This document shows positions 1 through 64,000 of a DNA stretch of 64,000 nucleotides, piece by piece. Location of the stretch: contig CM049320.1 of assembly GCA_026874595.1 (NCBI GenBank), forward strand, positions 29,002,714-29,066,713, in the 5' to 3' direction. Below the pieces are notes generated by a model. The model searched no databases, had not been told where the DNA came from, and saw nothing but the letters and a program-made list of their open reading frames with translations. Each line of letters begins with the position of its first letter. The stretch's first letter is position 1. Origin of the DNA: Sipunculus nudus. Lineage: Eukaryota > Annelida > Sipuncula > Golfingiida > Sipunculidae. The position numbers and the translations under genes were made by a program.

Positions 1-3000
1 TATTACAGGTGAACACCTTCAAGTGCCCCCTTATGTTTCAAATACCTTTAATGAAATGACTCCATTTTTATATTGACGTTGAAGCCAATGTTATTCTCCA
101 TTAAGCTATGTATGTCCGACTTAGCGCTTCTCTCTGTGACCTTGGCCGTGGGCGATCTAGATAAATCAATTTTTCAGAGTTCTCAACACGTGTCTAATTC
201 ACTGGTGACACCCTCAAGGTGCCCCCTTATGTTTCAAATACCTTTAATGAAATGACTCCATTTTGATATTGACATTGAAGCCAATGTTATTCTCCATTAA
301 GCTATGTATGTCCGACTTAGCGCTTCTCTATGTGACCTTGACCCTTGGGTGTTTAAATGTAATGATTTTGCACCAATCTCAATATTAGAGGTGAACACCT
401 TCAAGTGCCCCCTTATGTTTTGAATGTTTAATGAACTGCCTCTATTTTTACATTAAACTTGAAGCCAATGTCATACTTCATTAAGCTATGTATGTCCGAC
501 TTGACGCTTCACTCTGTGACCTTGACCTTTGGGTGTTTAAATATAACGGTTTGCACCAATCTTAATATTACAAGTGAACACCTTCAAGTGCCCACTTATG
601 TTTCAAATACCTTTAATGAAATGACTCCATTTTTATATTGACATTGAAGCCAATGTTATTCTCCATTAAGCTATGTATGTCCGACTTAGAGCTTCTCTCT
701 GTGACCTTGACCCTAGGGTGTCTAAAAGTACTAAAAGTAACGATTTTGCAACAATCTCAATATAAATATTACAGCAGAATACCCTCCAGGTGCCCTCTTA
801 TGTTTCGAATACCTTTAATGAACTGCCTCTATTTTTACATTCACCTTAAAGCCAATGTGATACTCCATTAAGCTATGTATGTCCGACTTGACGCTTCTCT
901 CTGTGACCTTGACCCTTGGGCGTTTAAATATAACGGTTTTGCACCAATCTCAATATTACAGGTGAACACCTTCACGGTGCCCCGTATGTTTCAAATACCT
1001 TTAATGAAATGGCTCCATTTTTATATCGACCTTAAAGCCAATGTTATTTGCCATTAAGCTATCTATGTCGGACTTCGCGCTTCTCTCTGTAACCTTGACC
1101 CTAGGGTGTCTAAAAGTACTAAAAGTGACGATTTTGCAACAATCTCAAAATAAATATTACAGCTGAATACCCTCAAGATGCCCTCTTATGTTTCGAATAC
1201 CTTTAATGAAATGCCTCCAATTTTACATTGACCTTGAGGCCAATATCAACTTCCATAATGCTATGTATGTCCGACTTGGCAGTTTCTCTCTGTGACCTTC
1301 ACCCTAGGGCGTCTAAAAGAAATGATTTTGCACCATTCTCAATATCAATATTACAGGTGAATAGCCTTATGGTGCCCCCTTATGTTTCGAATACCTTTAA
1401 TGAAATGCCTCACATTTTACATTGACCTTGATGCCAATATCAACTTCCAAAATTCTATGTATGTCCGACTTGGAGCTTTTCTCTTTGACCTTGACCCTAG
1501 GGTGTTTAAATGTAACGATTTTGCACTACTCTCAATATCAATTTTACAGTTGAATACCCTCAAGGTGCCCCCTTATCTTTCGAATACCTTTGTTGAAATG
1601 AGTCCATTTTTATATTGACCTTGAAGCTAATGTCACGCTTCATTAAGCAATATATGTCCGACCTGGCGCTTCTCTCTGTGACCTTGGCCTTGGGCGGTCT
1701 AGATGAATCGATTTTTCTGAATTCACAATATATGCATGTGCCTAATTCATAGGTGAACACCCTCAAAGTGACCCCTTATGTTTGGAATACGTTAAATGAA
1801 ATGTCTGCATTTTTACATTGACCTTGAAGCCAATGTCAGTCTCCATTAAGCTATGTGTGACCGATTTGGCGTTTCTCTGTGACCTTGACAATTGGTTGTT
1901 TGAATGTAACGATTTTGCACTTCTCAATATTAATGGTGAATACCCTCAAGTGCCCCCTTATGTTTCGAATATTTTTAATGAAATGCCTCTATTTTACATT
2001 GACCTTGAAGCCAATGTCAGTCTCCCTTAAGCTATGTATGTCCGACTTGACGCTTCTCTCTGTGACCTTGACCCTAAGGTGTCTAAAAGTACTAAAAGTA
2101 ACGATTTTGCAACAATCCCAATATAAATATTACAACTGAATACCCTCCAGGTGCCCTCTTATGTTTCGAACACGTTTAATAAAATGCCATTATGTTTACC
2201 GTGACCTTGAAGCTAATGTCAACACCCATTTAGTTATGTATGTCCGACTAGGTGCTTCCCTCTGTGACCTTGGCCGTGGGCGGTCTATATGAATCGATTT
2301 ATCAGAATTCTCAACACGTGTCTAATTCACTAGTGACACCGTCAAGGTGCCCCCTTATGTTTCGAATACTTTTAATGAAATGACTCCATTTTTACATTGA
2401 CCTTTAAGCCAATGTCAGTCTTCGTTAATATGTTTAATATGTATGTCCATCTAGACGCTTGTCTCTGTGACCTTGACCCTTGGGTGTTTAAATGTAATGA
2501 TTTTGCACCAATCTCAATATAACAGGTGAACGCCTTCAAGTGCCCCCTTATATTTCGAATATGTTTCATGGAATGCCTCTATTTTTACATTGACCTTGAA
2601 GCCAATGTCATACTTCATTAAGCTATGTATGTCCGACTTGAGGCTTCTCTCTGTGACCTTGGCCCTTGGGTGTTTAAATATAACGGTTTTGCACCAATCT
2701 CAATATTACAGGTGAACACCTTCAAGTGCCCCCTTATGTTTCAAATACCTTTAATGAAATGACTCCATTTTTATATTGACATTGAAGCCAATGTTATTCT
2801 CCATTAAGCTATGTATGTCCGACTTAGCGCTTCTCTCTGTGACCTTGACCCTAGGGTGTCTAAAAGTACTAAAAGTAACGATTTTGCAACAATCTCAAAA
2901 TAAATAGCTGAATACCCTCCAGGTGCCCTGTTATGTTTCGAATACCTTTAATGAAATGTCTCCATTTTTACATTGAACTGGATGCCAATCTCCATACATA

Positions 3001-4080
3001 GTCCGACTTGGCGCTTCTCTTTGTGACCTGGAACCTAGAGTGTTTAAAAGTTACGAATTTGCACCATACATGTGTTAATTTCACAGGTGCATGATTACCC
3101 TCAAGGTGCCCCCTCATGTTTCGAATACGTTTAATGAAATGCCTCCATTTTTACATTGACCTTGAGGCCAATATCAACTTCCATAATGCTATGTATGTCC
3201 GACTTGGCAGTTTCTCTCTGTGACCTTGACCCTAGGGCGTCTAAAAGTAACGATTTTGCACCATTCTCAATATCAATATTACAGGTAAATAGCTTTATGG
3301 TGCCCCCTTATGTTTCGAATACTTTTAATGAAATGCCTCGAGTTTTATATTGACCTCGATGCCAATGTAAAGTTCCATAATGCTATGTATGTCCGACTTG
3401 GTGCTTCTCTCTGTGACCTTGACCCTAGGGTGTTTAAATGTAAAGATTTTGCACTACTCTCAATATCAATGTTACAGGTGAATACCCTCAAGGTGCCCCC
3501 TTATGTTTCGAATACCTTTGATGAAATGAGTCCATTTTTACTGTGACCTTGAAGCCTATGTCAGCATCAATTAAGCAATGTATGTCCGACCTGGCGTTTC
3601 TCTCTGTGACCTTGGCCTTGTGCGGCCTGGATGAATCGATTTTTCAGAATTCACAATACGTGTCTATTTCACAGGTGAATACCCTCAAGGTGCCCCCTTA
3701 TATTTCAAATACGTTTAATGAAATGCCTCCATTTTATCATTGACCTGGAAGACAATGTCAGTTTCCATTAAACTATGGATGTCCTTCTTGGCGCTTCTCT
3801 CTGTGACCTTTACCCTAAGGTGTCTAAAAGTAACAATTTTGCATACTTCTCAACATCAATATTACAGGTGAACACCCTCAAGGTGCCCCCTATGTTTCGA
3901 ATACCATTAAGGAAATGTCTCCATTTTAACATTGACCTTGTAGCCAGTGTCAACCTCCATGCCTTAAACTAGATATGTCCGAAATGGCGCTTCTCTATAC
4001 GACCTTTACCTAGCTAGGGCATTCTATCAGCGGTGAAGCCATTCAAGGTGCCTCCTTACATTTTGCATACCTTCAATCGA
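1..4080. repeat. Divergent tandem repeat (satellite-like), unit about 190 bp
   Basis: About 21 diverged copies of one unit run from the left edge to about 4.08 kb. The landmark CTATGTATGTCCGACTT recurs near 106, 302, 486, 671, 873 and 1260, so spacing is about 180-205 bp. Other unit landmarks are TGACCTTGACCCTAGGGTGT, GTGCCCCCTTATGTTTC and CCATTTTTACATTGACCTTG. Copies differ by indels and fall into sub-types (for example with TCTAAAAGTACTAAAAG or TAGATGAATCGATTTTTC), which suggests a higher-order arrangement. The short open frames here follow the repeat phase and are broken in every copy, so I treat the block as non-coding. It decays over the last copies and stops near 4.08 kb. Confidence 0.93.
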
Positions 4081-6525
4081 ATGTATTCGATTTCACCTTG
4101 CCCTTGAACGAAATATCATAATTTATTAAGGTTTATAAATATTCACTCCTGGAGACACGAGTGTTAAAGGGAACGCATGAGAAATAAAAGTCACTGAATT
4201 TACTTTGTGACTGTGTCTGTTATAATGAAACACAATATAGCAAGGTCACCTGGTGTTCGCAGGGGAACATTCACGTGTCATTTTCTTTGTGATGTCATTT
4301 TACAAGTCTATGTGAATACTTGAGGATAACTTTTAAATATTCAGGGATATACACGATTTAACAGGTAAAGACGAAAATGTTCAAAATGAAATGAAAATAT
4401 ATAGAAATACGTTTTTATTCGCATTTCAAAGCCATGAAAAGTCTTTGAACATAATTTTGTTCGCAGAAAACATAAATTTTGGTAGGTCCATTTATAGGAA
4501 TTGATTAAATATCCTTTTTCATTTGTATTAAGTTAAATTACCAAAGCTGATATATGCCTGCATGCTTATATAATCCATTTATTATATATTCCATTTATAT
4601 TACGTGCTGAGCTATGGTTATATCATAACACTTTCTAAATATGTGCATATTAACTTTATAACATGCGTCTTATATTGAAGGTTTAAAATATAGATTTCTG
4701 TATAAAACCGGTAAGTGAAATCAATATTAATGGCCAAATCATTTCTTCATATTGAACTCAAAAGTTAAAAATCCTGAAATTTACAAATTATCATCTCGAA
4801 AAGCATTTTGTAACTAAAACCTAAGAACCGTCAACATGATTGTTCTTACTTTAGTGGTGGGCCATACAAAAGTCAGGTTTGAAACCAATATCTCAATCCA
4901 AACTGGAATTATTATCTGGAAACAAATTTGACAGACATACAGAAAGACGGACATATGGACAGGGTGATTAACATAGGGCATACTCTTAAATTCAAGCGGG
5001 CCCTAATAAACACGAAATGAACTGATAGGACACTATAGATGAAAACACATGCAGTTCATATTCTGATTGTATCAAATTATTAGACAGTCTCAAAATAAAG
5101 AGAAAAATGCATCAAAAATAGAAAAAAAACAATACAGGTGGTGCCACCAGTCTTCAGGAACTGATAAAACCGGTCATAATGAATAAACATACGAGGTTTC
5201 GGACACTAGAAAGTGAAATGATTGTGGAGAAATTGATATGATTGCTGTCATTTGATGGTCTAAAAAGGTAGAAATAAATCATAAAATTTAGAAAAGAGGA
5301 TATATTCCACATTGACCTAATTTCAGATTTTCAAGGGGATTTTTTTACTGACCTCCATGGATGTTCATTTAGAAGTTTCTAGGGTAAGCGGTTACGATTT
5401 GTGCCCTGCTAAAGGCGCCCCGACGGCCGGACGGACGCCACGGACGAAGCGCCATTTCTATACCTCAGTTGACTTTCACCTAATAAAACATTTGGAAACA
5501 AAAAAAGTAACTGACAGACAGTCAGACATGCAGACCAGGCCAAATCAATGTCCCCTTTACTTTTAAAAGGGAGTGGGGGCTTGGAACAGCCAGGTTTATT
5601 CAAATTTCTATAACCTGTATCTATTCACATAGCTATAGTAACGAGATAAAGATCGAACTTAAATGACCCTATATCCCTTGCAGTTTAGTCTCAAATGCTT
5701 GATTTCAATAGTTCTAAAATACAATCATTATAGTGAGCTAATTTTGAGCTTCATTCTTGAGCTTATAAATGTTTGTTGTTATATTATTGGCCGATTTCCT
5801 CATTCCGATTTTTTTTGCTATATTGATTTATAGGGAATTATCTTTACAATGTTAGCCGTTTTTATTATATAACTGGCAATTACTACAATCATGACTTTTT
5901 TTTTATCATAAAAGCAGCCGTTATTACTTTTTTACCAGTTTTATGATAATATTTACATGTCGGAATTATAACAAAATGGGACGTTTTTATTATGATATTC
6001 GCAGCTATTGCAATAATGGCCAGTTAGCACAATAAAGGCCATAACACCCTGAACCTTCCTATAAATATTGAAATAACATAAAAAATTGACAATATATTGC
6101 ATAACTTAAGAAAATATATATATCGGCTTATCTACAGAACTACTTCGTATGGGATAGATATAGCTTCTAGCGGAAAAGCCTACATTAAAAACAGATGTCT
6201 GAAATCAACGTGCGATCGCAATGGTATAGCCTTATATCCACCCACTGCCACCAACTATAAATTGAATATCTCAAATTAATTAGTACAGATGATTATATTA
6301 GTCGAATTGAGGCTCTGTTTTTCAAAGGTGTACTTAGATTCGAAAAAGGTGGATTTGGACTTGAACCTATAAGAACTCGGACTTGCATTACTATGCTATT
6401 AGATATAGTTTATTAATAATAGAATTTAAGTTTCTCATAACCTGACCTTCCTAAATGACTCCATGGATATTTCTCTTTATGCAGCTTTATATATACATGA
6501 TCAATATATATATATGATATGTTAT
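4081..6525. other. AT-rich stretch without a recognisable gene
   Basis: No convincing coding frame. Short GGAC-type runs occur at about 4935-4965 (GACGGACATATGGACAGGG) and 5415-5450 (CGGCCGGACGGACGCC), followed by GACAGACAGTCAGACATGC at about 5513. This motif type is common in interspersed repeats of bivalves, so 4.85-5.6 kb is probably an old repeat copy. The 69-codon frame at 5357 lies across it and is not supported. Confidence 0.5.
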
Positions 6526-6724
6526 TAAGCCTTCTAGATTTCAGGTTTTATATGATCGGGGTTAGGAACAATCCAGATGTCATATCCTGTCGTTAAGACA
6601 TTAGAGCGAATCTCTGAGGTTTTATAATGAGATTTCACCATTTTGCCATCGGGGCATCGGCGGGGATCAAACCCGGGACCTTCAGCTCAGAAGTCAAACG
6701 CCTTAACCACTAGGTTACGTCCTA
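6526..6724 (-). mobile_element. tRNA-derived SINE, copy 1
   Basis: Read on the - strand, the element opens with a tRNA-like head: an A-box-like CTAGTGGTTAAGGCG and a B-box-like GGGTTTGATCCCC near 6663-6675. A body follows with CCTCAGAGATTCGCTCTAAT, TGACATCTGGATTGTTCCTA and a terminal AAACCTGAAATCTAGAAGGC. The same body in the same order occurs on the + strand at about 62890-63080, so this is a family and not a tRNA gene. The anticodon stem and acceptor pairing are not those of a working tRNA. Confidence 0.78.
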
Positions 6725-7150
6725 TCCCTTTCTTTATGCAGATTAATTAGATTTTTTTATTTGATAGTAGTGCTTTATAAGCCTTTATTGGTTACTTGTG
6801 TGAGTATATCATATGTGTAGATTAATTTTTACAAACTTACACACCACAGATCAAAGTTATTTTAACATATTTGTTTAACATATAATATTATTTTATATAA
6901 CAATTGTTTTTAAAAATGATAAATTCTGTATCATTTGGTACCACACTCGTGATTTGCATTTACAATTTATACTCTCACTAACATAAAGAAAGTGGAGTAC
7001 ATTCATTAGTGCTCGGTGAAGGTGAATATATACTGATTTTTCTATCCACAGTGAATTTTTTTATCAAGAAATTTGTATGTCTTGAATTATATATATTGTA
7101 CCGGCATTTATTATGACAATATCTTATTAAACAGTATATATATATATAAT
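6725..7150. other. AT-rich spacer
   Basis: Low-complexity AT-rich sequence ending in a short (TA)n run at about 7135-7148. I see no gene or recognisable element. Confidence 0.5.
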
Positions 7151-8000
7151 TAGGGCTGTATCAATATATCGATATATCGATACGAATCGATACACGACGT
7201 CGATACGATAACCGAAATGCGTTGCCTGCTGTATTGGTCGTATCGATTGCTTACTAATGAATAGCATTCTAACTCTAACTTGACATATAACCATGACGAT
7301 TTATAAATCTAAATGCACTGCAGCCTATGTTTTTGTTGCTTTGGCTTTTAAGACTTGTTAATAAATGTATACACGCATGCACGTCAGTACTTCCATGACA
7401 AGCAGCCGCATGTGAGCGATAATAGGAGAATAATAATGCCTTTATCTTTATTAATGAAATTGATATTCACATCAAATATTGATACTAGGAACAAGGTACA
7501 TTCACGTATATATCCTTTCTATATATATATATCATTTAATCTCTATTTTTTTTATTTACGCAGCCGGTCATAGGTTACTCGGAACTCCCGCGTTCGGCAT
7601 CAGATGTCAAATATGGTTAAGCCTGGGGACAAATCCTGTACAAACAGGAGAGTGACTAATGGGATTCATATTCACCGAATTATACAAAACTGTTGGGCCA
7701 GATGCTAAGGGCTCAAAGAAGATCGAGATTTTGCTAGTCTTGATTAGAGAGATTTTTACAATTAAAAGCAACTGGTTTGTTTATTTATTTAATATCAAGC
7801 TTAAGCTGCTTAAGTGCATAGCATACTAAATATGTTGTATGTTAAAATAAAAAAAAACATATAAAAAAAAAGAAACAGAGCTTTTATTAAGTAATGATAT
7901 ACAAAGAAAAATGAAACGTATCGTCAGTATGTATCGGTATCGAATTAACTGTATCGCAATACGTATTGTACCGGAAGAGGCGGACCGATACACAGCCCTA
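7151..8000. mobile_element. Non-autonomous hAT-like element, about 850 bp
   Basis: The left end reads TAGGGCTGTATCAATATATC and the right end, reverse-complemented, reads TAGGGCTGTGTATCGGTCC. The shared terminal TAGGGCTGT with inner TATCGATA-type subrepeats is characteristic of hAT TIRs (5' YARNG). The inner ends are dense in ATCGATA/GTATCG motifs (7166-7250 and 7920-7985). There is no transposase frame inside, so it would need a partner in trans. It sits in a (TA)n tract, so any 8-bp target duplication (TATA-rich on both sides) is not diagnostic. Confidence 0.72.
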
Positions 8001-8014
8001 ATATATATATATAT

Positions 8015-9535
8015 TAGAGCCCTGCGCGGGCCGGAATTTAGAGCCCGTGCCAGCCCCACAAAATAAACCTAAGGCCCGCGACCTCACCGCCCCCCAGCTG
8101 TGAAAACCCGCCCCGCACCCGCCCCGCACATTTAGCTTTCAACCCGCATCCGCTCCTCCCCGTGTTTTTACCAAAAGTCAACCCGCATTCAAGCCGCAAA
8201 TAATCGTAAGACATGATAAGAGACAACCAAAAAGGTGGCCAACTAAAAAATATAATTTATTTTCATATATATAATGCATGAATGACCACTTTTTGTGAGT
8301 AGATACCATGTTTTGCTGATGTTATGACGTTTCTAGTTTTGTTTTACTTGTATTTTATTTTTATTTAAAAGAAATTACCATTTTCCCAAATACATTTATT
8401 TACTGTAATATAAGTGGAAATTGCATGCAGTAACTTGGACATACTAATCATATATTGCCTTTTTGTCCCCTTTAAATATTTAAAGTAATGATGAGTTCAA
8501 TATATTCAGATATTTAGCTTACAATATATAATTAAAGTTTAAACATATTTTCCATCCATATGCTGCCAGAAGGAAACATAAAATGTTTAAGCATAAAGCA
8601 ATCATTTTCTATCAAGTTTGTATGCCTAGAGTTACACTACTAGCTGGTCACTATAGCTACACTAGCTGGAGGACAGTACTTTCTCAACACAGTTCACACC
8701 TTTTATTTGACAAAGACACAGATCCAGTTCAGTGATAATCAGCAAATTGGCTGAAAATGAAAGGCTGTAGTACTGCAGAGGGAGTCAGCTCTGGGTCATT
8801 GTTGTGTACACAATGAAGAGTAGATATCAAATGAGTGCCATGCTCGTTAACTCATTCTGCTTTGCCCTTATAAAGACACCTCTAAACTAACCAGTGTTCA
8901 TTGGCTCATCCATGATTAGCACACCTCAGTCTTTGCCAGTTATGTATGTAAAGCTATATCCAATGGTGACAGAGCCAGATGCACCCATACTGTGACTATT
9001 ATAACATCACAGGCATAATCCTTGTGCTCTGCCCTCAGCCATGTTACGTAATATCTGACACTGGCCACAAGTATAGGCCTACAGTGCTGATTATTCTATA
9101 ATTATGCAACGCTATTCCCAGGTACATTTTTTTTTTTGCAATATTCTGAAAACTGGTCTCTTCAAAGCTGAATCTGTCTCAAAACTCAGGGAATTTATAT
9201 TTCACATATATAATAATGTAGTAATTGAGAAAATTGAATAACAGAAGGACATAAACAGACCTGCAGTGCTTTACATTTAAGTATAAATGTGATCGTCTTC
9301 TCGCTATATAACCATGCTTTCGGCCCGCAGAAACCCGCACTAAAATATAATGTAACCCGCCCCTCCCGGCATATCCCATCTTTTAGCCCGCACCCGCTCC
9401 GCCCCGCCCCGCAGGGAATTTTTTATGGCCCGCCCCGCCCCACAAAATCCTGAAAAAGTCAGCCCGCGGGGCCCGCGGGGCGGGGCGGTTGTGGGCCCCC
9501 GCAGCCCGCGGGGCGGGTTTGGGCCCGCGTAGGGC

Positions 9536-9539
<4 letters not shown>
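8015..9539. mobile_element. GC-ended hAT-like non-autonomous element, copy 1 (about 1.5 kb)
   Basis: The ends are inverted: TAGAGCCCTGCGCGGGCC at the left, and TAGAGCCCTACGCGGGCC when the right end is reverse-complemented. TAGAG fits the hAT YARNG end rule. Both ends carry arrays of GCCCGC/CCCGCACCCGC subterminal motifs (8020-8190 and 9320-9530), far richer in GC than the AT-rich centre. A second copy in the opposite orientation lies at 24930-26218. For example, the centre sequence around 9240-9320 (CCTGCAGTGCTTTACATTTA) recurs reverse-complemented near 25100-25130. No transposase is seen. Confidence 0.78.

Positions 9540-9611
<72 letters not shown>
9540..9611. repeat. Compound microsatellite (TA)n(GA)n
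   Basis: About 18 TA units run directly into about 17 GA units, then GCGCGCGTG. It abuts the right end of the 8015-9539 element. Confidence 0.95.
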
Positions 9612-9615
<4 letters not shown>

Positions 9616-10589
9616 CGTGTTATAAATCACTTATCGAATAGAAAGTAAGAGAAACTGATAATATTTAAAAGCTTCAATATTAAAAGCTCATGTCCTTTCA
9701 TACTGCACTGAGCAAACATTAACAGCCCCACTGCTGCTTGAGTATCCACTTCACTGATGACCTGTGAAAGTGTGCCCCGGCTGATGCAGACCAGATTAGG
9801 TTTCCACTGCTGTCAGGCGTACTATCAAGTGCTGTCAACACAATCACTGATGTGACATCCCGCTGGTCATATGAGTACATGAAGCATGGGTGGTCCAGTG
9901 GTTTCTTAATTTCCCGTGCAATTTAAAAAATATGTCAGTGCCTAATCATGCCAATTTTTGTCATATAGATCTATAAATCGCCGATTTATAAATTTATTAA
10001 TTGGTTTATCTCCCCAAATAACTGCGCAAACATTTAAGGAGATAGGATTCGCCGTTTTTTAGAGCCCCTGATACACACCCTGGAGGTAGTTTGAATTGAT
10101 TTTATAATACATATATTTATTCAAAAAATAATTTGTCATATTTATACGGAAAATGCAAATGTAAAGATCTGGAATTACAACACACGTAGTTGCATTGTAT
10201 ATAAGAGCACATTACTTTCTGCTATAACTCCGTAGCCTATATGAAAGGATAGCAAACCAGGTTTCAATTTTCGTGACGTATTTTAAGGAAATCGTCTAAA
10301 ATTTTATTAACGGGGACTACAAAAAATTAATAATTAATCTGTATATATATATACAATATATATATATATATACACACATAATGCATCCCCATTAAGCATA
10401 AAATGTGGCTATATATATAGGGTACAAACATGTATATATAAAGCAGGGACCATGGTAATCAGACACTGCGACGTATGTCTCGCATATCTACTAAGCTTAT
10501 TTTCTTTTAATCATATATTTTCAATAAAAAAATAGCAAAACCAATGTTATGTCATGGTTTCCTTGATAATATATAAACATTATCAAAGG

Positions 10590-10638
<49 letters not shown>

Positions 10639-10711
10639 ATTTCCGGTAATAAGTTTTTGCCAAATGGATTCAACTAACTATTGATGAAAGAAAAGTATGT
10701 GTACGTCAAAG

Positions 10712-10761
<50 letters not shown>

Positions 10762-11150
10762 TTATATGTAACTCAACCCTAGAATTCTTGGACTGGTTGG
10801 ATTTTTCAGTGCCTATTACTGACACTCAAAGTACCAGTGCACGTATGATCGAGTCAGCACAAGAAACATCATGAAACACCGAGAATTAACTGTCTATGTT
10901 TAGACTATCTCGACGTCACATATAATATCAGGGAGCTTCATATGATTTCCTTATATAAATGCCATTAGTATCTAATTATTTCGTTAAAAAAACTTTTGAG
11001 ATTGAGATCATGAAGTGTAATCAGTGACAAGTACTAAGTTACATCGCCTAACCGATGGTGGCGGCACCTAGTGGTACCAGGCTATACGAGTCTATGTTAC
11101 CCAGTTTACCTTAGTTCTGGATGGCTAGTTACGGATAGCTTGAACTCGGT
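9612..11150. other. AT-rich spacer with two (TA)n tracts and one exon-like stretch
   Basis: Pure TA tracts lie at 10593-10632 and 10714-10758. At about 9720-9885 the - strand is open for about 54 codons with locally higher GC. I recognise no family in it, and no start or splice context settles it, so it is not called as a gene. A short inverted repeat (TTGATAAT with ATTATCAA) lies at about 10563-10587. Confidence 0.5.
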
Positions 11151-12929
11151 ATGTGTTGCAAGGTTTCCTCTTTCACCTTCCCAAGATGTAGCGCTGTGTA
11201 TCTATGCACACCAGTGGTGCTGAACCTAAAAAATAAGAGTGAGCAATGTTCGGTCTCGGAAACATTTGGTTAAGTACTTGCATGTATTCATAGTCCATTG
11301 GCTAAGAGGGGTCACCTTGCACCCCCTCTGGGATTTTATGACATAGGTATTTTTAGATCCCCAAGTATGTCCAAATTAATGAATTAAGATGTTAACATTG
11401 ATTATTTTAGGATACACGACGTTTTTAGGCCATTTAAAGACAACCGTGTCTTTAAGCACGGCACCCGCGGACAGGTAACCTTGATAAGGGGGTAGGGGTA
11501 TGTAAATGCTGATAGCTCGCTTAATATTTGACATATTTACTTCAAATCAACTGCATTATATTTTCAAATAGTGGGGCAAAGTCACGGATAACAAAAACCA
11601 TATGAATGTATGACATATTTTGTGGTTTAAGCAATTAGTTACTATAATTTTAAAATATTCAAAAAGAACATTGAATGTAATAGCATTTTCTTTCATTTTT
11701 CCCACCAGTAGATTATTTTCGAGATGATGTTGCATTTCTAAATTTCTAGTGCAATCATACATTAGTTCCTGACATTATTACAAATTCTGTTGATAAAATT
11801 ATGAATATTTGACTATATACACCTGCAATTAATCACCCATTGTTAATTCTTATTTATGGTATCTCTTGTTTATAAGACGGATGTGGTGTCCAATGTTCCT
11901 CTCCAGTTGCATTAATTTTCACTGTGATGCTTCCTAGATACTATGATTGTTATTTGTCTGAACCTGAAGGTGTTCATTGGTTTTAAAAATGATGGAAACC
12001 CTTTCTTGAGCCATTTTTAACATATGATAATTAAACAAAAATAATTATATTTAAGCCATAACATACGAAGGGTTATCGTCCCCCCCCCCCCCCCCGGGAT
12101 TTTATGACATAGGTATTTTTAGACCCCAAAATATGTCCAAATTAATGAATTAAGGTGTTAACATTGATTTTTTTGGATACACTACCTTTTTAGGCCATTT
12201 AAAGACAACCGCGTCTTTAAGACCGGCATCCGCGGACTGGTAGCCTTGATTAGGGGGTAGGGGTATATAAATGCTTATAGCTCGCTTAATATTTGACATA
12301 TTTACTTCAAATAAACTGCATTGTATCTGCAAATACAAAGAAAATTCTCTGATGAAAATAATTTGATCAGTGTTTATTTAAATTTGTTGATAAAGCAATT
12401 AATTACGATATTAACAAAAACGTGAAAGAATATTGAATTTAATAGCTTTTTCTTTATTTTTCCCCCGACAAAATTTTGTTCTGGATAATTTTGACATTTC
12501 TAAAATTCTAGTGCACAAATACATTAATTTTTGACAGTTTTAAAGATCCTTTTGATAAAATTTTGAATATTTAGCCATATGCACATGCCGTGGATGACCC
12601 ATCCATTCTATTGTACCCTTTGTATATAAGATGAATGTGATGTTCCTGTCGAGATGTACTTGATTTTTATTTTGATGCTTCCTTAATACTATAAATACTG
12701 ATTTTCCTGAACCTGAATGTGTTTATTGGCTTTAATAATAAGAAGAGCTCTCTCTGAAACAATATATGAACACAATAATAATCACAAATAATAATTATAT
12801 GAAATTTCTTTTAGATAGAAAATCAATCTGTTATACTGATTCATCTGAAATATTGTGATGAATTTGTCCACAAAAATGGAAGACCAAACATTAACAATTT
12901 ACTTACTGTGAAGCTTAGTGCATTAGGCC
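11151..12929. repeat. About 1.78-kb repeat of two direct units, copy 1
   Basis: From ATGTGTTGCAAGG at 11151 to CATTAGGCC ending at 12929 the sequence is nearly the same as 16266-18026. Inside are two diverged direct units, the first from about 11330 and the second from about 12096, both starting GGGATTTTATGACATAGG, with a period of about 766 bp. Each carries a small palindrome: arms TTAAAGACA and TGTCTTTAA around the loop ACCG at 11434-11455. A poly-C run (12080-12095) separates the units. The right edge cuts exactly into the broken TRIM gene at 12930. There are no terminal inverted repeats, poly-A tail or coding frame. The left 150 bp match the proposed type 2 TRIM 5' exon (see 16204). Confidence 0.82.
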
Positions 12930-13334
12930 TTTAAACATATTGTTATGCTGATTTTCACGATCTGTGCACAAAAGAAGATCACATTCTTTACAAAAGCTTA
13001 TTGCTGGCACTTTGTTCTTTTTGAAAAGACAAATTCCACAATTATCTTAGACACCAGAAAGTTCCTCAAGCATTTCGCTGAACTGCTTTAGTTTAAAATC
13101 GAGAGGAAGGCCCTTGACACCCTCTTCTGGAATGATGGTTTCTGCTTTGCACAAGGGACACTGGAGGCATTTGTTAATTTCGCTGACATCGCACTGCTCT
13201 AAACAACTCTGACAGAAAGTGTGTAAACATCTGAGGGAGCGTGGATGGCGTTCCACCGTATTCTCCAGACAGACGGGGCAGATCAGAAGATCAGATCTGT
13301 TTTGGCGTTGTTCTTCGGGTGTGGCCGTTGCCAT
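12930..13334 (-). pseudogene. Truncated TRIM-NHL (type 2) gene: RING and part of B-box 1
   Basis: The start codon is at 13334, preceded on the - strand by an acceptor-like TTTGTTGCAG ending at 13341, six bases before the ATG. The RING is complete: ICPVCLEN, then RCLHTFCQSC, then CPLC, followed by the GVKGLPLDFKLKQF linker typical of TRIM proteins. In the 37.5-kb paralogue the frame continues into B-box 1. Here a TAA stop (13047-13049) interrupts it just before the first B-box cysteine, after which the same frame still reads CGICLFKK and ISFCKECD. At 12929 the homology ends in the 1.78-kb repeat. The B-box 2, coiled coil and propeller are missing. Translated as is, it would give a RING-only protein of 95 residues. 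I judge it a pseudogene by stop and truncation; a short RING product remains possible. Confidence 0.82.
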
Positions 13335-13350
13335 GTTGATCTGCAACAAA

Positions 13351-16203
13351 GGACTATTTCTCTGCATTGAATACGGAAACATTGTTATCAAACATACCTC
13401 ACCATATTTTTCTATTTTGTAATGTATATTATACTAGCTGAAAAACCTGCTAAAAGGGTATTTTATCAAGGTTGAATTAAATGTATTATCATTTTTTTTA
13501 ATGCTAAAAGTGAAAATGAAATATGATTTTTAGTGGAATACAGTATCAATAAGATACGTACAAATATTTTTACATTTAATTTGTAGAGCTGTGACAAGAT
13601 ATGGCAATAAATTAACGGTATGTTCACCATGAAAACCTGGTCAGTCATGATGTTTAAATTTGCAAACCTTTGACTGCTTATCATAGTTAGTCGTATAGGG
13701 GAAACCTTGACGTAAGATATGAAAGGTGAGTTAAATGTATTTTATAAGGGAGGAGGCTGTTTATAAAGAAAGAAAAGGGAATACGCATACCTCGTTAGTA
13801 ACAGAAGCGGATCCAAGGGGGTCAAAGTGTCCGGAGGCCCCCCCCCCCCCCCCCCGAGCCTCCGCAACATTTTTAAGGGTTTTCTGGCCAATTCATGCGG
13901 GTCTGAACCTCCTCCATCCCCCTTGGCGGACATGGGACTTATTTATGGTTTTGTAATAAATCCTCCTGGATTGGACACCTCCTTTCCCTAGATCATGGAT
14001 CTGTCCTTGATTAGGCAGTCCCATCCTTCTGACAATGTGCGGTGATATGACACTTCAATTGAAACCTATTGTCAGTAGGTATACGTCAGATGTAGGAGAG
14101 ATTAGAAATCGTAAATAATGTGTTTTGTAGGGACTAAATGAATTATTCGAGGTGTGGAAAACCACTCAAAGTAAGGAATAATGTGTTTTGTAGGGAAACT
14201 CATGCACGTGCCTTCTTGAATAGTTTACATGATAATTTCAGAAGTTTTGAAGATGTAAATGCAAGGCGGTAGTGCAGCGGCACTAGGTGTGGTCATTGCA
14301 ACATTATGCAAAAGAATTTCCTGGATGAGTAGGGGGGGGGGGTATTATCGATTTTTGCATGCTGACATAAGAAATGAGTGCCAAGGGATTGAGAGTCACT
14401 TGTTTTGGCATATTTACCGACCATGCAAGTGTGTCGGTGACTGGGTCAAATGTCAGGCCAACTTGCTTAAATCCGTCACCGACAGTAAGGGTTATCCAAT
14501 TGTCCAACAAACCTTAATCTTGTGCAGGAGGTTGATTGTGTCACACGCCTGTGTTGTTTATGTCCAACCCACCTTCCGCACAGGGCAAAGATCTATTGAG
14601 TGATTTGAGACGTATGATAGGCCCCTACAATTGCTAGTTCACCCGACACGCTAATTCAGCGGCTTTGGAGCAACCACTGTATACAAACATGGCGGACCAT
14701 ATGCACCCGAACCACTCGGACTTTCTCGGCAGAATGTGTATTTTCCCGAGACCACCCGAAGATCAGGAGAGGCGTTTGACCCAGAATCATACCCATTAAC
14801 CAAATACGTGCGTGTTTAAACCGGGTGCGCGTGGTACATGAATCACACCAAGAAGACACCGATAATGCGCAGCAATGTAGTTTCCCGGGTTTTTACAATT
14901 TTTTAATAAAAAAATAAACACAATCAATGTTGTCAATGCTTGCTCTATATTTGCATCATTGACCTAATTTTATTTTAATTTACAAATCTAAAGCGCTCAA
15001 TTTCGACACAGAGCGTGCTGTGTGAATTAATTCGCGCAGGACGTTTATCCTTGATTTTCACAGATACCTCCTGTGTGGAGAATGGGCGCAGGCATACCAG
15101 TTTTTTCCGTAGGCAGTTCGGCTGTTTTTGGTGGTAACCCTGACGCAATTAAAAAAAAAACACACACAAATCACTAAAATAATGTGAACATAAAAAACTA
15201 TTTATTATCATATCATCGAAAATACTACTGGAAAATAAATGTTAAAATGAAGTATAGCACGGTGTAATAGGCAACGCGGTTTTAGAGAACATTAAGGAAA
15301 AAACGTGAACAAATCCCTTTTATAAGTATAAGATTAACATGGATTCGTATATAGGGATTTAATTTTAATGCATTATGACCTATTTCTTGAGTTTATATTT
15401 TGTATCAATTCGAAAAATATATTCAACATTTTAGGTGACATATGGCTCTTCTGGTTTGTCCATAATTTATGGCTTGGACCCTCAGTTATGGCAAGATATG
15501 ATAAGCTGCTGTTTCTAAAATATTTAGGTCCTTAAAAAATGTTTAATATATTTTATTTGTTACTCATTTTATTTGGTCAATGCGATAAATTACAAAGCCC
15601 CGAGTGAGAGGACAGCATTCTCATAATAAAAAAATTCACAAACACAAACTATAGGTTTTCAGTTTATTTTTATATAAGGAAGCGCCATCTTCCGGTCCTC
15701 CGCGGAACTGATATAAAGTATTTATATGCAAGAAAACCGATGTATGTGATTGCTTAGAAAAAAAAGAGAAAAATTCAAACCCCATACTTCTACCCTGTTT
15801 AAAGTGTATAAGATATTCTACAGTCGTACTAAAAATGTGAATACATTATCAAGGTCTAACTGACAACATACACATTAAGTTACTGCTGTGTGATCCGATA
15901 CCATTTCGATTTTACGCGAGTGCCAGTATTAATGAGGCCATTAATACATAATAGCCCATCTTTTTTTTTTAAACTCTGGGTTGAAGTTATACAGAATGAA
16001 TGGGTACGTTTCACGTATCTGCAGTGTGACCACCAGCTGTACCGTAACTGTATTGGTTATTTCGAGCGCGTCACCAACTTCCTGGTTACCACAAGACACG
16101 TTGGGTTTGGGTTTGTTAATCACATATCGTGCTTCAGTATGTCTGCTTGTTCCTCACCTCAGTCCTGTGGCGTAAAATTACGTATTAAAGTATGTTTGCT
16201 TAC
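13351..16203. other. Spacer, probably the first intron of the 13.3-kb TRIM fragment
   Basis: On the - strand this lies between the candidate donor at 16198-16203 and the acceptor at 13341. It holds an interspersed-repeat-like piece at 13790-14010 with a hairpin-flanked poly-C tract, a poly-G run at 14332-14342, and a moderately GC-rich stretch at 14390-14880. In that stretch the + strand has a 36-codon frame from a strong-context ATG at 14689 (ACAAACATGGCGGAC), which I do not recognise. The rest is AT-rich with nothing identifiable. Confidence 0.45.
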
Positions 16204-16420
16204 TGAGAAACTCAGCTGAACTTATCCAGTGTTTGCAGTCAATAAGCAGCAGCTTCGGTCACAGCATGTGTTGCAAGGTTTCCTCTTTCACCTTCCCAAG
16301 ATGTAGCGCTGTGTATCTATGCAAACCAGTGGTGCTGAACCTAACAAATAAGAGTGAGCAAAGTTCGGTCTCGGAAACACGTGGTTCAGTACTTGCATGT
16401 ATACATAGTCCATGGGCTAA
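16204..16420 (-). other. Candidate 5' non-coding exon of a type 2 TRIM gene
   Basis: On the - strand the block ends in CTCA followed by GTAAGC (16198-16203), a good donor. Two other places in the window show the same layout: 22798 (GTAGCAG then GTAAGT) and 42426 (CTCATT then GTAAGT). All three have AGCTGAACT (+ strand) next to the donor and a second shared segment around CAAGGTTTCCTCTTTCACC (16276-16294). A partial copy without the donor begins at 11151. The next acceptor-like site downstream on the - strand is at 13341, six bases before the TRIM ATG. No transcript evidence; the far edge is a guess. Confidence 0.45.
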
Positions 16421-18026
16421 GAGGGGTCACCGTGCACCCCCTCTGGGATTTTATGACATAGGTATTTTTAGATCCCCAAGTATGTCCAATTAATGAATTA
16501 AGATGTTAACATTGATTATTTTAGGATACACGACGTTTTTAGGCCATTTAAAGACAACCGTGTCTTTAAGCACGGCACCCGCGGACAGGTAACCTTGATA
16601 AGGGGGTAGGGGTAGCTCGCTTAATATTTGACATATTTACTTCAAATAAACTGCATTATGTTTGCAAATAGTGGGGCAAAGTCACGGACAACAAAAAACA
16701 TATGAATGTATGATATATTTTTGTTGTTTAAGCACTAGTTACTATACTTTTAAAATATTCAAAAAGAACATTGAATTTAATAGCATTTTCTTTCATTTTT
16801 CCCACCAGTAGATTATTTTCGAGATGATGTTGCATTTCTAAATTTCTAGTGCAATCATACATTAGTTCCTGACATTATTACAAATTATGTTGATAAAATT
16901 ATGAATATTTGACTATAAACACCTGCAATTAATCACCCATTGTTAATTCTAATTTATGGTATCTCTTGTTTATAAGACGGATGTGGTGTCCCAAGTTCTC
17001 TCCAGTTGCATTAATTTTCACTGTGATGTTTCCTAGATACTATGAATTGTTATTTGTCTGAACCTGAAGGTGTTCATTGGTTTTAAAAATGATGGAAACC
17101 CTTTCTTGAGCCATTTTTAACATATGATATTTACACAAAAATAATCATATTTAAGCCATAACATAAGAAGGGTTATCGTGCCCCCCCCCCCGTGATTTTA
17201 TGACATAGGTATTTTTAGACCCCAAAATATGTCCAAATTAATGAATTAAGGTGTTAACGTTGATTTTTTTGGATACACTACCTTTTTAGGCCATTTAAAG
17301 ACAACCACGTTTTTAAGACCGGCATCCGCGGAATGGTAGCCTTGATTAGGGGGTAGGGGTATATAAATGCTTATAGCTCGCTTAATATTTGACATATTTA
17401 CTTCAAATAAACTGCATTGTATCTGCAAATACAAAGAAAATTCTCTGATGAAAATAATTTGATCAGTGTTTATTTAAATTTGTTGATAAAGCAATTAATT
17501 ACGATATTAACAAAAACGTGAAAGAATATTGAATTTAATAGCTTTTTCTTTATTTTTCCCCCGACAAAAATTTTGTTCTGGATGATTTTGACATTTCTAA
17601 AATTCTAGTGCACAAATACATTAATTTTTGACAGTTTTATAGATCCTTTTGATAAAATTTTGAATATTTAGCCATATGCACATGCCGTGGATGACCCATC
17701 CATTCTATTGTACCCTTTGTATATAAGATAAATGTGATGTTCCTGTCGAGATGTACTTGATTTTTATTGTGATGCTTCCTTAATACTATAAATACTGTTT
17801 TTCCTGAACCTGAATGTGTTTATTGGCTTTAATAATAAGAAGAGCTCTCTCTGAAACAATATATGAACACAATAATAATCACAAATAATAATTATATGAA
17901 ATTTCTTTTAAATAGAAAATCAATCTGTTATACTGATTCATCTGAAATATTGTGATGAATTTGTCCACAAAAATGGAAGACCAAACATTAACAATTTACT
18001 TACTGTGAAGCTTAGTGCATTAGGCC
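16266..18026. repeat. About 1.76-kb repeat of two direct units, copy 2
   Basis: Matches 11151-12929 along its whole length with small differences, for example a shortened first unit at about 16610-16620 and a shorter poly-C at 17181-17191. The first unit starts at about 16445 and the second at about 17193. The hairpin arms are intact in unit 1 (about 16552-16573) and mutated in unit 2. To its right the sequence departs at CATTAGGCC, the same point at which copy 1 meets the TRIM fragment. Confidence 0.82.
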
Positions 18027-21000
18027 CGTATACAGCATAAGTAGCGTCTTGTACCACAATATCAACACAAGGTTTCAAGTCATGCCAAAAGGAGAAAGAA
18101 CAGGAAGGTATATGCAACTGTTTCAATTATTATACAAAATCAAAAATTGCGGCGTATATACAGCTTAATAACATAATTTGGTGTCGCTTGATTTTTTTAT
18201 TTATTTATTGACATGATTTGCATACTGTTGTTACAATTATATTATGACTGAGTCATACGTTATATTTAAACTCGTTATATTTAAATGCCTTACTATGTCG
18301 CTTTCAGATTTTCTTGCAAGGAAACATACTTGATAGTTTAAATGTATATTGATGGATCGGAGTGAACACTTTTTATGATTTCTTTTCAATGCGATCGTAA
18401 GTAGTGGAAGGACATGGTATAGGAGTACATGTATTAACAGCAGCGAGAAAGCAGAGGAGCGGGTATCGGGGGGGGGGGGGGGGGGGGGGACCAAATATGT
18501 GCTATTCATTGGGAAATATTTTATATCATACGTATGATATCTGAGTGTAAAAATTACGAAAATTGACGGAGTAAACACAGAGAAGCTATGGTTTCTAAAC
18601 AAAAATGGAAAAAGTCTGTGCCCTTATATTCGACACAGTATAAGTGCACAGATACCATTGAGATTACTACTAAATATACAATCTCTGACGTCTGCATCCA
18701 AGTGTAGTATATATTTTTGTTTTATATACTTTATTTTATATCGGTATAGCTCAGCTTCTGCAAAATGATGTTGTAGACATATAAAAATGGCATTTGATTT
18801 CACTTGTTTATGGCACCTTTTCAACAGAAATGGGTTTTATATATATCCCAATGAAAATTCGAGAGGATTCATCCTCTATCTCCTAAGCATTTTCGTCTTA
18901 AATAATTCGTTATTGGAATTCTTCAAATTCAGTGCTTACTTCTGAAATTATAAAACGGAAGACCATAGACATCATATTGCCTTTTAGCAGTTAGATAAAG
19001 AAAAATCAGTCATTCGCGTTTATACTCAAGACAGACTTTAAGACCTTAAACCTCGGAATGATTCAATATGAATATTGGAGTTTTCATTCATGAAGCGAGA
19101 TTAAAGTGTCTGCTAATGATTTGGTAAAATATCCTTAACCTTAAAAGTACAATTAAGCTTGAGCATGACACAATTAATTTCGCTTAATTAATCCTGTACA
19201 CCCGCCTTCTTATGCCTGTCCTCAAAATACGTGTTTTTATGAAAAATCAATAAGATTTCAGTCCTTAATTCTGGAGTTATAAAAATTCAACGAACATGCA
19301 TTTGTTCGTAAAGTTAATGAAAAATGGACCCCTTATTTCCCCGGGAGAGGTTGAGGTTATGGAATCCCAATCAAAAATTCAATGCTCAATCATTCAAGGC
19401 TATGTATACAAGTAGGACATTAAAGCCTAACGTTTTTAAAGCATTCCATTCGACTGTCAGGAGACATTGTTAGGAATCCGCTTCCTAGTTTATGGTGTAG
19501 TTTAATATAATTTAGAGATAGGTGATATAAAAAATGCCAGTGTTTCTTTATAGTCCCTGCATACACATCCACTAATATGCACACAATGCCTTCTTGGGAG
19601 TATATATATATATATTACTTATTTATTTAAATCCTCGCCTGAAGTATCATTACAATTTTCATTCAAACTAATATTCAATGCTGATAAAATTACATTGCAA
19701 CAGCCCCAGTATATGTCTTTATTTGATGTCCGCCAGAATTATTAACTGGTAACCGTGATCCACATAATATGATTTTTTCTGAAGGAATATTCGGTATTTT
19801 AAAGAGATAATATTTTTGTCCTAAGAAGAGACCATTGTCAGTCAAAGGTGCTAAGAGAAAAGTGCAAATTTCTGAAATATGGAGAATGTTTATCCCACTT
19901 GCATGCACAGATGTTACTTATTTTAGCCGCTTATGTTCTGGTAATCTGAGTTCACCTGTGATGCAAGCATCCAGTTGGTGAAACATGAACCATAACCCTC
20001 AGCTAAAATTAATATATTGCCTTGGTTCACGGACCACACATCACATTTTCACCAGGAAGCATCACTGGTGATCCTTGGTATTGACAGAGGTATGCGTGTT
20101 ATTTTAAATGCTATTTATATACACTTTATACGAATTGATACTTAAAAATAGTAAACCAATAGAAAATGTGCAATAAAGGCAGACGCTTCCATGTTAGGTA
20201 TTACGAAATGTACATTACCCCATTTTGAAATTGGCCAAAGGATGTATGTCACAATATGACAGAAAGGAATACAAGGTATTGAACTTTTATTAGTCCACAG
20301 AAAAATAAAGCTAAGGACCCCAAGGCAAGAGATGGTCAATAGAAAACATTCAGGCCACCGTTGATATGTGCATTACAGAAAAGAAGCAAACTTACTACCA
20401 CCACATAATCTAACAGATATATTTACTATTTCTTATAAATAAAAAAATGAATTGTCTCCTTCTGAAAACACGACTGGGAAAGTGTTGCTCGGGAATACTA
20501 TGTATGTAATAAGAGGTCGTTAACTAAAATAAAATAAAAGAATCAAGCAGTAGAAGATAGGTAATTATGCATGATAATTGAAACTTGCCTAAAAATTTGT
20601 AGCGGACACTTTTCCTTATTGCTTGCTTTACAAGACTGGTGCACTTGGCCGAGACTTTTCAGGAATCCCAAGGTAACTGAATTATCTAGTTACAAAGGAC
20701 AAATAAGGTCATGAGGAAAACAAACATCACAACATTTAGGAAAGGTTAACATAACACTGGTAAGTGCTTATACTTGGAGAAAGTCTGATATCCTGACATT
20801 CAAAATGATCGGGATAAAGAGTTTACTAGTGTTTATACCCTTAGTTTTAAAACAATGAAAATTTATGGTATGAGGGAAGCGTCACGGTGACGTACATCGA
20901 GAGAGGAACACCGAACTCCTCTTATACATGTCATAAAATGGGTGATCAAAACTGAATAACATTATATCATTCATTGATTTCTACTTAATTTTATTTTGTT

Positions 21001-21098
21001 TAAATGTTTCCAGGACTGACAAGGGCTTATATATTCATAAACTATAACTTCAGAAAAGTCAACATTATCTTGTAAAATCATAAACGGCGAAAGCTGTT
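18027..21098. other. Spacer without a recognisable gene
   Basis: AT-rich. It contains a G-run of about 20 at 18469-18489 and a short (TA)n at about 19600. On the - strand at about 19690-19760 a frame includes NNSGGHQIKTYTG, which recalls an NHL repeat, but the match is too short to call. Nothing else is recognised. Confidence 0.45.
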
Positions 21099-21512
21099 TA
21101 TTTGAAGTAAACATGTCAACACCCTTATCAAAGCTACCTGTCGCGGTTGTTGTGCGTAATGACGCGGTTGTCTCTCTCTCAGTTCCATCAAAGGGTAGTG
21201 TATCCTAAAATAATCAATTTTATCAGCTCAATTCATTAACTGAATATATTTTGGGATCTAAAAATACCTAGATCATAATATATTAAGCGAGCTATAAGCA
21301 TTTACATACCCCTACCCTCTTATCAAGGTTACCTGTCCGCGGGTGCTGTGCTTAAAAACACAGTTGTCTTTAAATGGCCTAAAAACGTAGTGTATCCCAA
21401 AATAATCAATGTTAACATCTTAATTCATTAATTTGACATACTTGGGGATCTAAAAATACCCATGTCATAAAATCCAACGGTGACCCCTCCTAGCCCATGG
21501 ACTATACATAAC
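21099..21512 (-). repeat. Inverted partial copies of the 11.2/16.3-kb repeat unit
   Basis: Read on the - strand, 21281-21512 repeats the start of the unit at 11310-11540 (GGTATTTTTAGATCCCCAAG, GACAACTGTGTTTTTAAGCA, GGGTAGGGGTATGTAAATGC). 21099-21280 is a shorter, more diverged second unit in the same orientation. The element therefore occurs in both orientations and as single units, as expected of an interspersed repeat family. Confidence 0.75.
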
Positions 21513-21701
21513 TTGGTATCTTGTACACGTCGCCGTGGTCCCTTCACTATCGCCACAGAAAACCGCCCTGGATCCAGTTCCACCCACCAACCCTCTCTCT
21601 CTCTCTCTCTCTCTCGCTCTGTGTGTGTGTGAGTCTCGGTAATAATAATGAGCCTGATACCTTCTCTCAGTATAATATATATATATATATATATATATCT
21701 A

Positions 21702-21751
<50 letters not shown>

Positions 21752-22797
21752 AGTTTAAGACGTACGCTTAAAAACTTGATGAAAAATGTTAAAAATATTA
21801 AATATTTAGACAATATAAAACCGTTAAGAAAAAACAGTTTTTCTTTAGTATGTAACCATTCTTATTCCTATTTATACTTGATTTTATGTTTCGATCGCAG
21901 TTTTTATTATTTTATTTATGCATTTTAAAACAAGCTAAAAATGTAAATATTTGAATAATAAAATTGACACCATGTTTCTTAGGTTTCGCAGGAAGGTGAA
22001 GAACAAAAATGTTTATGATGTCACTTTTTTACAAAGATAATTATTAATAACGAATTTGCTAAAATTATGCGCTCCTACACGTTACCGAAAATTTGTGCAT
22101 CGAAAACTACGAAAACGGAGATAACTAAGAAAAAATCCCTATCAGATCACAGGCAGATCCAAGCTTTGAAAACAGGAGTGGTCCAACCCACCTTTAATGG
22201 ACGACAGCTTCTAAATACACCAGCGGCGCAGCTATTAATGTGAGTAGGCGCAAATTACAGCAATTTTAATGAGGTATGTCAGATAAAAATGTTGATGGAG
22301 AATTACATAAACATGGGTGTTTTGTGGTTAGGACTTCGCGGAATAAGTAACAGTTTAAGCAAACGCATGTGAATTGTGAAATATTTACCAAAGGGTTTTT
22401 CTTAAAAAATAAAAAAAAAATATTTTAAAGTTTGACGACTGGGACAGGTAGGCTAAGTTCCGGCTGTCCGTCATGGCCTAAATTTGAAGGCGCTCGTTTT
22501 GAGAAGAAACGACATAGGTCTGGCGAAAGGCTGAATTCTTGGCCTACAAATGAAATCCGCATTACTGTTTATCTAGGTGTAAACCTATATACCGTAATTG
22601 TGAGTTTAGATGGTGTGAATCACCAGCCCATCTTTACTTTAGTCAAAATAAGCCATTATCTTTCACCTCCTGTTTGAAGTAATACTGGGTGAACCATCAC
22701 CTTTCACGCCAACTTGTCATCAATTTCCTTAACTCGGCGTGTACTAATGGCTTTGTTCGATGACGGACACTGGTCATGCATCAGTAATGTTACTTAC
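21513..22797. other. Spacer with (CT)n and (TA)n microsatellites
   Basis: (CT)n with (GT)n lies at about 21595-21630, and an interrupted (TA)n at 21676-21748. The rest is AT-rich. A locally GC-richer part at 22430-22620 has an open + frame with no recognised domain. Confidence 0.5.
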
Positions 22798-23045
22798 CTG
22801 CTACAATATGTTTACTCACAGAGTCACTAAGCTGAACTTGTCCCGTGTGTAAAGTAAGCTTTGGACAGAGAATTTCATTTGTTGAATATATACAAGCAGG
22901 CAAGGTTTTCCCTATTTTCCCAGAATGACCCAGATGTAATGCTGCACGTGGTATTGTATCTATGCACTTCACTGGGGCTAATTCAACGCGTGAGTGCATG
23001 CGATCAATGGTCGGTCTCGGATTCACGTTGTTTTAAAAGGTCAGT
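22798..23045 (-). other. Candidate orphan 5' exon of a type 2 TRIM gene
   Basis: On the - strand it ends GTAGCAG followed by the near-perfect donor GTAAGTAAC (22789-22797). It shares AGCTGAACT next to the donor and the AAGGTTTTCC...TGTATCTATGCA segment with the blocks at 16204 and 42426. Downstream on the - strand no type 2 coding exon of its own is left before the unit at 16.2 kb, so it would be an orphan. Not confirmed by any transcript. Confidence 0.42.
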
Positions 23046-23105
23046 ATTTTGTATGCACAAGTTGCTGTGGCCCCTTTTGCCAAAAAAGTCGCCTTTGATC
23101 CAATG

Positions 23106-23146
<41 letters not shown>

Positions 23147-23718
23147 AATAATATTATATTGTTTATTGACCGTACCGCGTAGGCCCCAATTTTATTAAGT
23201 TTGGGGTTATTACAATTATCATTTTTCAGAACCTACTTTATACAAAGGATTCTAATGTGTGAAAATGCTGTTAAAATATATTTTTTTTATATATTTCGCT
23301 TGCACTGCTGTTAAAGTAGTCCTCTGGTGAGCGAGCTGCATACCATTCTCACAGAAACACATTCATCACAGAAGTTATATAGTCTGCAAAACGTATAAAG
23401 CTAATATCATCCAACATGCATGTAAGCATTGATTTCACAGAGGACTGTTTTGGATTAAACAGTATTTCACACAAGCCATCGTACCTAACATTAAAATGAT
23501 CAACATATGCAATTTAAGCACTCTCTTTTGAGTTCCGAGGCCTGTTATTTTACAGGTTTATTTTCTCAGCCCTACATTTTGGTTCTGAGTTTAAATCAAA
23601 TATAATCAAATTAAATAAAAATCAGAATATATTTTTAAAACTTCAGTGAAACTGACCTTGGTAAAATATGAGCCATGGTATGTATGTTTATATATATGTA
23701 TATATATATGTAATGTAT
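23046..23718. other. Spacer with (CT)n(CG)n and short (TA)n
   Basis: (CT)n changes into (CG)n at 23107-23147. TATATATATGTATATATATATG at about 23690-23711 directly precedes the type 1 TRIM pseudogene and stands where its RING start should be. Confidence 0.6.
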
Positions 23719-24623
23719 CACTAAAGAGGACGAGGGTGGATGGAATATCTAGTTTGTAAAACACCAAACGTACTCCCTGTTAATGGCAGTAAAGGTTTAC
23801 CACGTGACTTTAAAATGAAACAAATACTTTATAGAGGGGCCTGGACGAAATGAGGGATGTATTTATTGTTAAGGCGAGTAATGAAAGCATTCTAATTTTA
23901 TCAGTGATGTGAGCAATATTTATGTAAGGTCTGAGCATATGCTTTTTCCAGATCGTTTCCGTGAGCTTTGTTATCGTTCTTGGGCACTGGCGACATACTA
24001 CTCTTTTGAGTGTAAATGCTTTTCATGCGCTACCTGCAACCAAGGGAACCATGCCATTCACAAGAAAAATGTCCTCCCCAGCGACAAAGCTATCCGCATT
24101 ACTTTTGAGGCCTTCCGAAATGTAAAGCATGAAATAGAAACCATTGCCATTGATTTTGATCGACAGGTAAAACAGAAATAAAAGATAACTGAATCTATAA
24201 ACAATGTTGCAAAGAAGATAGAAAGTGCATGGGAGGCTAAAACAGAAAATAATTGACCAGAACAAGACGACATTGTCAGAGGACCTTAATAAAACGTGTA
24301 GAGCCAAACAAAAATGTCTCTGAGTATCAAATTGTTCCACATGAGACACGTGAATCCCTGCAAATCCTGGACAACATGTCTGTGGAGGAAATTGTAAAAA
24401 GTTTTCAGGATGGTTAGATGTATTAAAGGACAAGCTTCGGCATGCAAGTGCAGCTTCGCCTAAAGTAAAGATTCCAATATTGGAAATTTCGACTGGTCAG
24501 GTTGGGAAACTTATTTATTCTAAAGGTATCATGGGGATCTTGTTTATGTTCGTCATTATTTGCTTAATATCAACTATTGCTAGCGAAATAATTAACACAT
24601 TTTTTTGCTTCTTGTGTAGATAA
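23719..24623 (+). pseudogene. Type 1 TRIM (RING/B-box/coiled-coil/membrane anchor) pseudogene
   Basis: Homology to the intact gene at 59520 starts inside the RING, at the RGRGW segment shared with the 45.6-kb paralogue. The first six RING ligands are absent, and a TA-rich tract sits there instead. The next RING ligand is Tyr (EYLVC), as at 45.6 kb. The linker GLPRDFKMKQ follows, then a region broken by stops and frameshifts. A readable B-box 2 region (23909-24180) has two likely zinc cysteines changed (CYRSW and YYSFEC). After a stop at 24178-24180 the coiled coil continues with at least one frameshift. The C-terminus from about 24480 is well kept: TGQVGKL, then about 30 mostly hydrophobic residues ending FFCFLCR and TAA at 24621-24623. 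Clearly dead; useful because it shows the anchor is ancestral to this type. Confidence 0.85.
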
Positions 24624-24929
24624 TGTTCTGAGATTTTTCTCTTTCACTGGTTGCAAAATGAAAAGGGCAAATTCAACTTTGGAACTTGAAAACGACCGAT
24701 TAAAAAGTTTTATCTATCTCTGGTATACGTTAACTTTTGCCACTGCGTCTGACCAATATATTTGGAGCTTTTTTGCGGCGTCACTGCGTTATTTTTTTTA
24801 AATTTAATTTCACTCTACCTGTACGTGTGCTTTTCATTAAAGTATCACTATTCATATCACCTACTGTAAGTTAAAACATGTGACATCTGACATGTTAGAT
24901 CCGATATTTGACACTCATCGTATATGTAC

Positions 24930-26218
24930 TAGAGCCATGCGCGGGCCGGAACCCGCCCCACGGGCTGCGGTGCCAGCAACCTTGCCCGCAAAAAACTACC
25001 TGCGGGGCGGGGGGGGGGGGGGGGCTAAAAGCTAGGATCAGGGGCTCAGGGCGGGCTACATGATATTTTAGTGCGGTTTCTGCGGGCCGAAACATGGTTA
25101 TAGCGAGGAGACGGTTACATCTACTTAAGTACTGCAGGTCTGCTTATGTTCCTTCGGTTATTCCATTGCTGAATTACTATGTTGCACTAGTGAAATATAA
25201 AGTCCTTGAGTTTTGAGACAGATTCATCTATGCAGGAAACACTGGTTATAATATTGTACAAATGTACCTGGAAATAGTGTTGTATATTAAGACGGGTCAG
25301 CACTGGAGGCCTATACAAGTCTCAGATTTTACATAACATGGCTTAGGGTAGAGCACCAGGGTTAGTCCCTGTTTCTTATAATAGTCACTACATGGGCTGC
25401 ATCTGGCTCTGTCACCAGCTGGATATAGCTTTACATAACTCACAAAGACTGGAATGTGCAAATCATGGATGAGCCAAAGAGCATTGGGCAAGTTTAGAGA
25501 ACTGCAATGGCAAAGCTGAATGAGTTAAAGAACATGGCGCTCGTTTGAGACCATGACATAGAGATGACTCCTTCTGCAGTTCCATAGCCTCTCCCCTTTC
25601 AGCTAATTATGTGATCACCAATGAAAAAGATTAACCTCTTTGTTAAAAAAAAAGGTGTGAACTGTGGTGAGCCAACCTTTCTCCAGCTGGTGCATCTAGT
25701 AAAAAGTAGTGTAACTCTAGGCATACATATTATTGGAAACTCATTGCTTTATGCTTGAGTTTTATTTTATATTTCCGTATAGCAACATATGCATGAAAAA
25801 TATATTTAATCTTCAATTATGTTGTTAGTTAAATATTTGAGTATGTTGAATTATCATAATAACTTTAAATATCTAAAGGAGACACAAAGGCAATATTTGA
25901 TAAGTGTGTCCAAGTTACTGATATTTTCATTTATATGGCAGTAAATAATTGTATTTTGGTAAGCGGTAATTCTTAAAAATAAAAAAAATGGTAATTCTGT
26001 GACAATCCGTCCTTACCAGAGAAAAAAACTGGAAAAGCATACGATCACTTAACATGGTAAAGCTAACTGTGCGGGGCGTGTGCGGAATTATTTATTCTTT
26101 ATATGTGCCGGGCGGTGCAGGGCAGGTTTCCACAACTGTCGGACATGTCGGTTGCAGGCTGAAGGTTTGTTTTACGTGGCGTGTGCGTGCTCTAAATTCC
26201 GGCCCTCGCCGAGCTCTA
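24930..26218. mobile_element. GC-ended hAT-like non-autonomous element, copy 2 (inverted)
   Basis: Left end TAGAGCCATGCGCGGGCC; right end GGCCCTCGCCGAGCTCTA. The interior matches the 8015-9539 element reverse-complemented. Subterminal GCCCGC motifs lie next to a G-run of about 16 at 25008-25024. Flanks ATATGTAC and ATATATGCAC could be a degraded 8-bp target duplication. Frames inside are broken and match nothing I know. Confidence 0.75.
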
Positions 26219-26500
26219 ATATATGCACTGATATTGCTAAGGATTTTTATGATGAGAGGGTAAAACTTTAACGCATTGGTATACATCATATTGTTTGCAT
26301 TATGTTTTCCCTATGGTAAAAACATTTAAAATAGTTTTTATTGCTCTAGGGCATTTAGAATCCATTTGCCATGACCTGTCAGATGATTTTGTATTGGCTT
26401 GGTCTACATTTGATTAGGGTGACACATATTCTAAATATTATTGTGAAACATGAAGATAGCTAGTTCAGTTGAAGGGTTTGAGTATGACATAATGTTTTTA

Positions 26501-27422
26501 CCCCCACCCCACCCCCCCCACCGGACAATTCCCCCTTTGACCCTTACCCCAAGCCAACGCCCTCCATGACAATTACCCCCTGACAACTAACCCCTTGACA
26601 AATACCCCGAGCCAGTGACCCCCATGACAATTAACCTCAGACAATTATCACCGGTCAAGTATTCCCCGAGACAATAACCCCTATACAATAACTCCCATGT
26701 ACATTTTTATTAATTACCATAATGTATATATATATATTTATATATATATATATATCCTGGTACTTCATTATATATATAGTATATATAATGGTATTTTATT
26801 ATGTGGTTATGAATAAATGACAAGCAATCTTTTTCTCATGTTGGCAGGGATACTGTGTTTATTTTAGCTTTTGGTTGCCGAAATATTCTGAATGTAAAAA
26901 AAAAAGAAAAAGAAATGCTGATAACGAAATATTTCAAACGAAACATTTACATCCGAACAGCACATGTACCAATAAAAGTGTTAAAATCCATTACATGAAT
27001 TGTACATTAAAAAGTAGCGCTATCTATATATATAATGAAATAAAATAATAAAAATAATAATAATATAATAAAAATAAAAATTAAATAATAATAATAATAA
27101 TAATACAATATCCTCTGTTGATGGTCATGGCCCACACGCCTCCCTTCAATTTCTTGGCAAAATAAATCGTCTGGCATTTTTACGCCACTCACACGCACTA
27201 CAGAATATATGCACTATATGGTACTTTTTAATCTGTTAAATGTATACTTCAAAATATACATTTCATACAATGGATTTTTTATTCAGGGTGTTCTTGTTTT
27301 GAGGGTAATTGACCGTGATTTAATTGTTTGGGGAAAGCTCTATGGAGAAAGTTGTCATGGGGCGGGGTAATTGTCTCAGGGGTAATTATCTAGGGGAAAA
27401 TTGTCCGGGCGGGAAATTGTCA
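26501..27422. repeat. Foldback structure with minisatellite arms
   Basis: The left arm (26501-26700) is a C-rich run of degenerate units such as GACAATTACCCCC and GACAATAACCCC. The right arm (27301-27422) holds the complement: GGGGTAATTGTC, GGGGAAAATTGTCC. The arms would pair around an AT-rich centre of about 600 bp containing (TA)n and (AAT)n. This layout resembles foldback-type elements whose long inverted arms are built of short tandem repeats. No coding frame. Confidence 0.62.
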
Positions 27423-27433
27423 TGTTACTGGAA

Positions 27434-27829
27434 AATAACTGCCGTTTCCTCATACCAGTTTATTATAACTATTGAAAATTATGAATGTCAAATCGTACTA
27501 TTGTCATACATTCACCATTTCATGTATATTGTTAGGGCACTTTCCATAGGAGATTTCCATGAATTCTAAAAATTGGGAGTACTGAAATAAGTCATATCTT
27601 GCACACCAAAGATATGACTCTGCTAACAAATAATAACTGCCGTTTCCTCATACCAGTTTATTATAACTATTGAAAATGATGAATGTTAAATCGTACTATT
27701 GTCATACATTCGCCATTTCATGTATAATGTTAGGGCACTTTCCATAGGAGATTTCCATGAATTCTAAAAATTGGGAGTACTGAAATAAGTCATATCTTGC
27801 ACACCAAAGATATGACTCTGTTAACAAAT
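27434..27829. repeat. Two-copy tandem duplication, unit 198 bp
   Basis: AATAACTGCCGTTTCCTCAT begins at 27434 and again at 27632. The two units differ at only a few bases, so the duplication is recent. Each unit contains an inverted repeat, AGTCATATCTT with AAGATATGACT. Confidence 0.92.
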
Positions 27830-28524
27830 AATAATTATATATATATATATATATAATCGTGGAATTGTTCTGTGTCTAATTAATACAAAGCTATTGCTAT
27901 TGTGAAATACCTGAAACGGACACATTTGGTTATTGATAACGCAGAACTCTGTGTTTAAGGGTATGTGTTTGTGTCGTTTTACTGTTACACATATTGATAG
28001 ATATCAGCATGGACAGAGAAGTTCAGATTTAAGTGAAGACATCGCAAAAATAGCAAATCCTTTTAGTTCATTTTGAGGAAGTTCTTCTTTGTAAGTTAAA
28101 AAATAAATCAAGCCTTTACCACCTACTCACTGAACTCCAACCTAGCTGAAATAAAATAAATAAGGGTTGCCTCATTTTTATTGACATAATTCCCTGTCTT
28201 AAGAAATTGATGAGGTCACATTGAACCAGGGCCTCTTTCTGACTTTAATTGATTATAGGTTAAATACATTTGAATGATAAATATTTGGGAACTTCAAAAA
28301 TAATAAAGCATGACCGAGGCAACCTAAAATAGCAAAATAAAACTTAAAATCCAAGGGCACACACCTGACGCCTTAGAAAACACAATACAGTATATATATA
28401 TACTATATCTAATAAACACTTACATAAACAAATGCACATTCCACATATGATCTTATACATATACATACAGAAAAACATATCATATCACTGTAGACTGTGA
28501 CACCTATATATATGTGTGTGTATA
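27830..28524. other. AT-rich spacer
   Basis: Short (TA)n at 27836-27855. No gene recognised. Confidence 0.5.
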
Positions 28525-28666
28525 TATGTAACCGGACACACATAAGCGTTCCTACTTGCCTTGCTAGTGAAGCTTGCTTTATTAGCGAAGCGGTAGAACT
28601 CTGACTTGTGTGTCACAGGTTACGAGTTCGAACCCACATTCGGGCCTGGTTTCTTTTTTCACCCGT

Positions 28667-28672
<6 letters not shown>
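28525..28672 (+). mobile_element. Short element with tRNA-like promoter boxes and inverted ends
   Basis: An A-box-like TTAGCGAAGCGG lies at 28582-28593 and a B-box-like GAGTTCGAACCC at 28624-28635, at tRNA-like spacing. The ends are imperfectly inverted: TATGTAACCGG at the left, and TATGTAACGGG at the right on the other strand. (ACAT)n and (TA)n follow. It looks like a tRNA-derived SINE or a small foldback carrying a tRNA relic. It is not a working tRNA gene, because no acceptor stem pairs. Confidence 0.6.
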
Positions 28673-28698
<26 letters not shown>

Positions 28699-29820
28699 TA
28701 TATAGGGGCAATATAAGACAATTGATTCTTTAGAATGACCGCTTATATTTGAAGTCATGAAATTTTAAATCTTACCAATCGATTATTCTTATAAAGGGTT
28801 TGGACATTGGATGAGTATTCCTTCAACGTAATCCACTCTTTCGTATTTTTTCCATATTGCTTTGAAGTGAAAGTATATTCACATGAGTAATTTGGACACA
28901 GGACCAAATAAACCAGGGAACCGAACCATGTAGTGAAACGCTACGTAAAGCATTTGTAGATTACAAGTTATTATAGCCGTCCGGTTACCAACCTCTTGCG
29001 AACGAGAAAATAATTTACATACGAAAAAAGTAAATGTTTTCGATCTCACATGTCAGCTGTACGCCGTTTTATAAGAGAAAATTCATGAATGAGTGTGTGT
29101 GATACATATGTGAATTATAAACACGACCCTAAATGCTGTATTAAAACAAGATAACTATGTGAAGTGAGGTGCCCCCTTGCGCATGCCCGTTCATTGCAAA
29201 ATTTTCAATGTCTTGTGTGAAGACGACGGATGGCAAATAGCGACGTGCAAGCAGAAGAAAATCATGGTGGGCCGAAGTGTTTTGTTTACACGGTAGACAC
29301 TGGAGTGTTGCTGTAAATTGCTGTTAACCAAAACATGGAGCCAGGTAGTTGGTTAGGTACAGGTTAGTTTCTCACTGGGGTCATTTAATATACACTGATA
29401 TGAAAAGAAAACGATGCGCAAGGGAACTTACCAACTGTTCCCCCAAAAATGTTCATGATTAATTGTATAAATAGGGTTCTCCCCTTACGTTTTAATCATG
29501 GGAATGAATAAGGTCTTTCTTAAAAGGCTTTTGGCATGAAAAAAAAAAAACAGGCAAGAGACAGATATTGTGCATAGATGTAACTAATGTGTTGCACTGT
29601 TCCAAAAGCGGCAGGATTCAACCCATCAGTATTTTTTAATGACATAGCTTTAGATAGTATAAGTGGATCCTTTTTACTTTGGACATTTTAGGCATATTTA
29701 ATAACAAAAGAGAGTATGATTCGCAAAGGCAAATTTTTAGAACACTTAAATACCTGCAGTGTAACTTGCCAAAGAAGTTCTACTTAATGTCAACTGACAA
29801 CCGTCAGAGGCGATATATGA
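28673..29820. other. Spacer without a recognisable gene
   Basis: (ACAT)n then (TA)n at the left edge. The remainder is mixed AT-rich sequence with no recognised gene. Confidence 0.5.
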
Positions 29821-30764
29821 TGTATGGTTGGTTAATAGAAGTAAAGACCTACAGATATAGAATCTGTCGATATGACCACGTGAGGTTTGCTGGACCTTAC
29901 CGCGCCACAATGTCACGTCAAACCTCAGTCTTTCTATCTTTAATCGCATACAGTGTAATCGTTCTTTTTATTAGTGTTCTTTTAATACTCTCTGACATGA
30001 GTGGTGTTTTCAGAAGTTAATAAATTGGACTTGCACACCCTAGGATGTAAATTAACTCGTCAATTCAATCGGACCTTTTATTTAAGATTCCTTCAATCAA
30101 TTAAAAGTCAACATTACCAGGGCATTTGTCAAACATAAATCACTGTATATATTAAAGCTCTGATATGAGTGGTCCTTTTTAGAAGTTGGTATATTGGACT
30201 TGTAAGCTTACGGATATGCATTCACGTATCGGTTCAACACGACCTTATGCATAGGACTACTTGGCATGTTAATGAATCATTAACATTACAAGAACACTTG
30301 CAGGTTTAATATATTTAGCGACAAGAAGAACCCCAAGTGTTACATCATCCAGTAACGATATATACGCCTGGTGACACACGTTGTAGTTTTTAGTGTGCTG
30401 CGGTTTTCTATAATGGCACGCAGGTGTTACGCACAAAATGCACCACAGTCTTTGTAACTCACATACAGGACTATAACATCATTATGAAGATGATCATCAG
30501 GTTGTAGTTCAACACATGAATACACAGCCATAAAACCCAGTTATGACCCACTGATTTTTTATACATAGATAGTGCAATGTGTACTATAATGTGTACTATA
30601 ATTGAGGGCGTTCTGAAGTGTGAGGGAGTTGAAATAAAGAATACATTCTCTTTATTAATGCTTATACATCTTTGTTATGATATCTGGAAGGTCAACATAT
30701 TTAGAATCATCCAAATGTGCTAAACAATATGCTCAATTACACTCGGCTGTAACATTTGGTCTTT

Positions 30765-30822
<58 letters not shown>

Positions 30823-31224
30823 GGCATAACTGAGTTAGTCTGTAGTTGAAGTATAAGTAAAGTGTAAGAATGACTATTGTAAGTTGGAACGAGTTCTGTA
30901 ACTTTGTTATTGTTTGTATGTTTTGATAACCAGACCTATTTAATAAAAATGTTTCATTACACATATCGGCATATATATCGAAGAATGATCACCGTGTTTG
31001 ATATAACCTCTGACATATGAACAGCATCCTTCAAAGAAAGAAATTTGTGTTTATTAATGTGTTTGGTTTTCTTAAAATGTTCACTCATTTCCATTTGGCA
31101 GCGTCTCTTCTTTCAGGACAAAGGGAGGTGATAAAAAATTATTAAACCTACAAAAAATTAGTTATCATTTTGTTTATTGTAGCGTTTGGACTATGCCCTT
31201 TACTCTTCTTTTTAAAAGATATAT
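29821..31224 (-). repeat. Duplicated 3' flank of type 2 TRIM genes, copy 1
   Basis: Shares a series of landmarks in the same order with 36110-37487 and 49580-51507. They include AAAGACCTACAGATAT, CACGTGAGGTTT, TCAAACCTCAGTC, GCTCTGATATGAGTGG, a GTGACACA segment and GGTCAACATATTTAGAATC. A (TA)n tract fills 30767-30818. It lies 3' of the NHL tail at 31225, so it is the flank of a decayed type 2 gene. A 113-codon + frame at 29679 with a hydrophobic C-terminus overlaps it. Its counterparts in the other two copies are not open in a comparable frame, so I do not call it. Confidence 0.68.
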
Positions 31225-31340
31225 TTACGGAAACTTATACAGCTTTACACTACTCTCATCTGACTAAAATTATATTCTGTATTACACATATATGGATCTT
31301 TATAGGCGATCTCAATGGGGGAAAACAAACCATCTCCTTC
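31225..31340 (-). pseudogene. Relic of a TRIM-NHL C-terminus
   Basis: On the - strand it reads EGDGLFSP, AYKDPYM, TEYNF and, after a one-base shift, SSVKLYKFP and TAA at 31225-31227. This matches the last 37 or so codons of the type 2 genes at 37.5 kb and 51.5 kb. Upstream homology stops at about 31340. Only the last propeller strands remain. Confidence 0.75.
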
Positions 31341-33499
31341 AAGACACCAGATCCCTGTACTTAATAAAAAAGGGTGTATTATCTGGTATTTATGCACCTC
31401 ATGTGCCTACCATAAGGGACAAAGATTAATTAGTAGAATAATTGTACTTTGCACTGAAACGTAATCATCTGCTTCCGTCACCAGCCGACCTTTTTTTTTA
31501 AATCAGTTGTGAACGCTAGTCTACAAACACTCAACAGACCCGGATAATAACTAGCACATGGCCTGGCGTGACCTCAGACACAAGGATTATTTAAGGAAAC
31601 CTCGTCTTACTAACAGATAATCAGAAATCTTCGTTTCAGGAAGAATCACAGGTAACATTCACATAAAACATTCAGAAGCAAAGGAATAAATGCTCGACAT
31701 TTTCTGCTTCACCTTATATAATCAATGTTGCGGCTATTGAACTGAATATGGTTTGGCTGGAGGTATCCTGTTAAAGTTACTTTTATAACATATGCACAGA
31801 CTATCAAAGCAAAGGCTATCAAGATAATATAATTAACTGTTTTAAATTTAAACGTTATGAGCACCATTCAAACATGTGGGTAAGATTTTCAAGGAAGATA
31901 TTGTATAATGTATTAATAATATTTACTGGGTCTTCATGAAATGTATTATAGAAAACCTTTTGTACTGCACCCATATGAGCATTAGCCTTCTGAGAGGACT
32001 CGGCGATTGTCTGGCATTGATATCAATGCACGTATGACAGACTTGGCTGTAAAATAAAGGGTGATATATTACATAGGTTGACATTTCAAGATACTACGAT
32101 ATTTGTTACAACATCTTTTATGTTGTGTTGCCAAGTCAACAAGCTAATGCTTATGAACCAATATGAGAACCGTATGAGACAGATCCACGCACTCACATAA
32201 AGTTCAGTCATCAGATATCCTGCTCTTTATCCGATCATTACGCCATCTGATAGCAGTCATACACCAATATCTCCATATCTTCCAATATCTCCTCTGGTGT
32301 AACCGCTCCTTTGTATAGCATTGTTTTGGGGTTCCAACAGCAGGGTGCGCATAGACCAATGAATTGTAGTCAGGCCAATGAAAGCGTGGTATCACATTGT
32401 GCAAGCAGCTGCTTTTTTTTAAAAATGCGATGCCCATTTTCGTTGGTCTGATAACACAGGGCACAGGGTCAAGAATCATCAGACGAGATCAGGGACGAAT
32501 ACAGCGTAACCCCTTGGGGCTTAGGGGTGACCGCCTCACGCTATTATAATGAATTTTGTATCATAAAAAAGTTTTCGTTAATATGTTAATAAGTGTTACT
32601 TCCCATATAGGAGCCATGGGTATGTCCATTTCTCTCCGCCAATTGTGGCGTCTATTCATAAAATATCCTGTCCGTGTGGCCAGTGCCGTTTACGTATGTT
32701 TCATTGGATACGCGAGGGTTCATCTTGGGGTGGTTATTTTATGTATTCATTGGTTAATCTTCTTTCCATTGTCCTTATATAGTTAATAAAATTATTGTTC
32801 AATTCATACTACTCGCGTTTCAGATAAAGTTAGCAATACATTTTCAGAAAATTCACTAAATAATTTTCGGGTGTTGCAAAAAAAAAAGATACAGAATAAA
32901 CAGCCGAGGCATATATACATGCCAAGATTTAAAGAAAAAAAAATGTTCCTAGCATCGATATCGATGAACATGCTGAGAACCCGAGATGGTACAAGCAACG
33001 TTATTAGTTTGTGAAATGTGCTTTCTGAGACTGATTTTCCTTGTATTGTGTGCTAGTCTTTGTGAAAAGGTTTGTTAAGTCTTCATTGATATTCCTTCTG
33101 TCTACTCGAATCATTATAAAACACAAGATTCAGATTAACTAGGCATCTATTAGTTCAACCATCTTATAAGCTCAAGTAGTGCTACAATATTCAGGTATGG
33201 CAATTTAAGAATTTGAAAATAAAAGATATCTTAGGATAAATATTTAAATAATTGTACCTCCATCAGAAAGCCAGATATATTATGTTTCACTTGTTTCATT
33301 ACTAAGTTTGTCCTTTGCAAACTTCACTAAAACTTCATTATGAAATGCACATTCATAAAATTATATGTAGACTTAGCGTAAAAAACCTTGGGACATCCAG
33401 ATTATGGAGGTAATCTGGATCTTCGTAATACATATTTAATTTGAAAAATGTTTCCGGACTTAGAATTTTTTATTCACAGGTATTAGGGGCCATGTTTAG
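31341..33499. other. Spacer without a recognisable gene
   Basis: A donor-like AATCACAGGTAAC is at 31642-31654 (+). A 10-bp perfect hairpin (arms ATCCAGATTA and TAATCTGGAT, loop TGGAGG) is at 33395-33420. Frames at 32204 (-) and 32556 (+) match nothing I know and lack support. Confidence 0.45.
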
Positions 33500-35015
33500 T
33501 GAAGGGCTGGCCTGTGATCTATCAATTGTGAATCGTGACACACGTTCCTCCGGCTTTGCTGGCCAGTGATCTATATATAGCGAATCGTGAGACACATTCC
33601 TCTGGTTTTGCTGGCCTGTGGTCCATCCATAGTGAATCATAACACACATTCTTCTGGTTTCGCTGACCTATGATCCATCTATAGTGAATCTATAAACATT
33701 CGTCTGGTTTGCTTTACTGTGATCTATCTATAGTGAATCGTGACACACGTTCCTATGGTATTTCTGACCTGTGATCCATCTAGAGTGAATCGTGACACAC
33801 GTTCCTCTTTCTTTGCTGGCCTCTGATCCATTTATAGTGAATCATGACACCTATTCCTCTGGTTTTGCTGACTTGTGATCCATCTATAGTGAATCGTGAA
33901 ACAATTTCCTCTGGATTTGCTGGCCTATGGTCCATCCATATTGAATCGTGACACACGTTTCTCTGGCTTTGCTGGCCTATGATCAATCTAAAGTGAATCG
34001 TGACACACGTTTTTATGGTATTTCTGACCTGTGATCTATCTAGAGTGAATCGTGACACACGTTCCTCTTTCTTTGCTGTCTTGTGATCCATTTATAGTGA
34101 ATCATGACACCCATTTCTCTGGTTTTGCCGACCTGTGATCCATCTTTAGTGAATTATCAAACGTTCCTTTGGTTTTCTGGGCTGTGATCTATCTATGGTG
34201 AATCGGGACACACATTCGTCTGGTTTTGCTTACCTGTCATCCATTAACGGTGAATCGTCAAAAGGTTCTTTGGTTTTGCTGGCCTGTGATCCATTTATAG
34301 TGAATCGTGACAAACGTTCCTCTGGCTTTGCTGGCCAGTGATCCATCTATAGTGAATCTTGACACACGTACCTCTGGTTTTGCTGGCCTGTGGTCAATCT
34401 ATAGTGAATCATGACACACATTCCTCTTGTTTTGCTAGCCTGTGGTCCATCAATAGTGAATCATAACACCCATTCTTCTGGTTTTTTCTGACCTGTGTTA
34501 CATTCTATAGTGAATCGTGACTAACGTTCCTCTGGCTTTACTGACCTGTAATCCATCTATAGTGAAACTTCAAACGTTCCGCTTGTTTTGCTGGCCTGTG
34601 GTCCATCCATAGTGAATCGTGACACACGTTCCTCTGGTTTTGCTGACCTGTTATCCATCTATAGTTAATCATGACACACGTTCCTCTGGTTTGCTTGCCT
34701 ATGAACCATCTACAGTGCATCATGACACACATTCCTCTGGTTTTGCTGGCCTGTGATTCATCCATAGTGAATCATAAACACATTTTTCTGGTTTTGCTGA
34801 CCTGTGATCCATCTACAATGAAACGTCAAATAGATGGATAACAGGTCAGAAAAACCAGAGAAACGTGTGGTTCATCTAAACTGAATCGTGACACACATTG
34901 CTCTATTTATAATGACCTGTGGTCCATCCATAATGAATAATGACATACGTTTTTATGGTTTTGCTGACCTGTGGTCCAGTTATAGTGAATCATGACACAT
35001 TTTCCCCTTGGTTTT
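33500..35015. repeat. Minisatellite, unit about 52 bp, about 29 copies
   Basis: The unit is a run of GTGAATCGTGACACACG, TTCCTCTGGTTTTGCTGG and CCTGTGATCCATCTATA, repeated with substitutions and small indels. One unit at 34832-34869 is inverted. A single related unit with a poly-C run is at about 44725-44780, in the paralogous flank of the 45.6-kb TRIM. The open - strand frames here follow the repeat and are not genes. Confidence 0.93.
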
Positions 35016-35880
35016 CTTATTCGCTTTGTTGTTTAAACCTGGCCGCAGTAAAAATGCTGTCTCTGACAGCAACTTAATAATCTATTAAAATGATGTAGAG
35101 TTAAAAAATCATTGGATTTATATCAATGAATACTACATTGTAATGTCTGGCCTAGAGTCGTATACGTCAGGTATACAAAATAAGTGATTAAAGTATTCAC
35201 ATTCTGGGTTGTTTGCTTCCATCTTGTAATGCTTTTTCGTGCTTCTGATTTTAATTCTTATATCTTATATGCTTATATTTTTCTCATTTTCTGTCACACT
35301 TCCCCAGATCTAGTGTTCATGTCAAACTACATTTGGCTTTGTCTTTTGTGTGCGCATGGAAAGTGCCAATATATTAAAAAGAGTACAGAGGTACCGTAGC
35401 CGTGACCTATCCTGTTTCATTGGAATGCAAGCATAAGGGACAATACGCGATATTTTCTAAGCACTTATAAGGCTACTATTCTTATATCACTATAGATCAC
35501 AGATAACAGCCGAAAACATAACACATCAGGCTTTAACCTCCCAGGTCTTCCTTTTCACACACATGCTTTTATGTCAATGGCAAAAATTACACATGCATCA
35601 TTGTAGAAATATCATGAACAAAAATTTCTCTTGCCATACTTAGAATATCGATCACCATGTGTATCATCGCCCATGTGCCTTAAGCAGGCTAACCTCTAAA
35701 AGAAATTGTGTTGTCACGTGCCGTAAGTCTTATAAATAAACAATAGATATGGTAATGCAACATTTGAAAGAAAAAAATGGATGGTACATAATTACTAATT
35801 AAATGATACATTCATTACACTCTTCAGTAGTCAATTGTTCATGTTTAGAAGGGTTCGCGCCATTACATTATGTTTTTCCC
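35016..35880 (+). repeat. Duplicated 5' flank of type 1 TRIM genes, copy 1
   Basis: Matches 44790-45560 in order: AATTAAAGTATTTACATACT-type sequence followed by GGGTTGTT.GCTTCC, then CACTTCCCCAGATCTAGTG, AATTGGCATGCAAGC-type sequence, CATCACCATGTGTA and AGGCAGGCTAACC. Both run into a type 1 TRIM start, so gene and upstream sequence were duplicated together. Confidence 0.75.
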
Positions 35881-35898
35881 ATATTCTTAAACTTAGGT

Positions 35899-36055
35899 AT
35901 GGCAACTGCAAGAATGGGAGGGCAAACGCGAGACATGTATGTATAGTGAGTATGGTGGAACGTCATCCACGCTCCCTCAGATGTCTTCATAGTTTCTGTC
36001 AAGAATATTTAGAAAAATGTCTCTAAAGAGGACGAGGCTAGATAAATTGTCTTCT
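35899..36055 (+). pseudogene. Type 1 TRIM RING fragment
   Basis: It keeps the ancestral ATG (35899, MATARMGG) that is lost at 45.6 kb, preceded by an acceptor-like AACTTAG. About 22 bases, covering the first two RING cysteines, are missing relative to 45.6 kb, and the frame stops after 15 codons. Beyond that, SMVERHPRSLRCLHSFCQE is readable, with the sixth zinc ligand changed to Tyr (QEYLE), then a stop. Unlike the 23.7- and 45.6-kb copies it still has Cys at the seventh ligand (INCLLC). Homology fades by about 36055. Confidence 0.83.
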
Positions 36056-36109
36056 ATGCAAACACGAAAACACCTTCTACTAAGTGGGAACCTTTCTCCA
36101 TCATAAAAT

Positions 36110-37487
36110 GGTAAAGATGATTAATAGAGGCAAAGACCTACATATATCAAATCTTTCAATATGACAACGTAAGGTATAGTGAATTTCAATAGTCTACAGT
36201 GTTATGGCAAACCCGAGTCGCCCTATGTTTGCAACGCAGCGCTTGTATAGTGTAATTGCTCCTGATAAGTATGTACCGTGTTTTATAGCTCTGATATGTG
36301 TGTGGTATTTTTTACAAGTATTATGCTGGGCTTGTAACAAAAGGAAGTGCGTTCATGCGGTGTTGCAAAGTGTCCTTGAGCTTAAGAGTCCGCCGCTTGT
36401 TAGTTAATCATCAACATTAACAAACATAAACAGAGCACCAGCAGGTACAAGAGAATATGCAACAAAACAAACCAAAAGAGTTACATCAATAAATTACGCG
36501 ATATGCCCCGTGACACAAAAACAGAATTTACTTGAGTTAACTTACTTCACCATCCGGTCAGTGTGCTGGTGTTTTGTGCATATTTGCTTGAAAATCTAGT
36601 CATAAACGATGGTTTTGTTCTGCTTTTTCTATAACACAGGGATTGTACAACTTGTTTACAACTCGGACAGTGGCGTTTGGTAGTTTGTATGACATTTATT
36701 TGGAAATAAAGTGAAATAAATGTGTACAAAACAGTCTCTCGTTAACATATAATACAGTTAGATATTCATAAATGAAACGTCAACATATCTAGCATAATTA
36801 TATATAAACACATGATTTGGATTGTCTTCAGGATGTATACAGTCGTTGGATTACACCATTACCTCATGCAATCCACAAATTCCATGCTCATGGAATGTAT
36901 CCTGCGAGAACAACCGTACATAGTCCAAGTAAATACACCTGCGATATACTTTATCAAATAAAGGAATGTCTACATTCAATAGCAATACGGGCATAGAATG
37001 TGATAAACAAATTATTACATCGGTTTAAAGTTAAATATAATGTAAAGCATAATTATTCATATTAAACATGTACTTCTTTTACATAGCTAAGAAAATGTGT
37101 AGAAAGTAAAGCCAACGTAACAACATACGGTAGCAATACAGAATTACACATACTATATTACATGCTCAATACTACGTGAAAAAATGATATTTCCAGTCTG
37201 TCCTGCACTCCTTTTGCTTTTATATGAACCGCTGCTGTGGCATCAGCCACTTAATACAATCCTTTACTCCGAATTTCATATCACAGAACGGGCCGTAACA
37301 TATTTACTAAATACAATGCATTTCTTTTCACATGTTCCTAACAAGGAAAAGGCCATTCTGTAATTTTGTTATAGCCTGCAATGTTCTGACAACCAGACCT
37401 GTTCAAAGTAAAATGTTTCCTTATATAAGTCAATATTTAAATCAAAATAATACCACCTTCTTTGATAGAAACTCTGACATTGAGTAT
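36110..37487 (-). repeat. Duplicated 3' flank of type 2 TRIM genes, copy 2
   Basis: The 3' side of the 37.5-kb gene, paralogous to 29821-31224 and 49580-51507. On the - strand an AATAAA lies at 36695-36700, about 790 bases past the ancestral stop, and may be its polyadenylation signal. No gene of its own recognised. Confidence 0.6.
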
Positions 37488-37767
37488 CTATTGATACTTA
37501 TACATCTTTATACTTCTATGATCTGCATCAAAATTATATTCCGTAATCCAGATATATGGATGTTTATAGGCAAGTCCTTTGGGGAAAAACAAACCATCTC
37601 CTTCTGTAAGAGGGTAGCCTAGACATTTACCCTTAAGTGTATACTCTGCGATCCTGTGGTTGCCAGAATCTGCAATAAGTATGGTACCCCTGGGCGATCC
37701 GGTCGCTGAACTAGGGGAATAGAAAGGATCTTCTATTTTAGCTAATCGCTTGCCGGTTCTAACATCT
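37488..37767 (-). pseudogene. Out-of-frame C-terminal part of the TRIM-NHL gene
   Basis: Directly after the frame break the - strand continues open for 92 codons in the next frame, from DVRTGKRLAK to MYKYQ and TAG at 37488-37490. It carries a canonical NHL signature, ILIADSGNHRI, and aligns codon by codon with the 51508-51792 tail. It is therefore the genuine end of the gene starting at 39102, cut off by one extra base in an A-run (+ strand T-run 37767-37770). With that base disregarded the protein would be 537 residues. Confidence 0.85.
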
Positions 37768-39102
37768 TTTCAGTATGATTTTGTTAGCAGTCGCATCACA
37801 AACAACTAAAACTTCCTTATCACCCACGACAGCAACACTGACATACGCACTGTGGCCTTTCCCTATAAAAGTAACCAGTTTCTTTGTTCCAGTGTCCCCT
37901 CTAGTTTTGTATACCTGTCCCAAGCTGTTACCTATATATATGTTTCTATGTTTATCCACTGTCATTGAATACAAGGTGTCGCATTCAAAGTGTCCTACAT
38001 ACCTTGTTGTGAAGTGCGGATTTTTTTCTTTAGGGGCAAACACTGATAAATGGTCAGAGTGCAATAAACCTACTTTATCTCGAAAGACATACATACACGA
38101 AATTTTATTTTCAGATTCATCTGGTGTATAAGTTCTTATTATTCTTCCTTTTTCATCAAGCCTTGTGACATGATACAAATTAGCATCTGAGTAGAGGACA
38201 CTGTCATCTTCAAGAATGAAAATATTTCTTGGCTCTTTCGTTTCTACATCTTCTGCTGTAAGGTGAATACATTGTGATAATGTTTCATGTCCTGGGCATT
38301 CTGGTGGTATTTTGCAGGCGACATCATGGACTCCTGTTAGTATTTCTTTCACAGAAATATTCTTAAACATTTTTAACATTTCCATGAAATTTCGATGTAT
38401 TTCTAGAGATATTCCGTGCTTTATGATCCCTTTAATAGAATCACTGACACCAAGTTGCTCTGTGAGGTCTAATTCACGTTTTTCCAATTTCGCTATGAGC
38501 TCGTACACTTTCCGTTGATAATCCGCTGTTCCTTTATGGATAGGCAACGTCTTATCCTGATGCTGGGAGTGGCTTCCAGTCATCATGCACACAGAACAAA
38601 GACGAATTTCACACTCAGTGCAGTAATACTTCATCTCCGCAGAATGAGCATGACAGCGCATTGATTCATTTCCGCACCATGGAGTAATCACGTGACTTTG
38701 AAACATATTATTATGGCGATTTTCACAGGCTTTGCACAATATCTGGTCACATTCTTTACAAAAGCTAACTCCTTGCACTTTACCTTTTTTGAAAATACAG
38801 ACTCCGCAATAATCCAAGCTGCTAGGAGGGTCTTCTATAATTTCCTTGAACTGTTTCAGTTTGAAGTCCAGTGGAAGGCCCTGAATACCTGCCTTTGGGA
38901 TAAGAGTTGTCACCTTGCATAAAGGGCACTCGAGATTACTGTTGCTCGCACATTTTTCACACTGCTCCAAACAACTCTGACAGAACGTATGCAGACATCT
39001 AAGAGAACGTGGCTGGCGTTCTAACATATTCTCCAGACACACAGGGCAGTTCAGGAGATCAGACTTCTTTTGACTGTTTCCGTCTGCTATGGCAGCGGCC
39101 AT
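37759..39102 (-). CDS. TRIM-NHL type E3 ubiquitin ligase (type 2), open to residue 447
   Basis: Predicted ubiquitin ligase of the TRIM family. RING: C19, C22, C36, H38, C41, C44, C59, C62. The TRIM linker GIQGLPLDFKLKQF follows. B-box 1: C99, C102, C115, C118, C123, C126, H130, H137. B-box 2: C150, H153, C161, C164, C169, C172, H178, H181. A short coiled coil spans about 190-255, and an NHL-like beta-propeller starts at about 290 (NIFILEDDSVLYSD, MTVDKHRNIYIGNSLGQV). In the family the RING recruits E2 and the propeller binds RNA or protein targets; the target here is unknown. The start is supported by an acceptor-like TGTATGTAG six bases upstream, the same arrangement as in its paralogues, so a 5' exon is expected (candidate at 42426). 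The frame ends early through a one-base shift near codon 445 (see 37488-37767). Base use is like the surroundings and no intron is needed in the coding part. An assembly error or a recently broken gene are both possible. Confidence 0.88.
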   Translation of the reverse strand: MAAAIADGNSQKKSDLLNCPVCLENMLERQPRSLRCLHTFCQSCLEQCEKCASNSNLECPLCKVTTLIPKAGIQGLPLDFKLKQFKEIIEDPPSSLDYCGVCIFKKGKVQGVSFCKECDQILCKACENRHNNMFQSHVITPWCGNESMRCHAHSAEMKYYCTECEIRLCSVCMMTGSHSQHQDKTLPIHKGTADYQRKVYELIAKLEKRELDLTEQLGVSDSIKGIIKHGISLEIHRNFMEMLKMFKNISVKEILTGVHDVACKIPPECPGHETLSQCIHLTAEDVETKEPRNIFILEDDSVLYSDANLYHVTRLDEKGRIIRTYTPDESENKISCMYVFRDKVGLLHSDHLSVFAPKEKNPHFTTRYVGHFECDTLYSMTVDKHRNIYIGNSLGQVYKTRGDTGTKKLVTFIGKGHSAYVSVAVVGDKEVLVVCDATANKIILKRC

Positions 39103-39110
39103 GTTGACCT

Positions 39111-42100
39111 ACATACAGAGACGTCTTAATGATCAGCATGTTATATGGAAACCATTTAAATGATTTATATATAAACACACACACATATATATATATTATA
39201 TGAATGGCTTTGCTGGACCATTGTATATAGTTGGAACATGAATACACATAAAAGTTCTTAGTCTGAATAGGGCCCGTGAGCTCTATCACTAGCTATAAGT
39301 GCCACTGTGTGAAATCAATAAATACATGTTTAACCAGCAATATTCAGTAGATATGTGTAATTCCTAATTCTTTAACTGAAAACCATAGGAAATTCAGGTA
39401 ATTCACATATGAACGGATAATTTTATACTAGATTCACTGGAGTTGCTTCAGTAAAAGTGTGTAAAAAATCCCAGCTGAACGACTCACTGGTGACATAATA
39501 AGCGCAGATTACCATGAGCTTCGGGGAATGTATGAGTGGTAAATTCATTACCGAGTTACTAGTCTTCGGTAAGTAAGTGTACTTGATTGTGACATGTGTG
39601 TATGGATACCAACAACAATCCATGATATAGTTGTTTCAAGTAACGTTATCTACTGTAGTGGTAAGACTAAAGAAAGGGTTAAAAAAGAATGTTTGTCGCT
39701 AGTAAAAAAAAAAAAAAATCCAAGACACCCAAAGATAACTTCGGATGTGGTTTATTCTCCACACTCCTGGAAATAAACAAACGTCTGATCACAAACCCGG
39801 TCACCCATATTCAGATGGGAAAACCGTCTCAAATTTCCGACCCCATATCGGATGGACACATACTGCTTTACGATTTAATAGAGTATTAATGTCCGAAGTA
39901 AGTAGCCTTATACAAACCCATGTTTCTGTTAATATAATCCCATATTCGCAAATCTGGCATTCATGTGCTATTTAAATGAGGGTGGAAGAGGAGCTTATCA
40001 GTGAGAACGAGAGATAACAGGTCAAGGTTCTTTTCCGTATGAGGGTTTTGCATTATACATTTAGAGAATGAAGTTTATGGGTGAAATGTTTAAAAACTGT
40101 AAACCTTTTACCTTTCACATTTATTTTATCCTTGTTATAAGTTCCTTTTGAAAACTGAGATCCTTATCACATTAAGCTATAAAACTTATATATATTATAA
40201 TAATATATAGTTAAAATTAATGTCAAAATACAGGAAATCTCGGAACCTGTTACAAAGACAATGGGGATTGAAAAAAAAGGTTCTTCTGACCCATGTTGGT
40301 GGGTTACCCGAAATCGCATGACGGAAAATGGTTCTAACCATGCAGGTTTATATATATATATATATATATCGTGATGGGTCCAGTCAGAGATTGACCCCAT
40401 GAAAAATGACATCTCTAAAAATTATATTTTAGTGCGGATGCCTTTCAATTCGGAAATATCTAAATTTCAAAGCTAACGAGGTGTTTAAAAGACTACAATT
40501 ATTTTTACTAATATTGATCAAGTAAAAAGTTGTGATTATTTTACTAATATATAAATATTGCGAAAGCTTTGGAAACAAATGGCTTGCTTACATAAATAGG
40601 TTTATACATTTATTAGATTCATTACGTGTATAATGATGTATTTACTAAAAATATGAAAATGGGTTCAATCTCCTTATAACGTTCATATTTATAATGTCAT
40701 GGCAACGGCCAAAAGACTTCAGCGTCAGACAAATCGACTCAAGTGTTTAAAATCAAAAGTTTTTTTTCGTAATTCCAGATGCAAAAGTAGCCTGAATAGA
40801 ACCAAGCTTGTGAAAATATTCAAAGCTATGAATATGTATATATGTGCAATTCTGATTATGATTTCCAGTATGTTTAAATTTCCTGTTTTGCTGCATTTCA
40901 TTACTGTGTTCAGCATTTATTTTAATGGTACATTATGGATAAATCATATTTTTGTGTTTTTTATTATAAAATCTAATACATTTAATCATAAAATTTCAGG
41001 ACCTAAATTTTAGGAACCTACAGTCAGTTTAAATGTAAATAAATGGCACCATCTATTTACGACCACTTGCGGGCAGCCCCTTGAAAGTATACACAGAAGC
41101 GGGTTTCACTTGGTAATAATTTAACTAGAGTTGTCTGGTTTATCGAGTCTGTAACTTCGACATAAGCCGGGTATTCGACTTTAGCGAGTTCGACACAACG
41201 AGGTGTCACTGTATATATATATTGTATACTCGTATATAAGCTAATTTCCTATTGCATGCGAAGTCGTTGTGTCAACACATGAAGATTAAACTGCCTGAAA
41301 TAGGAAGACTCATTAGATTCTCATTTGGGAACTTCTCATTTGAAGATTTTTATTCATGTTCCTATTCCCACTCTCTTTCGCTCCCTCTTAAACACCCATA
41401 TAAATATATATATACACAATTATAATAAAATATCACAATATTATATAGATATATATAAATAAATAAAAGGTGATAAGATTGCATTTCATGAAAAAAAATA
41501 GTAAATTTTACATTAATATTAATCTTTGATTTTTCTTATTTTAAGTAATTTAAATAGGCATTTTGTATTTTTATTAACTCAAAGCAAGTTTGCCTTTATC
41601 TGGCATGTTCTGGTTATACATATTCATAGTAATTAATATAAAAAAAATTATCGATCAATTTTGCAAAATTCACATATAAATAAATCATCAGAGTTGAACT
41701 CTCAAACATACTCGGATAATTTTAAATGTACAGTAAAATAATTATTCTTGTGAGTAAAAAAAAAATAATATATGAGTTTATAGACATTGGATTACGCAGG
41801 AAACCAGGCAATGATCAACCTTAGTTATAAGTAATAATTAAATCAGTTTACTGTGAATTAACATTGACAGCTGTGGGTTGGCAACTGTATATAAGATAGA
41901 CACCCTCCTACGTTTAATTAAATGACAGCGGACTTTCAACAGAGCAGAATTCGCCTGACACTCCAACACAAGGTAAGCTGTTACCCCCTAGGTAAGACGT
42001 TTGTTCATATATCTCTGCGAACATAAGTTCCAGGATCAGACGTTTGTTTGTCTACGCGGACGCCTAATCCTGTGTTTAAAAATAGAACGAGCAACTAGAA

Positions 42101-42425
42101 TACCTGCAATGTATTATTCATCAAGTCACGCGACTTCCACGATCGGCCTTCGCATAGCGTTATGATCTTATAAAGCTTATTATAATGCTACTCAAACGAA
42201 TACATATAGGCTTTCTTCATATGCAATCTTGTAGGTTATTATTATGGTTACACGTTGGTAGTCGGATACATCGGTTTTTCTGTCAGCTAATCTCACAGAA
42301 ATTATGAGGATTTCACGAGGGAAATCTATTTTACATTGGGTCTTGACCAGGCAAATCTAATGATCTTAGATATTCCCCAAAAGATAAGTGGAATAACTTG
42401 CTTCGTATGACGGAATAGTACTTAC
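39111..42425. other. Probable first intron of the 37.5-kb TRIM gene
   Basis: Lies between the candidate donor at 42420-42425 and the acceptor next to the ATG at 39102. A short (TA)n at about 39184-39199 stands where the 53.1-kb pseudogene has a much longer tract. A + strand frame at 40699 begins MATAKRLQRQ, which faintly resembles TRIM starts (MATATPEEQRQ), but no RING follows. Otherwise AT-rich with a (TA)n at about 40351-40369. Confidence 0.45.
41886..41972 (+). promoter_or_regulatory. Candidate promoter and first exon (+ strand)
   Basis: TATATAAG at 41888-41895 is followed about 75 bases later by ACACAAG and the donor-like GTAAGC at about 41972. The next + strand acceptor leading to a gene is TTTTGATTCAG at 45560, before the 45.6-kb type 1 TRIM, so this could be its 5' exon. 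Weak: the TATA-plus-donor reading alone would occur by chance in AT-rich DNA. Confidence 0.28.
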
Positions 42426-42690
42426 AATGAGCTGAACTGGTTACTGCAAGGTTTCAGTTTCATGTGAAGTCGGACGGTTCAGAATTCTTAGATTTTTTTC
42501 ATTGTTTAAGTCGCCCAATACTCACAATTATCTAACTGGAGCTGACTTGTGACCAAGGATACGTCGGTACATGTTCAAACACAAAGCTTCCTGTTTTCCG
42601 AGATATACAGCTATGTATTTGTTCAGACTAGTTTTTATCTGTACAGTGGGTTCAATGTTCAGTCTTGGTATTAAGCATTCTTCACACAGG
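42426..42690 (-). other. Candidate 5' non-coding exon of the 37.5-kb TRIM-NHL gene
   Basis: On the - strand the block ends CTCATT followed by donor GTAAGT (42420-42425). It shares AGCTGAACT beside the donor and a CTTCCTGTTTTCCGAGATAT-type segment with the blocks at 16204 and 22798. Conservation of donor and body in three places, each upstream of a type 2 TRIM or its remains, argues for a 5' UTR exon. The outer limit is uncertain. Confidence 0.48.
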
Positions 42691-45560
42691 ATGTCTATCA
42701 ACGGACATCAAGGACAAACCTCCAAAGTTGCCGCGCCTGGGAATTGTAAATTGCGATAAGTCAATGGGCCCAATAGAGAGCATGATAATATTGATGCCAA
42801 ATATAACGGTAATAAAAAATATTATTGTCTTTATTGCTTTTAAGCTCGTAAAACCTGGGGAACTACATCGTGAAGAGGTATTGGTGACGTGTCAGTGTAA
42901 ATGTATATATCCAATGGCAGGGGCACCCGGTTTAAATACCGAGTTTAGTAAACCTGGGTGATGTCCTGTTCAAGCTCGGCCACCTCGCCTCGTCTTTGGA
43001 TGGTTTCGGAAGAATACAAATTGGGCCAAGGAGTTCCGAGTCAATGTACTTCGTCATGTTTGCATTCAGTGGCTGCCTCGAAGCCTCTGACGAAGCGTCT
43101 CGTCTTTTACTAGATCTTGAACCTGTTCGGAGGCTGGGCATTAAGCCCGCTTTTGTTCATAGATCGTTGGGGCTCCGTCGCCCTAGAATCGAATCATCTC
43201 ATCCTACCGAAACCCTCCTACAACAAGTATATAATGGCTTTTGACAAATTATCTCGGTCATGAGATGCCCAAAGATTGCAGGTTTGTTTTTTAATTCTTA
43301 GTCAGCAAATGACTCAGTTATTTTTCAAATTTCTCACCAGCGGGCGCTCTCCACGAAAAAGATTGTAAGAGAGAAACTGCACTGATTTTCAAATTCTTAA
43401 TGCTCGAGTTACCCTACGGGAGCTTTCTGCACACAAACTATGTAAATGAGACCATAGTCCGTCCTTGTTGGAATTTAATAAGAACAGCCTGCTTACTGTG
43501 TGAGCCAAATATTGGAAAAATACAATATACACACCATCAACGTGAAAAGACGAACGCACATAACATATATGCTCAGCCCATATGCACAATACCGACGTAT
43601 TAGGAAAATAAAGACAATCAGTATTACTAATTTTTGGCATACAATTGAATCTTGATTACATAAATTGATATATAACTAAACAAAGTCTCTAGCTTCAAGA
43701 TATATCATATTAGGCGAGTAAATATCTTTCCTGATTTTTTACAAAGTGCATTATATTTGGGCCCATAACTTTTATAAATTAAGTAATACTGATTCAGTTT
43801 CTGGCATAAACATAGAAACTGTATTGGGAAATGTTTATGGTAAATATAAAGACAAAAGAGATGAGTGGTTTTGATACTTGTAGGGAGTCCTGAAGTGTGA
43901 TAATAGGATTTTAATGGGAAAAATTGAGGTTTCTCCCTTAATTTGTCAACGGAACGAAATCGCAGTGACTCCGTTTTAGGTTTCGTAGAAGCTCTGGGGG
44001 ACATGTAATATTATGCCAAAGTTTGGATTTGTAGGTATAACGCTTTCAAAATGTGCCAGCCTAACGGACGGACGGACGACGCACAGTGGACCAGGACTAT
44101 AGCTCAGAGGACTTATAGTCAGCTGAGCTAATAAAATTACTAGTTTCGTTTACCAAAGTATCTCACAGTCCTTTAACTGTTAAAGCTCCAATAATTCTAT
44201 CAAAACTTTTGAGTAAACATTAACAAAGGTCACATAAGGATTATTTTTTATGCAATGTTTCAGAAGTTGAAGCAAAGGTTTTGATTAGGAAGACTATTGC
44301 AGTCCTCAGTTTGGAATCATTATAAAAAGTACAAGAGTCAGATTAGGAAAATAACTGGGCTTTTGTGACTTCAATCGTTACTGCGTTATTTTTTTAGGTT
44401 TGGAAGTTTAAAATATGAAATTAACCGGTGTATATGAATAAATATTAGAAAAAATATTAAAATAATATTACCTCGAACCAGAAAACGAAGTCTATTATGT
44501 GTTTTTCTGGATCATTACATAGTTTGTTCTTATATACTTCACTAAAACTGATTTGAACGCATGTTGATGATATTTTATGAAAAGTTAGGGTAAACAATAA
44601 TGAATATTAATATTTTGAAGGTAATTTGTAATACATTTTCTTAATTTGAAATATTCTTTTGGAATATAATTTTCCCTTAAGAGGGCCAGACCCGTTCACA
44701 AGTATTAAGGGACATTTTTGTTACGGAACTGACCGGTGATCGAGCTATACTGAATCGTTACACCTACCCCCCCCCCCCCACCCCCGTTTTGTAGCTAAGA
44801 CCTGGCAGCCGTATACATGCGATATCTGGCTATTACTTAGTAATATTTTTAATCGATGTTGAGTTAGAAAAGCCTTTGAACTTATAACAATCAATAATAT
44901 AAAATAATGTCTGATTTAGAGTTTTTTACGTCAGGTATACAAAATGAGTAATTAAAGTATTTACATACTGGGTTGTTCGCTTCCTATTTATATTTTTTTA
45001 TCGTTTCTTTTTTTATCATAATGTGCTTATTTTCACCCGTTTTCTGTCATACACTTCCCCAGATCTAGTGATCATCACCATCTTCTTTTCTAATAATACT
45101 TTCTTCATCTACAGCAAATATCCTTTTCCGGTGGCGTTGTCGTTTGTTATCTGATGAGAAATTCGCATATATCAAAAGAAACGTATGGAGTTTCTTTGGC
45201 CGTGATAAATCCTGTTTAATTGGCATGCAAGCAGTAGGAATGGTTTGGTACAGTAATAAGGCTACTTCGCTTAAATATATTATATTCAGTACTTTCTCTT
45301 GCTAGATGTACATCGTACATCACCATGTGTAGTATTATATGAGGACCTTTAGGCAGGCTTACCCCTGAAATGTTGTCACGTGAAAATAAAAATGAACAGA
45401 CATGTTGTCAGACAAAATTATAAAGACAAAAAATTAATTTTTAATAATTAATAATTAAATGACTTAAGCAGTCAGCTCTCAAGAACCATAAACAATGTTG
45501 ATGTTAGGAAGGGATCACGCAATATCATGAAGTTTTTCTAAATATTTTCTTTTGATTCAG
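42691..45560. other. Spacer with duplicated flanks and a GC-richer patch
   Basis: 42960-43240 is visibly richer in GC and CpG than its surroundings and open on both strands, with no recognised family. 43400-43640 matches the flank at 53255-53850 (CTACGGGAGCTT, ATTGGAAAAATACAA, ATAACATATATGCTCAG). 44040-44085 has a GGACGGACGGAC motif. 44725-44780 is a lone unit of the 33.5-kb minisatellite with poly-C. 44790-45560 is the duplicated 5' flank of type 1 TRIM genes (see 35016), ending in acceptor TTTTGATTCAG at 45560. Confidence 0.6.
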
Positions 45561-45584
45561 GTTCGCCCCATATTAATTTCGGTG

Positions 45585-46545
45585 AAACGGCAACTGCAAG
45601 AATGAGAGGGCTAACGCGAGACAATTGCGATCTGCTGATTTGCCCTGTATGTCTTGAGAGTATGGTGGAACGTCAACCACGCTCCCCCGGATGCCTCCAT
45701 ACTTTCTGTCAAGAGTGTTTGGAAATATATCACCAAAGAGGACGAGGGTGGATAGAATATCCAGTTTGTAAAACACCAACAGTACTCCCTGTTCATGGCA
45801 TTAAAGGTTTACCACGTGACTTTAAAATAAAACAAATAAAAGACTTTATAGAGGGACCTGGACGAAAAGAGGGATGCACTTACTGTCAAGGGTGAGCAGT
45901 GAAAGCCGTTTGCTTTTGTCAGGAATGTGAGCAATATTTATGTAAGGTCTGCGGAGCTCTGCATTGAAAACAAAATGCTGAGCATATGATTTTGTCAGAT
46001 CGTTTCCATGCGCTTTGTTATCGTTCATGTGCACTGGCTACATACTACTGTTTTGAGTGTAAATGCTTTCTGTGCGCTACCTGCAACCAAGGAAACCATG
46101 CCATTCACAGGAAAAATGTCGTCCCTACCGACAAAGCTATCCGCAGTACTTTTCAGGCCTTCCAGTGTGTCAAGCATGAAATAGAAAACGTTGCCATTGA
46201 TTGTGATCGAGAGATAAAACAAAAACCCAGATAATTGAATCAATAAACCATGTTGCAAAGGAGATAGAAATTGCCTGGGAGTCTCAAAAGAAAACAATTG
46301 ACCATAACAAGACGAGTTTGTCAGATGACCTGAATAAAACTTGTCGAAAAAAAGCTAAGAGGTCTCTAATTGAGTTTCAAATTGTTTCACGCGAGACGCG
46401 TGACTCACTACAAATGCTTGACCAAATGTCTGTGGAGGAAATTATAACATCAATTGATAAGTTTTCAGTTCGGCTCAACAAAATGAAGGAAAAGGTCCTG
46501 AGTGCAAAAGGTGCTTCACTTAAATATGAAGCATCAAAATTTTAA
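45585..46545 (+). pseudogene. Type 1 TRIM pseudogene (RING, B-boxes, coiled coil)
   Basis: Close relative of the intact gene at 59520. The ancestral start is ACG here (45585, ACGGCAACTGCAAGAATG), leaving the next ATG at 45602. RING ligands are present except the seventh, which is Tyr (IEYPVC). The linker GIKGLPRDFKIKQI follows. Two in-frame TGA stops interrupt B-box 1, at 45893-45895 and 45965-45967. B-box 2 keeps all eight likely ligands (LCYRSC, YCFECKCFLCATC, GNHAIH). One base is lost at about 46225 (KQKP), shifting the coiled coil, which then reads on as MSDDLNKTC...KYEASKF to a stop at 46543-46545. The membrane anchor is missing. A truncated RING product of 97 codons could in principle be made, but I treat it as dead. 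Confidence 0.85.
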
Positions 46546-47360
46546 CACAATACCAAATACTAAAACGCGTATGTAAACTTCAAGTATAGAGCATAAGAAC
46601 ATCTGCAATTCATTCTGTTATCGCCAAAGTGTTTCCATAAGAACTAACACAGTCACAAATATGTCCGCCTTATCACATGCATTGTCGTAACCCGTGGCCG
46701 CTGGGTTTTAGAATAAAATTAAGAAGCGCGTGAGCTCACTTTCTTGTGACATCCGACCTTTGCGACCTCGGCCCACTGAAAGTCGGATCACATCCCTTAT
46801 CATCTCAGACCACTATTTTGGACTGCTTCAGAGCTCGTTCATACGGATGATTTTATTGTGAAAAATAAATGTTCTGTGGACAAACCATGTTGAGACTAAT
46901 TGTTAAGACAAACAAGCATTGCTTAATCCAAGATAAAACTCTTACTTAGTGAAAGAGTGAGAGAATTAACTGACGGAAAAGGAGTATTGAAATAAAGAAA
47001 AAATATAAGAAGTTTACAGGAAAAAGAGAAAAAAATACCTTTCTTTAAAGATAATTAAATATTTTCGTAACATCAGTTCGAATTCGTATGAAAAATATTA
47101 CCCAGTATTAAAATATTGAGATCACTGGAATAGCCGCTTGATACAAAATGAAAAATGCCTCTTTGAATATTTATTTGCATAAGACAGGCGAAAGGCGATA
47201 ATAAGACCTCTGATTTTGGGAAACTCTAATGTATGATGGCTGTGCAATACGTAGTGTATGATATGGGGAATTATGTGCACATAAAATATATATAGCTAGT
47301 GTAATGTAGTTTGTTAGACCTCTTGAGTCGAATAAGGTAAGATTTATTTGTGATATATAT

Positions 47361-47394
<34 letters not shown>

Positions 47395-47915
47395 TTAAAC
47401 TCCTTCTTCATTTTTTCTAATCTTTCTGTAACCGAGTTCTGTAATTATATATGGTACAGCTCTTCTTGAATTTTAGATTTATAATCAGAAGAAATCTGCT
47501 CCAATAATTTGATTTGAATCATATGACATGCTCGATTATATCTAGCTCTGAAGTTAAACTGTTTTATTTTCGGTCTATGTATATTTGAAATTCAAAACAC
47601 CACATGATTGCATCCTGCACGACAAACTGTGACAGTGATTTTCTTGCTGTCGTTGATTTCACTTGATTTTATTTTATGTTTCTCATCAATTGTAACTGAT
47701 ATAACCCCAAAAAACCTCTCCAATTCTTTTATTTGAACCATTGAACATGCAAACTAACAGCTGCATATAGGCATATGTAATATATTTGGATGTATGTATG
47801 TATGTGTGTGCTTAAAATGAGTTTTCTGCGTGTATACATAATGAAGCAGTAGTGTAACTAGGTCTAAGGGATTTTTTAACAAAATCGCGCTCAGTTGAAA
47901 TAATACAGTTATATG

Positions 47916-47919
<4 letters not shown>
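46546..47919. other. AT-rich spacer
   Basis: Interrupted (TA)n at 47356-47394. No gene recognised. Confidence 0.5.
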
Positions 47920-47968
<49 letters not shown>

Positions 47969-48752
47969 AAGTGCTTCCAGATGCTTATTTCCACTCCCCC
48001 TGGAAGTTTAAATAAAGAATACTTATTTCCACACCCTATATATATAATAGAAACATTAAATGTTTGTAAGTTAAGAAATTCCGTTTCATCAGCCATGTAG
48101 GCCGTATAGAATTTAATAGAAGATGGTTATTTGTCTTACCTTTTACGTCCAACACTGGTGACAACAGTCTTATTATTACTCTTACATGTATGCATCCTAT
48201 GTTTCCTTGTAGTTTTAGCCTTTCTTTATGACAAAGTTCACTTATTTTGACACCACAGTCATGCCATTGAAATTGTTTTGGATAAAATCAGCTAGTGGTG
48301 GGATAAATTAATGAAGTTGAGTGTACCGTCCAGTTCAACTGTCTCGACTTTACCTGTACACTTAGCCAAGACCTGGCAGCACTAGTCTAGGCAAATGGAG
48401 ACACAGACTCTACTGTGACTGGCCCTACTGATGAGGTGCTAACCATCAACTGATAAGGAGTGAGCCAGGAAACAAGTGTTGTCAAACATTCCAGCTCTAT
48501 TTGAGCTACTGAAAGCTTGTACCCATGCCTAATATATAAACCTACACATATGAAACAAACTAATTGACAAAATGTAACTATTTGCAGACAAATATACATT
48601 TTAAATGTCTTTAAAAATCTGGCCAGAAATATGAATGTAAGTAAACTGCAAGTTTTACTCAAGTGAATCATATATGTTTAAAATTATGTTTATACAGTAA
48701 CAATATGACTTTGAAATGCATTTCAGTGTAAAAACATCAACTTTCACACATG

Positions 48753-48795
<43 letters not shown>

Positions 48796-48976
48796 CCCTA
48801 ATGTCTCAGTATTACAGAGTATAATGCACACTCGCTGAAAATCTTTGAACAAGAATTACTGGTATAGACTTGCTTATTTATAACTAAAATAGACTGAAAA
48901 ACATTTTGAACACTTATACAGAACACTTATACATTGCACCAGCATTTACCATGAGGGGGAGTGGAAATTAGGCCTG

Positions 48977-49038
<62 letters not shown>
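47920..49038. mobile_element. Possible MITE bounded by (TA)n tracts
   Basis: TA tracts at 47920-47966 and 48979-49038 bracket about 1 kb. ATTTCCACTCCCCCT occurs just inside the left tract (about 47987-48001), and its complement AGGGGGAGTGGAAAT just inside the right one (about 48954-48968). An inner TA tract lies at 48757-48791. The inverted match is short, so this is a suggestion only. No coding frame. Confidence 0.35.
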
Positions 49039-49041
<3 letters not shown>

Positions 49042-49579
49042 CAGTTGTTTGGAAGTGTGGGTAGTCTTATTTTAATATATCCAATGTGTATTGTTAACAA
49101 ATTCTGCCTATTTCATAACGGTATAAGCAGACGCCGGATTGTTTGAATAGGTCTGAAAAATTGGTCCGAGATCTGTAGTGGCAAGAATAAGTGGGCCGAG
49201 ATCGGCCGTCCCTTGGTCCGAAATTGATGTGGGCCGATATGAAATGGTCCGACCTCCTGCAGGGTCGAGATGAAAAGTCCGATATTTCCAGGTATTGTCT
49301 GCTCGCTATGCATGCTGCGTGTCACAAAGTGATTTGGTAATCCCATTCAAGTTGCCTCTGTCCCATGTGATACTAACCCCCTCTGTTATACTGCATAAAC
49401 ACAAGCACGATGCCCCCCCCCCCCCCCCACCCGTCATGGACAAAGGATTAATATAATATCAATCCATCATTTAAAACTGGGTCTGAATTGACGGGAAATC
49501 AATTAAAATCTCTGATATAGCTTTGTTTACTCGAAAAGTAAACACCTACGTTGGACTTATGCCATATATCTCTGTATAG
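49039..49579. other. Spacer with degenerate GGTCCGA/GGGCCGA repeats and poly-C
   Basis: At 49160-49285 the phrases TGGTCCGAGAT, GGGCCGAGAT, TGGTCCGAAAT, GGGCCGATAT and TGGTCCGACC alternate at 20-40-bp spacing. A C-run of 16 is at 49413-49428. Confidence 0.6.
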
Positions 49580-50519
49580 ATGACAATAAAAGGTCAAGAC
49601 CTAAAGATATAATTCATGCCATTGTGATCACGTGAGATTTCAACGGGCGGCAATGCCGTGTCAAACCTGAGTCACCGGATCATTATAGCTATGATATGAG
49701 TAGTTCAGAAGTTGGTGTACCGGACGTGTAAGTGAAAGGTTGTGAATGCACGTGTAGTTTCAACAAAAGCTTTTGTCAAGGACTCTTTCGCTGGTTAGTT
49801 CAACAGCAACATTGCCATTGCACTTGTCAAACTTGAGTCACCGTATCTGACAGGAGTGACATATTCTAGAAGTTGGTATAACGGACTTGTACCAAAATGA
49901 TTCGACTCCTTTGCCTGTCCGTGAGTCATTAACATCATCAGAGTGCTTTCAGATATAAGAAATATACGACAGGACCAACACCAGGTGTTACATGAAGAAT
50001 TTACGTGATACACCCAGTGACACAAAAAAAAGAGTTACCTTTCGTCATCTTTCGATTAGCATGTACCTGTCGTTATACGGTGTTTTGTTGTAAATTGTAC
50101 CAGCGGTGCGTTGGTATTATACCCGAAATACAACACACCGCGGTCAACCCAGTCTTTGTATATGACATATATGAATACAGTGTAATATTTAAAAAATCTT
50201 AGGGTTGTAGTTCAACATTGCTTAAATATATAAGTTTAACTTACGGTTTTGATGGACTGTTTTTATTTATTATACATGGAGTATACAACTAGTTCAGCAC
50301 TCGGATGATGGCGTTCGGTAATGTGTATGGTTAGAATGACATCCACTTTGAAATAAAGTCAAATACAAAAACAGTGCCTCCTTTATATCTAATATACCCA
50401 GGTATAGTCATGCATGGAACGTCAACATATTTAACATAATCCAAGCATGCTATATTTACATATATAAAATAAGGCTTTCAACTATACTAGGCTGTAAATT
50501 TGTTTACGCATATATTTAT

Positions 50520-50552
<33 letters not shown>

Positions 50553-51507
50553 AACCCATACACGTTCAATCCCCGACTATGAATTGTATGGATTTTCTTT
50601 AGAATGTATACAGTCTATATGGATTTTATCATTACCTCATGGAATATACATTACCTCAAGTAATTTACCCTGTTCCACTTGTCCTGAGAAAAACTTTGCA
50701 TAGTTAAGGTTAATACACCCCCAATATACTTAAATAAATGTCAATTAAAAAAAGAATGTGTATGTTCAGTGGCTACGGTAATATAGTATGATACAAAAAC
50801 TTCATACTCCTTAATGAAATAAAATGTAATGCTACGTATAACGATTCATATATCACGTGTACTTCTTTTACTTCGCTTAGAAATTGTATGGGAATAACAA
50901 CCATCCACACAAAGTAACATAGGGTGGCATTACAAAAGCTATATAACATGCTTAATGCTGTGTGAAAATATGATATCTCCAGTTTCTACAGCATTCTTTT
51001 GCTTTAACATGAATGGCCGTTATGGCATCAGCCATTGAATGATATCCTTTACTCTGAATTTAACAAAAACTATAATGTAATTGTATTTAATCAGAGTACT
51101 GCCCGTTAAACTAACATATCTTTTTCTCGTGTAGCCAACAAGGATTAGGGGATTTTATTAGTTTGTTTTTGCTTGAAATGTCCTGACAAACCAGATCTGT
51201 TCAATGTAAAATGTATCATTACATATGTCCACATATAAATTTAAAAAAAACTTTACTAGAAACTATGACATATAAACAGCTTTTTTGTATATTAGAAATT
51301 ATAATTGTGTCATTGTTTTCCAATATTTACTAACAACCAGTTCGAAGCGTCTCTCCTCAAGTAAAACAAATCAACCATCCAAGTTATGATTTCTTTTAAA
51401 CAGGGAAAAGGGCAGTGATAATAAATTATTACACCCACCTTCGACATAATGTAACAATTTGCTCATTTTAGCATAGGGACTATGTCCTTTACTCTACTTT
51501 TCAACTT
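49580..51507 (-). repeat. Duplicated 3' flank of type 2 TRIM genes, copy 3
   Basis: Paralogous to 29821-31224 and 36110-37487 (for example GTCAAGACCTAAAGATAT, CACGTGAGATTTCAACG, GAACGTCAACATATTTAACA). A 150-bp sub-repeat with ATATGAGTAGTTCAGAAGTTGG recurs near 49.70 and 49.85 kb. (TA)n lies at about 50515-50551. No gene of its own seen. Confidence 0.65.
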
Positions 51508-51952
51508 TTACAGTTGAAACTTATACATCATTATACTTCTGTGATCTGCATCAAAATTATATTCGTCAATCCACATATATGGATGGTTAAAGGCGAGCCC
51601 TATGGGGAAAAACAAACCATCTTCCTCTGTAAGAGGGTAACCTAGACAATTACCATCCAGTGTATACGCTGTAATCCTGTGGTTCCCAGAATCTGCTATA
51701 AGAATGGTACCCCTAGGTGTTCCGGTCGCTGAATAAGGACAATTAAAAGGACCTTCAGTTCTAGCTAATCGTCTCCAAGTTCTTATATCCAAGACGAAGA
51801 TCCTATTTCAAGTCATATCACAAACAACTAGAACTTCCTGGTCACCTATATCAGCAACATTGACATACGCGATGTGAACTTCCCCGACATAAGTAACCTG
51901 TTTCCTCATGGTAGCGCTAGCTCTTATTTTGAACACCTGTCCAACTGTGTTA

Positions 51953-51998
<46 letters not shown>

Positions 51999-53086
51999 TT
52001 TTCATTTTTTTTCCACTGCCATTGAATACAAGGTGTTGCATCCAAAGTTGCTAATGAACCATGTTGTGAATTGTGGATTTTTTTTCTCTCAGTGCAAATA
52101 TTGATAAAAGTTCAGAGTGCAATAAGTCTACTGTCTCGAAAAACACACATACACCAAATGGTACTTCTGGCTCCATCTGGTGTATACGTTCTAATTACTC
52201 TTCCCTGTTGATCAATTCTGGTGGCGTGATACAAGTAGGCATCTGAGAAAAGCAGACTATTATCGGCTAGAATGAAAATATATCTTGGCGCTTTTATTTC
52301 TATATCTTCTGCTGTAAGGTGAATACATTTCGTAAGCGTTTGATGACCAGGGAATTCTGATGTCATTTTTCCGTTGACATCATGAACTTTTTTCAGCATT
52401 TCTAGCACTAAAATGTGTTTAAATATTTCCTTGAAACTTTGGTTCATTCCATCAATTATCCCCTGCTTTAGGCTCTTTTTTAAATAATCACCGAAAGTAA
52501 GCTTCTCTGAAGAATACATCTGAAGTTTCTGTATAAGCTCAAACGTTGCGCGTTGGAAATCCTCTCTTGACTTATCAATGCGTAACATTTTATCCCTATC
52601 CTGAGAATGGTTTTTAGTCATCATGCAGACATAACAAAAAGCACCTCACACTCCATACAGTAATACTTCCTCACTGTTGAATGTTCATTACAACTACATG
52701 ACTTCTAAATATATTGTTATGGCGACATTCACAGTCTTTGAACAACACCTGATCGCATTCTTTACATAGGCTTACTGCGTGCACTTTATCCTTTTTGAAA
52801 ATGCAAATTCAACAATAGTCCAATTAATTCAACACCACCAGCAGGTTCCTGTAGAAGCCTGAAGTCTTGTGGGAGGCCCCCGATTCCCTCTGTAGGAATG
52901 AGAGTTTCTACCTTGCACAAAGGGCACTCCAGACATCTGTTGACTGCACTCTTAACAGCTCTGCCAAAATGTATGCAGACATCTGAGGGAACGTGGGTTG
53001 TGTTCTACCATATTCTCCGGACACACAGGGCAGTCCAAGAGATCCGACTTCTTTCGAGAATCTTTGTCTGATGCTGCAGTTGCCAT
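51508..53086 (-). pseudogene. TRIM-NHL (type 2) pseudogene with microsatellite in the propeller
   Basis: The start ATG is at 53086, behind an acceptor-like ATATGTAG. RING: CPVCPENMVEHNPRSLRCLHTF, then the fifth zinc ligand is Trp, and a TAA (52952-52954) follows three codons later. B-box sequence is readable but shifted. From 52624 to 52112 the coiled-coil end and propeller start are open and align with the 37.5-kb gene (CIHLTAED, RYIFILADNS, RVIRTYTPD). At 51955-51990 a (TA)n tract expands the codons that read NIYIGN in the paralogue, after which GNTVGQVFK resumes. An in-frame TGA follows the VVCDMT segment, and the tail (51792-51508) is open with ILIADSGNHRI. Not functional in this form. 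It is the best ruler for the frameshift in the 37.5-kb gene. Confidence 0.88.
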
Positions 53087-53135
53087 AATGATCTACATAT
53101 AAAAGATGGAATTAGGAACATACAATATGATATCC

Positions 53136-53139
<4 letters not shown>

Positions 53140-53188
<49 letters not shown>

Positions 53189-53225
53189 TATATATATGTA
53201 TATATATATATACATACATACATAA
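53140..53225. repeat. (TA)n tract with TACA tail
   Basis: About 24 TA units, then TCATATATATATG and (ATAC)n. It lies about 55 bases upstream of the pseudogene start. The 37.5-kb paralogue has only a short TA run at the corresponding place, so the tract grew after duplication. Confidence 0.9.
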
Positions 53226-53711
53226 ATATGGATATACAAGATAGGTGCAAATCCTACGGGAGCTTCCCGCACACAAGCCATCTAAATGAGACTTCTTGTG
53301 GCTGTGGGCATCTATGGTGATTAAGTTTTATCTGCTAAGGCCCTAGATACTCTGTATCATCGACACCACAGTAAATGGTTCTTTACAATGGGTGCCTGAC
53401 AGGGATCGACATTATATGATAAGGCAACATACAATCTGTCTGATACGTCATAAGTCACTGACACTACTAAGTGTTCAACTCAGGAAAATTATGTTTCCTT
53501 GTGATGAAAAAGCCGATTGTGAAAACCGTCTTTGGGTTAGCATATAGGCATATATGTAAGTTACCTGTACATAGCTTCAAGGATGGCATGATTTTTTATC
53601 ACTTCCCCCTGTGATTCCACTATTGGAAAAATACAACATACATACCACTAACATGATGAGTTGAATGTACTTATATATATATGAATGTACTTTTATATAT
53701 AGTTATATATG

Positions 53712-53758
<47 letters not shown>

Positions 53759-53853
53759 ACATATATGCTCAGGCAATTTGTACAATGCTGCATATATTGA
53801 GAAAGAAGGGCGACCTGTATTATTTTTAAGCTATTCATTATTGTCACTCCTGG
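53226..53853. other. Duplicated 5' flank of type 2 TRIM genes
   Basis: Shares CCTACGGGAGCTT, AAATGAGAC, ATTGGAAAAATACAA and ACATAACATATATGCTCAG with 43400-43640. A (TA)n tract at 53712-53754 splits the homology. Confidence 0.6.
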
Positions 53854-54470
53854 CCTATATAAAAACTCCCGTTCACTGCAATAAGGTATTGACACCAGAA
53901 TAGTTACCATATAATATATTTGCTCTCTGGGCCTCGATACATGTTTGAAAGGTGTTTGCATCGTATAATACATAACCATTGTGATTGCAACAATGTTATT
54001 TTATTTTGTTAAGGCTAAACGGTGCGTATCATTTGATACAGCTCACAAAATGCAACCCTGCAAAATATTAATATTCCAAAAGAACCATACGTTTATTTCA
54101 CCATCGACGATTTGGATCCATATATATCTCACATCCGCTTAACATAAATAATATTTATTTATGCCTATATAACAACTCCCGTTCACTGCAATAAGGTATT
54201 GTCATCAGAATAGTTGCAATATAATATATTTGCTTTCTGGGCCTCGATACATTTTTGAAAGGTGTTTCCATCGTATAATACAAAACCATTGTGATTGCAA
54301 CAATTTTATTTTGTTTTGTTGAGGCAAAACGGAGCGTATCATTGTTACAGCTCAGAAAATGCAACCCTGCAAAATATTAATATTTCATAGGAACCATGCG
54401 TTCATTTCACCATCGACGATTTGGATCCATATATGTCTCACATCCGCTCAACATAAATAAAAATTTAAAA
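53854..54470. repeat. Two-copy tandem duplication, unit 310 bp
   Basis: CCTATATAA followed by AACTCCCGTTCACTGCAA starts at 53854 and again at 54164. The copies differ at a modest number of bases, so this is older than the 198-bp and 170-bp duplications. Confidence 0.9.
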
Positions 54471-54492
54471 GGTATTCTTCGAAATAGTAATA

Positions 54493-54493
54493 G

Positions 54494-54543
<50 letters not shown>

Positions 54544-54677
54544 TAGCCATGCTGGTTCATTTTTTTTTTATAGATGGAATTGGTATACACAGAAAAGTGG
54601 TTCCGCACCGGAAATCGGAAGATCGTGGGTTCGAATCCCACTGACAGTGAACCACTTTTCTGTGTATACCCTTTCCA

Positions 54678-54744
<67 letters not shown>
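54493..54744. mobile_element. Foldback element with a tRNA-like half inside a (TA)n tract
   Basis: TA tracts fill 54493-54540 and 54680-54744. Between them, arms at 54571-54603 and 54649-54681 are inverted copies of 33 bases with about two mismatches (GGTATACACAGAAAAGTGG and its complement). The 45-base loop holds GTGGGTTCGAATCCCAC (54625-54641), a perfect T-arm with Pol III B-box. No A-box or acceptor stem is seen, so it is not a tRNA gene. Confidence 0.72.
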
Positions 54745-54747
<3 letters not shown>

Positions 54748-54751
54748 CGTG

Positions 54752-55019
54752 AGAGCTTTTGGTGTAGCTGGTCCTTAACTTTGGAATGAATTACCGCAGC
54801 ACCTGCGATCACAATCCAACCTATCAGATTTTAAAACTTATTTAAAAACTCATTTGTTCAGAAAGTTTTTTATATACTATAAATTTATGTGATTCGAATT
54901 GTATTCTTTTCAACATTGTTATTGTTTTAAAATTGATTTTTTTTCCCTTTTTTTATTGCTATTTTAACTTGTATCATTCTATTTTTCGCCTTTAAGTCAC
55001 GTACAAATTAAATTATATA
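54752..55019 (+). mobile_element. 3' end of a non-LTR retrotransposon (LINE)
   Basis: From 54752 to 54892 one frame reads RAFGVAGP, one stop, LWNELPQHLRSQSNLSDFKT, then YLKTHLFRKFF and TGA. This is the usual C-terminal tail after the reverse transcriptase in CR1/Jockey-type LINEs. An AT-rich 3' UTR follows and ends in an (AAT)n tract. The copy is 5'-truncated at the TA tract. Confidence 0.82.
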
Positions 55020-55165
55020 ATAATAATAATAATAATAATTATTATTATTAATATTATTATAATTATCATTTTTATTATTATTAATATTATTATAATTATC
55101 ATTTTTATTTTTATTATAATTATTATTATTATTATTATTATTATTGTTATTGTTATTATTATCAT
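55017..55165. repeat. (AAT)n / (ATT)n microsatellite
   Basis: (AAT)n changes into its complement (ATT)n near 55037 and runs, with ATTATC interruptions, to about 55165. It probably grew from the 3' tail of the LINE fragment. Confidence 0.92.
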
Positions 55166-57241
55166 TATCATCATGTACTCCTGCACGAAACACATGATCC
55201 TGTCAAAGTATATTCATTCGCTAACAAAACATGACATACAAAGATTCCTAGTTCTGAATGAAGAGTCATTTATCAATCCTATTATTAGCAATTTTGACAA
55301 ATGTCAAAGTGTCATTTGTGCCATAGACGGTCATCAGGTCTTTTGTGTTATGCGCTTCGGATATAATCTATACTATCCTTCATAATTCTAGAAACGTTTG
55401 TGTCTCTAGTTGATATGCAATATTTGTAAAAGACTTAAGTATGGTATTTGGACGAACGTAGATATGAAAAAAAAATATCCAATTTGCTATATTTAGATGA
55501 CAAAAGCAATCAAATTGCATGACAATCAATTTATAATCAATGTGTACTCTATCAATATAATATACCAAGCAAGAAATGTACGGTCGTGCCTGAATATTAC
55601 CTAAACTGCAAGACAGATAACAAGTGTGTTTACTATGCCCTCGTTTATTTTTCAATAGACTTTGCAGTGTTTAAACAGTGTTTGCAGGTATAAATTTGTA
55701 AACGAGATAAGAACTAATGTATCACATGAATCACAAATTTAGTTTGATAAAGCCACTATTACCCCTGGCACTGCGATCTGCATACAATATTTGGTAAACA
55801 GCGGTTGAAAGAATAAGGCGGAGAAACCGGTTTCAGGTGGGCCCATTAACCCATAAATCTATGTCTATCAAACTAAAACAATCAAATATTACTGAAATCA
55901 GAATCTATATTTTTAACATCTAAATGTTTACAATTCAATAAGCGTTCAAGCAATAGTCCCATTTGCTGGGGCATACCGCCGAGGAATTCCCAAACGTCGC
56001 ACCTATAAGTTACGAAGCATGGCCGTGGTGCCCTGCCTTCACATTAAGCCTCAAGAGTGTTCACTCGGGCGGGGGAGGTGAAAGATCTCAGCGCTCCTTG
56101 ATATCTTAAACTTTGATTCCTGTCAAGTGCCTCAGTAAACAATAGCCTGTCATGACACCAATCATTAGAGCAACAGAAATATTGTCACTCGAGCATTTGT
56201 ACTTTGTGACGCATGATCACTTGATATCGCCGCTTATTAATGACCAGTTGCCAGTGTTTATTGTTACTGCGTAGATCCCAATAACTGCAAGAACCGAAAT
56301 CATATATAATTCCAGTCACAGAGAACCACAGGTAAGATTTGCAAGGTAGCACAAATTATACCGATTCAGAGACAAGTAGAAAGAATAAAGTAAGATTTCA
56401 TTCTATAGCATCGGACATTTTCAATTTCAGGTTAGCTGTGTACGAGGTGGGTCTACGCGATCCACATACCTTCCACCTTTTAACAGTTTCGTATATTTGT
56501 TTCGTGCTGTACCAGGTGAGTATAAGCGATCCACCAACCTTCCCTTTTAAACATTTTTGTATAATTGTTTCGGATAGACAAATCTCTCGCAGGGTCATAG
56601 TTATCCGGCTTTTAATGCACTATTTTGCTATTCCTCCTAATGAAAGGTAAAAGGCTTAGTTTAGGTATCCAGAGAAAAGACTGACATTTCATAAGAACTT
56701 GCACATAATGTAGTATAATATGCAGACAAATTCTCTCATCTTTGATCATATACAGTTTCGTACATCAGTCTAGTGACATCAGCATCATAATAATATAACA
56801 ATCAAAATGCAATGATATAATGCAACAATAAAACCTGAATACTAAAATATGATTACGCAAACATTCCTGCAGCTTCATTGGACATTATCCTGTCCAGTTA
56901 TTTTATAAATCTTATAAATGTTAACTATTTTTTTTTTTTATTTTATTTGGCTGGTTTCAATTTACATCAACTTTGCAACAGTGATGGCAAAAGATTATAT
57001 ACAGGTAATAGTAATATAAACAGAAGGCAAAGTATTGATTAATAGGTATTATTTTCTATTAATTTATATTTCCTGCTAGATCATTATTCATACAAGCAGA
57101 TAAGGTTGGACTCCTTTTTTTCTGATAATTCGATTGCCAGGGATGTACTCTTCTTTGTCAAGAGCAGCGTCAAGTCAGTTGTAACACAGACTAAAAGACA
57201 TCAGGTTTGTTTCCTTGACCCTCATAAATTCCTTTAGAAGG

Positions 57242-57302
<61 letters not shown>

Positions 57303-58317
57303 TATTAACATGTGTGTTGGAAATCAGTCTTTTGTTTTATATACAAAATATTTTTTTTAATCATTCATTTAGATCAGTGGTAATTTTGACATGAGTAACA
57401 AATGTAAGTCGATGAGGCCACTGGTAACCACGTACTGCCCTGTATACTGTATTTTTTCAACACCGATGTTGCCAGATTGAAAAGATACTGCGAAGGAAAG
57501 GCTAAATATGGATCCCTTAACCCATAACGGTTATCATGTCCAGATCGATCTATCACAAGAATATAACTGATATAAAAAAGAATATATATCATTATCAGTT
57601 AACATTTAACGGTAGGTAAGGCGTTTGTTGGCTAACATTCTTTGTTATCATTGCATATGGCACATCGATGAAATGAGGCCAACCAAAGTAACAATTAGAA
57701 TGCATGATCTGCCAAGGCAATAACAGTGTTTCCATACGTAACCTGCCATGTAGTGGTCGGTGACCCTGCTAATTCCACAACCCTACGAAATAGGTGGAGG
57801 GGTGTTAGGGACAATAGGATTCACATGATTTCACTTGAGGTACTTGTGTAGAACAAGTATTATGTTTGTTTGATATACTTAAAGAGACCATAAACCATAC
57901 GAATCCCCAGACAGAAATATCATTTATACCCTGGCACATTCAAGTATCATCTTGAACAAGCCTTCCGCTCTTAGAAAATCTAAATCAGTTAATCACCGGA
58001 CACCCTTCCGGCTCAAAGAGCTGACGTACAGTATAAACAAAGTAAACACTGTAATAAACCTCATCTAAGGTAGAGCGCTGTACCGTCCAAGGCGCTTTCG
58101 AAACGTTGTCGCCGGCGCCTGCTTCTGCTCGGTGCTATTTAATTCTCCACCTGACAGTGTCTCCAGTCGAACACTTCCTTGGAATTTGTTTTACATTGGT
58201 GTCTTCTTTGATATTATAGAAATTATCGATTTCGTTTTTGGACATGCAACCCAAGTGCTCCTTCAAACAGAATGCCAATTTTTAGGTCGCCCTCGAGTCT
58301 TAGGCAGCTCATCATTT

Positions 58318-58368
<51 letters not shown>

Positions 58369-59450
58369 CTCTTTATATCTTTCTGTACTACTCCTCTCTG
58401 CTACCCCTCTATGACATCTCTCAAGAATGCAAAGTGCCTACAATATACAACAACCCAAACGCAATCACTTCTAAGTTACCAATATCGGAACGTAACACAG
58501 CTTGCCCTACTTACACATGTATGCCAGCGGAACACGAACAGTTCTACTCGAAGCTTATCCCTCCTCGCAAAGACACTTACCTACTCGGCAATGTTCCTTA
58601 ACACGGCAAATCTTGTGAATGTAAAATCACAACATAACCCGTGAGTGACATGACACTACTCGGCAGGTCTCTCCAAGATCGAGAGTCTCTCCAAAGAATA
58701 TATCGATCGTAAAGAACTATGAGTGTATAGTTCTTATTAAAAAAGGCAGGGGACAAAACGAGTGCAACCACCCACCCAGTACTGCTCCTAACTACACCGT
58801 AAGTCTTCTCAGCTGATCTTTTGTGAATTCTCACAGTGGCCAACAACATGTGAACTCTTTATACAAAACAGCACCGGAATCAATTTTACGAAAATTGCAG
58901 TCTAAATGTACCCCTGCCAAGCATATACAACCGTTTATGATACCACACAATCCTGCTCCGTCCGTGCCCAATTTAGGAATCCACACTGTACAAGAACGGC
59001 CACGGCTGAGACTGGCCTAAATTCGTTGGAAAGCTAAAAGCCTCTGTCATTATCCTTTGAAGGTACTCACGCAGCTATAAACGCAAGCATACATAACATT
59101 ATACCCATGATAATACATATTTCAATACCGAGGAGAATATAGTACCATCATTCGGTTGTGTTATAAGATTTTGCCATATCAGCCATATATTCTGTGTAAA
59201 CCTAACCTCAGGTATGATTCAGGCTTATTGAAGTATCATTTTGTGGCCGAATTGTCTTTTTCATATTCGTGTAAACAGTAATGTAAGTTATTTATTTACG
59301 TCTGATTAAATATACTCAAATTTAAATGAATTTATTGACGTAATATAAAAAAAACTAAAAATAACACGTGTATTACATTCAATATCTTTCTAGCAGCAAA
59401 TTCTATGTAGCTCATTTAAAAGTAAATCGCCTTTTTTTTGTTTTGATCAG
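55166..59450. other. Spacer upstream of the intact type 1 TRIM gene
   Basis: A donor-like AACCACAGGTAAGA (+) lies at 56322-56335 and could end a 5' exon of the 59.5-kb gene, whose nearest acceptor-like site is TTTTGATCAG at 59450; this is speculative. (TA)n at 57244-57300; (CT)n at 58323-58365. Long frames across the (CT)n tract (58132-58644) are low-complexity artefacts. No other gene recognised. Confidence 0.45.
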
Positions 59451-59519
59451 GTCACTATGTGATGATATTATACATATTGACTCTTTTATCAAGGTTGAGC
59501 GTATATTCGTTTAGGTGGC

Positions 59520-60653
59520 ATGGCAGCTGTGAGGAAGACTGGCAACACACAAGAAAGATGCGATTTGGTGATATGTCAGATATGTTTTGAGAGTATGGTG
59601 GAACGTCGACCACGCGCCCTCAGATGTCTCCACACTTTCTGTCAAGAATGTTTAGGAGCGCTTATCCTGAGAGCGCCAAGGGATATAAGTTGTCCTGTGT
59701 GCAACACAAGAACGGCTCTCCCTCCTAATGGTGTTACAGGATTGCCATTTGATTTTAAAATACAACAAATAAACGACTATATAGAGAAGCCTGAGAGCAG
59801 TGAAAGATGCTCAAAGTGTCAAATTCAGGGACGAGAAGAAAAAGCTCGCTGCTTTTGTCAAAATTGTGACCAATATTTATGTAAGGTCTGCCTAGCTGTT
59901 CATGACAAACGATTTTCAGGGCATTTGATTCTGCCTGATCGATTTCAGGAGAGTTGTAATTACTGCGATAGGAATGCTGCTGTATACCACTGCTTCGAAT
60001 GTTCATCCTTCGTGTGCCATGACTGTAAAGAGTCTAGAATCCACGAAGCGCACGCACAAAAGATAGTGTCCATCAATGCAGCTATTCGCCGCACTAAGAA
60101 GTCTCTCACAGATTACAAGTCCGAAAGTGAAAGCCTTATTTTATATTGCGAGCAAGAACGAGAAAGAAATCTAAAGGTCATCGAATCGATAAATAACATC
60201 ACAGAAAGGATAGAAAATGAATGGAAAGCTCAAAAGAAACTGTTGGACATAAATAGAGATTATTTAACAGAAAGCCTTGAAATAAATTATAAAATAAAAG
60301 CGGAAAGTTTTATAGCTGAGTACAACCATGTTACGCAAGAGGAACGGCAATTTCTGCAAAACCTGGATGATATGCCGATGAAAAAACTTATGACATCCCT
60401 GGGGAACCTGGCCGAGCAGTTACAGTCTAGAAAAGAACAAGTCAGGCTTGTCACATCAGCTTCTAGTAGATTCAAAGTACCAATATTCGAGAGTTTAACA
60501 GGCCAGGTAGGGAGATTGGGCCATCCAAAAGGTAGCTGTTCGACCATCATAAATAACATTCTTCTTACTTTACTTGCTTTCCTTTTCATTGTAATAATTT
60601 CAAAGTTTCCTCTTATATGTTTGGTTTTATTTTATGCGCTCTCTTTTTGTTAA
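59520..60653 (+). CDS. RING/B-box E3 ubiquitin ligase with C-terminal membrane anchor (type 1 TRIM)
   Basis: Intact single-exon coding frame of 377 residues. RING: C19, C22, C36, H38, C41, C44, C58, C61. TRIM linker GVTGLPFDFKIQQ at 71-83. B-box 1: C97, C100, C113, C116, C121, C124, H128, H135. B-box 2: C146, C149, C158, C161, C166, C169, H175, H178. Coiled coil about 188-310. From 342 to 377 the end is strongly hydrophobic (NNILLTLLAFLFIVIISKF, then PLICLVLFYALSFC), one or two membrane segments. There is no NHL, SPRY or filamin domain. RING, B-box, coiled coil and tail anchor together match the layout of vertebrate TRIM13 and TRIM59, which sit in the ER membrane; orthology is not claimed. 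The start has G at -3 and G at +4. Acceptor-like sites lie at 59450 (TTTTGATCAG, as in the 45.6-kb copy) and just before the ATG (TTCGTTTAG), so a 5' exon is likely. A possible AATAAA is at 61036-61041. Confidence 0.92.
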   Translation: MAAVRKTGNTQERCDLVICQICFESMVERRPRALRCLHTFCQECLGALILRAPRDISCPVCNTRTALPPNGVTGLPFDFKIQQINDYIEKPESSERCSKCQIQGREEKARCFCQNCDQYLCKVCLAVHDKRFSGHLILPDRFQESCNYCDRNAAVYHCFECSSFVCHDCKESRIHEAHAQKIVSINAAIRRTKKSLTDYKSESESLILYCEQERERNLKVIESINNITERIENEWKAQKKLLDINRDYLTESLEINYKIKAESFIAEYNHVTQEERQFLQNLDDMPMKKLMTSLGNLAEQLQSRKEQVRLVTSASSRFKVPIFESLTGQVGRLGHPKGSCSTIINNILLTLLAFLFIVIISKFPLICLVLFYALSFC

Positions 60654-62184
60654 TTGGAGAGCGTACATTTTGGACCTTGGACACGATTGATTAAACATAA
60701 TAGCAATACTCTTTCATTATCCTTCCTTGCCTATTATTCTCACCGGATCAAATTGTATTATTGATATGTTGTTGTTATCTATCTCTCTTGAGAATATATT
60801 AATGTTTGAAGTGTTTATTTGAAGACATTGTTTGTTTGGTTATATATTATTATCTTATTAGGTGTAGCTATTTTATGTCAAACAAATATGATATTCAGAG
60901 CTTGTATCAATACCTGATTGTAAATATAATTTGCTGGATTCACCTTGTAGCTCTTACATAAGTGATCCGAATCTTTCATTCGTTCATTTTGCATGTGTGC
61001 TTGTCATTTTGTGCTACTAACGTAATTTGGTTCAAAATAAATAATATTTTAAGTAATTACTAGCAATTGTAAGGGTAATGGTTTAGTTTTTTTCTAACTC
61101 TGAAAAGTGATTGTATATGTAATATATTGTTGTAGGTTTGTCCGTTTTCAGTTAAAATTAATGTGGTGGAAGTTCACCCGGAGTGAAGTAAATACAGGAA
61201 TTGTCTAATTGGAGCCTTTTTTCAACGAGCATAGGGAACCTATGACAGAATCATTGAGTTGTAATTGTGACACACATTTCGCTTCCATTTGTGATATGTT
61301 TCCAGCGATTACGAACCACATGTCACGACTTCTTCAGGGTCCAAATCATATATTTCCTATCAGGTGGTTTACACAGGATCAGTAATTGATTTGATCCAAC
61401 TCTGGTACAAATAATGTTCATAATTATACTAATAACTAAAATATTTTTTTTAAATGATGCCTAGAAGGATTTCTATTACAGCTTATTATTCAAATAGATT
61501 CAATCCAGTTTTAGGTTAAGGCTATAATAAAGATCGCAAGTTCACTTCGTCCATACATTCATTATGACCCAAAAGACGATTTTCAGTTTCAATTTACGTT
61601 GGGTGTTAAGTACTGAAAATATTATCACTACCTTTCGATTATAGGGATTAGAACATACATACTTAAAATACCCTCTGTTTACCTCAAGTGAGAAATATAG
61701 TAAGACACCTACTTACTTACCCGCCACTTTTGTTTTCGTATGCAAAAGCTCTGTATGAATTATACCTGTATTTCACAATATATGAAAGGTTTCGGATTGG
61801 TAAACATTTGACCCGCATTTGATAATGCTACGGATGATATTAGTTTGATTCATGTTTTCTCTAGGATTTTAGCGTTAAACAACATAAATATGTATGTTTT
61901 AATTCTAATTTATGGGTAAAGAAATATTGCATCCGCAGTAAACTGAATCACACTTCATACATTTAACGTATAAATTGACTTTGGACATAGGGTTTTCCCG
62001 TGTTTAGAAAATACATATTTCTCATATGTACTTCACAAACGTCAGTTGCGGGATCTCCCTGCATTCATATGAAAACATGGATATTTTTAGTCTTGCAAGC
62101 CATGCCACCATGTCCCTGTGATGTATCAGGTGAGATCAAGAATTTTCTGTGTAGCACCTTGCACTCCCAGTTTTGTGTGTATAG
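60654..62184 (+). other. 3' flank of the type 1 TRIM gene, then unrecognised sequence
   Basis: AATAAA at 61036-61041, about 380 bases after the stop, may be the polyadenylation signal. Beyond it I see AT-rich sequence with no gene. Confidence 0.45.
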
Positions 62185-62525
62185 TCTTATTTGATATTTA
62201 ACCTTGTCGCCCCTTTCAGCAAAACTGTATCAATTAAATGCAAGGTTATTCTTCTATTCTATTCATATTATTCGATAACTATGAATATTTAAGACTATTT
62301 TAAAAACTGTGTATGTGATTTTCTGTGTTTTCAACATAATAATGGAACGCCATGTCTTATTTGATATTTAACCTTGTCGCCCCTTTCAGCAAAACTGTAT
62401 CAATTAAGTGTAAGATTATTCTTCTATTCTATTTATATTATTCTATAACTCTGAATATTTAAGACTATTTCAAAAACGGTGTATGTGATTTTCTGTGTTT
62501 TCAACATAATAATGGAACGCCATGT
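62185..62525. repeat. Two-copy tandem duplication, unit 170 bp
   Basis: TCTTATTTGATATTTAACC starts at 62185 and 62355, and both units end in ATGGAACGCCATGT. The copies differ at very few positions, so the duplication is recent. Confidence 0.93.
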
Positions 62526-62889
62526 TTTGTCTGGAATAATAAAAAGGTATTCAGTGAATAGTATTTAATCCTTCTATTTCACCAATACTGTTATATCATT
62601 CGCATCTTACACATACAATCAGATATGAAGCAAAATTGTAAACTGCCTTAGTGGAAAATAATAAAGATTGTAAAAAGTTGTCTGGGCAACTCGGCGGAAT
62701 TATTTGATCAAGTAGCGTTGACAAAGGGTCTCAGACACATTAATGCCGAAATTAATAACATACTTTATAAAGTCAGGATGTTCCCAAGCACTACACCTAA
62801 ATTTATTGTCGATGGTACAGACACTGATACAGATGGGGGAAACTGACACGTTGGAATGAAAAATTATAGTAAACAGGGAATTTACAAGA
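62526..62889. other. AT-rich spacer
   Basis: No gene or element recognised. Confidence 0.5.
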
Positions 62890-63080
62890 GGTTATATACG
62901 TAGCCTACTGGTTAATGTGTTTGGCTTTGGAGCTAAAGGTCCCTGGTTCAAATATTGCCGGTGCCTCAGGGGCATAATGCTGTGAACCTCAGAGATTGGC
63001 TCCGTCTTAACAACAGGTTATAACTTCTGGATTATTTCCCATGAATACAAAACCTGAATCCAGAAGGCTCAATAATAATA
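62890..63080 (+). mobile_element. tRNA-derived SINE, copy 2
   Basis: A-box-like GTAGCCTACTGGTTAATG at 62900-62917; B-box-like TGGTTCAAATATTGCC at about 62943-62958. The body reads CCTCAGAGATTGGCTCC, AACAACAGGTTATAACTTCT and ends CCTGAATCCAGAAGGCTC. It matches the - strand element at 6526-6724 over the whole length, with scattered differences. Confidence 0.78.
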
Positions 63081-64000
63081 GATCATTCTTATTCTATGGA
63101 TACCTTCATCCTCGTTCAATACACAGTGCCACCAATAGGCCATGGACCTGTCCATAAAGTAGAAAAGAACACCGGCACATAAAGGCGGAAAATACTCTGA
63201 TCACATGCACTAAGCTAGCTTTAAAAATACTAGGAAAATGGGTGTGGACGATCAGCTGAATTTGTCTATAATTATATTTTGACAACCTTTTCCGAGAGTT
63301 GGTATTTTGACCTGACCCTTGACCTTGTGATATAAAAGAGAACTTACTATATCCATGAACTTACACCATTCTGGTTTCTGAAGCTATTCTGATTTTCACC
63401 AAATATTGAATTATTCAAGGTAAACGCCACTAAATGTTTAAGGCCGTCACCAAAATTTGAATATGAGTCATCCTATGATTAATATCATTGCATTCGCACA
63501 ATGTAAAGGAAGTCTGCTGATTAGTTTTCAAGTTATTGTCACACTATTTTCAAGTGGCAGTCGTGGGGATATTAAACTACACAAAACATCCAACAGATTG
63601 TAGCTGGTCTGTGGTACAAGAAAAATCTTCCCAAGTTCTTGTAGCATAGTGATTTCAGAACAGTTCATTATACCTAACGTTAGATATCTGGTGTTTTCTA
63701 TGCACTTTATATTATTTCTCGGGTGCCAAAACTCGCCGTGTATCTCCCAGAAATAATTCTGATTTCCAAGGAGATAATTTTAGAATCTCTTAAAATGAAA
63801 ATGTTTCATGATTCTAGCCCTTTTGCTTACGATCTGGACCTGCTAACGGCCTCGGCCTTTGGCATAAATGCTTCATGTTAACATGTTAACTCGGCTAAAA
63901 CTTATGGAAATATGAACAAACGCCAAACTCATAAACTAAATCTACTAGTTCCTCCCATACACCATCGTAAAGATGACACATAGAGGGCACGACCTTTATA
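63081..64000. other. Right-edge spacer
   Basis: AT-rich, no gene recognised. TGACCCTTGACCTTGTGAT at about 63315-63333 faintly recalls the satellite unit of the left end, too short to call. Confidence 0.4.

Follow-up and report, generated by a model that had tools for sequence, protein, structure and literature searches.

Four tandem cassettes (U1 to U4), each consisting of a convergent pair of TRIM genes, T1(+)→…←T2(−), lie on one animal chromosome, and they very probably represent an old, decaying tandem array that arose by repeated block duplication and pseudogenisation within a large TRIM expansion. The T2 of U4 falls just past the edge of the window, i.e. the whole stretch of 64,000 nucleotides that was analysed, at 66.5–67.3 kb. 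T1 consists of a RING–B-box–coiled-coil followed by a hydrophobic tail, and T2 of a T1-like start with an NHL-like tail, the RING-B-box-coiled-coil part common to both having 35% protein identity. When TRIM copies were located by tblastn and masked self-BLAST, all T1 copies in the window were on the + strand (23.71-24.6, 35.89-36.07 (fragment), 45.59-46.55 and 59.52-60.65 kb) and all T2 copies on the - strand (31.21-31.34 (tail), 37.49-39.10, 51.51-53.09 and an N-terminal fragment at 12.93-13.34 kb). These are the positions and strands given in the first-pass annotation of this DNA, except that the N-terminal fragment was absent from its list of T2 copies. A convergent T2 partner is present for each of the four T1 copies, and coding and non-coding parts keep a common order and orientation across the four cassettes; the proposed unit of duplication, with one T1 and one T2 in fixed orientation, is borne out, non-coding DNA included. 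The range proposed for the array began at 22798, which is ~0.9 kb to the left of the first T1 match and is not counted in the unit here; the single match seen near it is weak (to 16.2 kb, E 4.8e-7, self-comparison). Rfam and tRNA scans of the window (ARAGORN, bacterial code) found nothing.

Table 1. Features of the array and its surroundings, in window coordinates; frame states presuppose intron-less genes and correct assembly.
Feature	Position	Strand	State or relationship
U1 T1	23713..24620	+	5'-truncated, frame-broken; hydrophobic tail still readable
U1 convergent spacer, duplicated part	29771..31209	.	parts resemble 36068-37485 and 49499-51513, same orientation
U1 T2	31210..31340	-	tail fragment only
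U2 T1 upstream flank	34924..35890	.	aligns to 44692-45586, 67.9% over 806 ungapped columns
U2 T1	35891..36066	+	gene start only, to about codon 68
U2 convergent spacer	36068..37485	.	z 85.6 against U3 spacer
U2 T2	37491..39102	-	447-aa open frame from ATG; one frame break near 37760
U3 T1 upstream flank	44692..45586	.	aligned to U2 T1 upstream flank
U3 T1	45587..46545	+	broken: 5 stops in first frame, frame change after
U3 convergent spacer, duplicated part	49499..51513	.	49499-51313 used in genome search
U3 T2	51514..53086	-	broken in several frames; missing coiled-coil part nearly as in U2 T2
U4 T1	59520..60653	+	only intact T1; 377 aa from ATG; RING-B-box-coiled-coil and hydrophobic tail, residues 338-377
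U4 spacer similarity, start	63911..64000	.	continues to 64395 past window; 36055-36552 matches 63911-64395, E 1.4e-10
U4 T2	66515-67330, outside window	-	tail half, two frames
Extra T2 N-terminal fragment, non-cassette	12929..13340	-	recent copy of T2 at -21.4 to -19.4 kb, outside window
Left 1.8-kb direct repeat R	11153..12928	.	adjoins copied segment; 2.8% mismatch to 16268-18026
Right 1.8-kb direct repeat R	16268..18026	.	adjoins copied segment 12929-16266

The claim that non-coding flanks were duplicated along with the genes proved correct. The masked self-comparison of 280 kb gave 520 rows at E <= 1e-4 against 2 in a reversed-sequence control (best control E 2.2e-5), the comparison within the window gave 54 rows against 4 at E <= 1e-3 (best control E 7.7e-6), and the similarity of the flanks survived alignment. 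Convergent spacers compared in the same orientation exceeded 20 dinucleotide shuffles in five of the six cassette pairs (z = 11.7-85.6), the U3-U4 pair not rising above its 20 (z = 2.1), and in the opposite orientation z was at most 3.0 in all six. On the head-to-head side, clear similarity was absent in nine of ten same-orientation pairs (z <= 3.9, 10 shuffles each), two of these nine (z 2.9 and 3.9) being above all their shuffles; the exception, D1-D2, was alike over the roughly 1 kb that precedes T1 (z = 70.6). The last 500 bases of the T1 upstream flank gave z 23.0 between U2 and U3, the 500-bp flank of U4 was dissimilar to that of U2 (z -0.1), and its match to U3 was limited to the last 74 columns (z 4.4). 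It is the convergent pair that forms the unit; of the head-to-head side, U2 and U3 have only the near upstream of T1 in common. A genome search with the U3 spacer returned, in the best 40 of 288 candidates scored, this array on chromosome C15 only, plus a TA-rich microsatellite of the kind found inside the spacer (about 50490-50570), so the spacer does not belong to a dispersed repeat, and a transposon origin for it is rejected. The U4 spacer was not returned among these 40, and has 47-52% identity to the other spacers in global alignment. A hidden third gene was also considered, as a 120-codon frame at 29658-30020; no conserved frame was seen, since short translated spacer matches are scattered over both strands and various frames. 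Joint copying of genes and non-coding DNA, with order and orientation unchanged and confined to this locus, is the pattern of a tandem segmental duplication, for which U4 is the weakest case.

Decay has affected every cassette, none of the four having both members intact. Across the 193-kb cluster, 10 of the 13 TRIM copies are broken, the intact three being one T1, one T2 (T2I) and one T3. U1 T1 is found by tblastn as pieces in three frames, with stops; it has 78% DNA identity to 45.7-46.5 kb, and its start adjoins a TA-rich stretch. The U1 T2 tail, which matches 37485-37604 (80%) and, inside a longer stretch, 51153-51627 (66%), aligns to T2I residues 633-667 with one stop. The coding sequence of U2 T1 passes directly into spacer, i.e. 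an internal deletion, and U2 T2, with RING and B-box by Pfam, is without T2I residues ~268-402 (the coiled-coil part), a nearly identical internal part being missing in U3. Change by codon position was flat, as in dead genes, on three branches (T1_23 19/18/22 and, from U3, T1_45 24/18/27 and T2_53 54/53/57); the T2_39 branch had some third-position excess (28/39/55), and T2_39 was therefore probably under constraint for part of its time. Compared spacer parts are more diverged than even the broken coding sequence, the T2-proximal spacer of U2 and U3 having 68.6% identity over 657 columns and their T2 coding sequence 74.9%. The intact T2 is ~72 kb from the intact T1, unpaired and on the + strand, so the strand rule breaks down outside the window: alternation by strand, as annotated, stands within it and fails beyond, where T2I (at +132 kb) is on +, as are two T3 copies. 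Between 61 and 177 kb, a T1 query matched only T2I and T3 copies.

Site counts placed U2 and U3 together, apart from U4, for both T1 (15 v 5 and 1 sites, with T2I as fourth) and T2 (47 v 15 and 10 sites, with T2_m20 as fourth), and likewise placed the T1 of U1 and U3 apart from U4 (77 v 14 and 10 sites). Within U1-U3, the T1 tree favoured U1 with U3 (support 96), as did the T2 tail tree weakly (support 62), and T2 site counts were 2, 2 and 2 in 114 columns; spacer identity (70.7% v 66.3% and 64.0%) and spacer site counts (32 v 24 and 18) favoured U2 with U3, and the spacer tree joined U1 with U2 (support 69). Full congruence of the T1, T2 and spacer trees was dropped because site counts and spacer disagree or give no single splitting order for U1-U3. 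Only the grouping of these cassettes apart from U4 is retained, with conflicting signals among the three.

A younger event near 12.9 kb looks like a complex rearrangement. The T2 fragment there is 97.5% identical to its donor over 405 columns, the segment 12929-16266 minus an inverted piece differs by 3.6-4.4% from the donor, and short matches are found at the joints of R and the copied segment. R itself, with at least 42 matches in a genome search (best 40 of 470 candidates scored), is part of a dispersed element, and its genome-wide matches rule out a local private repeat.

These comparisons demonstrate both block copying and decay. The block, with two paralogous TRIM genes in convergent orientation, each having its whole known coding part in one stretch, was copied repeatedly as a unit into tandem cassettes, conceivably by unequal exchange or a replication-based process, and members then decayed through truncation, deletion and frame breaks. 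The array was left with a single intact T1, the intact T2 and T3 lying farther down the chromosome. Alternation on opposite strands follows because the block was copied as a unit, and with no cassette in which both genes are intact it looks like ordinary block duplication and then decay, the passive outcome that the first-pass annotation had named as its alternative and that fits best. Its other proposal, a functional cassette of a tethered ligase and a propeller ligase held together by selection for shared regulation, is very unlikely: every T1 has its convergent T2 and even old spacers can be aligned, but no pair is intact, the compared U2-U3 spacer is less conserved than dead coding sequence, the head-to-head promoter sides have nothing clearly in common except, in U2 and U3, ~1 kb before T1, and the intact T2 and T3 stand apart.

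Block duplication is likewise preferred to independent insertions, e.g. of transposons or retrocopies with TRIM exons, which are extremely improbable as the source of the alternation given that the spacer (in 5/6 pairs) and the U2/U3 T1 upstream flank were copied along with the genes and that the spacer had no matches elsewhere except the microsatellite (best 40 of 288 candidates scored). The intact coding frames without introns, several repeats in the inter-cassette intervals and the nearby T2 fragment flanked by two copies of a dispersed element would suit such insertions; against retrocopies in particular, acceptor-like sequence is visible by eye just 5' of several ATGs. It is also unlikely that T1 and T2 were once one inverted duplicate, which would make each cassette a single giant inverted repeat whose promoters are shared. 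The shared domains on opposite strands are consistent with this, and two BLAST matches at the DNA level extend some 370-410 bases beyond the start codons, which suggested a shared upstream promoter; however, T1 and T2 were dissimilar over 500 bp of upstream flank in 9/9 pairs (z <= 1.7). Flanks of 500 bp compared between T2 copies fared no better (3 pairs, z <= 1.8), so age alone may have erased any signal.

Genome-wide, the two types were not found to be mostly apart. The T1 tail gave 10 matches, of which five (three T1 and two T2 copies) had E<0.005 and all lay at C15 28.98-29.14 Mb, the other five having E of 1.2 or more; four of the seven T3-tail matches (two T3 and two T2 copies) were below 1e-7, all on C15; and the seven best of 144 places found with T2 tails from 5 copies were all inside this cluster. 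Pairing is complete for T1 and partial for T2, with 4 of the 7 cluster copies paired and 3 unpaired. B-box matches numbered at least 123 genome-wide (best 150 of 469 candidates scored), and the locus sits within a large genome-wide TRIM expansion. RING and B-box were above the curated Pfam cut-off in T1, T2_39, T2I and T3_170, T1 and T2 show C3HC4 cysteine/histidine spacing on inspection by eye, and a coiled-coil stretch of T2I aligned to TRIM28/TRIM25 chains; the TRIM (RBCC) order of RING, B-box and coiled coil is present, the coiled coil by the T2I alignment. From these domains, the intact members are predicted to be E3 ligases. In the PDB, the T2 tail weakly matches Pizza propellers, Thin and TRIM71 (E 8.7e-5 to 0.047). 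The U4 T1 tail has a Kyte-Doolittle mean of 2.73 over 19 residues, with windows >1.6 starting at residues 338-359, which by hydropathy is a C-terminal transmembrane segment and suggests a membrane-anchored product. T1 and T3 have different hydrophobic tails, with significant C-terminal matches only within this cluster, and both align with neighbouring T2 to about the same point past the coiled coil, where the tail switches. A tentative explanation is that this single locus generated membrane-type TRIMs, a propeller TRIM having exchanged its propeller for membrane tails on one or two occasions.

The membrane-anchored TRIM13 (RFP2) and TRIM59 belong to class XI and, by description, have like T1 a tripartite motif and then a C-terminal hydrophobic segment. 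The closest counterparts of T1 within the genome are the neighbouring T2 genes, so its tail was probably gained independently of TRIM13/TRIM59. RFP2 is named as a transmembrane E3 in a title in the reference list of Marin 2012 (PMC3503706), which in its passages on TRIM subfamily C places TRIM2, TRIM3, TRIM32, TRIM45, TRIM56 and TRIM71 there. T1 and T2 resemble this subfamily in that their top solved chains were TRIM2 RINGs, followed by TRIM3, TRIM56 and TRIM32, and for T2 also TRIM28 (best 60 of 114 and of 69), and in the weak T2-tail matches; they differ in that T1 has a hydrophobic tail instead of a propeller and the Pfam NHL match of T2I is 10.1 bits, under the curated 20. In the primate TRIM segmental-duplication reservoir, TRIM genes also multiplied by duplication of a genomic block at a volatile locus, but most young copies are expressed according to the abstract of Han et al. 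2011 (PMC3228819), whereas here old cassettes are mostly broken. The immune gene copies of the sea urchin Sp185/333 clusters are likewise in segmental duplications edged by short repeats, but without pseudogenes according to a section heading of Oren et al. 2016 (PMC5103432), in contrast to the predominantly broken copies here, for which an immune role would be hypothetical. Among the titles and abstract openings listed in literature searches, none described the T1/T2 arrangement, which does not imply that it is unpublished. Regular alternation of two genes can thus arise by block duplication without selection to keep the pair. The locus is a decaying part of a large TRIM expansion where a single copy of each architecture survives intact, and as the two hydrophobic-tailed types are seemingly confined to it, the origin of the membrane tails is testable in related species.

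The alternating array of TRIM copies is real, and duplication of a block holding a convergent TRIM pair, with later decay, accounts for it. The window (C15:29,002,714-29,066,713, C15 being its contig) was joined with C15:28.90-29.01 and 29.06-29.18 Mb into a 280-kb stretch for analysis, and searches covered the 1.43-Gb genome (153 contigs). Every copy and strand listed in the first-pass annotation was recovered by tblastn and masked self-comparison, and the cluster comprises 13 TRIM copies over 193 kb, namely four of type 1 (T1), seven of type 2 (T2) and two of a further type (T3). The rule that strand follows type holds within the array and fails beyond it, where the intact T2 (T2I) and both T3 copies lie on the plus strand. 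Between -21 and 67 kb, the perfect strand-by-type split of ten copies (six T2, four T1) has a 1 in 210 chance by hand arithmetic, given four plus and six minus copies; the common non-coding DNA is a stronger argument for the array than this probability.

Features of the TRIM cluster and its surroundings (window coordinates; negative values lie to the left; U1-U4, cassettes)
Feature	Position	Strand	State or remark
T2_m20	-21.4 to -19.4 kb	-	nearly whole; outside window
Satellite array	1-4013		window left end; 193-bp units, about 20 copies
Inverted pair, ~1 kb	8354-9424 / 24990-25988		75% identical; possibly dispersed element
Direct repeats R, two of 1.8 kb	11153-18026		flank copied segment
Copied segment, 3.3 kb	12929-16266		donor at -19.9 to -16.5 kb
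T2 N-terminal fragment	12.9-13.3 kb	-	part of copied segment
Inverted piece, ~270 bp	15124-15391		donor at -17714 to -17444
Inverted relative	20835-21510
U1 T1 (T1_23)	23.7 kb	+	broken, 5'-truncated
U1 T2	31.2 kb	-	tail
52-bp-unit array	33506-35018		about 25 copies in 33506-34815; adjoins start of U2
U2 T1	35.9 kb	+	fragment
U2 T2 (T2_39)	37.5-39.1 kb	-	frame break, internal loss
U3 T1 (T1_45)	45.6 kb	+	broken
U3 T2 (T2_53)	51.5-53.1 kb	-	broken
U4 T1 (T1_59)	59.5 kb	+	intact; 377 codons
U4 T2 (T2_67)	66.5-67.3 kb	-	tail half in two frames; completes fourth pair; outside window
Open frame, 933 codons	+111.4 to +114.2 kb (C15:29114140-29116938)	-	ends resemble LINE-type endonuclease/reverse transcriptase by eye
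T2I	132 kb	+	intact; 668 codons
T3	164.5 kb	+
T3 (T3_170)	170.7 kb (L031:3422-4768)	+	intact; 449 codons

Similarity between intervals was scored against dinucleotide shuffles, with 20 shuffles per pair of convergent spacers and 10 per pair of head-to-head intervals. The spacers between T1 and T2 tails are alike in the same orientation in five of the six cassette pairs (z 11.7-85.6), with no similarity above shuffles for U3-U4 in that orientation (z 2.1) and z of at most 3.0 for spacers tested in opposite orientation. Nine of the ten head-to-head pairs were without clear similarity in the same orientation (z up to 3.9), two of them (z 2.9 and 3.9) scoring above every one of their shuffles, and the sole clearly similar pair, at 34.9-35.9 and 44.7-45.6 kb, lies upstream of T1 (z 70.6). 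In opposite orientation one head-to-head pair reached z 35, fitting a repeat at 14.6-15.1 / 42.7-43.1 kb, and the other nine z up to 4.0. The U4 T1 upstream flank barely resembles those of other cassettes (z -0.1 and 4.4). From the spacer and head-to-head results, the duplicated unit is therefore approximately 1 kb of T1 upstream DNA (seen in U2 and U3), T1, the spacer and T2. Used as a genome-wide query, the U3 spacer gave at least 133 matches (40 of 288 candidates scored); outside a TA-rich microsatellite (query about 990-1072), those listed fall only in U1, U2 and U3 of the array, and the diverged U4 spacer is absent from the matches listed.

The C-terminal half of T1 gave ten genome matches at E<=10, of which five had E<0.005, all at C15 28.98-29.14 Mb and corresponding to T1 copies in three cases and T2 copies in two (the U2 T1 fragment, lacking a tail, is not detectable by this search), with the remainder at E 1.2 or more. 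The T3 tail gave seven matches, four below 1e-7 and all on C15 (two T3 and two T2 copies). The T2 tail matched 144 places, the best seven (from five copies) within the cluster and most others being distant relatives elsewhere. B-box matches across the genome number at least 123 (150 of 469 candidates scored). TRIM clusters elsewhere in the genome can be simply tandem; a recent example, at C9:60474309-60510597, has six TRIM copies on one strand, spaced about 7.1 kb and with identical match scores. Two TRIM open frames on contig C5, L007 (28.22 Mb, 643 aa) and L008 (28.91 Mb, 676 aa), combine an acidic linker with a C-terminus resembling NADAR (L007 Pfam NADAR E 1.1e-25, residues 477-618; L008 by sequence likeness to L007 alone), so joining a RING-B-box protein to a possible ADP-ribose-handling domain.

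For both T1 and T2, RING and B-box models exceed the cut-off and the best-matching solved chains are TRIM2 RINGs. T1, T2 and T3 align through the coiled coil and slightly beyond it, after which the tails differ: T1 has a hydrophobic C-terminal stretch (mean 2.73), T3 a different one (2.59), and a hydropathy scan of T2I found none (maximum 1.18), its tail giving weak matches to an NHL-like propeller. By eye, the hydrophobic tail of the 170.7-kb T3 contains a similar segment twice. Splice-acceptor-like sequence precedes several ATGs by eye, which suggests a 5'-UTR intron and a single coding exon. With L007 and L008 as outgroup, T1 branched first with weak support (68).

Site patterns place U4 apart from the other cassettes, with T1 separating U2+U3 from U4 by 15 v 5 and 1 (167 columns, T2I as fourth) and U1+U3 from U4 by 77 v 14 and 10 (867 columns), and T2 separating U2+U3 from U4 by 47 v 15 and 10 (812 columns, T2_m20 as fourth). 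Lines of evidence disagree on the branching order within U1-U3: first trees gave (U4,(U2,(U1,U3))) from T1 (support 85, 96) and T2 (61, 96, 62), counts of T2 sites across all four cassettes tie at 2, 2 and 2, spacer identity (70.7% v 66.3% and 64.0%) and spacer site counts (32 v 24 and 18) favour U2+U3, and the spacer tree pairs U1 with U2 (support 69). The T2 copies of U2 and U3 lack residues about 268-402 and 245-399 of T2I, respectively, and this gap in the coiled-coil region is probably a common loss. Most of the U2 T1 is gone through a deletion fusing codon ~68 to the spacer.

A younger event lies beside the array, where the copied segment differs from its donor by 3.6-4.4%, inverted piece excluded. 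The flanking repeats R are 2.8% apart, and short matches are present at both joints with the segment. R is a dispersed element, with at least 42 genome matches (40 of 470 candidates scored), several as inverted pairs 3-6 kb apart by eye; given the inverted relative at 20835-21510, 16.25-21.5 kb may be a single element with long inverted ends. Among the matches listed, the two R are 96% identical to each other and at best 92% to other copies, and share about 140 bases at the left end that those other copies lack, so one R appears to derive from the other rather than each from an insertion of its own. The inverted piece is 95% identical to its donor and adjoins fold-back repeats. Templated insertion during a rearrangement of the replication type could explain this segment, and the event shows that the locus kept producing TRIM fragments after the cassettes had formed.

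The first-pass annotation had offered shared regulation of the pair or passive block duplication as the cause of the array. Judged against the intact protein of the same type, an uninterrupted frame survives in T1_59, T2I and T3_170 alone (3/13 copies), and none of the four cassettes has both members intact. Change across codon positions is flat in T1_23 (19/18/22), T1_45 (24/18/27) and T2_53 (54/53/57), and third-position-weighted in T2_39 (28/39/55), suggesting that T2_39 probably stayed working for some time after the split. Third-position excess is 1.84-1.90 in the deeper T2 comparisons (T2_m20-T2_39, T2_m20-T2I, T2I-T2_39 and T2_39-T2_67); constraint on T1 is weakly shown, because the excess between T1_59 and T1_45 is just 1.25 (p 0.052), although T1_59 keeps an open frame of 377 codons. 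Identity comparisons with coding sequence gave no sign of special spacer conservation in U2-U3 (68.6% for the part of the spacer compared and 67.9% for T1 upstream DNA, both below T2 coding at 74.9%) or U1-U3 (T2-proximal spacer 70.7%, below T1 coding at 83.1%). Retention of the pair for shared regulation is disfavoured by these broken cassettes and unexceptional spacers, and co-regulation of T1 and T2 is neither required nor supported. Passive block duplication fits best, T1, spacer and T2 having been copied as one unit: a convergent TRIM pair was block-duplicated into an alternating array, and the duplicated pairs then decayed.
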